A stretch of 64,000 bases of DNA, from positions 23,303,001-23,367,000 of the forward strand of contig NC_056539.1 of NCBI RefSeq assembly GCF_910596095.1, in the 5' to 3' direction. The notes under the pieces were generated by a model that saw only the letters and a list, made by a program, of their open reading frames with translations, was not told the origin of the DNA and did no database searches. Within the stretch, counting starts at the first letter, position 1. Every line of letters begins with the position of its first letter. This document shows positions 1 through 64,000 of the stretch, piece by piece. This stretch comes from Thunnus maccoyii. Taxonomy: Eukaryota; Chordata; Actinopteri; Scombriformes; Scombridae. The position numbers and the translations under genes are program-made.

Positions 1-599
1 ACTCGTCCAAGCTGGTGCCACGCAACAGCGGCCAGGAAGTCGGCAGACGGTTACCATAGCGACCTTGCGTAGATGTTTTTTTTTTTTTTCTTTCCTCTCC
101 ATCTTTTATTCTCTTCTTTTTTTTTAATGATGGCGGTGGCTGTTCCGCCTGCGAGCCTGTCTATCTATCTGCTCCAATCAGCCGCTTCGCTCGGCTTCAA
201 GTGTAAGTGCTGTCTCCGGATGGCAATGGAGTGGCAGCAGTGTGTGTGTGTGTGCTTGTGTGTGTGTGTGTGCGCGCGCACTCGTGTGCATGCACATACA
301 CATGTGGGTGAGTATGCATGTGTAGGCTTGGGTAAAAGTGGATTCAGCAGACCAAAAAGCGATTAGTGTGTTAACCCAGTCTTTGTCTCAGCTCGGTTAC
401 CTGTTGCCTTGTTACCGTTATTATGGAAAGAGCCCGTTTAGAGGGCATTAAAAGACGAGCAGGTCTCCGTTACCAGTGGTTTGTTTATTTCTCTCGAGCT
501 GCTCATTTCAGATATGCAGTCTCGCTACAGTGTCATTGATTGTATTATTTCTCTCTTTACTCCCAACCCCCCCACCCCCCCCCCCACCCTCCTCACCAG
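1..599 (+). other. Presumed last intron of nek7
   Basis: No coding exon is recognisable here. The stretch contains a poly-T run near 75-90, a TG microsatellite near 239-280 and, at its right end, a long C-rich pyrimidine tract (about 545-595) ending in CACCAG. That is a strong splice acceptor for the exon beginning at 600. The stretch is therefore read as the 3' part of the final nek7 intron. Confidence 0.6.
239..280. repeat. (TG)n microsatellite
   Basis: An almost uninterrupted TG/GT dinucleotide run with a single TGCTTG break, ending in a short alternating CG stretch. Such purine-pyrimidine alternation is common in fish introns and tends to vary in length. Confidence 0.9.
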
Positions 600-710
600 C
601 TAAGGAAACTGGTAGATATGTGCATCAACCCCGACCCGGAGAAGAGGCCGGACATCACCTACGTGTACGACATTGCCAAACACATGCAGAACATGACACA
701 GGGCAGCTAA
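600..710 (+). CDS. nek7: NEK7-type kinase, final coding exon (partial gene)
   Basis: This is the C-terminal exon of a NIMA-related serine/threonine kinase. After the CACCAG acceptor the frame reads LRKLVDMCINPDPEKRPDI and continues to a TAA at 708-710 (36 residues plus stop). Seen: the end of the kinase domain with the CINPDPEKRP motif (the conserved arginine of subdomain XI), a TYVYDIAKHM helix and a short polar tail. Known: this matches the NEK6/NEK7 group, and the TYVYD-AK wording fits NEK7 better than NEK6. NEK7 acts in mitotic spindle assembly and as a partner of NLRP3. Upstream exons lie outside the window. In mammals NEK7 is a near neighbour of PTPRC, which supports the CD45-like reading of the genes to the right. 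The gene converges on that array. Confidence 0.87.
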   Translation, partial: LRKLVDMCINPDPEKRPDITYVYDIAKHMQNMTQGS

Positions 711-1770
711 GCCCAGAGTTACACACACTATAGCTTGCAGAACACCTCCCCACCTCCTCCCTCGCTTTTCATGCTGGACTCATACACATCTATCAGCTTT
801 TATGTAATAACTTACTCCAGAGCTCCTTGTGATAAGTAGTGCTGTACATGTAACAGATTTTTTTCCAAGGTGGTGGTACAGTATATAACATAACTGACAG
901 TCAAAATCTTTTCTGCCCTAGGAGAAAGATTAAAGAGATTACACTTTTTTGTCAGATGGACCCCCCCCCCCATCCCCTAGACTTCAGTAATGGTACAGCA
1001 CTGAAAATCAGTGTCTATAGCTTTGAAACACATTTCCTCACCGTTCATCAGCTGCTGCTACTAGCAGATGTTATTTAAAGCAGATGTACTGGAAATCTGT
1101 AAAATTAGCCAAAAAAAAAAATGTTATGTGTTACTTCCAAATCTCAAAACAGTTCAATGCAAATATTCTTAAAAAATCTTTGTTTGTAGGCTTTTAGTGG
1201 GTCTCATGAGACCTGTAGCCAGCAAATGGTGCAAAAAAGATGATGGAAACTTTGAAAGCAATTGCAAAAATTTGAGTGTAGAGATTTTCACTCAGTGGCA
1301 GAAAACTGAGAGGCGTAACAGAGTGTTATTGATGGTTGAAGTGTTGTTGTGTTGCACTTTTTACCCTGGTACTGGAAGGCTGGCAGGGTGATCATGTCTA
1401 ATGAATGTATTAGGAAAGGAAGGATCATTTAGAGGGTAGACTAGAGACGTGCTGGGGGGAGAACATGGACACATGTCTCCACAACACTTTGAATGTAAGT
1501 CATTTTGACACCTATGTATTGTCTTTGAAAATTTCAGAATGCCTCTTTTTTGCCAGCCTAGAAGGAGTGGTAGAAACTATAACAAAAGCAGTTTTAAATC
1601 TGCTGTTTACCTTAGTCACTGACACCAAACTATTTCCTCTTTGGTTCAATTTGAACAACATATATTTCTATTAGAGTGTGCGATTTGTCTTGTTTCATTA
1701 TTAGTGATGGTAAATCACAATGAAGACATGAAAAAAATCAAAACACTTAGTTCTCCATCATGGTTGGGTG

Positions 1771-2320
1771 CAGTGGTTCCCAACCTTTTAGGCCTGTGAC
1801 CCCTTGTCACATGTTACATTGTCTACCAGTTAAGTTACAGATCATTGTGTTGATTCATTGTTTATCATTTTGTCCACATAATGTCAGAAAATAGCGAAAA
1901 ATATCCATAAAGCTCTCTTACATCTTCAGATGTCTAGTTTTGTCTGATTAACAGTCCAAAACCCAAAGATATTCAGTTTATCATCATGTTCAACAAAGAA
2001 AAGCAATAAATCATCACATTTGAGAAGCTGAAACCAGCTTTTTTTTAAATTTTGTTTTTGCTTAACAAATGACTAAAACGATTATTCAATTATAAAAATA
2101 GTTGCTGATTAATCTTCTGTCGATGGATTAATAGATAAATCGACTAACCTTGCAGCTCTATAAAGAGGACTTATTTTGTTTTATTTGAATAACTTTTAGA
2201 GGCTTGAGGAGGTAAAACACAGCAATCCACAAGAAATAAAGCAAAAATTTATCTTGCGACCCCTTTGATTAATCCAGCGACCCCTTGTGGGGGTCCTGAC
2301 CCCTAGGTTGGGAACCACTG
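1771..2320. mobile_element. hAT-like MITE with 16-bp terminal inverted repeats
   Basis: The element starts CAGTGGTTCCCAACCT (1771-1786) and ends with the exact reverse complement AGGTTGGGAACCACTG (2305-2320). Both ends are followed inward by C-rich/G-rich motifs (GACCCCTTG type). There is no coding capacity over 550 bp. CAGTGGTTC ends are typical of hAT-Charlie/MER5-like non-autonomous elements. A clear 8-bp target duplication is not visible. Confidence 0.75.
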
Positions 2321-3949
2321 ATCCAGTGGATGCATTTGACCCACCAGAAGGTTAGTCTATTTTGAGGAAATCATGTGATTGTTAATGTTGCTGTGGAAGT
2401 TTGCAGTGTATGTGTCTTGTTAAGTAACAAATATGTTGAAGAGATAGCAGATCCTTGCCTTGTGTTGCCGTCCACGTCATGTGAAAATCACAGCGTGCCT
2501 ACCTAACTTCTGTCCTCAGTTGAGATACCAAAGAGAAAAGTCACACAAAAAGAGAGCAGAGCAGTTTATATATATGTTAAGGTATCTTTTATGTAAAGTA
2601 TATCAATGACTTGTTGTGAAAAAAACAAACAAAAAAACAAGCTCTAATGGGACTCATTTTGTTTTACTGTACATAGCAAAGAAGTTCCTATAGTTTTAAT
2701 ACTGTAGGGTTTTAGTGACTCTTTGGTAATATATATATTTTTTACAGTGAATAGGTTTACACCAGTGTGTCGCAAATGACCAGCACTGACTACCACTGGT
2801 TTACATAATGACAATGATACCGCATGGAAGGTATAGTAAGTAAACAATGATTGGTAATGCTTTATTTCAGTGTCTTATGAATCCTCTTTTAACATTATCA
2901 AATAGCCTGTTAACCGTTCATTGGCGTTATTGTTCATGTATGCCCATGTTTTTCATGTTTTTTTTTAACATTTAATACTCTTTAATATTTGTTATATACA
3001 AATTCAAAGCTTAACGGTGAAAGAAAATGTAAGTTATTTTGTTATGGTTAACAGAATATTTTGATAGTGTGTTTGTAGCAGTTATTTGTCTGAGACTTGC
3101 AAATACAGTGTTTGCAATTTATGTTTGCAGTTGTACTTCTTGTCCTAGATTTTGTTCATTCAAATCACTTTTCTCTCCCACCACAGTAATTTTTTTTTTC
3201 TCCCATTTCATTGATCATCTTAATTATTTATCATGTTCACCCACACTGATGTTTACCTTCTATGACGCTCTCTAAACAGAAGCATTTGTATTGCACCAAA
3301 ACTTTCAGTATTTTGTTGTAATTACAAGGGAGCTATTGCTATTAAGCACTTTTTTTTAGGTATTTTAGTTTTGATGCAAAACAGAACTCCCTCAAGAAAT
3401 TGGTAGTATTTAACAGCAAAATACCAAAAATAGATTCTCCAATGTTTAGGGGCAAATAACCTCTGAAGTTTCAAATGTACTTCTAAGCATATATAACTGA
3501 AACAACGGATACTTTTGTACTGAATTTAAAGATAAGTTTACATTGATCCCTTTCACAATGTCAGATTACCATTGTCAGTTCTAACCTCCCAACAAAGATG
3601 TTATAGATGTTAAATACATGTTTGTTTGTTTTTTATCATCAGAAGATGTCAGAAGACATTGTAGTTGAGTGGAATGTCTTGTCTTGCATATATCTAGCTT
3701 TTCCCCTTGTTGGTTAAGAATTTGTTGATTAAAAACATAACATGCAGTGCAAAGTCAGATTGAATTTCCTGAATACAGATTTGTACATTGAGTGAATTTT
3801 CTGTTAATGTACAGAAAAGGCGATCCAGGTTGTTCTTTAATTCCTCACTAAGGGGTTGTTTAACATATACACTGCTAAGGAATACAGTATGGCCATTCCT
3901 TTATATGATTGTTCTTTGTCTTCATCCAACAAATCACAGTGCTCTACTG

Positions 3950-4215
3950 CAGTGGTTCTCAAACCTTTTCACATCAAGAACCCCTAAACTGACACAAATT
4001 AGACCACAGACCCCCATCTGATTAGATTTTTGCTTTTAGATGTTTTATTACAGAAAGTGTATGAAACCCATGACCAAAATAGTCACATACTCTGTCATTA
4101 TGTTACTTATGGATGGAATTATAGTGAAAATAAATTTTTCCCCTTTTGCTGGGGACCCCCTGGAACCCCCTTATGGACCCCTGGGGGTCCCTGGACCCCA
4201 CTTTGAGAACCACTG
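3950..4215. mobile_element. hAT-like MITE (266 bp)
   Basis: It begins CAGTGGTTCTCAAACC and ends GTTTGAGAACCACTG-like (CTTTGAGAACCACTG), with C/G-rich palindromic blocks inside. The flanks CTCTACTG and ACCTGCTG are a plausible decayed 8-bp target duplication. A nearly identical copy lies at 37310-37575 and a left-truncated one at 18843-19080. All three sit in the same flanking context, so they were multiplied by segmental duplication and not by separate insertion. Confidence 0.75.
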
Positions 4216-4415
4216 ACCTGCTGTGTCTAATTCTTTTACCTCGTTCAGTTTACTTTTCCAAAGGCCCTCTGAAGTTGTTATTGAAGAGTCCAGGGGTTTT
4301 CCTAAAAGTGAAATTAGTAGGCACTATAGGCAATTGGTATTTATTGTATTGGCAGTTTGGTTGTTCTGAACATTTCATGTAAAATCACCATTTGCCTTGT
4401 ATGCTAACTAAATGC

Positions 4416-4421
4416 AATAAA
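4416..4421 (+). promoter_or_regulatory. nek7: Candidate nek7 polyadenylation signal (AATAAA)
   Basis: AATAAA lies in the context TGCAATAAAGC and is followed by a T-rich stretch and a TG-rich stretch. Copies of the same block occur at 19267-19272 and 37767-37772 inside the receptor array, where they no longer follow a nek7 coding exon. Confidence 0.4.
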
Positions 4422-4896
4422 GCTTTCAAATTTCTTTTTGACATGTGCTTGGAGCTCTTACCTGCTTTTAATGGGTAATTTGCATCTCCCATCCAGTTAT
4501 TCAAACAAATCTGAGACACAATGTGTTTTTATTGGACACATATCCTACAGGGCATCACTTGCTTTGCCAAGAAATACAATAATACAAAAGAACACACATG
4601 TGGTAACATTTGTGTGAGGCACAAGAAACACACAAGAGACACCGCAGCAGTTTCAGACCTGCAGCTTCAGACCAGTTGTGTCTTTTGTAAAGAACAAGCC
4701 ACTTTCGAAAGCCAGGCTGTGCCTCTTTGCAAAGTTGTAAATACCAGTGTTAAACAAGTTTAACACTACTTGCATTTCAGCAAAGGTGGGATGTTTCACT
4801 TTGGCACTTAATGGAAAACTGGCAAATTGTAGCAGCTTACTGGTAAGTATCCCTATATAACTTCCATTTTTCTGTCACATTTCTTTTTTAAAAATA

Positions 4897-5060
4897 TTTT
4901 AGAGGGCATTTTTAAGCCTTTATTATAGCAACAGTTTAGAGCAGACAGGAAACGAGGGGGAGAAAGATGGGGAGGTGACATGCATCAAGCTGCTGCCAGA
5001 ATCAAACCACAGATGTTGTGGTTATCTAGCAAGTGTCTTAACCAGTAAGCTACCAGGTCT
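4897..5060 (-). mobile_element. tRNA-derived SINE remnant
   Basis: On the minus strand the right end reads TAGCTTACTGGTTAA, a good Pol III A box, followed about 30 nt later by GGTTTGATTCTGG, a good B box. Then comes a G/A-poor tail with CCTCCCC and TCTCCCCC blocks. This layout is a tRNA-like head plus unrelated body, as in fish SINEs. Related copies lie at 24767-24925, 38217-38382 and 52525-52672. Confidence 0.6.
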
Positions 5061-6062
5061 TACTTTCACTTTTTTTACTAAGAACAAAAAAGCAAATGCT
5101 TGATCCAGTTTTGACTTTAGCATAGCACATTGAAGCTGTTACAAGACATTAATGATCAAAGAGATGATCACAGATGCCTATGTATGGTCAGGATATAATA
5201 CTTCATGTAATATGATTTTATTAGTCTTAGCTTGTCCAAATTTGATGGGATTAAAATGTCAATGAGAATAGGACTGTTCCAGTTGTTGCAAAATGCACAT
5301 TAAAACAATAAAAAAATATCTGTATAATTTAACAAAGACAAATTTAACAAAAACACAATCAGTTTAAGCAAATAGAACAGAGTTAAGCAAGTCAATATCA
5401 ATTCTAAGTGCACTGAGTGCCATTGTTCACAGGTTAAAATGCCAACTATTGAACTTACTGAAGAACTCAGTAAGATGATGATTTGGTAGGCAGCTCCGTC
5501 AGGCCTGCGTTCATCTTCTTTCTTTATGATGCCATTGAGGTACATTGCATAAAATACAACAGAAAATAAGAAAAACAGGAAATACTGCAACTTAGTGTGG
5601 ATACTCATCAAACTGCAGTACATTTCATACTTACTACATAAAAAGGTTTTGTCTAAGTGACTTTAAAACTACAAGTTATATTAAAAGCTATTGTAATACT
5701 GTACACAATACAGAATTCCTGATAATCTTCCTACCATTAACAAGTGACCTAACCTAACCAAACCATAACCTAACAGCTAAAAAAACATCAGTCATTTGCA
5801 GCTGCTGAAAGTAATTGCTGTTTGCTACCTACTACCTGTATCCTGCTGTATATAGTGCATATTCATGTTGCTACATACAGGATGGGTAAACCATATATTT
5901 CATTTTTCACCTCTGTCTTTATCAATGTGATTAAAGAACTGAGTTCAGCTGGAACAACAATAACTCTCCTCTACAGGAAATTAAAACTCATTACAACTGT
6001 AAAACTGGCCAGAGGCAACGTTACAGTCACACTGATGCAGGAGATAAGATGCAAAATTATCC
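5061..6062 (-). other. R1 3' flank with decayed tail exon
   Basis: This matches the tail-exon and 3' UTR region of the other copies but is damaged in two ways. The small exon encoding the EDVNEDVML-type segment is deleted near 5830. The acceptor of the last tail exon (about 5520-5555), TGTAG in the other copies, reads TGTAT and is followed by a one-base loss. The candidate polyadenylation signal present in the other copies is also missing, because the repeated flank is interrupted near 5090. Confidence 0.6.
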
Positions 6063-9000
6063 TTACTGGGAATTTCTGCGCTTCATCATGTAGATTTTGT
6101 AGACGACCCAAAGCACAGCCACAGATGTGAGGATGATGAGGAAGACCAGAAAGCCAATGAGAGCTTTGTCATTGTCTGCAAAATGAGGGTTATGACAAAA
6201 AAATATCAAAGGGGTGGCATTTATATCAAAGATTAAAATGTGCAGAAATTGACATGTATGGTAAGTCTGAATGAAATGTTTTATCTGAGCAATTTATGGC
6301 ATTAATGAAAACCACACATACAGAGAGTGCGAACACGTTCTGTCTTGGTTTTACTGGAGAGGTATCCGTTGAAAGCAACCACCTGAAAAGACAGAGCATC
6401 CCTTTAACTTGGGAATTATGGAACTCATATAAGTATGAGGAATAAACTGAACAACGCTGTTAAATGAAAAAGTAGGATTATACAAACCTTCACTTTGTAG
6501 GTCGTTAAGTAGCTTAGATCTTTGAATGTAAAGTTACATTGGTCTTGTGACTCCATCTTCTGAATCACATCATCATAACTAAGAGTTGCATTGTATAGTT
6601 TCTCAGGTCCACGGAAATTGTTCACATGAGGACAGGTAACTTTAATCACATTATGCTCTGGAACACTTATCGACAACTTGACAATATCGTCTGGTACTGT
6701 AAGAGAGTGAAAAAAACAACATATTTTCCTTTAGATGCAACACTTTATGCTTATTCACAGTTTAAGTGATTGTTGAGTTTAAAATACCAGCAGTTTAATT
6801 TGATTAAGCTCATTAGTGTTACTGTGTTGATTGTCTTGGGCATCAGTATTTCCTTTAAACGATTAATTAATGACTGAATTTTGAAATGGATTTGCGAAAT
6901 TATTTTAAAACAAAATTCAAAAAATCAAAATTTTGCTTTTTGTTATTCCATTTATCCCACACAGCTGTTATGTGTTGGCCGGAGCTGTGTTAGGAGTCTG
7001 GCTAATCAGAGTGCCTGAAACTGGGGTTGTCAGACTGTCACGATCACAGGTTGTCATTTATCCTACTGACTGGTTGTCAAATGTGGCGAAAGTGAGTCTT
7101 AATACGAGCCTGTCAGAGGGCAGAGGCCAAAAAGGGAGTAAAAGTACAGAAGACAGAGAGAGGAGGAGGAAGGAGATACAAACACATGAAGGTTAGCGTG
7201 CTGCCGATAGCAGGGAACTCTATTGTTGAAACCATGATATACAGTGAATGACAGCCCTCATCATTTACATATTTTGGGTTAGCCATGAAGCCAACACTGA
7301 GCTCAGGGCACAGTTGGAGGACACCAGGCCCGACTCCAAACACCCAGTCCAATGAGTCGATGCTGCAGGAAGGAAGGTAAGACCTGCGTCTTTTCTTGTT
7401 CGTTGGCAAACAAAGGTATTCAATATATGTTGTGGCCTGTTCGTAGTTGGTACAACCGTAAGGCTCAGTGGTATTTAAATCACCTAGATTTAACATATTA
7501 TATCCAGAACTACCTGTGTAGTGTCATAAACACATAAGTAAATGGAATAATAAGCACATTTTAAAAGCCTTTAAGTTAAGTTTTTGGCTCCATTTTGAAA
7601 TTTATTGATTACTTCATTTAAATTAAATTGGAAAGACAATACAAGGGAACATATTACTATTTGGCAAATGTATGATTTTTGTATTTTACTTTGAGTTTTT
7701 TTTTTTTTCAAAAATCTATCATCTGATTAAAATTTAACACTAAAAAAAGTTTATAATTACTACTGTACACGACAGCACGTATGCTTCATTTATAAACAGC
7801 TCAGGACTAACTAAAGCTTGTAGATTTCTGCTCACTGAGTCACTGTGAAAAAACACAGAGAATAACCATTGTTGTTGTTATAATTACTGTGTATTTATGA
7901 TACATGTTTTGTACATGGCTCCTATTTCAGTTATGATTGGAGCTACATTATAAAGTTAATTATAATGGTTTGGATGTGTGTGTGATGTATAAAATACATT
8001 TTCTTATATAATATACAGTATACTATATATTGGTATCATTATTATTATTGGTATTGCTATCAGGGAATGAGATGTTTGATTATCAATATTTATCACCATT
8101 TGATTAAAATAAGACAGGACAAGTAATAATATAAAGTACATAATTCCTAATTATCATTATTATTATGATAAAAAAGTCAGATAAATTGCATTTATAATTA
8201 TGATTACTATCCTTTTCTTAAATAACTAAATAATTCATTACAGTAAATCTTGTGTTGAGTTAATGTCCAAAATTGACATAATTCATTTAGAAACCATATT
8301 AAGCATAATTTAATGTAGCTGTTGTTCAAAACGTGATGTCAGTTTTCTCCCCAAATATTCACAGTTTCAGTGCTGTTGTTAAAACTGTTACTTTTACTGG
8401 CTCGTGGTCATCTTAACTTAATATTCAACTATGAACATTATATAATAAATAGCCTTTTTAGCCCTTTTGAACTAAATATGACTTTATGTAAGTGTTGACT
8501 GTAATATTTTCCAAAGACAGTTTGCTGTTTACTTACCTCCAGGCTCAGTTTTATTTGTAACTAACATTGGTTTGGCAACATTCTTGTTGTTGTAGATGGG
8601 TTGGACTTCACAGGTGTAATCGGTGTATGGTTTCAGTCCAGAAAAATTACATGCTCTTCCTGGTTTCTGTTTGTTAACTGTAGATGTAACAGTTTAGTTT
8701 TCATTAGCTGTTTTTGTTGTCCGATTTAATAACAACAGGAACATATAAAGAGATGTAAAAAGACTGAACCTATAGTGAAGAAATATTTGTTGAGTTACCA
8801 TTAACTGACAAGAATATAGATATCTAAATCATCAATGTGTCACTGCGACTGTAGATCACTGACTGGTCCTGCAAGGTAACACTTTTGTATACACTATGTA
8901 CTACATGGCTGACAGACAGAGAATCAACTAATATCACACTTTCTAAAAACTATTTCAAATAAATAACCAGCAAATCATATGAAGTTCAACAATTTTAGCT

Positions 9001-12000
9001 GTAATCACAGTTTCTCATCATGTTGTTCTATGGAAAAAAGGTAATTAAACTCTATCATTTCAATATTATTTCTGTAACATATTTAATGGATTTTATTTTT
9101 TATTAATAACTTGTTCCAAAGTGTGACTTGTCGTTTCATCTCAGCTTATTTACACCTATTATCCCTCAATGTACTAAAATGTGAGCACAGAAGAAAAAAT
9201 GATATACTTGAGGCCAATGGAAGTTTTAAATGTCTTCATTGTATATTTCACTTGTCATATAAACTGACCAGCAAATTAATCTGCAAGACTCCAAAATATA
9301 CATTGAACTAAAATGGAAAAGGTTTTTAAAATTTTACTTACGTTTTGCATGTTTCTTGTCCGATGTTGAACCCACAGGATGACAACTGCAGTCATATGAA
9401 AGCCCATCAAGTTTGGGGACCTCTTGACATTTCTGACTGGTTGTTGTCCAGCTCAACTCAATGGAGGTATTGGTTGAGTCCCTTTGTGTTGCTATATTAA
9501 GATCTGTTGAAACACATCACACATCTTTAACACTGAACTGAGTAATCTGGTCTTTAGTATCTTAGATTACAAGCTTTCATTGCAACAACATACCACAGTC
9601 AATCTTGAACCGGATAGCAGGTGTGTTTTTTATGATGACATCATTTTCCTTGATCTGACCAGTACAGGTGTAGTCTGTGAAAGGCTCCAGCTCAGACACT
9701 TTCTTGGGATTATTGTAAGAATCTGAGGGGACAGAAGGGTGACAACATTTCTCAATCAACTAATATCTGTACCTCAGAATTTAAGATCAGTTTCACAGAG
9801 CTCACAAAGCAATACCTCACCAACACCTCCCTCTCATACCAGAAGACACAATTTATGTCACTGAAGTTATTAGAAAAATATGTTTTTCTACCCCTGCAAA
9901 AATTACTCCACTTTACATCTTCATCTCTTTTACACTATGAGTACAAAACAATGGAAATGCAGATTTGAATCACCATCTTTATCCATGTAAATCTATTTAT
10001 AATGTTGCTGACAAACAAAGTCTCCCTACTTTCAGTCTGACCACTTACCAGAACAAATGTAATCAATGGTGAGATAGATGCAGTTTGGAGGTAAATTTGC
10101 TTCTATTTTTGCAGGAAGTTCAGTGGGAGGAATCAGATTTATTTCATTTGAATTTAAAAATTCAGCTGAAAAAGAGAAAAAAGCACATATAAAACATGAT
10201 GAAAGAAGGTCTACATAACATGCATTTAAAAATACAGGTAGACTATATTATACATACCAGCACTGATGTGTTGAGTGAGACTAAAGTTCACACACTTTTC
10301 TTGAGTGAAGGTTGTAGTCAAATTTGTGCAAATGTCATCATAACCAGGTCTGATACAGAACATTTTATTGTCACTTAGGCATCGCATGGCTGTAAGATTA
10401 TTTATTTGCACAGAGCTGATGTTCCAGTCACTCTTGTAACAAAGATATCCAGGGATGCAGCTGCTACGTTTAATGTCATCTTCAGCTGAAATACAGAAGT
10501 GATGCACAAATGTCTCTCCCATTTTCACTCATTTCTAAAGTTAAAAGAAAAATACAATACAACAGTATGAATTATTTTTACTCACTCATTTCATTTGTCT
10601 TCACTGTAGTTTTACTATCACTGTGGTTACAGATTATTTCTGTGCCAGCATGGTCAAATGTCACATTATGCTCGTAGACAGTACAGGGCTTCAGGTGTCT
10701 GATATACGGTGAGCTTTGATCGAAGTGCTGAACATCAACTTGGCCTTCTTCTTTAACATTTACGGTGTAGGTGTCAAGGGAAGAGTTTATGAACCTGATC
10801 TGGAAGCCAGACTCGTGGGGTGTAACAGTGTAAGAACCTGCACAAACAATACACAGTAAAACCTGTTAGTAAGATGAACCACCTGACATTTATTTTAACC
10901 TTGTTCATACAGGTGTTGAAAATCTACCTGTCTATGCCGAGGATCATTCTGTACACTCCACTTTCAACATATTCATTGTAAAGTAAGAGAGAAATACAAA
11001 CATTAAAACAACATTAGATGGATTATCTTTTAAAGTGATACTCACACTGTGGAGGTGGAGGGGCTGCTGCAGGGGATGGAGGACACATTCAAATGAAATT
11101 AGAAAGGAATAAAAAATACAAAAAACATTAACATTTAGTTACACAACACAAGTAGTTTAAAATACTCCCAAAGCACACTAAAGATAAAGTATGTGCCTTT
11201 AGCTTATAGAGTATTTGTAACCCTTTTATCCACAGTGCGAGTGTATGCACAACACAATCTTATTACAATCCTATATAAATGAAAAAATTCCAACCTTTGG
11301 TGGTAGGAGTCACTGTGGTGTTGGACTGGGTGATTGGAGGTGAGGTCTGAGTTAGAGTGCTGATTGCCTGAGAGACTGTTGGCAATCAGCACTCAGAAGC
11401 ACCAAATAATATCTTTCAGACAATGTCATGTTCAAACTGCCTCCTTACTATCACTACCAGTAACCTACTTGCTCCTGTGAGGGAGAAAGCTGCTATTATC
11501 AGCCCTTATGAAATGTGACTGTTTAAAATCCAAACTTTTTAAAAATACATTTTGTGTTTAAATTCTCCACACTACCTTTGTTTGAGTGAGGGTTTGCCCA
11601 AAACAAAAATAAATACATGTAGATATTGTTACAACTAAATCCTGTGATCCTTGAATCACGTAATTCAAATTATCCAAACTAAACATTCAAAACACATCAA
11701 CATGATAAGGAATACTGATCAAGATTTTTTTTTGTCCCCATACATGGAGAATGCAATGAGATATTCTATTGTTGTAATGTTTCTTCTTTCTTACAGTATA
11801 TCTTGACAAAGAGGATTACCAGAGCAAATCTCATCATCAGTTCAGAAATCAGAAATCTGACTTTGTTTATAACTTGCTGTGTAGGCATTCAGACAAATTA
11901 GACAGAAAGCAAAAACATGAATATATTTCAATATCATGAATGAATACAGAATGAAGCAATATGACTAAATATAATGTGCAGAAACATTATGTGCTGTATG

Positions 12001-14809
12001 ATCACTGGGACCATCCCATAATTTGAAGGTCAATGTTTAATTAACTGGTTAAAGAAACAGGACAGAAAGAAACTGAAAAAAATCCCCCCAAAATAAGTTA
12101 AGATTCAAAAAGATCAATTTCTTTTCTTTGCACTATATGAACATCACACTACTTCGCATCGGCATTAGTTTAATTAGTTGCATAAGTATAGGGTTTAAAT
12201 CGTGAATAATATTTGGCAAGAGGTTGATTGTGGTGGGAGAAGTTTGAGTTTCATACTGCTGAGCAAACTTTTTTTTTTTTCAAACAAAATTGCACATTAC
12301 ATGTTACATATACAAATAACTATATATATATATATATATCAGAGGAGGCTGGTCCATAGAGGTAGAGGAGGTTGCTCCTCCTCTGTTTTTTGAGAGGCAA
12401 GAGGGAGATCAGTTCTCCTTGGTATACTTTAACACAATTTTTCATGGTAACTTGCAGGTAGGTTGTTATAACCATCCTGGAGAAAGAATGTTCTTCTGTG
12501 GATTTATTATTTAGGCCATCTCAGGTGCTTCCTCATGTAATCCCAGATTAACTCCATGATGTTGAGATCAGGGCTCTGTGGGGGCCATACCATACCATCT
12601 GTTGCAGGACTCATCATTCTTCTTGCTGCTGAAAATAGTTCTTTATGACTCTAGCTGTATGCTTGGGGTCATTGTCATGTCATGAATAAATTTGGGATCG
12701 ATCAGACACCTCCCTGATGGTATTGCATAATGGATAAGAATCTAAACATCTAGGGTGCCTGAAACTTTTGCACAGTACTGTAGATAAATTGATAGAGTAG
12801 CATATTAGAAAATTAATTCTAAGGCAAATTGCTGACTATATTTTTAAACACATCAGTAAAACATTTTATCTGCTTCTATTAGGCTACTTGCAGGCTGTAG
12901 AGCAGACATCATTGTCACTAACGAATGAACAACATGTGCTCTCTTTCTCAGCCACCTTGTGGTTCAAATGAAATGTCTTTTGTTTTAACTGGAATCCTCT
13001 CACACAACATACTGAAATGCCGTTATACAAAATTATATATTTTCAAAAGTAACTGTGAACACTTTTCAATAGTTTATATAAAAGGATTTCACAATACTAT
13101 ATTGGACCATTTTAACTGTATATGAGCACATTTTACCATAATGTGTGAAAGCTTTTCAGTAGTTTTCATGAGAGCGTTTCAGTCGTGTATGTAAGCGTAT
13201 AATTTTTCAGTTGTTTGTGTGAGACTGTTTCAGTTGTGTATGTAAAGCATTTCACTTGTATATGTGTGTTGTTTTCAGTATACTATGTGAATGATTTTGG
13301 TTTCATGTGTGTATGTGAGATGAAAAGTATATATATATGTATGGTAATTCTGAATAATGTCCCTAATGGCCCCTCATAGCTTTGGTGCTACTATGAACAT
13401 GAAGACATGAGACAGTGAAAAGTGAGCTTGAGGTAAAAGGAGGCTGAGGTGAAGGTATGGCACATGGTAAAGCACAGCTGATGGTAGAAGTAACATTATA
13501 AACATAAGAATTACAACTGAATGTTATATGTTAGGAAAATGTATTTGTGGTCACTCACCTGCTGGATATTGACCTGGAATAACAAAAGAGAAAGATATTT
13601 ACACACTTGTAATGAAGGGATGTATACGACTACTATACAGAATAACATAAATATACACACATCACAAACAGGGTTTGTTTTATTAAAACATCCATTTCTA
13701 TCTAAACTTGCTGTAGCTTTGCAGTGATATCAGTGGAGGTGTATGAGGTACAGGACAGAGGATAAGGTTCGCACCAAAGAAACAAGCATACCGTAGGTTT
13801 TTTTCTATTTTTTCCATTGGAATGAATACAGAATGAAGCAATATAACTAAATATAATGTGCAGAAACATAATGTGCGTATGTCCGATCACAGGGGACATT
13901 TTGCGGTACATACTGGCTTTGGCGTTGCTGTGACAATGAAACAGCATAAAGCAAAAAGTGAGCGGATTAATTGAGTAATTAGAATGTAGAATTATAAACA
14001 TCACGAAAACAATGAAATGTAATATATGAAGTAACATTGTTAACCTGGAATTACAAAAGAGAAAAGTATAAATTATTATTGCATTTGTTATGTTTTATTA
14101 AACCTGTTTGGGTATAAAAAGCAGGGCCGACAACTTAATTAGATGACTTCAGTCATGGTCATAAACCCAGCTACTTTTGCAGCTCTAGTCTGACGTCTGT
14201 TGAAAAACTCCATCATCAACATTTCCTGATGAGGGTCTGAGGGCCGATACATTGTCAGTAAAGTGAGAACAAACGATCAACAGTGTGCAGTAATTTTTGG
14301 TTCCTTCATAATTTTTTCTAAAGTTTAACAATGTTTAATAACATAATGTTAATAATAATGATAATATAGTACAGGGGGTGTAGCTCAAATTGCTTTACAA
14401 TAGAGTGAAGAAACAAGAAAATAAAGAAATGTAAATACTGTGCGATTAAAACCAATCAATCAAATGAGTAGCAAACAAAAGAGGCAGCAAATAGTAAGAA
14501 CAAATATGCTTAGTACTTAGTACTTAGTAATGATAAAACAGATACTCTGTTGAAAAAATGTATTCACACTGTGAATTTGGGAGAACAAGAAAATGCACTT
14601 AAATAAAAAGCATTACTGTATATGAATAATTTTAGAGACACTTTTACAAATACAAAAGGCATGTGTTCTGTTACTAATAGTACTTTATCTATCCTATCTT
14701 TCAGCACCTTATATTTTATTTGAAATAATAAATAAAGTTACTTACAGTCAGCCACACCAATGATCGCAGCCCAGAGGAGCAGGATCTTGATACTACAGAA
14801 ACCCGCCAT
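6063..14809 (-). CDS. ptprc-like: R1: CD45-like receptor without phosphatase domain, tail truncated
   Basis: Type I membrane receptor related to the CD45 (PTPRC) ectodomain. Exons in gene order: 14746-14809 (signal peptide [20 protein letters not shown]), 13559-13573, 11295-11375 (Thr/Ser/Pro-rich), 11046-11063, 10586-10837, 10258-10485, 10049-10165, 9594-9722, 9342-9503, 8537-8677, 6488-6696, 6322-6382, 6067-6175 (membrane). The ectodomain borders except the last are phase 1 and every exon is open. CD45-type marks are [51 protein letters not shown] and the membrane segment [19 protein letters not shown] followed by YKIYMMKRR. No PTP domain is visible. The next tail exon is deleted, so reading through the membrane exon gives a stop two codons on (6063) and about 529 aa. 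It could be a functional short-tailed form or a decaying copy. Confidence 0.72.
7172..7967. other. R1-specific intron segment
   Basis: In R3, R4 and R5 the intron between the last two FN3 blocks runs directly from a GAGGAAGAGGAAGG motif into GTTTGGATGTG. In R1 about 0.8 kb of unrelated sequence lies between these two points. Open frames exist on both strands but none resembles a known protein. The segment may be an insertion in R1 or ancestral sequence deleted before the other copies arose; no terminal repeats were recognised. Confidence 0.4.
12411..12782 (-). mobile_element. Tc1/mariner transposon remnant (truncated)
   Basis: The minus strand near 12545-12590 encodes PQSPDLN-type and [15 protein letters not shown] residues, the DDE-region signature of Tc1 transposases. 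The right end AAACTTTTGCACAGTACTGTA is the terminal inverted repeat seen complete in the R3 copy (32897-33440). The other end is missing here. Confidence 0.65.
13130..13340. repeat. Degenerate ~30-bp minisatellite in R1 intron 2
   Basis: Imperfect repetition of TTTTCAGTTGT / GTGTATGTAA / GTGTGAAAGC-type blocks. The same stretch is found in the other copies and is longest in R5 (60700-61030). Confidence 0.5.
14343..14515 (-). mobile_element. 3' end of an old L2-type LINE in R1 intron 1
   Basis: The block GGGGGTGTAGCTCAAATTGC and the following 130 nt are shared with the 3' ends of longer LINE fragments at the same intron position in R2, R3 and R4. Here the coding part has been deleted. The low-coordinate side carries an AAT-rich tail, as L2-like LINEs do at their 3' ends. 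Confidence 0.55.
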
Positions 14810-14879
14810 ATCTCGGAGTTACAATGTGTGAATGTCTGTTTGGGTGGGGGACCCAGATCATTAGGTGCACTTGGTTGCA

Positions 14880-14935
14880 GCAACACGCACACAGCCGCAA
14901 TGATAAACCATAAACAGGAAATCATGTGATGTTTC
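14880..14935 (-). promoter_or_regulatory. Candidate R1 promoter
   Basis: About 70-125 nt upstream of the ATG the minus strand reads CACATGATTTCCTGTTTATGG. It contains a CACATG element, an ETS-type GGAA core (as TTCC) and a TATA-like TTTATGG. The same arrangement, with a better TATA, occurs upstream of R4 and R5. Assignment is by motif and position only. Confidence 0.3.
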
Positions 14936-15294
14936 CCCCTTTCAAAACTAGGCTACAATCATCGCACAGAAACTTAAGTAAATTGCTTACCTTACAACTG
15001 CGGAAAGTTGATTCTCACAGAGAAGTCGCCTTCTTTTCAGTACCAGTACAAACAAACCAGGGGTACTTTTTCTGCATCCCTGTCATTGTTTCATTCATTT
15101 TAAATCTTTAACTAAATATATTTAGGATTTACTTGAAAATCATTCAACATTATTTTCTTTTAATGAGGAACTTTTACAAAATTACTTTAATATTCTATTT
15201 TGTTAAATTTGCAATATTTCCAATGACCATACAAGAACATATAGGCCTACAGTATAACTCCTAAAAAGATTTATTGCTTATTACTCCTTTTTTT

Positions 15295-16030
15295 GTGTAT
15301 TTATTTATTTTTTTTATTATTTATTTATTTATTTTTATTAAGTTTCAACAATAACAACATAATACTGTACGAAGACCTACAAATAAGACAATACATACCA
15401 AAAACCACAACACAAGAGCAAACACAAATACAGAAAGAAAAAACACACAAAGAAACAAACAAAAATCAGCAATATTCACAACCTGGTGCATTTATAAAAT
15501 GCAGTTTGTATGAACTTAAACTGTTATACTGGTTACTCCCAAACTTATTACTCTTGACCATGCCTCTTTCAAGTATATTGCTATTGGTGAATTCCTCAAG
15601 AGTGCCTCTTAACACATATGATAGTCTTTCCAATGGCAAAAAGGACATAAGTTTTTCATACCACGTTAGGATACTAGGGGGCTCTTCGCCCAACCATTTT
15701 TGTAATGTTGTGAGTCGTGCTGTATACAGAATAATTCTATAAGTTCCTGTGCTTGCATTCATGATTGGTATCTAACCCCAATATAAAGTAATGTGGATTT
15801 AGAGGGGTTTCTATCCCAAATATTTTCTTTATCTCGTTTTGGACTGAGAGCCAAAAAATTGCAATTTTAGGACACAACCACATAAGATGACTATATGTAC
15901 CAAAGCTATTTTTACATTTCAAACATAATGGGGAGCACTACAACGAATAGCTGGGGTTACATGTAGTCTGGAGATTATCTTATATTGGGTCTCATATGAC
16001 TTGTTAGAGCATGTAATTTTCTTTACATTC
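15295..16030 (-). pseudogene. L1/Tx1-type LINE C-terminal remnant
   Basis: Two minus-strand blocks in different frames, GTYSHLMWLCPKIAIFWLSV (about 15850-15900) and RLTTLQKWLGEEPP (about 15685-15725), resemble the region after the reverse transcriptase in fish L1-clade elements (H-WxCP...FW, then a W-x-Y-E-K block). The low-coordinate end is a T-rich tract on the plus strand, i.e. a poly-A tail on the element strand. Frameshifts separate the blocks. A shorter copy sits at about 36735-37035. Confidence 0.55.
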
Positions 16031-16084
16031 ATTAATACATTTCGCCACATCACATCATCATCATTACTCCTTTTTAACAGTTTT

Positions 16085-16440
16085 CCTGTTTACCAGGCAG
16101 AAGCTCTAAATACCCGACCTGACCAAAATGTGGACAACTAAACATTTTCTCTACATATGACCAATTATTGTGATACCATTGGCATTAATCTGCTGTTATA
16201 GCGACGTCCACACCTCTGGTTTAAGTCTTCCCATCAGTTTGAAACCTAGCAGCAATGATTTGCTCCCGATGACGTTTGGCGATAAGCCCAGCTCACAATT
16301 GGTGTCCCATTTCATCCCAAAGATTTTTAAAAATTCTCTCAGGTTCACATATCATTTCAACAAGTCCTTTAATTACAGATATTTAATATGCTCTGATGCC
16401 CAATTGTATGGTCTTTTCAGCAGAGAACCTGCTGAAGCCT
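16085..16440. mobile_element. Mariner/Tc1 non-autonomous remnant
   Basis: It contains CCTGACCAAAATGTGGACAA near the left end and a CCTCTGGTTTAAGTCTTCCC-like interior, features of a common fish Tc1/mariner family. A homologous block lies at 63418-63770, beyond R5, so this is part of the segment that lies 5' of the duplicated genes. Confidence 0.45.
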
Positions 16441-17439
16441 TCACAGCCCTCCAGGACTCTGATTGTCACCTGAAAAACACAAGGAATTAAATCACACACT
16501 TTTTCCATGCATTATTAGGTCACAAATCAACTTGTATTCAGATTTTGACACATCCGTCATTAACTTATGTTACAACTTTTAACGAACATGAACTTTGACC
16601 TTTCCAGATACACGGCTCCAAACCATAGTGAGGAAACCAGTGGTTCTAGGCCCATTTCCTTCACATTAGCCTGGCTTGTAGGTGGTAACTAACTTTGTAA
16701 TAGTCTGGACCAACTCTGAGATGAAGAATAGCAGGAGAGCCGTTGTCATGTTGCAGTAACAGAGACTTTAATTCTCTTATATGACAGCAAACATATTACA
16801 CAGTCTCTCAATAACGTTTATGCTGTGCCCTGAGCTTTACTTTATTTTGACCTTTATTGCTGACCACGGTAACATGTTGTCATATGACTTCCTGCATACG
16901 GTTGATCACCATGGTTGACCATTGTGATTGTCATCCACCATGTTGCTGCAGGCAGGTGCCTCTCAAGATCATGGATGTATTATGAGCACTGGACTCCAGA
17001 CAAGATGGCACCCGCTCAGTCCTATAAAAGTTGCTAAGTGGCACATGAAGCCAAAAAGTCCATAGAGCATGTGCACTTGAGACTTCTGCTGGTCTAGCCA
17101 GTTCCCATTCAAAAAGCATCAACTTCTCTTTTGTAATACTAAGTCAATCATTTTTCTCAACGCGTCTTAATGGTCTCAATCGCTAAATTCTGGCCCCTTA
17201 ATAAGTGTGCTGGTGGTCCTTTTGGAAATTATTGTTCCATTAATAGGATTTGAAGACGTACACTAGCTTTGATGTCTGTTATGTGGGTGTTGATTGACAG
17301 TTGGCTTACCTGCTGCTCTCCCCAGCTCTGAGAATTGCAATGAGTCAGACTATAGTTGCAATATTTCAGTAAGTTTAATATTACTTGATAACGACACAGG
17401 CTGTGTTGGCATAATTTCACGAAAGTAAGTAGTAAAGTA
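16441..17439. other. Intergenic sequence between R1 and the gypsy remnant
   Basis: No gene is recognisable. The first part (to about 16690) is shared with the extreme right end of the window (63771-64000), showing that both are the same ancestral 5' flank. The remainder has only short open frames without family features. Confidence 0.5.
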
Positions 17440-18640
17440 TGTTAGCCCAAGTGTTCGCCGCTCGGTGTTTCTGAGGCACCAAAATAATGCCCAGCCTACA
17501 GCAAAGTCTGCAACAACTGTAAAGGACAGAATCAGTATGCAAAGCAATGCTTGTCCAAGGGGAAACAAAGCTGAGGTGAACATGTGTATACCGTGGTAGA
17601 AACTGCTCTCTGTGATTTATTCTTCCTGGGCATGGTAGCACAGGAAGACAAGTGTGAACAGAGTTGAGCAGGACCAGTGGACAGTTCCATTGTATATAAA
17701 TGGAGCTTTCCTTCTTCTCAAGCTGGACACAGGAGCAAAGGCCAATTTGACAAATTAGCTCAACACCAGAGCCATGAAGATAAAGCCATGCATTCATCCA
17801 AATTCTGTTCTGCTCAAATTCTGCAATGGACAGCTGATCAACACCAAAGGCATATGCAGACACAAAGTGAGAGTTAAAGGAAAAGAACACGATCTCATGT
17901 TTTTAGTAGTTCCAGAGGGAGATGACTCACTGCTACGTGACAAAGTTGTGAAAATTTAGGCCAAGTCAAGAGGGTGTACTGCATCAATGCCAATGCATAG
18001 AACAGCGTAGAGTCAGTAGTGGATCAGTATCCAGGCATCTTCAAAGGGTTTGGTGTCTTACCCAGTGCCGGGAAGCCAATTTGACATAGTGGCCAAACTG
18101 TGTAATAACGTAACGTGATGCTATTGGGCCCAAAAAGACTTTTTCCCATAGACTTACATTGTGATAGAGTTGTCTGTAAATGAGCAGATAATTTTTTTTG
18201 AGCGTCACAACCCCTGCGAAATGACTTGTCTCACTATCAGAATTTGATCCGTTCAGTCCGATAACATTTCGAAAGTCTATAAGAGCCACACGAATGAATT
18301 GTTTTATCCCCATTCAAGTTAACTGGAGGGCTAAACCAGAAGTAGCTGGCTCAGCCGGCGAAAGTCACTGGTCCGCTTGCTGTATGGGCCCCACAGATGC
18401 AGAAGCAATGCGGAAAAAGTTGTAGCAACTTTCAAAAGAAAGAACGGGGCGCCGCCTCCAACGCTGCATCCAGTTCTCTTAAGACATCCATGGTCTTACC
18501 ATTCACATACAAGATACAACTAAAATATGATGTACAGCCAGTCGTCCATGCTCCCTGGTGGGTTCCAGCACCACTACAAAACAAACTGAAGCAAGAACTC
18601 GACCATAGGACTTCACTTGGAGCTATTACAATTTAATACT
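17440..18640 (+). pseudogene. Ty3/gypsy-like retrotransposon gag-pol remnant
   Basis: Three pieces in the expected order on the plus strand. First, a degenerate zinc knuckle, CNNCKGQNQYAKQC, near 17505-17550. Second, an aspartic protease start LDTGAKANL with the catalytic DTG at 17726, interrupted by an in-frame TAG at 17756-17758. Third, near 18530-18630, a reverse-transcriptase N-terminal segment PVVHAPWWVPAPLQNKLKQEL, typical of gypsy elements. Sequence between about 17990 and 18370 is not recognisable as pol and may be a secondary insertion. No LTRs were identified. The element is clearly dead. Confidence 0.6.
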
Positions 18641-18842
18641 TTTTTAGGTACTTTATTTTTGTCCCTCAAGAAATTGGTAGTATTTAACAGCAAAATACCA
18701 AAAATAGATTCTCCAGTGTTTAGGGGCAAATAACCTCTGAAGTTTCAAATGTACTTTCAAGAATATATAACTAAAGCAAGTGATGCTTTTGTACTGAATT
18801 GAAAGATACGTTTACATTGACCTCTTTCACAATGTCCCCCTG

Positions 18843-19080
18843 AACCCCTAAACTGACACAAATTAGACCACAGACCCCCATCTGATTAGATTTTTGCTTT
18901 TAGATGTTTTATTACAGAAAGTGTATGAAACCCATGACCAAAATAGTCATATATTCTGTCATTATGTTACTTATGGATGGAATTATTTTGAAAATAAATG
19001 ATTCCCATTTTTGCCGGGGACCCCCTGCAACCCTCTCAAGGACCCCTGGGGGTTCTTGGACCCCACTTTGATAACTACTG
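18843..19080. mobile_element. hAT-like MITE, left-truncated
   Basis: Same element as 3950-4215 but lacking the CAGTGGTTCTC end; the right end reads TTTGATAACTACTG. It lies beside a second copy of the nek7 3' flank block, so it arrived by duplication. Confidence 0.6.
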
Positions 19081-19533
19081 ACCTACTGTGTCTATTTCTT
19101 TCAGTTTACTTTTCCAAAGGCCCTCTGAAGTTGTTATTGAAGAGGGGTTTTCCTAAAAGTGAAATTAGTAGGCACTATAGGCAATTGGTATTTATTGTAT
19201 TGGCAGTTTGGTTGTTCTGAACATTTCATGTAAAATCACCATTTGCCTTGTATGCTAACTAAATGCAATAAAGCTTTCAAATTTCTTTTTGACATGTGCT
19301 TGGAGCTCTTACCTGCTTTTAATGGGTAATTTGCACATCCCATCCAATTATTCAAACAAATCTGAGACACAACGTGTTTTTATTGTACACATATCCTACA
19401 GGGCATCACTTGCTTTGCCAAGAAATACTTTAATACAAAAGAACACACACGTGGTAACATTTGTGTGCGGCACAAGAAACACACAACAGACACCGCAGCA
19501 GTTTCAGACCTGCAGCTTCAGACCACTTGTGTC

Positions 19534-19960
19534 TAATGTGCATTTTGCAACAACTGGAACAGTCCTATTCTCATTGACATTTAAACCCATCAAATTTGGA
19601 CAAGCTAAGACTAATAAAATCATATAACATGAAGCATTAGATCCTGACCATACGTAGGCATCTGTGATCATCTCTTTGATCATTAATGTCTTGTAACAGC
19701 TTCAATGTGCTATGCTAAAGTCAAAACTGGATCAAGCATTTGCTATTAACATTACCAGTGTTTGACTGGCAGAATACGCAAGTATTATGAAATCACACTT
19801 TTAAATCTACCTGTATAGCATGGCTTTTACATTATTTTAACTTGTACTTTATTTTCTGCTTTATTTCTGTTGTGATCATGTTGCCTGTTAATATTTCAAT
19901 GAAGAGTTTTACACATGCTAATCAACGCCACCTAAAGAAAAGTAAAGTAAAAGCAGCAGC
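19534..19960. repeat. Left arm of 427-bp inverted repeat
   Basis: This arm is the reverse complement of 20270-20696, and every stretch compared by eye matched. The arms are separated by 309 bp. The right arm is in the native orientation seen in the other copies, so the left arm is the added, inverted one. Confidence 0.88.
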
Positions 19961-20116
19961 TGGTGGTCAAGTGCATGAGAAGACTGCACATTGAGCCCAG
20001 GTTATAGATGTGAAACAAATGATAAAATTTTGTTTTACAGTTACAAGCTAAATTATTTTTCATCATTTAGTATCCAGCAGAGGCTAGTGTGATACCATGG
20101 TCCATTTTCATCAATT

Positions 20117-20122
20117 TTTATT
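20117..20122 (-). promoter_or_regulatory. Candidate R2 polyadenylation signal
   Basis: TTTATT on the plus strand is AATAAA on the gene strand, in a block conserved in R3 (25432-25437), R4 (38881-38886) and R5 (52966-52971) at a similar distance from the predicted stops. Confidence 0.4.
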
Positions 20123-20269
20123 ATATTGGTTCATAAGGGTCATACAAACATAAAATGTTATAGCTCACACATACAAAACATGGTTAAAAAAAAAAGACAT
20201 AACATAAACCACAACATACACCTGCAAACTCCACCTGTAACAATAATTGTCTGGAGGTGAAATCTACAT

Positions 20270-20696
20270 GCTGCTGCTTTTACTTTACTTTTCTTTAGGT
20301 GGCGTTGATTAGCATGTGTAAAACTCTTCATTGAAATATTAACAGGCAACATGATCACAACAGAAATAAAGCAGAAAATAAAGTACAAGTTAAAATAATG
20401 TAAAAGCCATGCTATACAGGTAGATTTAAAAGTGTGATTTCATAATACTTGCGTATTCTGCCAGTCAAACACTGGTAATGTTAATAGCAAATGCTTGATC
20501 CAGTTTTGACTTTAGCATAGCACATTGAAGCTGTTACAAGACATTAATGATCAAAGAGATGATCACAGATGCCTACGTATGGTCAGGATCTAATGCTTCA
20601 TGTTATATGATTTTATTAGTCTTAGCTTGTCCAAATTTGATGGGTTTAAATGTCAATGAGAATAGGACTGTTCCAGTTGTTGCAAAATGCACATTA
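20270..20696. repeat. Right arm of 427-bp inverted repeat
   Basis: Native-orientation arm lying in the presumptive R2 3' UTR; partner arm at 19534-19960. The equal length and apparent identity suggest a recent origin. Confidence 0.88.
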
Positions 20697-20905
20697 AAAC
20701 AATAAAAAATATCTGTACAATTCAACAAAGAGAGGACAAAAAACACAATCAGTTTAAGCAAATAGAGCAGAGTTAAGCAAGCCAGGATCAATTCTAAGCG
20801 CACTGAGTGCCATTGTTCACAGGTTAAAAGGCCGACTATTGAACTTACTGAAGAACTCAGTAAGAGTAAACGATGATTTGGTAGGCTGCTCCGTCAGGCC
20901 TGTGT

Positions 20906-23900
20906 TCATCTTCTTTCTTTATGATGCCATTGAGGTACATTAGCATAAACTACAACAGAAAATAAGAAAAACAGGAAATACTGCAACTTAGTGTAGGTAC
21001 TGGTCAAACTGCAGTACACTTCATACTTACTACATAAAAAGGTTTTGTCTAAGTGACTTTAAAACTACAAGTTATATTAAAAGCTACTGTAATACTGTAC
21101 ACAATACAGAATTCCTGATGATCTTCCTACCATTAACAAGTGACCTAACCTAACCATAACCTAACAGCTAAAAAAACATCAATCATTTGCAGCTGCTGAA
21201 AGTAATTGCTGTTTGCTACCTACTCTAAGACTGATGTAGGAAGAACAGGACAGCTTAAGTTTACTCACTGGCTGTTGACTCAAGCATCACATCTTTCACA
21301 TCCCTGAGGAGAAAATATGTAATGAAGTTTGGCTTCAGAGAAATGTATATAATTTTGTATCCTGCTGTATATAGTGCATATTCATGTTGCTACATACAGA
21401 ATGGGTAAACCATATATGTCATTTTTCACCTCTGTCTTTATCAATGTGATTAAAGAATTGAGTTCAGCTGGAACAACAATAACTCTCCTCTACAGGAAAT
21501 TAAAACTCATTACAACTGTAAAACTGGCCAGAGGCAACGTTACAGTCACGCTGATGCAGGAGATAAGATGCAAAATGATCCTTACTGGGAATTTCTGGGC
21601 TTCATCATGTGGATCTCGTAGATGACCCAAAGCACAGCCACAGATGTGAGGATGGTGAGGATGATGATGACGACCAGAAAGCCAATGAGAACTTTGTCAT
21701 TGTCTGCAAAATGATGGTTATGACAAAAAAAAAATATCAAAGGGATGGCATTTATATCAAAGATTAAAATTTGCAGAAATTGACATGTATGGTTAATATT
21801 TTCAATAGTAACTGTGAACACTTTTCAATAGTTTATATAAAATGATTTCACAATACTATATGGGACCATTTTAACTGTATATGAGCACATTTTACCATAA
21901 TGTGTGAAAGCTTTTCAGTAGTTTTCATGAGAGGGTTTCAGTTGTGTATGTAAAAGCATTTCACTTGTATATGTGTGTTGTTTTCAGTATACAATGTGAA
22001 TGATTTTGGTTTCATATGTGTATGTGAGATGAAATGTACATGTATATGTATGGGAATCCTGAATAATGTCCCTAATAGCCCCTCATAGCTTTGGTGCTAC
22101 TATGAACATGAAAACATGAGACAGTGAAAAGTGAGCTTGAGGTAAAAGGAGGCTGAGGTGAAGGTATGGCACATGGTAAAGCACAGCTGATGGTAGAAGT
22201 AAACATTATAAACATAAGAATTACAATTAAATGTTATATGTTAGTAAAATGTATTTGTGGTCACTCACCTGCTGGATCTTGACCTGGAATAACAAAAGAG
22301 AAAGAAATTTACACACTTGTAATGAAAGGGTGTATATTAATACTATACAGAATAACATAAATATACACACATCACAAACAGGGTTTGTTTTATTAAAACA
22401 TCCATTTCTATCTAAACTTGCTGTAGCTTTGCAGTGATATCAGTGGAGGTGCATGAGGTACAGGACAGAGGATAAGGTTTGCACCAAAGAAACAAGCATA
22501 CCGTAGGGTTTTTTTTCTATTTTTTCCATTTGAATGAATACAGAATGAAGCAATATAACTAAATATAATGTGCAGAAACATTATGTGCGTATGTCCGATC
22601 ACAGGGGACATTTTGCGGTACATACTGGCTTTGGCGTTGCTGTGACAATGAAACAGCATAAAGCAAAAAGTGAGCGGATTAACTGAGTTATTAGAATGTA
22701 GAATTATAAACATCACGAAAACAATGAAATGTAATATATGAAGTAACATTGTTAACCTGGAATTACAAAAGAGAAAAGTATAAATTATTATTGCATTTGT
22801 TATGTTTTATTAAACCTGTTTGGGTATAAAAAGCAGGGCCGACAACTTAATTAGATGACTTCAGTCATGGTCATAAACCCAGCTACTTTTGCAGCTCTAG
22901 TCTGATGTCTGTTGATTTAAAAAAACAAACAAACTTATAGGTAACACAAAATTCTTGCACTCGAGAAAAGTTTTTATGGGGGCAGGTGCATTGGATTATA
23001 AACTGTGACTAAAAACTCCATCATCAACATTTCCTGATGAGGGTCTGAGGGCCGATACATTGTCAGTAAAGTGAGAACAAGCGATCAACAGTGTGCAGTA
23101 ATTTTTAGTTCCTTCATAATTTTTTTTTCTTTTTTAAGTTTAACAATGTTTAATAACATAATGTTAATAATAATGATAATAATATAGTACAGGGGGTGTA
23201 GCTCAAATTGCTTTACAATAGAGTGAAGAAATAAGAAAATAAAGAAATGTAAATACTGTGCGATAAAACCAATCAATCAAATGAGTAGCAAACAAAAGAG
23301 GCAGCAAATAGCAAGAACAAATATGCTTAGTACAATAGAATATATGAACGATAGAAATAAAACAAAGGAAATTATATGAACAATAAAATATGTAAAAGAA
23401 TAAAGAATAAAATATAGAAGAGTGACAGTTAGTTAAAAGCAGTGTTGAGTAAATAAGTTTTCAATCGTCATTTAAAACATTTTACAGAGTTTGCATCTCT
23501 TATATCCTTTGGCAGGGAATTACATAGTTTTGGTGCAAAGTTAAAAAAAGCTGAGCTGTTGATTTTCTTATTTGTTTGATAGTTTGTATTTAAAAAAAAA
23601 CGGCAGCAGAGAATCTAAGAAGCCTTGAAGGATTATAAAACAACAAAGAATTGGTAACGTAGGACGATCCCAAACCATTAAGACAAGTAAAAGAACTTTA
23701 AAATCAATCCTTAAAGACACTGGGAGCCAGCGCAGGTTAGCATAAACTGGGGTGATATGTTCTCTCTTTCTTGTTCTAGTTAAAAGCCTGGCAGCAGAGT
23801 TCTGATTTAACTGAAGTTTATCAATGGATTGTTTTGGAGGACCGGTCAAAAGAACATTACAATAGTCTAATCTACTTGAAATAAACCCATGAACATGTTT

Positions 23901-24471
23901 TTCGGCGTCTTGTTTGTAGAGGAACGGCCTTACCTTTACAATATTTCTTAATGAAAGAAAGCTCCTTTGGTCACCTTCTTTATGTGGGATTTAAAATTCA
24001 AGTCTAAGTGTAGGCTAATGTCCAGGCTCATGACTTTTAATTTAATGGGTCAGTGCATTTATTAAAGGCTGGTGAGTCTTCAACAGTTACCAAGGTCTAC
24101 ATCGATTGCATTTCTTACAAAGTGAGAGAAATCCAAATACTAAACACCAAAATAAATGTGCTTAACATATTATAAATATGTAATGATAAAACAGATACTC
24201 TGTTGAAAAAATGTATTCACACTGTGAATTTGGGAGAACAAGAAAATGCACGTAAATAAAAAGCATTAATGTATATGAATAATTTTAGAGACACTTTTAC
24301 ACCTTAGAGGAATACAAAAGGCATGTGTTCTGTTACTAATACTACTTTATCTATCCTATCTTTCAGCACCTTATATTTTATTTGAAATAATAAATAAAGT
24401 TACTTACAGTCAGCCACACCAATGATCGCAGCCCAGAAGAGCAGGATCTTGATACTACAGAGACCCGCCAT
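20906..24471 (-). CDS. R2: ectodomain-less CD45-like mini-receptor (91 aa predicted) or pseudogene
   Basis: Exons in gene order: 24408-24471 (signal peptide, [20 protein letters not shown]), 22269-22283 (15-nt microexon), 21586-21703 (membrane segment [20 protein letters not shown], then basic residues), 21269-21303, 20906-20949 (stop). All ectodomain exons present in R1 and R3-R5 are missing. Near 21793 the intron upstream of the membrane exon is fused to sequence from the intron following the microexon. Because the lost exons are bounded by phase-1 introns on both sides, the remaining exons still join in frame to 91 codons. The tail carries IYANVPQW, with a Y-x-N motif. The upstream region also diverges from its sisters right after the signal exon (about 24512), so the promoter appears lost. 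It could be a transcribed membrane microprotein, an exon donor to a read-through transcript from R3, or a dead copy. Confidence 0.55.
22000..22268 (-). other. R2 intron 2, fused by deletion
   Basis: Sequence from about 21800 to here matches the intron upstream of the mucin exons in R1 (13045-13558). The part downstream of 21790 matches the intron upstream of the membrane exon. In R1 the corresponding interval between the two points is about 6.8 kb, which estimates the size of the deletion. Confidence 0.7.
23136..24030 (-). mobile_element. L2-type LINE fragment in R2 intron 1
   Basis: Minus-strand residues such as SIDKLQLNQNSAARLLTRTR and EHITPVYANLRWLPVSLRI are the conserved region C-terminal to the reverse transcriptase in L2/Maui-like fish LINEs (LQ-QN-AAR-L-T, then I-P-LHWLPV). 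The low-coordinate end has an AAT-rich tail. Multiple frame breaks make it a relic. It occupies the same intron position in R2-R5 and therefore predates the duplications. Confidence 0.7.
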
Positions 24472-24511
24472 ATCTAGGACTTACAGTGTGTGAATGTCTG
24501 TTTGGGTGGGG

Positions 24512-26215
24512 GACCCAGTGGGGAAACAATACAAGAGACACCGCAGCAGTTTCAGACCTGCAGCTTCAGACCAGTTGTGTCTTTTGTAAAGAACAAGCCA
24601 CTTTCGAAAGCCAGGCTGTGTTTGTGCCTCTTTGCAAAGTTGTAAATACCAGTGTTAAACCAGTTTAACACTACTTGAATTTCAGCAAAAGTGGGATGTT
24701 TGGTACAGGTTAATGGTAAGTATATAACTTCCATTTTTTTTGTCACACATTTCTCTTTTTAACTATTTTAGAGGGCATTTTTAAGCCTTTATTATAGCAA
24801 CAGTCGAGAGCAGACAGGGAATGAGGGGGGGAGAGATGGGGAGGTGACATGCATCAAGCTGCTGCCAGAATCAAACCACAGATGTGGCGGTTATCTAGCA
24901 TGTATCTTAACCTGTAAACTACCAGTTCACGCTTTCACTTTTTTTTTTTTTTTTTACCAAGAACGTAATCCAGACTAATAACAAGAACACTCGTTGACAT
25001 ACAGAGATGTCCATCTGAACACAAATACCTCATAAATATGATATTGTCATCTGATATTTCCTTACTTTACAAGCCAATAAGGACTGCCTGACTGCACCAT
25101 TAAACAAATGACTGCGTAACTGTTAATTATGAGGATACCAATGACTATAAAGAATAAACAGTGTTCTTGGGTGTCATTGGGGGGAAAACCTACATATTTA
25201 TTGTTTATTGTTATAATAGTAAACTCTGAACAAATCAGTATTCCTCCAGACAATTAAAACTTGGCCTCACTTGTCTGGTGGTCAAGTGCATGAGAAGACT
25301 GCACATTGAGCCCAGGTTATAGATGTGAAACAAATGATAAAATTTTGTTTTACAGTTACAAGCTAAATTATTTTTCATCATTTAGTATCCAGCAGAGGCT
25401 AGTGTGATACCATGGTCCATTTTCATCAATTTTTATTATATTGGTTCATAAGGGTCATACAAACATAAAATGTTATAGCTCACACATACAAAACATGGTT
25501 AAAAAAAAAAAGACATAACATAAACCACAACATACACCTGCAAACTCCACCTGTAACAATAATTGTCTGGAGGTGAAATCTACATGCTGCTGCTTTTACT
25601 TTACTTTTCTTTAGGTGGCGTTGATTAGCATGTGTAAAACTCTTCATTGAAATATTAACAGGCAACATGATCACAACAGAAATAAAGCAGAAAATAAAGT
25701 ACAAGTTAAAATAATGTAAAAGCCATGCTATACAGGTAGATTTAAAAGTGTGATTTCATAATACTTGCGTATTCTGCCAGTCAAACACTGGTAATGTTAA
25801 TAGCAAATGCTTGATCCAGTTTTGACTTTAGCATAGCACATTGAAGCTGTTACAAGACATTAATGATCAAAGATGCCTTTAAGTATGGTCAGGATCTAAT
25901 GCTTTGTGTTATATGATTTTATTAGTCTTAGTCTGTCCAAATTTGATGGGATTAAAATGTCAATGAGAATAGGACTGTTCCAGTTGTTGCAAAACGCACA
26001 TTAAAACAATAAAAAATATCTGTATAATTTAAAAAAGACAAATTTAACAAAAACACAATCAGTTTAAGCAAATAGAACAGAGTTAAGCAAGCCAGTATCA
26101 ATTCTAAATGCACTGAGTGCCATTGTTCACAGGTTAAAAGGTCGACTATTGAACTTACTGAAGAACTCAGTAAGAGTAAATGATGATTTGGTAGGCTGCT
26201 CCGTTAGGCCTGTGT
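24512..26215 (-). other. R2/R3 spacer: R3 3' flank
   Basis: The sequence switches at about 24512-24520 from the R2 upstream region into the block that lies 3' of the other receptors (compare 38000-39600). It contains a SINE and the conserved minus-strand AATAAA at 25432-25437. No phosphatase exon is visible. Confidence 0.6.
24767..24925 (-). mobile_element. tRNA-derived SINE remnant (R3 flank)
   Basis: Copy of the element at 4897-5060, with a degraded A box. It lies in the same position relative to the receptor gene, so it was duplicated with it. Confidence 0.55.
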
Positions 26216-29200
26216 TCATCTTCTTTCTTTATGATGCCATTGAGGTACATTAGCATAAACTACAACAGAAAATAAGAAAAACAGGAAATACTGTGGGTAA
26301 ATAGTGTGGGTATTCGTCAAACTGCAGTACACTTCATACTTACTACATAAAAAGGTTTTGTCTAAGTGACTTTAAAACTACAAGTTATATTAAAAGCTAT
26401 TGTAATACTGTACACAATACAGAATTCCTGATGATCTTCCTACCATTAACAAGAGACCTAACCAAACCTAACCATAACCTAACAGCTAAAAAAACATCAA
26501 TCATTTGCAGCTGCTGAAAGTAATTGCTGTTTGCTACCTACTCTAAGACTGATGTAGGAAGAACAGGACAGCTTAATTTTACTCACTGGCTGTTGACTCA
26601 AGCATCACATCTTCATTCACATCCCTGAGGAGAAGATACATAGTGAAGTTTGGCTTCAGAGAAATGCATATAATTTTGTATCCTGCTGTATATAGTGCAT
26701 ATTTGTGTTGCTACATACAGGATGGGTAAACCATATATGTCATTTTTCACCTCTGTCTTTATCAATTTGATTAAAGAACTGAGTTCAGCTGGAACAACAA
26801 TAACTCTCCTCTACAGGAAATTAAAACTCATTACAACTGTAAAACTGGCCAGAGGCAACGTTACAGTCACACTGATGCAGGAGATAAGATGCAAAATGAT
26901 CCTTACTGGGAATTTCTGGGCTTCATCATGTGGATCTTGTAGACGACCCAAAGCACAGCCACAGATGTGAGGATGATGAGGATGAAGATGAGGACCAGAA
27001 AGCCAATGAGAACTTTGTCATTGTCTGCAAAATGATGGTTATGGCAAAAAAAAAAAAAAAAAATCAAAGGGGTGGCATTTATATCAAAGATTAAAATGTG
27101 CAGAAATTGACATGTATGGTAAGTCTGAATGAAATGTTTTATCTGAGCAATTTATGGTATTAATTAAGACCACACATACAGAGAGTGTCAACATGCGCTG
27201 TCTTGGTGTTACTGTAAAGGTATCCGTTGAAAGCAACCACCTGAAAAGACAGAGCATCCCTATAACTTAGGAATTATGGAACTCATATAAGTATGAGGAA
27301 TAAACTGAACAACACTGTTAAATGAAAAGTAGGATTATACAAACCTCCACTTTGTAGGTTGTTAAGTAGCTTAGATCTTTGAATGTAAAATTACAGTTCG
27401 TTTTTGGTGGCTTCGTCTTCCGAAAGACACCATTATAACTAAGAGTTGCATTGTATAGCTTCTCAGGCCCACGGAAGAATTTCACATGAGGACAGGTAAC
27501 TTTAATCGCATTATGCTCTGGAACACTTGGTACCAATGTGGAAATATCGTCTGGTACTGTAAGAGAGTGAAAAAACAACAACATATTTTCCTTTAGATGC
27601 AACACTTTATGCTTATTCACAGTTTAAGTGATTGTTGAGTTTAAAATACCAGCAGTTTTAACACTGATTAAGCTCATTAGTGTTACTGTGTTGATTGTCT
27701 TGGGCATCAGTATTTCCTTTAAACGATTAATTAATAACTGAATTTTGAAATGGAATTGCGAAATTATTTTAAAACAGCTTTCAAAATTTTACTTTTTGTT
27801 ATTCCATTTATCCCACACAGCTGTTATGTGTTGGCCGGAGCTGTGTTAGGAGTCTGGCTAATCAGAGTGCCTGAAACTCAGTGGGGTTGTCAGACTGTCA
27901 CGATCACAGGGTGTCATTTATCCTACTGACTGGTTGTCGAATGTGAAGAAGGTGAGTCTTAATACGAGCCTGTCAGAGGGCAGAAGCCAAAAACGGAGGA
28001 AAAGTAGAGAAGATGGAGAGAGGAAGAGGAAGGTTTGGATGTGTGTGTGATGTATAAAATACATTTTCTTATATAATATACAGTATACTATATATTGGTA
28101 TTATTATTATTATTGGTATTGCTATCAGGGAATGAGATGTTGTTTGATTATCAATATTTATCCCCATTTAATTAAAATGACATAGGACAAGTAATGATAT
28201 AAAGTACATCATTCCTAATTATCATTATTATTATGATAAAAAGTAAGATAAATTGCATTTATAATTATGATTACTATCCTTTTCTTAAATAATAACTAAA
28301 TAATTCATTACAGTAAATCTTGTGTTGAGTTAATGCCAAAAATTGACATGATTCATTTAGAAACCATATTAAGCATAATTTAATGTAGCTGTAGTTCAAT
28401 ACGTGATGTCAGTTTTCTCCCCAAATATTCACAGTTTCAGTGCTGTTGTTAAAACTGTTACTTTTACTGGCTCGTGGTCATCTTAACTTAATATTCAACT
28501 ATGTACATTACACAATAAATAGCCTTTTAATCCCTTTTGAACTAAATATAACCATAACTAAGTGTTGACTGTAATATTTTCCAAAGACAGTTTGCTGTTT
28601 ACTTACCTCCAGGCTTAGTTTTCTCTTTAACTTCAGTTGGTTGGGGAACACTGTTGTTGTTGTAGGTGGGTTGGACTTCACAGGTGTAATCGGTGAATGG
28701 TTTCAGTCCAGAAAAATGACATGCTCCTCCAGGTCGCTGTTTGTTAACTGTAGCTGTAACAGTTTAGTTTTCATTAGCTGCTTTTGGTGTACGATTTAAT
28801 AACAACAGGAACATATAAAGAGATGTAAAAAGACTGAACCTGAAGTTAAGAAATATTTGTTGAGTTACCATTAACTGACAAGAATATAGATATCTAAATC
28901 ATCAATGTGTCACTGCGACTGTAGATCACTGACTGGTCCTGCAAGGTAACACTTTTGTATACACTGTGTACTACATGGCTGACAGACAGAGAATCAACTA
29001 ATATCACACTTTCTAAAAACTATTTCAAATAAATAACCAGCAAATCATATGAAGTTCAACAATTTTAGCTGTAATCACAATTTTTCATCATGTTCCTCTA
29101 TGGAAAAAAGGTAATTAAACTCTATCATTTCAATATTATTTCTGTATCATATTTAATGGATTTTATTTTTATTAATAACTTGTACCAAAGTGTGACTTGT

Positions 29201-32200
29201 CGTTTCATCTCAGCTTATTTACACCTATTATCCCTCAACGTGCTAAAATGTGAGCACAGAAGAAAAAATGATATACTTGAGGCCAATGGAAGTTTTAAAT
29301 GTCTTCATTGTATATCTCACTTGTCATATAAACTGACCAGCAAGTTAATCTGCAAGACTCCAAAATATACATTGAACTAAAATGGAAAAGGTTTTTAAAA
29401 TTTTACTTACGTTTTGCATGTTTCTTGTCCGATATTGAACCCACAGGATGACAACTGCAGTCATATGAAAGCCCATCAAGTTTGGGGACCTCTGGACAGT
29501 TCTGACTGGTTGTTGTCCAGCTCAACTCAATGGAGGTATTGGTTGAGCTGCTTTGTGTTATTATATTAAGATCTGTTGAAACACATCACACATCTTTAAC
29601 ACTGAACTGAGTAATCTGGTCTTTAGTATCTTAGATTACAAGCTATCATTGCAACAACATACCACAGTCAATCTTGAACTGGATAGCAGGTGTGTTTTTT
29701 ATGATGACATCATTTTCCTTGATCTGACCAGTACAGGCGTAGTCTGTGAAAGGCTCCAGCTCAGACTCCAGCTTGGTCTTATTGTAAGAATCTGAGGAGA
29801 CAGAAGGGTGACAACATTTCTCAATCAACTAATATCTGTACCTCAGAATTTAAGATCAGTTTTAAACAGTTTAGATTTAGACATTCAAAGCAAAAACCAA
29901 TATTCTATTCAAAACTGATTCACAGAGCTCACAAAGCAATACCTCACCACCACCTTCCTCTCATATCAGAAGACACAATTTATGTCATTACAGTTATTAG
30001 AAAAATATGTTTTTCTACTCCTGCAAAAATTACTTCACTTTACATCTTCATCTCTTTTACACTATGAGTACAAAACAATGGAAATGCAGATTTGAATCAC
30101 CATCTTTATCCATGTAAATCCATTTATAATGTTGCTGACAAACAAAGTCTCTCTACTTTCAGTCTGACCACTTACCAGAACAGATGTAATCAATGGTGAG
30201 ATCGATGCAGTTTGGAGGTAAATGTTTGCTTTCTATTTTTGCAGGAAGTTTAGTGGGAGGAATCTGATTTATTTCACTTGAATTTAAAAATTCAGCTGAA
30301 AAAGAGAAAAAAGCACATATAAAACATGATGAAAGAAGGTCTACATGACATGCATTTAAAAATACAGGTAGACTGTATTATACATACCAGCACTGATGTG
30401 TTGAGTGAGACTAAAGTTCACACACTTTTCTTGAGTGAAGGTTGTCGTCAAATTTGTGCAAATGTCATCATAACCAGGTTTGATACAGAATGTTTTATTG
30501 TCACTTGGGCATTGCACAGCTTCAATATTATTTATTTGCACAGAGCTGATGTTCCAGTCACTCTTGTAACAAAGATATCCAGGGATGCAGCTGCTACGTT
30601 TAATGTCATCTTCAGCTGAAATACAGAAGTGATGCACAAATGTCTCTCCCATTTTCACTCTTTTCTAAAGTTAAAAGAAAAATACAATACAACAGTATGA
30701 ATTATTTTTACTCACTCATTTCCATTGTCATCACTGTAGTTTTATTATCACTGTGGTCACAGAGTATTTCTGTGCCAGCATGGTCAAATGTCACATTATG
30801 CTCGTAGACAGTACAGGGCTTCAGGTGTCTGATATACAGTGGGCTTTGATTGAAGTGCTGAACATTGACTTGGCCTTCTTCTTTAACATTTACGGTGTAG
30901 TTGCCAGGGGAAGATTTTATGAAGTTGATCTGGAAGCCAGACTCGTGGGGTGTAACAGTGTAAGAACCTGCACAAACAATACACAGTAAAACCTGTTAGT
31001 AAGATGAACCACCTGCCATTTATTTTAACCTTGTTCATATAGGTGTTGAAAATCTTCCTGTGTATGCAGAGCATCATTCTGTACACTCCACTTTCAACAT
31101 ATTCATTGTAAAGTAAGAGAGAAATGCAAACATTAAAACAACATTAGATGGATTATCTTTTAAAGTGATACTCACACTGGGGAGGGGCTGGTGCAGGGCG
31201 TGGAGGACACATTCAAATGAAATTAGAAAGGAATAAAAAATACAAAAAACATTAACATTTAGTTACACAACACAAGTAATTTAAAATACTCCCAAAGCAC
31301 ACTAAAGATAAAGTATGTGCCTTTAGCTTATAGAGTATTTGTAACCCTTTTATCCACAGTGCGAGTGTATGCACAACACACAATCTTATTACAATCCTAT
31401 ATAAATGAGAAAATTCCAACCTTTGGTGGTAGGAGTCACTGTGGTGTTGGACTGGGTGATTGGAGGTGAGGTCTGAGTTAGAGTGCTGATTGCCTGAGAG
31501 ACTGTTGGCAATCAGCACTCAGAGGCACCAAATAATACCTTTCAGACAATGTCATGTTCAAACTGCCTCCTTACTATCACTACCAGTAACCTACTTGCTC
31601 CTGTGAGGGAGAAAGCTGCTATTATCAGCCCTTATGAAATGTGACTGTTTAAAATCCAAACTTTTTAAAAATACATTTTGTGTTTAAATTCTCCACACTA
31701 CATTTGTTTGAGTGAGGGTTTGCCCAAAACAAAAATAAATACATGTTTTGTCCCCATACATGGAGAATGCAATGAGATATTCTATTGTTGTAATGTTTCT
31801 TCTTTCTTACAGTATATCTTGACAAAGAGGATGAACAGAGCAAATCTCATCATCAGTTCAGAAATCAGAAATCTGACTTTGTTTATAACTTGCTTTGTAG
31901 GCATTCAGACAAATTAGACAGAAAGCAAAAACATGAATATATTTCAATATCATGAACGAATACAGAATGAAGCAATATGACTAAATATAATGTGCAGAAA
32001 CATTATGTGCTGTATGATCACTGGGACCATCCCATAGTTTGAAGGTCAATGTTTAATTAAGTGGTTAAATTAGGACAGAAAGAAATTGAAAGAAATCGCC
32101 CCAAAATAAATTAAGATTCAAAAAGATCAATTTCTTTTCTTTGCACCATATGAACATCACACTACTTCATGCATCGGCACTGAATGTTACTGGTGAATGA

Positions 32201-35135
32201 AATTAGTTAAGTATAGGGTTGAAATCGCAAATAATATTTGGCAAGAGGTTGATTGTGGTGGGAGAAGTTTGAGTTTCATACTTCTTAGCAAACATTTTCT
32301 TTTCAAACAAAATTGCACATTACATGTTTCATATACAAATAACTATATATATATATATATACATACATATATATATATATATCTCAGAGGAGGCTGGTCC
32401 ATAGAGGTAGAGGAGGTTGCTCCTCCTCTGTTTTTTGAGAGGCAAGAGGGAGATCAAAATATAAAAAAGAATATCTGGTTGAAATCATTTTATTTCTCTC
32501 TTCTTTGGAAAAAATCCATTATTGAAATTCTGATTAAAATGCTTCAACAGCGACACCTGCAGGGCAAGAAGAGAGAGGGCAATCTATGTGAAGTGGTGAT
32601 GGGGGGCAGTGGGGGGCAGAGGAGGACGGGCTCCTGCTGTCCTCCTTAGGGCGGGATCTCTTACATCAATTTAATGTACTTTTAATGTACATTTTTTTTC
32701 ATGCTAATCTATGATTGGCCAAGACAAGTACAATGACGCTAAAAGGGAGGATGTCCTCCTTAACCAATCAACAACCAGAATTAAATATTGACATTGTGTT
32801 GGTCCAATGATAGTTTCCAGATTTCATCTTCAATTCTCTACCACTGTAACATAAGAGAGTGTGACGAACTGGTAAGAGAAGAAGAGCAGTAAGATATACA
32901 GTACTGTGCAAAAGTTTTAGGAACTAAAAGTAAAATGAGAATGCTTGCAAAAATATTGCTATAAATTGTTTTAATTTATCAATTAACTTCTTACAAAGTT
33001 GAGTAAACAGCAGAAACCTAAATGAAATCAATATTTGCTGTGAGCAACTTTGCCTTTAAAGCAGCAGCAGTTCTCCTCGTTATACTTTAACACAGTTTTT
33101 CATGGTAACTTGCAGGTAGGTTGTTATAACCATCCTGGAGAAAGAATGTTCCTCTGTGGATTTATTATTTAGGCCATCTCAGGTGCTTCCTCATGTAATC
33201 CCAGATTGACTCCATGATGTTGAGATCAGGGCTCTGTGGGGGTCATACCATACCATCTGTTGCAGGACGCATCATTTTTCTTGATGCTGAAAATAGTTCT
33301 TTATGACTCTAGCTGTATGCTTGGGGTCATTGTCATGTCATGAATAAATTTGGGATCAATCAGACACCTCCCTGATGGTATTGCATAATGGATGAGAATC
33401 TAAACATCTAGGGTGCCTAAAACTTTTGCACAGTACTGTAGATAAATTGATAGAGTAGCATATTAGAAAATTAATTCTAAGGCAAATTGCGGAGTATATT
33501 TTTAAACATATCAGTAAAACATTTTAGCTGCTTCTATTAGGCTACTTGCAGGCTGTAGAGCAGACATCATTGTCACTAACGAATGAACAACATGTGCTCT
33601 CTTTCTCAGCCACCTTGTGGTTCAAATGAAATGTCTTTTGTTTTAACTGAAATCCTCTCACACAACATACTGAAATACCGTTGACAAAATTATATATTTT
33701 CAATAGTAACTGTGAACACTCAATAGTTTATATAAAAGGATTTCACAATACTGTATGGGACCATTTTAACTGTATATGAGCACATTTTACCATTATGTGT
33801 GAAAACTTTTCAGTAGTTTTCATGGAATGTTTCAGTTGTGTATGTAAGTGTATAATTTTTCAGTTGTTTGTGTGAGAGTGTTTCAGTTGTAAATGAAAAA
33901 GCATTTCACTTGTATATGTGTGTTGTTTTCAGTATACTATGTGAATGATTTTGGTTTCATATGTGTATGTGAGATGAAAAGTGTATATATATGTATGGTA
34001 ATTCTGAATAATGTCCCTAATGGCTCCTCATAGCTTTGGTGCTACTATGAACATGAAGACATGAGACAGTGAAAAGTGAGCTTGAGGTAAAGGGAGGCTG
34101 AGGTGAAGGTATGGCACATGGTAAAGCACAGCTGATGGTAGAAGTAAACATTATAAGCATAAGAATTACAACTGAATGTTATATGTTAGGAAAATGTATC
34201 TGTAGTCACTCACCTGCTGGATCTTGACCTGGAATAACAAAAGAGAAAGAAATTTACACACTTGTAATGAAGGGATGTATATTAATACTATGAAGAATAA
34301 CATAAATATACACACATCGCAAACAGGGTTTGTTTTATTAAAACATCCATTTCCATCTAAACTTGCTGTAGCTTTGCAGTGATATCAGTGGAGGTGTATG
34401 AGGTACAGGACAGAGGATGTGGTTCACACCAAATAAACAAGCATACTGTAGGTTTTTTTTCTATTTTTTCCATTTGAATAAATACAGAATGAAGCAATAT
34501 AACTAAATATAATGTGCAGAAACATTATGTGCGTATGTGCGATCACAGGGGACATTTTGCGGCACATACTGGCTTTGGCGTTGCTGTGACAATGAAACAG
34601 CATAAAGCAAAAAGTGAGTGGATTAATTGAGTAATTAGAATGTAGAATTATAAACATCACGAAAACAATTAAATGTAATATATTAAGTAACATTGTCAAC
34701 CTGGAATTACAAAAGAGAAAAGTATAAATTATTATTGCATTTGTTATGTTTTATTAAACCTATTTGGGCATAAAAAGCAGGACTGACAACTTAATTAGAT
34801 GACTTCAGTCATGGTCATAAACCCAGCTACTTTTGCAGCTCTAGTCTGATGTCTGTTGATTTAAAAAAAAACAAACAAACAAACTCATAGGTAACACAAA
34901 ATTCTTGCACTCAAGAAAAGTTTTTTTTGGGCAGGTGCATTAGATTATAAACTGTGACTAAAAACTCCATCATCAACATTTCCTGATGAGGGTCTGAGGG
35001 CCGATACATTGTCAGTAAAGTGAGAACAAGCGATCAACAGTGTGCAGTAATTTTTGGTTCCTTCATGATTTTTTTTTTTTTTTTAAGTTTAACAATGTTT
35101 ATTAACAGAATGTTAATAACAACAACAACAACAAC

Positions 35136-35208
<73 letters not shown>

Positions 35209-36253
35209 TAGTACAGGGGTTGTAGCTCAAATTGCTTTACAATAGAGTGAAGAAACAAGAAAATAAAGAAATGTAAATACTGTGCGAGAAAACCAATCAA
35301 TCAAATGAATAGCAAACAAAAGAGGCAGCAAATAGCAAGAACAACTATGCTTAGAACAATAGAATATGTGAACAATAGAAATAAAACAAAGGAAATCATA
35401 TGAACAATAAAATATGTAAAAGATAAGAATAAAATATAGGAGAGTGACAGTTAGTTAAAAGCAGTGTTGAGTAAATAAGTTTTCAATCGTCATTTAAAAC
35501 ATTTTACAGAGTTTGCATCTCTTATATCCTTTGGCAGGGAATTACATAGTTTTGGTGCAAAGTTAAAAAAAGTTGGGCTGTTAATTTTCTTATTTGTGTG
35601 ATCGTTTGTATTTTAAAAAAAACGGCAGCAGAGAATCTAAGAAGCCTTGAAGGATTATAAAACGACAAAGAATTAGTAACGTAGGCTGATCCCAAACCAT
35701 TAAGGGCCCTGTAAACAAATAAAAGAACACTGGGAACCAGCGCAGGTTAGCATAAACTGGGGTGATATGTTCTCTCTTTCTTGTTCTAGTTAAAAGCCCG
35801 GCAGCAGAGTTCTGATTTAATTGAAGTTTATCAATGGATTGTTTTGGAGGACCGGTCAAAAGAGCATTACAGTAGTCTAATCTACCTGAAATAAACCCAT
35901 GAACAAGTTTTTCAGTGTCTTGTTTGGATAGGAACGGCCGTACCTTTACAATATTTCTTAATGAAAGAAAACAGATACTCTGTTGAAAAAATGTATTCAT
36001 ACTGTGAATTGGGAGGACAAGAAAATGCACTTAAATAAAAAGCATTAATGTATATGAATAATTTTAGAGACACGTTTACAACACCTTAGAAGAATACAAA
36101 AGACATGTGTTCTGTTACTAATACTACTTTATCTATCCTATCTTTCAGCACCTCATATTTTATTTGAAATAATAAATAAAGTTACTTACAGTCAGCCGCA
36201 CCAATGATCGCAGCCCAGAGGAGCAGGATCTTGATACTACAGAAACCCGCCAT
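26216..36253 (-). CDS. ptprc-like: R3: CD45-like receptor without phosphatase domain (558 aa predicted)
   Basis: Exons in gene order: 36190-36253 (signal peptide), 34214-34228, 31421-31501 (Thr/Ser-rich), 31176-31187 (Pro-rich), 30716-30967, 30388-30615, 30176-30295, 29663-29791, 29411-29572, 28607-28747, 27345-27556, 27180-27240, 26907-27024 (membrane), 26587-26624, 26216-26259. All exons are open, with canonical GT-AG borders apart from a weak GTTGGA donor after the Thr/Ser-rich exon. Cysteine pairs and the motifs [22 protein letters not shown] and [16 protein letters not shown] mark CD45-type FN3 modules. The membrane exon is nine nt longer than in R1 (three extra residues). The tail has a DVNEDVML segment, then IYANVPQW, and stops. 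Relative to CD45 there is no third FN3 module of the usual kind and no phosphatase. It is probably a surface receptor or decoy on leukocytes, inferred from family only. Confidence 0.75.
32345..32382. repeat. (AT)n microsatellite
   Basis: Two AT runs separated by ACATAC, at the left edge of a GAGGAGGCTGGTCC element (about 32385-32830) that is shared in shorter form with R1 (12335-12410). Confidence 0.85.
32383..32830. mobile_element. Unclassified MITE-like insertion in R3 intron
   Basis: It begins with CAGAGGAGGCTGGTCC, followed by a short internal palindrome (AGAGGAGG...CCTCCTCT) and, further in, GGAGGACGGGCTCCTGC and GGAGGATGTCCTCC. Repeated GGAGGA/TCCTCC complementarity suggests a non-autonomous DNA transposon. 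R1 carries only the first 70 bp. Family not determined. Confidence 0.4.
32897..33440 (-). mobile_element. Tc1/mariner element, non-autonomous, both ends present
   Basis: The left end TACAGTACTGTGCAAAAGTT is matched by the right end AACTTTTGCACAGTACTGTA as an inverted repeat of about 20 bp; a TA precedes the left end. The interior keeps a minus-strand Tc1 transposase signature (PQSPDLN, then WDYMRKHL) without a full frame. R1 carries a truncated copy at 12411-12782. Confidence 0.75.
35114..35206. repeat. (TAA)n microsatellite from LINE tail
   Basis: A run of roughly 30 AAT/AAC trinucleotides directly at the 3' end of the L2-type fragment. The same site in R1, R2 and R4 has only a few units, so it has expanded in R3. 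Confidence 0.9.
35207..35975 (-). mobile_element. L2-type LINE fragment in R3 intron 1
   Basis: Encodes LVHGFISGRLDYCNALLTG and SIDKLQLNQNSAAGLLTRTR on the minus strand, the L2-like RLDYCN...LQ-QN-A block. It is frame-broken and orthologous to the fragments in R2, R4 and R5. Confidence 0.72.
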
Positions 36254-36299
36254 ATCTAGGAGTTACAATGTGTGAATGTCTGTTTGGGTGGGGGACCCA

Positions 36300-36385
36300 G
36301 ATCATTAGGTGCACTGGGTTGCAGCAACACGCACACAGCCGCAGTGATAAACCATAAACAGGAAATCATGTGTTGTTTCCCTCTT
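36300..36385 (-). promoter_or_regulatory. Candidate R3 promoter
   Basis: Nearly identical to the R1 upstream block: on the minus strand CACATGATTTCCTGTTTATGG about 100 nt before the ATG, with an ETS-type core and weak TATA. Position- and motif-based only. Confidence 0.28.
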
Positions 36386-36734
36386 TCAAAACTAGACTAC
36401 AATCATCGCACAGAAACTTAAATAAATTGCTTACCTTACAACTGCAGAAAGCTGATTCTCACAGCGAAGTCGCCTTCTTTTCAGTACCAGTACAAACACA
36501 CCAGGGGTACTTTTTCTGCATCCCTGTCATTGTTTCATTCATTTTAAATCTTTAACTAAATATATTTAGAATTTACTCAAAAATCATTCAACATTGTTTT
36601 CTTTTAATGAGGAACTTTTACAAAATTACTTTAATATTCTATTTTGTTAAATTTGCAATATTTCCAATGACCATACAAGAACATATAGGCCTACAGTATA
36701 ACTCCTAAAAAGATTTATTGCTTATTACTCCTTT

Positions 36735-37035
36735 TTTTGTGTATTTATTTATTTTTTTTATTATTTATTTATTTATTTTTATTAAGTTTCAACAATAACA
36801 ACATAATACTGTACGAAGACCTACAATTAAGACAAGACATACCAAAAACCACAACACAAGAGCAAACGCAAATACAGAAATAAAAAACACACAAAGAAAC
36901 AAACAAAAATCAGCAATATTCACAACCTGGTGCATTTATAAAATGCAGTTTGTATGAACTTAAACTGTTATATTTGTTACTCCCATACTTATTACTCTTG
37001 ACCATTCCTCTTTCAAGTATATTGCTATTGGTGAC
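36735..37035 (-). mobile_element. L1/Tx1-type LINE 3' remnant
   Basis: A shortened version of 15295-16030, cut at about 37035 where sequence from the nek7 3' flank begins. This marks the junction between the R3 and R4 duplication units. Confidence 0.5.
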
Positions 37036-37309
37036 CAGTCCCTTATTGGCAAAGCAGAAGAACTTGTTGATTAAAAACATGCAATATGCAGTGCAAAGTC
37101 AGATTGAATTTCCTGAACATAGATTTGTACATTGAGCATGGCAATGAATGGTTACGTTTTCTGTTTATGTACAGAAAAGGCGATCCAGGTTGTTGTTTAA
37201 TTCCTCACTAAGGGGTTGTTTAACATATACACTGCTAAGGAATACAGTATGGCCATTCCTTTATATGATTGTTCTTTGTCTTCATCCAACAAATCACAGT
37301 GCTCTACTG

Positions 37310-37575
37310 CAGTGGTTCTCAAACCTTTTCACATCAAGAACCCCTAAACTGACACAAATTAGACCACAGACCCCCATCTGATTAGATTTTTGCTTTTAGA
37401 TGTTTTATTACAGAAAGTGTATGAAACCCATGACCAAAATAGTAAATATATTCTGTCATTATGTTACTTATGGATGGAATTATTTTGAAAGGGGGTCCCC
37501 ATTTTTTGCTGGGGACCCCCTGGAACCCTCTCAAGGACCCCTGGGGGTCCTTGGACCCCACTTTGATAACCACTG
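37310..37575. mobile_element. hAT-like MITE (duplicate of 3950-4215)
   Basis: Both ends are present (CAGTGGTTCTCAAACC and GATAACCACTG) with flanks CTCTACTG and ACCTACTG, a 6-of-8 match to a hAT-type target duplication. Confidence 0.75.
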
Positions 37576-38216
37576 ACCTACTGTGTCTAATTCTTTCAGT
37601 TTACTTTTCCAAAGGCCCTCTGAAGTTGTTATTGAAGAGTCCAGGGGTTTTCCTAAAAGTGAAATTAGTAGGCACTATAGGCAATTGGTATTTATTGTAT
37701 TGGCAGTTTGGTTGTTCTGAACATTTCATGTAAAATCACCATTTGCCTTGTATGCTAACTAAATGCAATAAAGCTTTCAAATTTCTTTTTGACATGTGCT
37801 TGGAGCTCTTACCTGCTTTTAATGGGTAATTTGCACATCCCATCCAATTATTCAAACAAATCTGAGACACAATGTGTTTTTATTGTACACGTATCCTACA
37901 GGGCATCACTTGCTTTGCCAAGAAATACAGTAATACAAAAGAACACACACGTGGTAACATTTGTGTGAGGCACAAGAAACACACAAGAGACACCGCAGCA
38001 GTTTCAGACCTGAAGCTTCAGACCAGTTGTGTCTTTTGTAGAGAAGAAGCCACTTTCGAAAGCCAGGCTGTGTTTGTGCCTCTTTGCAAAGTTGTAAATA
38101 CCAGTGTTAAACAAGTTTAACAATACTTGAATTTCAGCAAAGGTGGAATGTTTGGTACAGGTTAATGGTAAATATATAACTTCCATTTTTTTTTGTCACA
38201 CATTTCTCTTTTTAAA

Positions 38217-38382
38217 TATTTTAGAGGGCATTTTTAAGCCTTTATTATAGCAACAGTCGAGAGCAGACAGGGAATGAGGGGGGGAGAGATGGGGAGGTGA
38301 CACACATCAAGCTGCTGCCAGAATCAAACCACAGATGTTGCGATTATCTAGCATGCATCTTAACCTGTAAACTACCAGTTCA
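38217..38382 (-). mobile_element. tRNA-derived SINE remnant (R4 flank)
   Basis: Same element and position as at 4897-5060 and 24767-24925. Confidence 0.55.
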
Positions 38383-39690
38383 CGCTTTCACTTTTTTTTA
38401 AAATTTTTTTTACCAAGAACGTAATCCAGACTAATAACAAGAACACTTGTTGACATACAGAGATGTCCATCTGAACACAAATACCTCATAAATATGATAT
38501 TGTCATCTGATATTTCCTTACTTTACAAGCCAATAAGGACTGCCTGACTGCACCATTAAACAAATGACTGCGTAACTGTTAATTATGGGGATACCAATGA
38601 CTAAAAAGAATAAACAGTGTTCTTGGGTGTCATTGGGGGGAAAACCTACATATTTATTGTTATAATAGTAAACTCTGAACAAATCAGTATTCCTCCAGAC
38701 AGTTAAAACTTGGCCTCACTTGTCTGGTGGTCAAGTGCATGAGAAGACTGCACATTGAGCCCAGGTTATAGATGTGAAACAAATGATAAAATTTTGTTTT
38801 ACAGTTACAAGCTAAATTATTTTTCATCATTTAGTATCCAGCAGAAGCTGGTGTGATACCATGGTCCATTTTCATCAATTTTTATTATATTGGTTCATAA
38901 GGGTCATACAAACATAAAATGTTACAGCTCACACATACAAAACATGGTTTAAAAAAAAAGACATAACATAAACCACAACATACACCTGCAAACTCCACCT
39001 GTAACATTCATTGTCTGGAGGTGAAATCTACATGCTGCTGCTTTTACTTTACTTTTCTTTAGGTGGCGTTGATTAGCATGTGTAAAACTCTTCATTGAAA
39101 TATTAATAGGCAACATGATCACAAAAGAAATAAAACAGAAAATAAAAGTAAAATAAAGTTAAAATAATGTAAAAGCCATTATATACAGGTAGATTTAAAA
39201 GTGTGATTTTATAATACTTGCGTATTCTGCCAGTCAAACACTGGTAATGTTAATAGCAAATGCTTGATCCACTTTTGAATTTAGCATAGCACATTGAAGC
39301 TGTTACAAGCCATTAATGATCACAGATGCCTATGTATGGTCAGGATCTGATGCTTCATGTTATATGATTTTATTAATCTTAGCTTGTCCAAATTTGATGG
39401 GATTAAAATGTCAATGAGAATAGGACTGTTCCAGTTGTTGCAAAATGCACATTAAAACAATAAAAAAATATCTGTATAATTTAACAAAGACAAATTTAAC
39501 AAAAACACAATCAGTTTAAGCAAATAGAAGTAAAGCAAGCCAGTATCAATTCTAAGTGCACTGAGTGCCATTGTTCACAGGTTAAAATGCCGACTATTGA
39601 ACTTACTGAAGAACTCAGTAAGAGTAAATGATGGTTTGGTAGGCTGCTCCGTTAGGCCTGTGTTCATCAACGATCTTCTTAATGATGTCA

Positions 39691-42600
39691 TTAAGATTCA
39701 GGTGCATTAGCATAAACTACAACAGAAAAGAAGAAAAACAGGAAATACTGCAACTTAGTGTGGGTACTCAAACTGCAGTGCAATTCATACTTACTACATA
39801 AAAAGGTTTTGTCTAAGTGACTTTAAAACTACAAGTTATATTAAAAGCTATTGTAATACTGTACACAATACAGAATTCCTGATGATCTTCCTACCATTAA
39901 CAAGTGACCTAACCTAACCTAACCATAACCTAACAGCTAAACATCAGTCATTTACAGCTGCTGAAAGTAATTGCTGTTTGCTACCTACTCTTAAGACAGG
40001 ACAGGACAGGAAGAACAGGACAGCTTAAGTTTACTCACTGCCTGTTGACTCAAGCATCACATCTTCATTCACATCCCTGAGGAGAAAATACGTAATGAAG
40101 TTTGGCTTCAGAGAAATGCATATAATTTTGTATCCTGCTGTATATAGTGCATATTCATGTTGCTACATACAGAATGGGTAAACCATATATTTAATTTTTC
40201 ACCTCTGTCTTTATCAATGTGATTAAAGAATTGAGTTCAGCTGGAACCATAATAACTCTCCTCTACAGGAAATTAAAACTCATTACAACTGTAAAACTTG
40301 CCAGAGGCAACGTTACAGTCACACTGATGCAGGAGATAAGATGCGAAATGATCCTTACTGGGAATTTCTGAGTTTCTTCATGTGGATCTTGTAGACGACA
40401 CAAAACACGGCCACAGATATGAGGATGATGATGATGTGGACCAGAAGACGAATGACAAATTTGTCGTTGTCTGTAAAATGATGGTTATAACAGAAATATA
40501 TCTAAGGGATGGCATTTATGTCAAAGATTAAAATGTGCAGAAATTGACATGTATGGTTAGTCTGAATGAAATGTTTTATCTGAGCAATTTATGGCATTAA
40601 TTAAGACCACACATACAGAGAGTGTCAACATGCGCTGTCTTGGTTTTACTGTAAAGGTGTCCGTTGAAAGCAACCACCTGAAAAGACAGATCATCCCTTT
40701 AACTTAGGAATTATGGAACTCATATAAGTATGAGGAATAAACTGAACAACACTGTTAAATGAAAAGTAGGATTATACAAACCTCCACGTCGTAGGTCGTA
40801 GAGTAGCTTAGATCTTTGAATGTAAATTCACATTTGTCTTGTAACTTTGTCTTCTGAATGACATCATCATACCTAAGAGTTGCACTGTATAGCTTCTTAG
40901 GCCCACGGAAATTGTTCACACGAGGACAGGTAACTTTAATCGCATTATGCTCTGGAACACTTAGCGCCAAAATGGGAACTTCGTCTGGTACTGTAAGAGA
41001 GTGAAAAAAACAACATATTTTCCTTTAGATGCAACACTTTATGTTTATTCACAGTTTAAGTGATTGTTGAGTTTAAAATACCAGCAGTTTTAACACTGAT
41101 TAAGCTCATTAGTGTTACTGTGTTGATTGTCTTGGGCATCAGTATTTCCTTTAAACGATTAATTAATGAGTGAATTTTGAAATGGAGTTGCAAAATTATT
41201 TTAAAACAGCTTTCAAAATTTTATTTTTTGTTATTCCATTTATCCCACACAGCTGTTATGTGTTGGCCGGAGCTGTGTTAGGAGTCTGGCTAATCAGAGT
41301 GCCTGAAACTCAGTGGGGTTGTCAGACTGTCACGATCACAGGTTGTCATTTATCCTACTGACTGGTTGTCCAATGTGAAGAAGGTGAGTCTTAATACGAG
41401 CCTGTCAGAGGGCAGAAGCCAAAAACGGAGGAAAAGTAGAGAAGATGGAGAGAGGAAGAGGAAGGTTTGGATGTGTGTGTGATGTATAAAATACATTTTC
41501 TTATATAATATACAATATACTATATATTGGTATTATTATTATTATTGGTATTGATATTGCTATCAGAGAATGAAATGTTGTTTGATTATAAGTATTTATC
41601 ACCATTTAATTAAAATAAGACAGGACAAGTAGTGATATAAAGTACATCATTCCTAATTATCATTATTATTATGATAAAAAGTAAGATAAATTGCATTTAT
41701 AATTATGATTACTATCCTTTTCTTAAATAATAACTAAATAATTCATTACAGTAAATCTTGTGTTGAGTCAATGTCCAAAATTGACATGATTCATTTAGAA
41801 ACCATATTAAGCATAATTTAATGTAGCTGTAGTTCAATACCTGATGTCAGTTTTCTCCCCAAATATTCACAGTTTCAGTGCTGTTGTTAAAACTGTTACT
41901 TTTACTGGCTCGTGGTCATCTTAACTTAATATTCAACTATGAACATCATATAATAAATAGCCTTTTAGCCTTTTGAACTAAATATAACTTTATATAAGTG
42001 TTGACTGTAATATTTACCAAAGACAGTTTGCTGTTTACTTACCTCCAGGCTCAGTTTTCTCTGTAGCTTTAGTTGATAGGAGAACACTGTTGTTGTTGTA
42101 GATGGGTTGGACTTCACAGGTGTAATCGGTGTATGGTTTCAGTCCAGAAAAATGACATGTTCCTCCTGGTCGCTGTTTGTTAACTGTAGCTGTAACAGTT
42201 TAGTTTTCATTAGATGCTTTTGGTGTCCAATTTAATAACAACAGGAACATATAAAGAGATGTAAAAAGACTGAACCTATAGTGAAGAAATATTTGTTGAG
42301 TTACCATTAACTGACAAGAATATAGATATCTAAATCATCAATGTGTCACTGCGACTGTAGATCACTGACTGGTCCTGCAAGGTAACACTTTTGTATACAC
42401 TATGTACTACATGGCTGACAGACAGAGAATCAACTAATATCACACTTTCTAAAAACTATTTCAAATAAATAACCAGCAAATCATATGAAGGGCAACAATT
42501 TTAGCTGTAATCAGTTTCTAATCATGTTGTTCTATGGAAAAAAGGTAATTAAACTCTATCATTTCAATATTATTTCTGTAACATATTTAATTGATTTTAT

Positions 42601-45600
42601 TTTTTATTAATAACTTGTACCAAAGTGTGACTTGTTGTTTCATCTCAACTTATTTACACCTATTATCCCTCAATGTGCTAAAATGTGAGCACAGAAGAAA
42701 AAATGATATACTTGAGGCCAATGGAAGTTTTAAATGTCTTCATTGTATATCTCACTTGTCATATAAACTGACCAGCAAGTTAATCTGCAAAACTCCAAAA
42801 TATACATTGATCTAAAATGGAAAAGATTTTTAAAATTTTACTTACGTTTTGCACGTTTCTTGTCCGATGTTGAACCCACAGGATGACAACTGCAGTTGTA
42901 TGAAAGCTCATCAAGTTTGGGGACCTCTTGACAGTTCTGACTGGTTGTTGTCCAGTTCAACTCAATGGAGGTATTGGTTGAGTCCCTTTGTGTTGCTATA
43001 TTAAGATCTGTTGAAACACATCACACATCTTTAACACTGAACTGAGTAATCTGGTCTTTAGTATCTTAGATTACAAGCTATCATTGCAACAACATACCAC
43101 AGTCAATCTTGAACTGGATAGCAGGTGTGTTTTTTATGGTGACATCATTTTCCTTGATCTGACCAGTACAGGTGTAGTCTGTGAAAGGCTCCAGCTCAGA
43201 CTCCAGCTTGGTCTTATTGTAAGAATCTGAGGAGACAGAAGGGTGACAACATTTCTCAATCAACTAATATCTGTACCTCAGAACTTGTGGTCAGTTTTAA
43301 ACAGTTTAGATTTAGACATTCAAAGCAAAAACCAATATTCTATTCAAAACTGATTAACAGAGCTCACAAAGCAATACCTCACCACCACCTTCCTTTCATA
43401 TCAGAAGACACAATTTATGTCACTACAGAAAAATATGTTTTTCTACTCCTGCAAAAATTACTTCACTCTACATCTTCATCTCTTTTACACTATGAGTACA
43501 AAACAATGGAAATGCAGATTTGAATCACCATCTTTATCCATGTAAATCCATTTATAATGTTGCTGACAAACAAAGTCTTTCTACTTTTAGTCTGACCACT
43601 TACCAGAACAGATGTAATCAATGGTGAGATCAGTGCATTTTGGAGGTAAATTTGCTTCTATTTTTGCAGGAAGTTCAGTGGGAGGAGTCAGATTTATTTC
43701 ATTTGAATTTAAAAATTCAGCTGAAAAAGAGAAAAAAGCACATATAAAACATGATGAAAGGAGGTCTACATGACATGCATTTAAAAATACAGGTAGACTG
43801 TATTATACATACCAGCACTGATGTGTTGGATGTGGTTAAAGGAAGACTTCACACACTTTTCTTGAGTAAAGGTTGTCATCAAATTTGTGCAAATGTCATC
43901 ATAACCAGGTCTGATACAGAACGTTTTATTGTCACTTGGGCATTGCACGGCTTCAATATTATTTATTTGCACAGAGATAATGTTCCAGTCACTCTTGTAA
44001 CAAAGATATCCAGGGATACAGCTGCCACGTTTAATGTCACCTTCAGCTGAAATACAGAAGTGATGCACAAATGTCTCTCCCATTTGCACTCATTTCTAAA
44101 GTTAAAAGAAAAATACAATACAACAGTATGAATTATTGTTACTCACTCATTTCCATTGTCGTCACTGTAGTTTTATAATCGCTGTGGTCACAGAGTATTT
44201 TTGTGCCAGCATGGTCAAATGTCACATCATGCTCGTAGTTAGTACAGGGCTTCAGGGCTGTGATATTATGTGGTATGTTTGGATTGGAGTGCTGAGAAAT
44301 GGCTTTGCCTCCAATCTGATTTTGGCCTTTTTCTTTAACATTTACGGTGTAGGTGCCAGGGGGAGAGTTTATGAAGTTGATCTGGAAGCCAAACTTGATA
44401 GGTGTAACAGTGTAAGAACCTGCACAAACAATACACAGTAAAACCTGTTAGTAAGATGAACCATCTGCCATTTATTTTAACTTTGTTCATATAGATGTGG
44501 AAAATGTTCCTGTGTATGCCGAGGCTCATTCTGTACACTCCACTTTCAACATATTCATTGTAAAGTAAGAGAGACATACAAACATTAAAACAACATTAGA
44601 TGGATTATCTTTTAAACGGATACTCACACTGTGGAGGTGTCGGGGCTGGTGCAGAGTGTGGAGGTCACATTCAAAAGAAATTAGAAAGGAATAAAAAATA
44701 CAAAAAATATTAACATTTAGTTAATGTTAAGATTCATAAATGTAGATTCATAGCAGTGCTGCTGTATTGGATTGCATCAGATTGCACAGGTGTACCTGAG
44801 AAAGTGGCCGGTGAATATAGTATTGACCTGTTTATCATGTATTAATTTTTTCCTCCTATAGTTCATTTGTGTGTAGTTGGTGGAGTTAGACATGTATTTG
44901 GGTGTTTTTTTTTGTTTGTTTGTTTGGTTTTTTTGTGTTAAACCTTGCTTAATTTAGGCAATTACTACAATGCCCTGAACTTGGGTATCCAGAGACCTAG
45001 GCGCTGATATATAGATTGTGTACACATGGTGAAATATTTTCTAAGTTTTTCGCTTATTAAGTCTCAAATTACCACCACTAAAGTATACATTCTATGCATT
45101 GTATTTTCACTTTATTTTATCTTGCTTTTATTGTTATTATCAAGTGGGTTTATTTTCCGTCTTATGTTACATGGGTACTGAGATCAATGGTTGGTAGGTT
45201 TGAGAAAAAAGACTGTGATGTGTTTTCTAACTCCCACAGTGCCACTAAGGATGATTTCTTTCCAGGGCAGCTTTGGGTTGCATCCGACACAGATAAGACC
45301 CACAGTGCCATTAAACCTGTAGGACGACTTTCTGGGGTAAGCTGAAAGAGGCTTATTTTGGTTAATCAAGACCGGTGGTGAGTCTGTGTCCGTTGGGAAG
45401 AGGGAGGTTCTGTTAAGCTTATGGCTTCAGAAACCTAGGCACTGATTTACAGGTTGTGTAAACACGGTGAAGTACATGTTCTATATATTGTATTTTCACT
45501 TTATTTTTTCTTATATTTAGTAATATTATAATGTGGGTTTTATTTTACACATTATGTAGGGGACACCAGGGACAGTTGTAACATGGAACTGTTGTAACAC

Positions 45601-47141
45601 CTTGAATTCCTCCAAATCAGAAACAAGCTACAGTGATTACACTAACTCTGCAAATGTTCAGTTAGATGGTCTTCTTACTTACAAAAAAGGAGCCACATTT
45701 GAAACTCCCAGAGAAAGTTACCAGCAAAAGTGTTTTTTTGAGATAAAAATTTAACTTTTTTATCAAATGTATTTTTTGGATACTGTCCTGAGATCAAATG
45801 TCTAGTAATCCAAACAAGTATTATTAGAATCACTGTTTTGTAAGCTAAAAATAGAAATGACTAACATGTGTCAAACTAACAGTCAAGCTAGTTCACATGA
45901 GGTGAAAACATGGCTGGTGATATGGGGACGGTTGTAACACCTTGTTACAACCATCCCTGAACCAAGTTTCATTTATATTTTAAAAACCTAAAGGCCTACA
46001 TAAACTAGATAGATAAACTAATCCATTTTGATTTCATGTTTAAACCTTTTTGAGGATGTGTGTTCTACCCATTAAATAATTATCTTGCATTATAATTTGA
46101 TGGCTCTTTTTTGTCATGTAGTGTGAAAAAAGGTATTCTTTTTTTTTTTTTTTTTTAAAAAAAAGAAATGAATAGTCACAATAACATGAATGATAAATAA
46201 TCTTTTTCATTTTGAGTATTTGATTGATTAATTATGTATTATCTTTGACATGTTGCAACTGTCCCTGTACACTGGGAGTGACAGTATTTAAATCAATTTT
46301 GCAACCTTTTCATAAAACCACTTAAATACATTGTTTCAGTAGTTGACACATTGCAGTTTATAATATAGCAAATGGACTGTTCCAGTTCCAATGGTTTTTG
46401 GGTTATTGGGAAAATCGCAAAAAGTATTATCCAGATTAGTGAAATTGATTTCTGTTAAAAGGTTGAATTCATTTAATCTAATTTTAGATAAGATGTTGGC
46501 TTTCGTGCTGCTATGAACATGAAGAGATGAGACAGTGAAAAGTGAGCTTGAGGTAAAGGGGGGCTGAGGTGAAGGTATGGTACATGGTAAAGCATAGCTG
46601 ATGGTAGAAGAAGACATAATAAACATAAGAATTACAACTGAATGTTATATATTAGGAAAAATTATTTGCAGTCACTCACCTGATGAATCTTGACCTGGAA
46701 TTACAAAAGAGAAAGAAATTTACACACTTGTAATGAAGGGGTGTATATTAGTATTATGCAGAATAACATAAATATACACACATCACAAACCGGGTTTGTT
46801 TTATTAAAACATCCATTTCCATCTAAACTGGCTGTAGCTTTGCAGCGATATCAGCGGAGGTGTACAAGGTACAGGACAGGGGATGTGGTTCACACCAAAT
46901 AAACAAGCATACTGTAGGTTTTTTTTTCTCTATTTTTCCATGTGAATGAACACAACATGAAGCAATATAACTAAATATAATATGCAGAAATATTATGTAC
47001 TCTACCCTCACTGGAACCATCCCATAATTTGGAGGTTAAAGTTTAATTAACTGGTTAAATTAGGACAGAAGAAATTGGGAAAATTCCAAGAAATATATTA
47101 TGATTAAAAGAAGATCACTTTCCTTTCTTTTCACTATATGA

Positions 47142-47173
<32 letters not shown>

Positions 47174-50100
47174 TAGCGCCATATCACAACAGAAGTCATC
47201 TCAAGGCACTTTTCACATAGAGCAGGTCAAGACCGTACTCTTTAATTTACAGAGACCCAACAATTCCCCCATGAGCAAGCACTTGGCGACAGCGGTAAGG
47301 AAAAACTCCCCTTTAACGGGTAGAAACCTCAAGCAGACCCCGGCTCTTGGTGGGCGGCCATCTGCTTTGACCGGTTGGGTTGAGAGAGAGAAAGAGAGAG
47401 GGAAAGGGGGAGGGGGGACAGAAGAAAAACAATCACAACAACAAACAACAACAAGCACAAGCAGCAACAGCCAGGGAAGGATGCCATCAGGACTGTGAAG
47501 GACCGCGAAGGTTCGGCCCGGGAGTCAGGTTTTTCTGTGAGATGAGAAAGCACAAAAAACTCCGGGGAAGAAGCAAAGTTAGTGACATGCATTGATGTTA
47601 CATGAATGCATACAGATGGAGAGGAGGAGGAGGAGAGAGGAGCTCAGTGCATCATGGGAAGTCCCCCAGTAGTCTAGGCCTATAGCAGCATAACTAAGGG
47701 CTGATCCAAGGCGAGCCTGGTCGGCCCTAACTATAAGCTTTATCAAAAAGGAAAGTTTTAAGCCTACTCTTAAACATAGAGAGGGTGTCTGCACCCCGGA
47801 CTGAATCCGGTAGATGGTTCCATAGAAGAGGAGCCTGATAGCTGAAGGCTCTGCCTCCCATTCTACTTTTAAAGACTGTAGGGACCACCAGTAAGCCTGC
47901 ATACTGGGAGCGCAGTGTTCTAGTGGGATAATACGGTATTATGAGCTCTTCAAGATATGATGGTGCCTGACCATTAAGGGCTTTGTAAGTTAGGAGAAGG
48001 ATTTTAAATTCTATTCTAGATTCTACAGGAAGCCAATGTAGTGAAGCTAAAATGGGAGAAATGTGGTCTCTTTTTCTAGTTTTAGTCAATACACGTGCAG
48101 CTGCGTTCTGGACCAGCTAGAGAGTCTTTAGAGACTTGTTAGGGCAGCCTGATAATAAGGAATTGCAATAATCCAGCCTAGAAGTAACAAATGCGTGAAC
48201 TAGTTTTTCTGCATCTTTTAGGGACAGGATGTGCCTGATTTTTGTGATATTACGTAAGTGAAAAAAGGCAGTCCTTGAAATTTGATTTATGTGAGAGTTA
48301 AAGGACATATCCTGATCAAAGATAACTCCCAGATTCCTTACGGTGGTGCTGGAGGCCAGGGTAATGCCATCCGGAGTAGCTATATCATTAGATAATGTGT
48401 TTCTAAGGTGTTTAGGGCCAAGCACAATAACTTCAGTTTTATCTGAATTTAGTAGTAGAAAATTGCAGGTCATCCAGGTCTTTATGTCGTTAAGGCATGT
48501 TTGGAGTTTGTTTAACTGATTGGGTTCATCTGGCTTCATTGATAAATATAATTGGGTATCGTCTGCGTAACAATGAAAATTTATGGAGTGTTTCCTAATA
48601 ATATTACCTAAAGGAAGCATATATAAGGTGAATAGAATTGGTCCAAGTACAGAACCTTGTGGAACTCCGTGTCTAACTTTTGCCATCACGGAGGATTCAT
48701 CATTCACATGTACAAACTGAAATCGGTCTGATAAATAGGACTTAAACCAGGTTAATGCAGTTCCTTTAATGCCAATTAAATGTTCCAGTCTCTGCAAAAG
48801 GATTTGATGGTCAATTGTGTCAAATGCAGCACTAAGATCTAACAGGACAAGTATAGAGATATATGAGCATCACACTACTTCATGCATTGGCACTGAATGT
48901 CACTAGAGAATGAAAATAGCTATTACAAATTAGTTGCATAAATGTAGGTCTTAAATAGTGAATAATATTTGGCAAGAGGTTGATTGTGGTGGGAGAGGTT
49001 TGAGTTTCATACTGCTTAGCAAACATTTTATTTTCAAACAAAATTGCACATTACATATTTCATACACAAAAACTATATATACACCCTAAAAGGTATATGT
49101 GAATTGACCTGTTAATCATGTAATTTTTTTCTCACATAGTTTATTTGTGTGTAGTTGGTGGATTAGATGTGTTTTTGGGTTTTTTTGCATTAAACCTTAC
49201 TAAATTTTGGTAACTACTGCAATTTCCCAGAACTTGACTCAATTGCACATCACATGTTGAATATTTATAAGTCAATATAGTTTTGACCTGTTTTCCATTA
49301 GTAATTTGGTCAGGCCACCTTAGGTTGGGAACCACTGGACTAAACTAGCTAACTGTATTTAAAGTAGTTGAAACTTGCTCCAGTAGCTACAACAGTAACA
49401 TGCTGCTTACACACTGATGCTTCAGTATTAATAATCTAGTGATGTCATAAATAAAAAATATATCAGTCAGATAGATGAAATGAGTACTTTTACTTTAATA
49501 CTTTAAGTACATTTAGCTGCTATTACTTATGTACTTTTACCTAAGGAGGATTTTTCATATAGGACTTTTACTTGTAATGGAGTATTTTAACTTAATATAC
49601 TTAACATTTCATGGCAATAATTCAACGTAATTTTTTACCTGTGTATTCTGTAGCCATTCTTTGTTTAGCTTGTTAAGGATAGGAACTGTTTTTGGTGTGA
49701 GGCAGCTGTTCATATGAATATCCAGGTCATTACAATTGAGACCCCCAAACACAACACACTAAATGGTTGGGAGTATAAAGCACAGGACTGACAACTTAAT
49801 TGGATGATTTCAGTTATGGTCATAAACACAGCTACTTTTTCAGTTCTAGTCTGATGTCTGTTGATTTAAAAAAAAAAAAAAAAAATCTTGCCGGTAACAC
49901 AAAATTCTTGCATTCAAAAAAGTTTTGTGGGCAGGTGCATCGGATCATAAATTGTGACCAAAAAATCAATCATCAACATTTCCTGATGAATGTCTGAGGG
50001 CCGATACATTGTCAATAAAATGAGAACAAGTGATCAACAGTGCGCAGTCATTTTTGGGTCTTTCATAATTTTTCAATGTTCAATAACAGAATGTTAATAA

Positions 50101-51453
50101 TAATAATAATAATAAAGGGGGTGTAGCTCAAATTGCTTTACATAAAGTGAAGAAACGAGAAAATAAATAGAAACAAAAAAAACAGGCAATTAAGGCAAGT
50201 GCAAATACTGTGTGATAAACCAATCAATCAAAGGAATAGCAAACAAAAGAGGCAACAAATAGCAAGAACAGGTATTCTAAGTACAATAAAATATGTAAAA
50301 GATAAGAAAAAACAAAGGAACAGTGACAGTTAGTTAAACACAATGTTGAATAAATAAGTTCTAAAAATGTTTACAGAATTTGCATCTCTTCTAGCCTTTG
50401 GTAGGGAATTCCATAGTTTTGGTTCATAGTTAAAAAAGGTTGAGCTGCTGTGAAGGATTATAAATCAACAAAGAATTAGAAATATGGGTCGGTCCCAAAC
50501 CATTGAAAGCCTTTTAAACAAGTAAAATAACTTTAAAATCAATCCTAAAAGACACTGGGAGCCAGCGCAGATTACCTAAAACTGGGGTGATATGTGCTCT
50601 CTTTTCTTGTTCTAATTAAAAGCCCGGCAGCAGAGTTCTGAATTAATTGTAGTTTATCAATGGATTGTTTTGGAAGACCGGTGAAAAGAGCATTACAGTA
50701 GTCTAATCTACTTGAAATAAACCCATGAACAATTTTTTCAACATTTTGTTGGCATCTTTTATCTCTTAAATGAAAGAAAGCAGCTTTGGTCACCCTCTTT
50801 ACGTGGGATTTAAAATTTCAGTCTGAATATAGGATAATGTCCAGGCTCATGACTTCTGATTTAATGGGTCAGTACATTTATTAAAATCTGATGAGTCTTC
50901 AACAGTCGATAATGGAAAAGTAACACATACCAAGGGTTGTAGTGAGATGCTGATCACTGGAAGTAGACTTGAGAGTAGGAAAAAAGTGTCTGTAATGTAC
51001 CTTTATTTACTGGATATTTAGATTAAGTTGTTTATGATGTTCCAGAGCTGATGTTTTACTTTTTCTGTATATCTATTAAAAGTCTATTCAAAATGAATCT
51101 ATTTTTAACATATTTGAATGTACTTAGCCAAAAAAATTGAAATGTGAAATTTAAATCTCTATATGTGGTATGAAACATAGCAGCTTTTGTCACTTTATTT
51201 GAAGAGAATAAATTGGCTATAGTTCCTACTGTGGATTTGGGAGAACAAGAAAATGCACTTAAATAAAAAGCATTAATGTAATGTCGTAGAAGAATACAAA
51301 ATGCATCTGTTTTGATACTAATATAACTTAATCTGTCCTATGCTTCATCATCTTGCATTTTATTTGAAATAATAAATAAGGTTACTTACAGTCAGCCACA
51401 CCAATGACCCCAGCACAGAGGAGCAGGATCTTGATACCACAGAGACCTGCCAT
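39691..51453 (-). CDS. ptprc-like: R4: CD45-like receptor without phosphatase domain, arginine in membrane segment (532 aa predicted)
   Basis: Exons in gene order: 51390-51453 (signal peptide), 46680-46694, 44628-44645 (Pro-rich), 44147-44419, 43813-44046, 43604-43720, 43098-43226, 42846-43007, 42043-42183, 40782-40990, 40617-40677, 40359-40470 (membrane), 40039-40076, 39691-39716. All are open. The Thr/Ser exon present in R1, R3 and R5 is absent; unrelated repeats occupy its place (about 44720-46500). Exon 44147-44419 has seven extra codons (a QIGGKAI-type insertion shared with R5), and exon 43813-44046 has two extra codons. The membrane segment reads FVIRLLVHIIIILISVAVF: Arg and His replace neutral residues of the other copies. 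The tail ends IYANAPES. The LINE in the first intron explains the gene's greater length. Confidence 0.72.
44720..46500. other. R4-specific intron block replacing the Thr/Ser exon
   Basis: It diverges from all other copies after TTAACATTTAGTTA. Contains two diverged direct repeats (about 44990-45180 and 45425-45560, both with CCTAGGC-CTGAT and TTGTATTTTCACTTTATTTT) and two GTTGTAACACCTTG blocks. No coding exon or acceptor in the right phase was recognised. Sequence similar to 44800-45000 also occurs at 49080-49330 and 60200-60380, so at least part is a dispersed repeat. Confidence 0.45.
47142..48859 (-). mobile_element. L2-type LINE, 5'-truncated, inserted only in R4
   Basis: The minus strand encodes reverse transcriptase motifs in order: TWFKSYLSDRFQFV, VPQGSVLGPILFTLYM, the catalytic YADDTQLYL, then SRLDYCNSLLSG, and after an in-frame TAG (48117-48119, where family members usually have Gln) PILASLHWLPVESRIEFKIL and KSRLKTFLF. 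The 3' end has TATATAGCGCC and a (ATCA)n tail. The flanks share TATATGA (47135-47141 and 48860-48866), a target-site duplication; in R1 the empty site reads CACTATATGAACATCAC. The coding frame is otherwise well preserved, so the insertion is younger than the fragments in intron 1 and postdates separation of R4 from R1 and R3. Confidence 0.85.
49080..49330. repeat. Dispersed intronic repeat
   Basis: A block containing TTGACCTGTTAATCATG and TTTATTTGTGTGTAGTTGG. It resembles 44810-45000 (R4) and 60210-60380 (R5). No coding capacity; family not recognised. Confidence 0.45.
50085..50860 (-). mobile_element. L2-type LINE fragment in R4 intron 1
   Basis: Encodes KIVHGFISSRLDYCNALFTG and SIDKLQLIQNSAAGLLIRTR; orthologous in position to the fragments in R2, R3 and R5 and frame-broken. 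Confidence 0.7.
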
Positions 51454-51539
51454 GTCCAGGACTTACAGTGTGTGAATGTATGTTTGAGTGGGGGACCCAG
51501 ATCATCAAGAGCACCTGGTTGAGCAACACACACACAACC

Positions 51540-51580
51540 ACAATGGGCATCTATATAAAGGAAGTCATGTGACAACATTT
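51540..51580 (-). promoter_or_regulatory. Candidate R4 promoter
   Basis: The minus strand reads CACATGACTTCCTTTATATAG about 100-125 nt upstream of the ATG: a CACATG element, ETS-type core and a TATA-like TTTATATAG. R5 has the same arrangement. R1 and R3 have a weaker TATA and a T in place of the C in ATGACTTCC. Confidence 0.35.
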
Positions 51581-52524
51581 CCTCCTTTCAAAACAAGATT
51601 ACAATCTGCCCATGTAAACATGATTTTTAAATAAACCTTACAACTGTGGAAAGTCAGTTCTCATGGCAAAGTCGCCTTTTCAGTACCAGAACAAACAAAG
51701 CCAGGAGTACTTTTTCTGCATCCCTGTCATTTTTTCATTCATTTTTAATCTTCAAACTTAATGTTTTTTACATATTTTTTTATAAACATATTTTTTTTTT
51801 AGGATGTACTTACTACTTACTTACTACTTATTGTATATGTACCCTACAGGGCATCACTCGTTTTGCCAAGAAATACAGTAAAGACACCAGAAACCAACTT
51901 CAATCAATACAGAGACACCATGCCGGCAGTTTCAGACCTGTAGACCATTGGTGTCTTTTGTAAGGAATAAGCCACCTTAGAAAGACAGGCTGTGTATATA
52001 ATATATACCTTTGATGGAATGGCCAGATACTGGGATCATTAACTTGTCATTATGTCACCCAACAAATAAGTGTGAAAAATTCCTTCCCATATTCCTTTCA
52101 CCTGTGTTAACATTAGATAAAGTGAAGTCTATGTCACAGTTTTATACAATTATATTACAATTAACTTTAAATCTACTTGTACCCATTCTAGTATTGGCTC
52201 TTTTTCGCACTCAATAACTTTGTCACTTTCAGATGCTTTCTCCCTCCTTATGTCCATCCTGTCCCGACCTCTCCCCTTGATGTTTTGGTGCATCTCGCAG
52301 TAGGGTGACACCTCCAGGTGAGCCTCCTTCGGGTCCTTTCTCTGTTGCACGTAGCCAGATCCCTGATGCCTTTTTGCACTGACAAAGTTTTAAATACCAG
52401 TGGTAAACGAGTTTCACACTACCTGAATTTCAGCAAAGGATGGAATGTTTCACTTTGGCAATTAATGGAAAACTGGCAAATTGTAGCAGCTTAATGGTAA
52501 GTATATCTATATAAAAAGCCTCTA

Positions 52525-52672
52525 TATTAAAAGCCTTTATTGTAGCAACAGTTTAGAGCAGACAGGAAATGAGGGGGAGAGAGATAGGGAGGTGACATGC
52601 ATCACTCTGCTGTCAGAATCAAACCACGAATGTTGCGTTTATCTAGCATGTGTCTTTATCAGTTAGTTACCA
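52525..52672 (-). mobile_element. tRNA-derived SINE remnant (R5 flank)
   Basis: Fourth copy of the duplicated SINE, with GGTTTGATTCTGA in place of the B box. Confidence 0.5.
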
Positions 52673-52965
52673 GGAAACGCTGTCACTTTTTTACTAAGAA
52701 CATAATCCAGACTAATATCAAGAACACTTGTTGACATACAGAGATGTCCATCTGAAATCTGTCCATCTGACATCTGCAAATACATCATAAATATGATATT
52801 GTCATCTGATACTTCCTCACTTTACAAGTCAGTAAGGATTGCCTGAATGCACCATTATAGAAATGACTGAATAACTGTTAATTATGATAACAGCAATGCA
52901 CTAGTAATTATATACAAGAGACACAGCAGAGGCTAGTGTGATACCATGTTCCATTTTCAACGATT

Positions 52966-52971
52966 TTTATT
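52966..52971 (-). promoter_or_regulatory. Candidate R5 polyadenylation signal
   Basis: AATAAA on the gene strand, about 0.8 kb after the predicted R5 stop and conserved in R2, R3 and R4. Confidence 0.4.
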
Positions 52972-53776
52972 ATAATGGTTCATAAGGGTAATACAAATAT
53001 AAAATGTTATATATAGCTCACAAACACACATAGAAAAATGGCATCTGTTTGTAAAAAATAATAAGACATAACATAAACCACAACATACACCTGCAAACTC
53101 CACCTGTAACATTCATTGCCTGGAGGTGAAATCTACATGCTGCTGCTTCTACTTTACTTTCTTTAGGTGGCGTTGATTAGCATGTGTAAAACTCATCATT
53201 GAAATATTAACAGGCAACATGATCACAACAGAAATAAAACAGAAAATAAGGTACAAGTTAAAATAATGTAAAAGCCATGCTATACAGGTAGATTTAAAAG
53301 TGTGATTTCATAATACTTGCGTATTCTGCCAGTTGAACACTGGTTATGTTAATAGCAAATGCTTGATCCAGTTTTGACTTTAGCATAGCACATTGAAGCT
53401 GTTACAAGCCATTAATGATCAAAGAGATGATCACAGATGCCTTTAAGTGTGGTCAGGATCTAATGCTTCATGTTATATGATTTTATTAGTCTTAGCTTGT
53501 CCAAATTTGATGGGATTAAAATGTCAATGAGAACAGGACTGTTCCAGTTGTTGCAAAACGCACATTAAAACAATAAAAAATATCTGTATAATTCAACAAA
53601 GTGAGGACAAAAAACACAATCAGTTTAAGCAAATAGAACAAAGTTAAGCAAGCCATTATCAATTCTAAGTGCACTGAGTGCCATTGTTCACAGGTTAAAA
53701 TGCCGACTATTGAACTTACTGAAGAACTCAGTAAGAGTAAATGATGATTTGGTAGGCTGCTCCGTCAGGCCTGCGT

Positions 53777-56700
53777 TCATCTTCTTTCATTCTGATGCCA
53801 TTGAGGTACATTAGCATAAACTACAACAGAAAATAAGAAAAACAGGAAATACTGCAACTTAGTGTGAGTACTCGTCAAACTGTGCAGTGCACTTCATACT
53901 TACTACATAAAAAGGTTTTGTCTAAGTGACTTTAAAACTACAAGTTATATTAAAAGCTATTGTAATACTGTACACAATACAGAATTCCTGATGATCTTCC
54001 TACCATTAACAAGTGACCTAACCTAACCTAACCATAACCTAACAGCTAAAAAAACATCAGTCATTTGCAGCTGCTGAAAGTAATTGCTGTTTGCTACCTA
54101 CTCTAAGACTAATGTAGGAAGAACAGGACAGCTTAAGTTTACTCACTGGCTGTTGACTCAAGCATCACATCGTCATACACATCCCTGAGGAGAAAATACG
54201 TGGTGAAGTTTGGCTTCAGAGAAATGCATATAATTTTGTATCCTGCTGTATATAGTGCATATTCATGTTGCTACATACAGAATGGGTAAACCATATATTT
54301 AATTTTTCACCTCTGTCTTTATCAATGTGATTAAAGAACTGAGTTCAGCTGGAACAACAATAACTCTCCTCTACAGGAAATTAAAACTCATTACAACTGT
54401 AAAACTGGCCAGAGGCAACGTTACAGTCAAACTGATGCAGGAGATAAGATGCAAAATGATCCTTACTCGGAATTTCTGCGCTTCATCATGTAGATCTTGT
54501 AGACGCCCCAAAGCACAGCCACAGATGTGAGGATGATGAGGAAGACCAGAAAGCCAATGAGAGCTTTGTAATTGTCTGCAAAATGATGGTTATGACAAAA
54601 AAAAAATATCAAAGGGGTGGCATTTATATCAAAGATTAAAATGTGCTGAATGAAATGTTTTATCTGAGCAACTTGTGACATTAATTAAGACCACACATAC
54701 AGAGAGTGTCAACACGTTCTGTCTTGGTGTTACTGTAAAGGTGTCCGTTGAAAGCAACCACCTGAAAAGACAGATCATCCCTTTAACTTAGGAATTATGG
54801 AACTCATATAAGTATGAGGAATAAACTGAACAACACTGTTAAATGAAAAGTAGGATTATACAAACCTCCACTTTGTAGGTTGTAGAGTAGCTTAGATCTT
54901 TGAATGTAAAGTTACATTTCTTTTGTTTGTCCGTCTTCTGAATGACATCATCATTATAACTAAGAGTTGCATTGTATAGCTCCTTAGGTCCACGGAAATC
55001 TTCCACACCACAGATTACTTCAATCACATTATGCTCTAGAACACTTATGTTAAACTTGGAAATATCATCTGGTACTGTAAGAGAGTGAAAAAAACAACAT
55101 ATTTTCCTTTAGATGCAACACTTTATGCTTATTCACAGTTTAAGTGATTGTTGGGTTTAAAATACCAGCAGTTTTAACACTGATCAAGCTCATTAGTGTT
55201 ACTGTGTTGATTGTCTTGGGCATCAGTATTTCCTTTAAACGATTAATTAATAACTGAATTTTGAAATGGAATTGCGTAATTATTTTAAAACGGCTTTCAA
55301 AATTTTATTTTTTGTTTTTCCATTTATCCCACACAGCTGTTATGTGTTGGCCGGAGCTGTGTTAGGAGTCTGGCTAATCAGAGTGCCTGAAACTCAGTGG
55401 GGTTGTCAGACTGTCACGGTCACAGGTTGTTATTTATCCTACTGACTGGTTGTCGAACGTGAAGTCTTAATATGAGCCTGTCAGAGGGCAGAAGCCAAAA
55501 ACGGAGGAAAAGTAGAGAAGATGGAGAGAGGAAGAGGAAGGTTTGGATGTGAATGTGATGTATAAAATACATTTTCTTATATAATATACAGTATACTATA
55601 TATTGGTATCATTATTATTATTGGTATTGCTATCAGGGAATGAGATGTTGTTTGATTATCAATATTTATCACCATTTAATTAAAATAAGACAGAACAAGT
55701 AATGATATAATTATCATTATTATTATGATAAAAAGTAAGTTGCATTTATAATTATGATTACTATCCTTTTCTTAAATAATAACTAAATAATTCATTACAG
55801 TAAATCTTGTGTTGAGTCAATGTCCAAAATTGACATGATTCATTTAGAAACCATATCAAGCATAATTTAATGTAGCTGTAGTTCAATACGTGATGTCAGT
55901 TTTCTCCCCAAATATTCACAGTTTCAGTGCTGTTGTTAAAACTGTTACTTTTACTGGCTCGTGGTCATCTTAACTTAATATTCAACTATAAACATCATAT
56001 AATAAATAGCCTTTTTAGCCCTTTTGAACTAAATATAACTTTATATAAGTAATATTATATATGTAATATTTTCCAAAGACAGTTTGCCGTTTACTTACTT
56101 CCAGGCTTAGTTTTCTCTTTAACTTCAGTTGGTTTGGCAACATTCTTGTTGTTGTAGGTGGGTTGGACTTCACAGGTGTAATCGGTGTATGGTTTCAGTC
56201 CAGAAAAATGACATGTTCCTCCTGGTGGCTGTTCGTCAACTGTAGATGAAACAGTTTAGTTTTCATTAGCTGCTTTTGGTGTCCAATTTAATAACAACAG
56301 GAACATATAAAGAGATGTAAAAAGACTGAACCTATAGTTAAGAAACATTTGTTGAGTTACCATTAACTGACAAGAAAATAGATATCTAAATCATCAATGT
56401 GTCACTGCGACTGTAGATCACTGACTGGTCCTGCAAGGTAACACTTTTGTATACACTATGTACTACATGGCTGACAGACAGAGAATCAACTAATATCACA
56501 CTTTCTAAAAACTATTTCAAATAAATAACCAGCAAATCATATGAAGGGCAACAATTTTAGCTGTAATCACAATTTTTCATCATATTCTTCTATCGAAAAA
56601 AGGTAATTAAACTCTTTCATCTCAATATTATTTCTGTATCATATTTAATTGATTTTAATTTTTCTTTAATAACTTGTACCAAAGTGTGACTTGTCGTTTC

Positions 56701-59700
56701 ATCTCAGCTTATTTACACCTATTATCCCTCAACATGCTAAAATGTGAGCACAGAAGAAAAAATGATATACTTGAGGCAAATGGAACTTTTAAATGTCTTC
56801 ATTGTATATCTCACTTGTCATATAAACTGACCAGCAAGTTAATCTGCAAAACTCCAAAATGTACATTGAACTAAAATGGAAAAGATTTTTAAAATTTTAC
56901 TCACAGTTTAGATGTGTCTGATCCAGTGGATGACAACTGCAGTCATATGAAAGCCCATCACGTTTGGGGACCTCTTGACAGTTCTGACTGGTTGTTGTCC
57001 AGTTCAACTCAATGGAGGTATCGGTTAAGATGCTTTGTGTTGCTATATTAAGATCTGTTGAAACACATCACACATGTTTAACACTGAACTGAGTAATCTG
57101 GTCTTTAGTATCTTAGATTACAAGCTATCATTGCAACAACATACCACAGTCAATCTTGAACTGGATAGCAGGTGCGTTTTTTATGGTGACATTGTTTTCC
57201 TTGATCTGACCAGTACAGGTGTAGTCTGTGAAAGGCTCCAGTTCAGACACTTTCTTGGGATTATTGTAAGAATCTGAGGAGACAGAAGGGTGACAACATT
57301 TCTCAATCAACTAATATCTGTACCTCAGAATTTAAGATCAGTTTTAAACAGTTTAGATTTAGACATTCAAAGCAAAAACCAATATTCTATTCAAAACTGA
57401 TTCACAGAGCTCACAAAGCAATACCTCACCAGCACCTCCCTCTCATACCAGAAGACACAATTTATGTCACTACAGTTATTAGAAAAATATGCTTTTCTAC
57501 TCCTGCAAAAATTACTCCACTTTACATCTTCATCTCTTTTACACTATGAGTACAAAACAATGGAAATGCAGATTTGAAACACCATCTGTATCCATGTAAA
57601 TCCATTTATAATGTTGCTGACAAACAAAGTGTCTCTACTTTCAGTCTGACCACTTACCAGAACAGATGTAATCAATGGTGAGATCAGTGCATTTTGGAGG
57701 TAAATTTGCTTCTATTTTTGCAGGAAGTTTAGTGGGAGGAATCTGATTTATTTCACTTGAATTTAAAAATTCAGCTGAAAAAGAGAAAAAAGCACATATA
57801 AAACGTGATGAAAGGAGGTCTACATAACATGCATTTAAAAATACAGGTAGACTGTATTATACATACCAGCACTGATGTGTTGAGTGAGACTAAAGTTCAC
57901 ACACTTTTCTTGAGTGAAGGTTGTCATCAAATTTGTGCAAATGTCATCATAACCAGGTCTGATACAGAACGTTTTATTGTCATTTGGGCATTGCACGGCT
58001 TCAATATTATTTATTTGCACAGAGCTGATGTTCCAGTCACTCTTGTAACAAAGATATCCAGGGATGCAGCTGCTAAGTTTAATGTCACCTTCAGCTGAAA
58101 TACAGAAGTGATGCACAAATGTCTCTCCCATTTTCACTCATTTCTAAAGTTAAAAGAAAAATACAATACAACAGTATGAATTATTTTTACTCACTCATTT
58201 CCATTGTCGTCACTGTAGTTTTATTATCACTGTGGTTACAGGGTATTTCTGCGCCAGCATGGTCAAATGTCACATTATGCTCGTAGTCAGTACAGGGCTT
58301 CAGGTGTATGATATTATGTGTTGTTATGTTTGGATTGGAGTGCTGAAAAATGGCTTTGCCTCCAATCTGATTTTGGCCTTCTTCTTTAACATTTACGGTG
58401 TAGTTGCCAGGGGAAGAGTTTATGAAGTTGATCTGGAAGCCAAACTTGATAGGTGTAACAGTGTAAGAACCTGTACAAACAATACACAGTAAAACCTGTT
58501 AGTAAGATGAACCACCTGCCATTTATTTTAACCTTGTTCATATAGGTGTTGAAAATGTTCCTGTGTATGCCGAGCATCATTCTGTACACTCCACTTTCAA
58601 CATATTCATTGTAAAGTAAGAGAGAAATACAAACATTAAAACAACATTAGATGGATTATCTTTTAAAGTGATACTCACACTGTGGAGGTGGAGGGGCTGC
58701 TGCAGGGCGTGGAGGACACATTCAAAAGAAATTAGAAAGGAATAAAAAATACAAAAAACATTAACAATTAGTTAAATAACACAAGTAATTTAAAATACTC
58801 CCAAAGCACACTAAAGGTAAAGTATGTGCCTTTAGCTTATAGAGTATTTGTAACCCTTTTATCCACAGTGCGAGTGTATGCACAATACAATCTTATTACA
58901 ATCCTATATAAATGAGAAAATTCCAACTTTCGGTGGTAGGAGTCACTGTGGTGTTGGACTGGGTGATTGGAGGTGAGGTCTGAGTTTGATTGCCGGGTGC
59001 CTGAGAGACTGTTGGGTTGCTGGTGGAAGTGATTGTGGGTGTGGTCTCATTTGAGGTGATTGCAGGATTGACATTGGCTGGAGGATGGAGATCATGGAGG
59101 TCACATTCTGGCAGAAATACTCTATTTTGCAACAGCCTTACCTAACATGATGCCTTACTTCCATTTCAGGAAAATATCATGCCAAATGCAACGCTAATGT
59201 GGCAAACAAAACTGTAAACTGAGGCTGAATACATTACCATCAGATGCAGTAGTTGGAATGGTCTGAATTGAAGTGTTTGAGGAAAGGGTTGAGGAGGTGA
59301 AAGTTGGGCTGACTACTGTAGATGAGTTCAAATTTGCGGTAGTGCGTGCAGGTGAGGTGGTTGAAACAACATCTACATTCCAAGAATACGAAAAATCAGG
59401 ACAGACATAATATCACAATAACATCTCCTACATCACTGAAGATGTTTCATGTAGCAGTTTGCTTCTCATGGTGCTAAACTATTTAATTTGTTATTGCTTC
59501 TTGTCTAACCTTCCTCATTAATGTCAACTGCACATTTGTCTTAAAATTCAAAAGGTAAGAAATGATAAAAAAAAAAAAAACAGTAGCCCTGAGGAGCAGA
59601 TGAGGTAAGACAGAGTTAAGTAGGACTATGAAGCTAGAATAGTGGAACTAGCACTTAGTTTTGTATTAGTTGTAGAAGAAAAAAACCTTTGGACCTACCC

Positions 59701-62700
59701 TGTAATGCAGTTTCTATTTGCATAGTAAAATAATTAGGCAGAAGTTCAACCAAGATGACTAATTCAGCCCAGAACTTCTTACACACACATATTATTTCTC
59801 CATAGACTGAACACCCATTTCGAAACACAAATAAAAACAAACCCAAATAAAAACGAAAAACAAACAATAATGACCAATAGAGTTTAATATGAGCAACAAA
59901 CTCTCAGTAAACAAACCAAAAAATACTACATGTCTGAAAAGGAGCAGGTGGAAGTTAATAATTTATTAATTCTGGGTTATTGGTTAAATTATTTAGCATC
60001 ATAAATATATTTAAGACTGGTTGTCTCTCCTGGTTGAACTTCTGCTTTTGCTGTCATCTACAGTAGCATCTGTCCCCTCCCCTAATAAGTAATGTGAGAT
60101 GGACACCAGTTTGACTGATATCAGAGACTCATTATATTGATGAAGGTGCAAACAAGATGCACAATAGTAACTATAATAGTATATATATATATATATAATA
60201 TTATATTGGTTATATTAGTTTTGACCTGTTTATCATGTAGTAATGTTTTCCTCCTACAGTTTATTTGTGTGTAGTTGGAGTTAGATGTGTTTTGGGGGAT
60301 TTTTTTGTTGTTTTTTTGGTGTTAAACCTTCCTTAATTTTGGCAACTATGACGGTTTCCCAGAACTTGGGTATCCACTTTTTGTGCAAAGAGTACATAAT
60401 GTCCATTTGAAGGCTGTGTTCATTTCACATAGTTTTGGACAAGATGCTGGCTTTGTATAAGGGGCAGATAGGGACATTATTCAGAATTACCATGCATATA
60501 CATGTACTTTTCCTCTCACATACACATCAGCATCATGTTAAGCAAGGATTACTTTACTGTCAGCCAGTTCAGTTTGTGACATTATGTGTGACAACTTTAT
60601 TCAAGTGAAAGTCCTGTATTCAAAACGTAACATTTTACTTGTATGTCTGTGAGGTTTTCAGTATAGTATGTGAATTAATTTGGTTTCATATGTGTATGTG
60701 AAAGGAACATTTTCAGTTGTGCATTTGAGCACATTTTACTAGTATTTGTGAAAGCTTTTCAATGGTTTTTATGAGAGCTTTTCAGTTGTGTATGTAAGCG
60801 TGTAATTTTTCAGTTGTTTGTGTGAGAGTGTTTCTGTTGTGTATGTAAAGCATTTCACTTGTATGCGTGTGTGGTTAGCACATTTACTAGTATGTGTGAA
60901 AGCTTTTCAACAGTTTTCATGAGAGCGTTTCAGTCGTGTATGTAAGCGTATAAGTTTTCAGTTGTTTATGTGAGAGTGTTTCAGTTGTGTATGTAAAAGC
61001 ATTTCACTTGTATATGTATGTTGTTTTTAGTATACTATGTGAATGATTTTGGTTTCATATGTGTATATGAGAGGAAAAGTACATGTATATGCATGGAAAT
61101 TCTGAATAATGTCCCTAATGGCCCCTCATAGCTTTGGTGCTACTATGAACATGAAGACATGAGACAGTGAAAAGTGAGCTTGAGGTAAAAGGAGGCTGAG
61201 GTGAAGGTATGGCACATGGTAAAGCACAGCTGATGGTAGAACAAGACATTATAAACATTAGAATTACAACTGAATGATATATATTAAGAGAATTTAGTTG
61301 CAGTCACTCACCTGATGAATCTTGACCTAGAATAACAAAAGAGAAAGATATTTACACACTTGTAATGAAGGGGTGTATACGACTACTATACAGAATAACA
61401 TAAATATACACACATCACAAACAGGGTTTGTTTTATTAAAACATCCATTTCCATCTAAACTTGCTGTAGCTTTGCAGTGATATCAGTGGAGGTGTATGAG
61501 GTACAGGACAGAGGATAAGGTTCGCACCAAAGAAACAAGCATACCGTAGGTTTTTTTCTATTTTTTCCATTTGAATGAATACAGAATGGAGCAATATAAC
61601 TAAATATAATGTGCAGGAACATTATGTGCGTATGTACGATCACAGGGGAAATTTTGCGGTACATACTGGCTTTGGCGTTGCTGTGACAATGAAGCAATGC
61701 CAAAGCAAAAAGTGAGCAGATTAATTGAGTAATTAGAATGTAGAATTATAAACATCACGAAAACAATTAAATGTAATATATGAAGTAACATTGTTAACCT
61801 GGAATTACAAAAGAGAAAAGTATACATTATTATTGCATTTGTTATGTTTTATTAAACCTGTTTGGGCATAAAAAGTAAGACTGACAACTTAATTAGATGA
61901 CTTCAGTCATGGTCATAAACCCAGCTACTTTTGCAGCTCTAGTCTGATGTCTGTTGATTTAACCTTGATTTATTTATCCTTTGGCACGGAATTACATAGT
62001 TTTGGTGCAAAGTTAAAAAAAAAAGGTGAGCTGTGGATTTTCTTATTTGTGTGATTGTTTGTATTTTTTTAAAAACGGCAGCAGAGAATCAAAGAAGCCT
62101 TGAAGGATTATAAAACGACAAAGAATTAGTAACGTAGGCCGGTCCCAAACCATTAAGAGCCCTGTAAACAAGTAAAAGAACTTTAAAATCAATCCTAAAA
62201 GACACTGGGAACTAGCGCAGGTTAGCATAAACTGGGGTGATATGTTCTCTCTTTCTTGTTCTAGTTAAAAGCCCGGCAGCAGAGTTCTGATTTAATTGAA
62301 GTTTATCAATGGATTGTTTTGGAGGACCGGTCAAAAGAGCATTACAGTAGTCTAATCTACATGAAATAAACCCATGAACAAGTTTTTTGGCATCTTGTTG
62401 AGATAGGAACAGCCATTCCTTTACAATATCTCTTAAATGAAAGAAAGCTCCTTTGGTCACCTTCTTTATGTGTGACTTAAAATTCAAGTCTAAGTGTAGG
62501 CTAATGTCCAGGCTCATGACTTCTGATTTAATGGGTCAGTGCATTTATTAAAGGCTGGTGAGTCTTCAACAGTTACCAAGGTCTACATCGATTGCATTCC
62601 TTACAAAGTGAGAGAAATCCAATGCTAAACACCAAAATAAATATGCTTTATATATTGTAAATATGTAATGATAAAACAGATACACTGTTGAACAAATATG

Positions 62701-62959
62701 TTCCCATTGTGGATTTGGGAGAACAAGAAAATGCACTTAAATAAAAAGCATTAATGTGTATGAATAATTTTAGAGACACTTTTACAACACCTTAGAGGAA
62801 TACAAAAGGCATGTGTTCTGTTACTAATACTACTTTATCTATCCTATCTTTCAGCACCTTATATTTTATTTGAAATAATAAATAAGGTTACTTACAGTCA
62901 GCCACACCAATGATCCCAGCACAGAGGAGCAGGATCTTGATACTACAGGGACCTGCCAT
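53777..62959 (-). CDS. ptprc-like: R5: CD45-like receptor without phosphatase domain, most complete copy (627 aa predicted)
   Basis: Exons in gene order: 62896-62959 (signal peptide), 61312-61326, 59238-59372 and 58928-59077 (mucin-type, 45 and 50 codons, rich in Thr/Ser/Pro, with Asn-glycosylation sites NET, NQT and NTT), 58679-58696 (Pro-rich), 58195-58470, 57867-58094, 57658-57774, 57145-57273, 56905-57054, 56099-56239, 54866-55074, 54701-54761, 54467-54575 (membrane [19 protein letters not shown]), 54147-54184, 53777-53820. The whole joins to 628 codons without a stop. The layout signal-mucin-cysteine-rich module-FN3 modules-membrane is that of CD45, and the two Thr/Ser exons recall its alternatively spliced A/B/C exons. 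The tail has DVYDDVML then IYANVPQW and a stop; no phosphatase follows. The first mucin exon is seen only in this copy. Confidence 0.78.
59238..59372 (-). other. R5-only mucin-type exon
   Basis: 135 nt, phase 1 on both sides, between ATGTAG and GTAATG splice sites. It encodes a Thr/Ser-rich segment beginning VVSTTSPARTTANL and ending IPTTASD. Being symmetric, it can be skipped without changing the frame, like the variable exons of CD45. It is also listed within R5. Confidence 0.7.
59560..60200. other. R5 intron, no feature recognised
   Basis: AT-rich, with an A-run at about 59567 and an (AT)n run at about 60180-60198. No coding or transposon signature was recognised; the 60210-60380 part is the dispersed block also seen at 49080-49330. 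Confidence 0.4.
60700..61030. repeat. Expanded minisatellite in R5 intron 2
   Basis: Roughly 30-bp units alternating TTTTCAGTTGT, GTGTATGTAAGCG and GTGTGAAAGC. A block of about 170 bp (AGTATGTGTGAAAGC to GCATTTCACTTG) occurs twice in tandem (about 60735-60865 and 60887-61015). R1 has it once (13140-13262). Confidence 0.65.
61975..62520 (-). mobile_element. L2-type LINE fragment in R5 intron 1
   Basis: The longest coding relic of the ancestral intron-1 LINE: DLNFKSHIKKVTKGAFFHLR, LVHGFISCRLDYCNALLTG and SIDKLQLNQNSAAGLLTRTR are continuous. Its 3' end and AAT tail are missing here, unlike in R2-R4. Confidence 0.72.
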
Positions 62960-63049
62960 ATCCAGGACTTACAGTGTGTGAATGTATGTTTGAGTGGGGG
63001 ACCCAGATCATCAAGAGCACCAGGTTGAGCAACACGCACACAACCACAA

Positions 63050-63085
63050 TGGTCATCTATATAAAGGAAGTCATGTGACAACATT
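63050..63085 (-). promoter_or_regulatory. Candidate R5 promoter
   Basis: The minus strand carries CACATGACTTCCTTTATATAG as in R4, about 100-120 nt before the ATG. Confidence 0.35.
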
Positions 63086-64000
63086 TCCACTTTCAAGATG
63101 ACACTACAATCTTCCAACATTTATTTAAAAAAATTATTCACTTTACAACTGTGGGAAGTTAATTCTCACAGCAAAGTCGCCTTTTCAATACCAGAACAAA
63201 CAAAGCCAGGGGTACTTCTTCTGCATCCTTGTCATTTTTTCCATTTATTTTAATGTTAAAACTAAATGTTTTTTAGGATTTACTTAGGATTAACATTATA
63301 TTAAGTCAAATTTGCAATAATTTCAATGACCATACAAGAACATATAGACCTACAGTATAACTCCTAAAAAGATTTATTGCTTATTACTCCTTTTAAAGTA
63401 ACAGTACTCCTGTTTACCAGGCAGAAGCTCTGAATACACTGCCTGACCAAAAGTACGTAGACAACTAAACATTTTCTCCACATGTGATAGTGACCAATGA
63501 TTGTGATACCATGGACATTAATCTGCTGCTATAACAGCCTCCACACCTCTGGTTTAAGTCTTCCCATCAGATTTTGAAACCTGACAGCAATGATTTGCTC
63601 CCACTGATATTAGGCAACTTAAGCTTACAATTGGTGTTCCATTTCATTCCGAATATTTTTGAAAAGTCACTCAGGTCCACATATCATTTCATTTATAAGT
63701 CTTTTAAATATAGATTTTAATACGGCCTGATACCCAATTGTATGGCCTTTTCTGCAGAGAACCTGCTGAAGCCCTCACAGCCCTCCAGGACTCTGATTGT
63801 CACCTAAAAAACACAAGGAATTAAATCACACACTTTTTCCATGCATCATTAGGTCACAAATCAACTGGTATTCAGATTTTGACACATTCTTCATTAACTT
63901 ATGTTACAACTTTGAACAAACATGAACTTTGACCTTTCCAGATATGCAGCTCCAAACCTGCCTAGCCTTGCTCGTAGCTGGTAACTAGCTTTGTAATAGT
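63086..64000. other. 5' flank of R5
   Basis: Continues as the same sequence that lies upstream of R1 (compare 14940-15250 and 16080-16700), but without the L1-type insertion found there. No exon of a further gene is visible before the window ends. Confidence 0.55.
63418..63770. mobile_element. Mariner/Tc1 non-autonomous remnant
   Basis: Has CACTGCCTGACCAAAAGTAC, close to the terminal repeat of a common fish mariner family, and an interior matching 16085-16440. It predates the duplication. Confidence 0.5.

Follow-up and report, generated by a model that had tools for sequence, protein, structure and literature searches.

CD45, encoded by PTPRC, carries two intracellular PTP domains and an N-terminal mucin-like stretch that is alternatively spliced; in mammals NEK7 is linked to PTPRC, and in human the two genes lie on the same strand. 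A form without the enzyme is known in phosphacan, a phosphatase-less splice form of the intact PTPRZ gene, and channel catfish is said to possess CD45 pseudogenes, as the title of Kountikov et al. from 2005 has it. In primates the common ectodomain exons of CD45 changed faster than an intron, with pathogens proposed as the cause, according to one review (PMC4379584).

We analysed a window of Thunnus maccoyii DNA (the whole stretch of 64,000 nucleotides) in which self-comparison, exon lift-over and gene models revealed five head-to-tail minus-strand units between the last nek7 exon and the window end. They share with CD45 the signal exon, the microexon, in g1, g3 and g5 a putative mucin-like stretch, the FN3-type region, the membrane segment (in g1, 23/38 residues are identical to human CD45) and the nek7 neighbour, but differ from it in having no PTP domain in the window, a short unrelated tail, five tandem units and diversifying copies. 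Phosphacan is alike in presenting a receptor PTP ectodomain without the catalytic half, although there the loss occurs by splicing, whereas here it lies in the gene copies themselves. The catfish pseudogenes, known by title, are comparable as extra CD45-derived fish copies, whereas the frames of the array copies are open and bear marks of positive selection. The primate case resembles the array in its fast common ectodomain exons but concerns one full-length gene compared between species (PMC4379584), whereas the array holds phosphatase-less paralogues within one genome. No phosphatase-less CD45 array in fish was found in the open-licence literature, among the matches listed and at the level of titles and abstract openings. 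In view of the catfish title, truncation of CD45 copies in fish is perhaps no novelty; an intact, diversifying, phosphatase-less CD45 array would be one. The features are listed below, with exons numbered E1 to E15.

600..710, plus strand: last coding exon of nek7, the syntenic anchor, convergent with the array
5511..14809, minus strand: gene 1 (g1), CD45-like receptor of 529 aa, tail exons lost; E1 14809-14746, E2 13573-13559, E3 11375-11295, E4 11063-11046, E5 10837-10586, E6 10485-10258, E7 10165-10049, E8 9722-9594, E9 9503-9342, E10 8677-8537, E11 6696-6488, E12 6382-6322, E13 6175-6067
5553-5511, minus strand: relic of E15 in g1, acceptor AT instead of AG, 1-nt deletion
20906..24471, minus strand: gene 2 (g2), 91 aa from signal, membrane and tail exons only, lacking ectodomain exons E3-E12; E1 24471-24408, E2 22283-22269, E13 21703-21586, E14 21303-21269, E15 20949-20906
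26216..36253, minus strand: gene 3 (g3), full CD45-like receptor of 558 aa, no phosphatase; E1 36253-36190, E2 34228-34214, E3 31501-31421, E4 31187-31176, E5 30967-30716, E6 30615-30388, E7 30295-30176, E8 29791-29663, E9 29572-29411, E10 28747-28607, E11 27556-27345, E12 27240-27180, E13 27024-26907, E14 26624-26587, E15 26259-26216
28607..29572, minus strand: E9-E10 of g3, CD45 d3-equivalent and fast-evolving (by pairwise omega and alignment to d3 of human CD45)
26907..27024, minus strand: E13 of g3, membrane exon of CD45 type (by score against human CD45)
26216..26624, minus strand: E14 and E15 of g3, short tail that includes IYANV and lacks PTP
39664..51453, minus strand: gene 4 (g4), CD45-like receptor of 532 aa, no mucin exon (E3), tail end YANAPES*; E1 51453-51390, E2 46694-46680, E4 44645-44628, E5 44419-44147, E6 44046-43813, E7 43720-43604, E8 43226-43098, E9 43007-42846, E10 42183-42043, E11 40990-40782, E12 40677-40617, E13 40470-40359, E14 40076-40039, E15 39716-39664 (a 53-nt stretch that takes in bases beyond the first stop)
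53777..62959, minus strand: gene 5 (g5), full CD45-like receptor of 559 aa, no phosphatase; E1 62959-62896, E2 61326-61312, E3 59008-58928, E4 58696-58679, E5 58470-58195, E6 58094-57867, E7 57774-57658, E8 57273-57145, E9 57054-56905, E10 56239-56099, E11 55074-54866, E12 54761-54701, E13 54575-54467, E14 54184-54147, E15 53820-53777

The 36-aa translation of 600-707 matches Nek7 chains (best E 2.3e-13; among the best 10 of 22 sequences listed, nine bear the name Nek7 and the other is a fusion construct with a truncated name), and the stop codon follows at 708-710; the CD45-like array is linked to nek7, in convergent orientation. The joined exons of all five genes gave open proteins of the lengths listed. 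GT-AG borders were found at 57/57 modelled introns, 14 of which belong to g3, where boundaries were picked by splice sites, the remaining 43 being lifted over; in the first lift 41/43 had GT-AG, with E10 of g1 and g5 reading AT, and the E10 acceptor was then shifted by 6 nt in every copy. All length differences between copies in E1-E14 are multiples of 3, and the in-frame claim rests on these lengths; the many exon gaps not divisible by 3 in a nucleotide alignment (e.g. 8/14 for g3-g5) are an artefact of the aligner, which breaks up changes that are in frame overall.

The original prediction of the same signal, microexon, membrane and tail exons in five minus-strand genes held for E1, E2 and E13, present in 5/5 units, but not for the tail of g1, where exon lift-over found no counterpart of E14 and the protein reads through the donor of the membrane exon to end in RRNSQ*. 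The mucin/FN3 ectodomain predicted in four genes was recovered as E4-E12, open in each of g1, g3, g4 and g5, but without the mucin part in g4: the 81-nt S/T/P-rich E3 occurs once each in g1, g3 and g5 and was not found in g2 and g4. The joined-exon models agree with the prediction that every identified ectodomain and membrane exon is open, and that g2 has no ectodomain (only E1, E2, E13, E14 and E15 are kept, with the frame preserved across the E2-E13 junction); the end coordinate given for the array, 62959, is the first ATG of g5.

With g3 alone as query, the closest solved structures were CD45 chains (5fn8, E 1.1e-5). A four-protein profile placed 5fn8, 5fmv and 8vse, which all bear the name PTP receptor type C, as the best of 14 listed sequences (E 1.4e-9 to 6.2e-9), the next match after CD45 being ROS at 6.8e-6, and Pfam fn3 was above its cut-off in 4/4 full proteins. 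Against human CD45, in all comparisons a sequence not drawn from a database record, hhalign gave a probability of 98.9 over 249 columns, with an alignment extending through the membrane helix. The scores of each of the five proteins and of their membrane-plus-tail segments (5/5) were reached by 0/500 shuffles, as was the score of 78 for the last 65 residues of g3, and E9-E10 of g3 align with the d3 part (nominal domain boundaries). Since CD45 ranks first and its alignment continues across the membrane helix, an unrelated FN3 receptor, such as ROS or a cytokine receptor, was rejected. We judged as chance several weak matches that fell short of curated cut-offs or were of a generic FN3 kind, namely Filamin, DUF7248, Ig_ILCR1, DSCAM FN3, Y_Y_Y and Pur_ac_phosph_N (E 0.0011-0.54), as well as Filamin-B with the g3 query (E 1.2) and prion and antibody chains with the four-protein profile (E 0.049-0.36). 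A search of IMG/VR for viral relatives of the array profile gave 33 matches to two peptide patterns, none encoding a relative.

No PTP exon was found in the window by tblastn with the cytoplasmic region of this human CD45 sequence (E never better than 1.5), and a motif scan of the six window frames returned neither HC.AG..R nor WPD.G.P; six KNRY-like words all lie on the plus strand, and each meets a stop within 15 residues. As a control, planted 40-aa PTP pieces were recovered in 60/60, 60/60 and 57/60 cases at about 80, 65 and 50% identity (177/180), and the absence of a PTP core from the array, as originally claimed, was upheld. To judge from sequence, ptprc (CD45) paralogues that keep only the front of the gene make up the array, as a young family in tandem; its proposed origin by tandem amplification beside nek7 of paralogues without the catalytic half is supported by the self-comparison, the models, the structure matches, the PTP search and the nek7 exon.

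The tails, expected to end within about 35 residues of the membrane, indeed end near it; beyond the membrane window there are 12 residues in g1, 37 in g2, 38 in g3, 31 in g4 and 40 in g5. The g3 tail showed no similarity to the human CD45 juxtamembrane region (179/1000 shuffles scored as high). Read in its longer frame, E15 looked by eye like a decayed CD45 juxtamembrane exon, a reading that was dropped because 518, 247 and 536 of 1000 shuffles matched the scores of its three versions. YANV is a pYxN motif of the Grb2 type and also a YxxV. IYANV occurs in the tails of g2, g3 and g5, and IYANA in g4, whose tail stops early (YANAPES*), with neither in g1; g5 has a further tyrosine (YDDV) 11 residues ahead of YANV, an ITAM-like spacing with V in place of L/I. 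These motifs would suit signalling receptors in which the ectodomain sits on a new short tail whose tyrosine recruits SH2 proteins, the phosphatase output being swapped for adaptor recruitment. We consider this unlikely: a tail of 30 residues can contain a lone YxN by chance, and the tail was lost in g1 and the V in g4. In addition, variability in the tail exons is not below that of the neighbouring introns (1/27 usable sites in E14 and 4/28 in E15 vs 37/558), and the frame of E15 is not secure, as another frame stays open longer.

Among the copies, 201/1284 exon sites (15.7%) were variable vs 168/2487 in introns (6.8%; Fisher p 2.8e-17). Pooled omega was 1.84 (bootstrap 1.31-2.85, kappa 2), and all three unrooted trees led to rejection of omega = 1 (2dlnL 18.0, 19.0 and 20.3, likelihood-ratio p about 1e-5; omega 2.43 on the third), it being understood that the copies are mosaic, so that neither tree-based tests nor pooled pairs are independent. 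The d3-equivalent exons E9-E10 had a pairwise omega of 2.27-3.63 in 6/6 pairs, unmasked; pairwise Fisher tests for Ka>Ks gave p<0.05 in 4/6 pairs with kappa 2 and in 3/6 with kappa 1. Elsewhere, omega was 0.53-0.93 in 5/6 pairs for the E6-E7 block; for E8 it is defined in 5 pairs and above 1 in only 2 of them, and the membrane exon was variable at 14/36 residues. Ks of exons E4-E12 (0.061-0.083) is above the intron divergence between copies (0.028-0.041, which gene conversion could have lowered), so that not all of the exon excess reflects amino-acid change.

These figures bear on whether the locus is a CD45 pseudogene cluster, perhaps catfish-like, too young to have collected stops. The broken tail exons of g1, the missing ectodomain of g2 and the possible catfish precedent, by title, speak for it, and the intron divergence of only 2.8-4.1% would leave little time to decay. 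Neutral decay, however, predicts equal divergence of exons and introns and omega near 1, contrary to what was seen, and the frames are open, with GT-AG introns and length differences in multiples of 3 throughout E1-E14. As the exons change faster than the introns, decay was rejected as the main explanation of the ectodomains, and for the array as a whole we hold it improbable. In this comparison the copies behave otherwise than pseudogenes would, and the original suggestion of functional rather than dead copies draws support from the exon variability and from omega above 1.

We tentatively favour, at a likelihood that falls a little short of even, a young phosphatase-less CD45 family, presumably transcribed in leukocytes, whose members would work mainly as membrane-anchored decoys against CD45-binding pathogens. 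The genes would have kept the signal peptide, a short mucin stretch, ectodomain d1 to d4 and the CD45 membrane helix, lost both phosphatase domains and acquired a short tail that is new; pathogen proteins could then bind the CD45-like ectodomains without gaining control of a phosphatase. Point changes and the exchange of exon cassettes would diversify the ectodomains in an arms race, and copies keeping the tail tyrosine (YANV) may signal weakly through it as well. The fuller proposal, of an expressed multi-gene fish family of CD45 ectodomain decoys under positive selection and exon-cassette exchange that soaks up pathogen proteins targeting CD45, is possible but rather doubtful. On the side of decoys stand the five open units, the GT-AG introns, the in-frame length differences, the CD45 homology, the excess of exon over intron variability, omega above 1 and the fast d3-equivalent exons. 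After random substitutions, E1-E13 of g3 stayed stop-free in 645/5000 trials with 60 sites changed, 107/5000 with 120 and 6/5000 with 200. Adenovirus E3/49K is reported to act by cross-linking CD45 D3 (PMC11537708). On the other side, we know of no fish pathogen ligand, the broken tail of g1 and g2 without its ectodomain indicate that some decay is under way, the variability of the membrane exon is not explained by ligand binding, omega is below 1 for E6-E7 in 5/6 pairs, and Ka>Ks is significant in only 3-4/6 pairs. If true, several catalytically empty CD45 ectodomains evolving above neutral would be strong natural evidence of the CD45 exterior as an arms-race surface in fish too, and each ectodomain, used as bait, would offer a direct route to the opponents. 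It would also be a warning that what 'ptprc-like' annotations or CD45 antibodies mark in fish need not be the phosphatase.

Alternatively, the copies could be modulators that bind full CD45 in cis, or its counter-receptors (lectins), and tune clustering, their rapid change following self-recognition. The CD45-type ectodomain with its membrane helix is consistent with this, and forced CD45 dimers are reported to lower phosphatase activity (PMC11537708); above-neutral diversification is, however, easier to explain by an outside opponent, and we regard modulation as very doubtful. Finally, that the units, instead of being genes of their own, serve as alternative 5' cassettes for a single ptprc gene with its PTP exons outside the window, in line with no parent ptprc having been seen in the 64 kb, is highly improbable, given that the approximately 4.8 kb downstream of g1 on the minus strand, up to the convergent nek7, revealed no PTP exon, that g2-g5 have their own terminal exons, and that AATAAA lies 288-292 nt beyond E15 in 5/5 units.

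Five repeats on the minus strand were found when the window was compared with itself. A gene model of at most 15 exons (E1–E15) was made on copy 3 (g3) and then lifted one exon at a time to the other copies, giving predicted proteins of 529, 91, 558, 532 and 559 aa for g1 to g5, respectively. Since g1 and g5 had AT at the E10 acceptor first chosen, this acceptor was moved by 6 nt in every copy, after which all 57 introns of the five models were GT-AG; 14 of them are those of g3, which were picked by their splice sites, and 41 of the 43 lifted introns were GT-AG even before the shift. With three of the proteins as queries, tblastn returned 70 pieces (E up to 1e-3), none of which lay outside the modelled exons. 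The five minus-strand copies in tandem of the original prediction were borne out by self-comparison and exon lift-over, and its other observations hold, except for two details. The tail exons, said to be common to all five, are not shared by g1, in which E14 is absent and E15 has no acceptor and has lost one base, and, among the four genes with an ectodomain, g1, g3 and g5 carry the mucin exon whereas g4 lacks it. The tail of g4 has an early stop.

The building pieces of these genes are, as judged from sequence, those of CD45. With g3 alone as query, the CD45 chain 5fn8, whose letters differ from the human CD45 sequence used for comparison, was the best of four structure matches (E 1.1e-5), and a profile of four of the proteins had CD45 as the best three of the 14 sequences listed. 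Against this human sequence, hhalign gave a probability of 98.9 over 249 columns, membrane helix included, and for each of the five proteins none of 500 shuffles matched the score. In the membrane segment of g1, 23 of 38 residues are identical to that sequence, and Pfam fn3 was above cut-off in all four full proteins. No similarity was found between the tail exons and the juxtamembrane region of human CD45.

The claim that the array has no phosphatase core was upheld in the window. Here, the human CD45 cytoplasmic region gave nothing better than E 1.5 by tblastn, and neither HC.AG..R nor WPD.G.P was found in a motif scan; the six KNRY-like words are all in plus-strand frames, and each has a stop no more than 15 residues away. 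As a control of sensitivity, the search was run on planted 40-aa phosphatase pieces: it recovered all 60 at an identity of about 80%, all 60 at about 65% and 57 of 60 at about 50%. The downstream side of g1 is bounded by the following feature:

600–710, plus strand: end (exon) of nek7, by sequence match

The approximately 4.8 kb in between, in which no phosphatase exon was found, therefore leave little room for such exons downstream on the same strand.

Pseudogenes of CD45 in catfish have reportedly been published, and they are, by title, a possible precedent for truncated receptor phosphatase paralogues as a kind. Among the matches listed, no title or abstract opening reported an array of intact genes of this sort. 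One table row of a sea bass paper names a "receptor-type tyrosine-protein phosphatase C-like", and a passage of an Atlantic salmon paper places CD45 on chromosome 10, with seven transcript variants.

In the four full copies (g1, g3, g4 and g5), 201 of 1284 usable exon sites were variable vs 168 of 2487 in introns (odds ratio 2.56, p 2.8e-17, counting only sites more than 6 columns away from any gap), a contrast that gene conversion mainly in introns could have raised. Neutral pseudogenes would not be expected to have exons changing faster than introns. With gap-near codons masked (365 of 451 kept), pairwise omega was 1.33–2.21 at kappa 1 and 1.56–2.60 at kappa 2, with a one-sided Fisher p <0.05 in three of the six pairs at the former kappa and in four at the latter. 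When the pairs were pooled at kappa 2, omega was 1.84 (bootstrap 1.31–2.85; 0.1% of 2000 replicates at or below 1). A codon model, with kappa of the null taken from a six-value grid, rejected omega = 1 on three trees (p 2.2e-5, 1.3e-5 and 6.6e-6), and omega was 2.43 on the tree ((g1,g5),g3,g4). By block, unmasked, omega exceeded 1 in 6/6 pairs for domain d1 (E4–E5), 6/6 for d3 (E9–E10), 5/6 for E11–E12, 2/5 for E8 (one pair undefined) and 1/6 for E6–E7.

Sites splitting the copies two against two followed different patterns in different exons: g1g3|g4g5 at 10 sites of E5 (the other two patterns, 1 and 1), and g1g5|g3g4 at 6 sites of E8 (the others, 1 and 0). The contrast (Fisher p 0.0025 on two patterns, one third-pattern E5 site excluded) fits an exchange of exon cassettes, which makes the tree-based tests weaker.

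PMC4379584 describes the binding of human adenovirus E3/49K and cytomegalovirus UL11 to the CD45 ectodomain, and common ectodomain exons of primate CD45 that change faster than an intron, with pathogens as the proposed cause; according to PMC11537708, D3 of CD45 is cross-linked by E3/49K. We infer that the array genes may act as decoys: copies with the outer domains of CD45 and no phosphatase would soak up CD45-binding pathogen proteins harmlessly, and selection would drive variation in d1 and d3, which matches the pattern observed. As an alternative, the YANV motif of the tail would suggest a new adaptor-type output; the tail exons are no less variable than the neighbouring introns. Selection by ligands does not explain the variability of the membrane exon E13, which in the four full copies is about that of the ectodomain (14 of 36 residues), with length changes in frame (109, 112 and 118 nt).

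Repeats and probable mobile-element remnants were also found along the array:

23568–23990, minus strand: reverse-transcriptase-like fragment, first intron of g2
35590–36030, minus strand: reverse-transcriptase-like fragment, first intron of g3
47727–48869, minus strand: reverse-transcriptase-like fragment, first intron of g4
62212–62535, minus strand: reverse-transcriptase-like fragment, first intron of g5
19527–19960 and 20270–20702: two 434-bp copies in inverted orientation with 99.5% identity, just downstream of g2, by self-comparison
60728–61013: tandem repeat of 148 bp, 1.9 copies, intron 2 of g5

The intron fragments, of the RLDYCN.LL.G type, are probably remnants of non-LTR retrotransposons copied along with the duplications; the inverted pair arose very recently, by inverted duplication or by conversion.

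The tail of g5 (53777–54184, minus strand) carries YDDV-x7-YANV, with a spacing like that of an ITAM and V instead of L/I; its first tyrosine is absent from the other copies. The spliced frame of E15 (26170–26259, minus strand, in g3, and equivalents) is predicted, and a second frame is open too (..LNGIIKKEDE..AAYQII in g3). By eye, this alternative frame outruns the spliced one in g2–g5 and, in g4, is open where the spliced frame stops.
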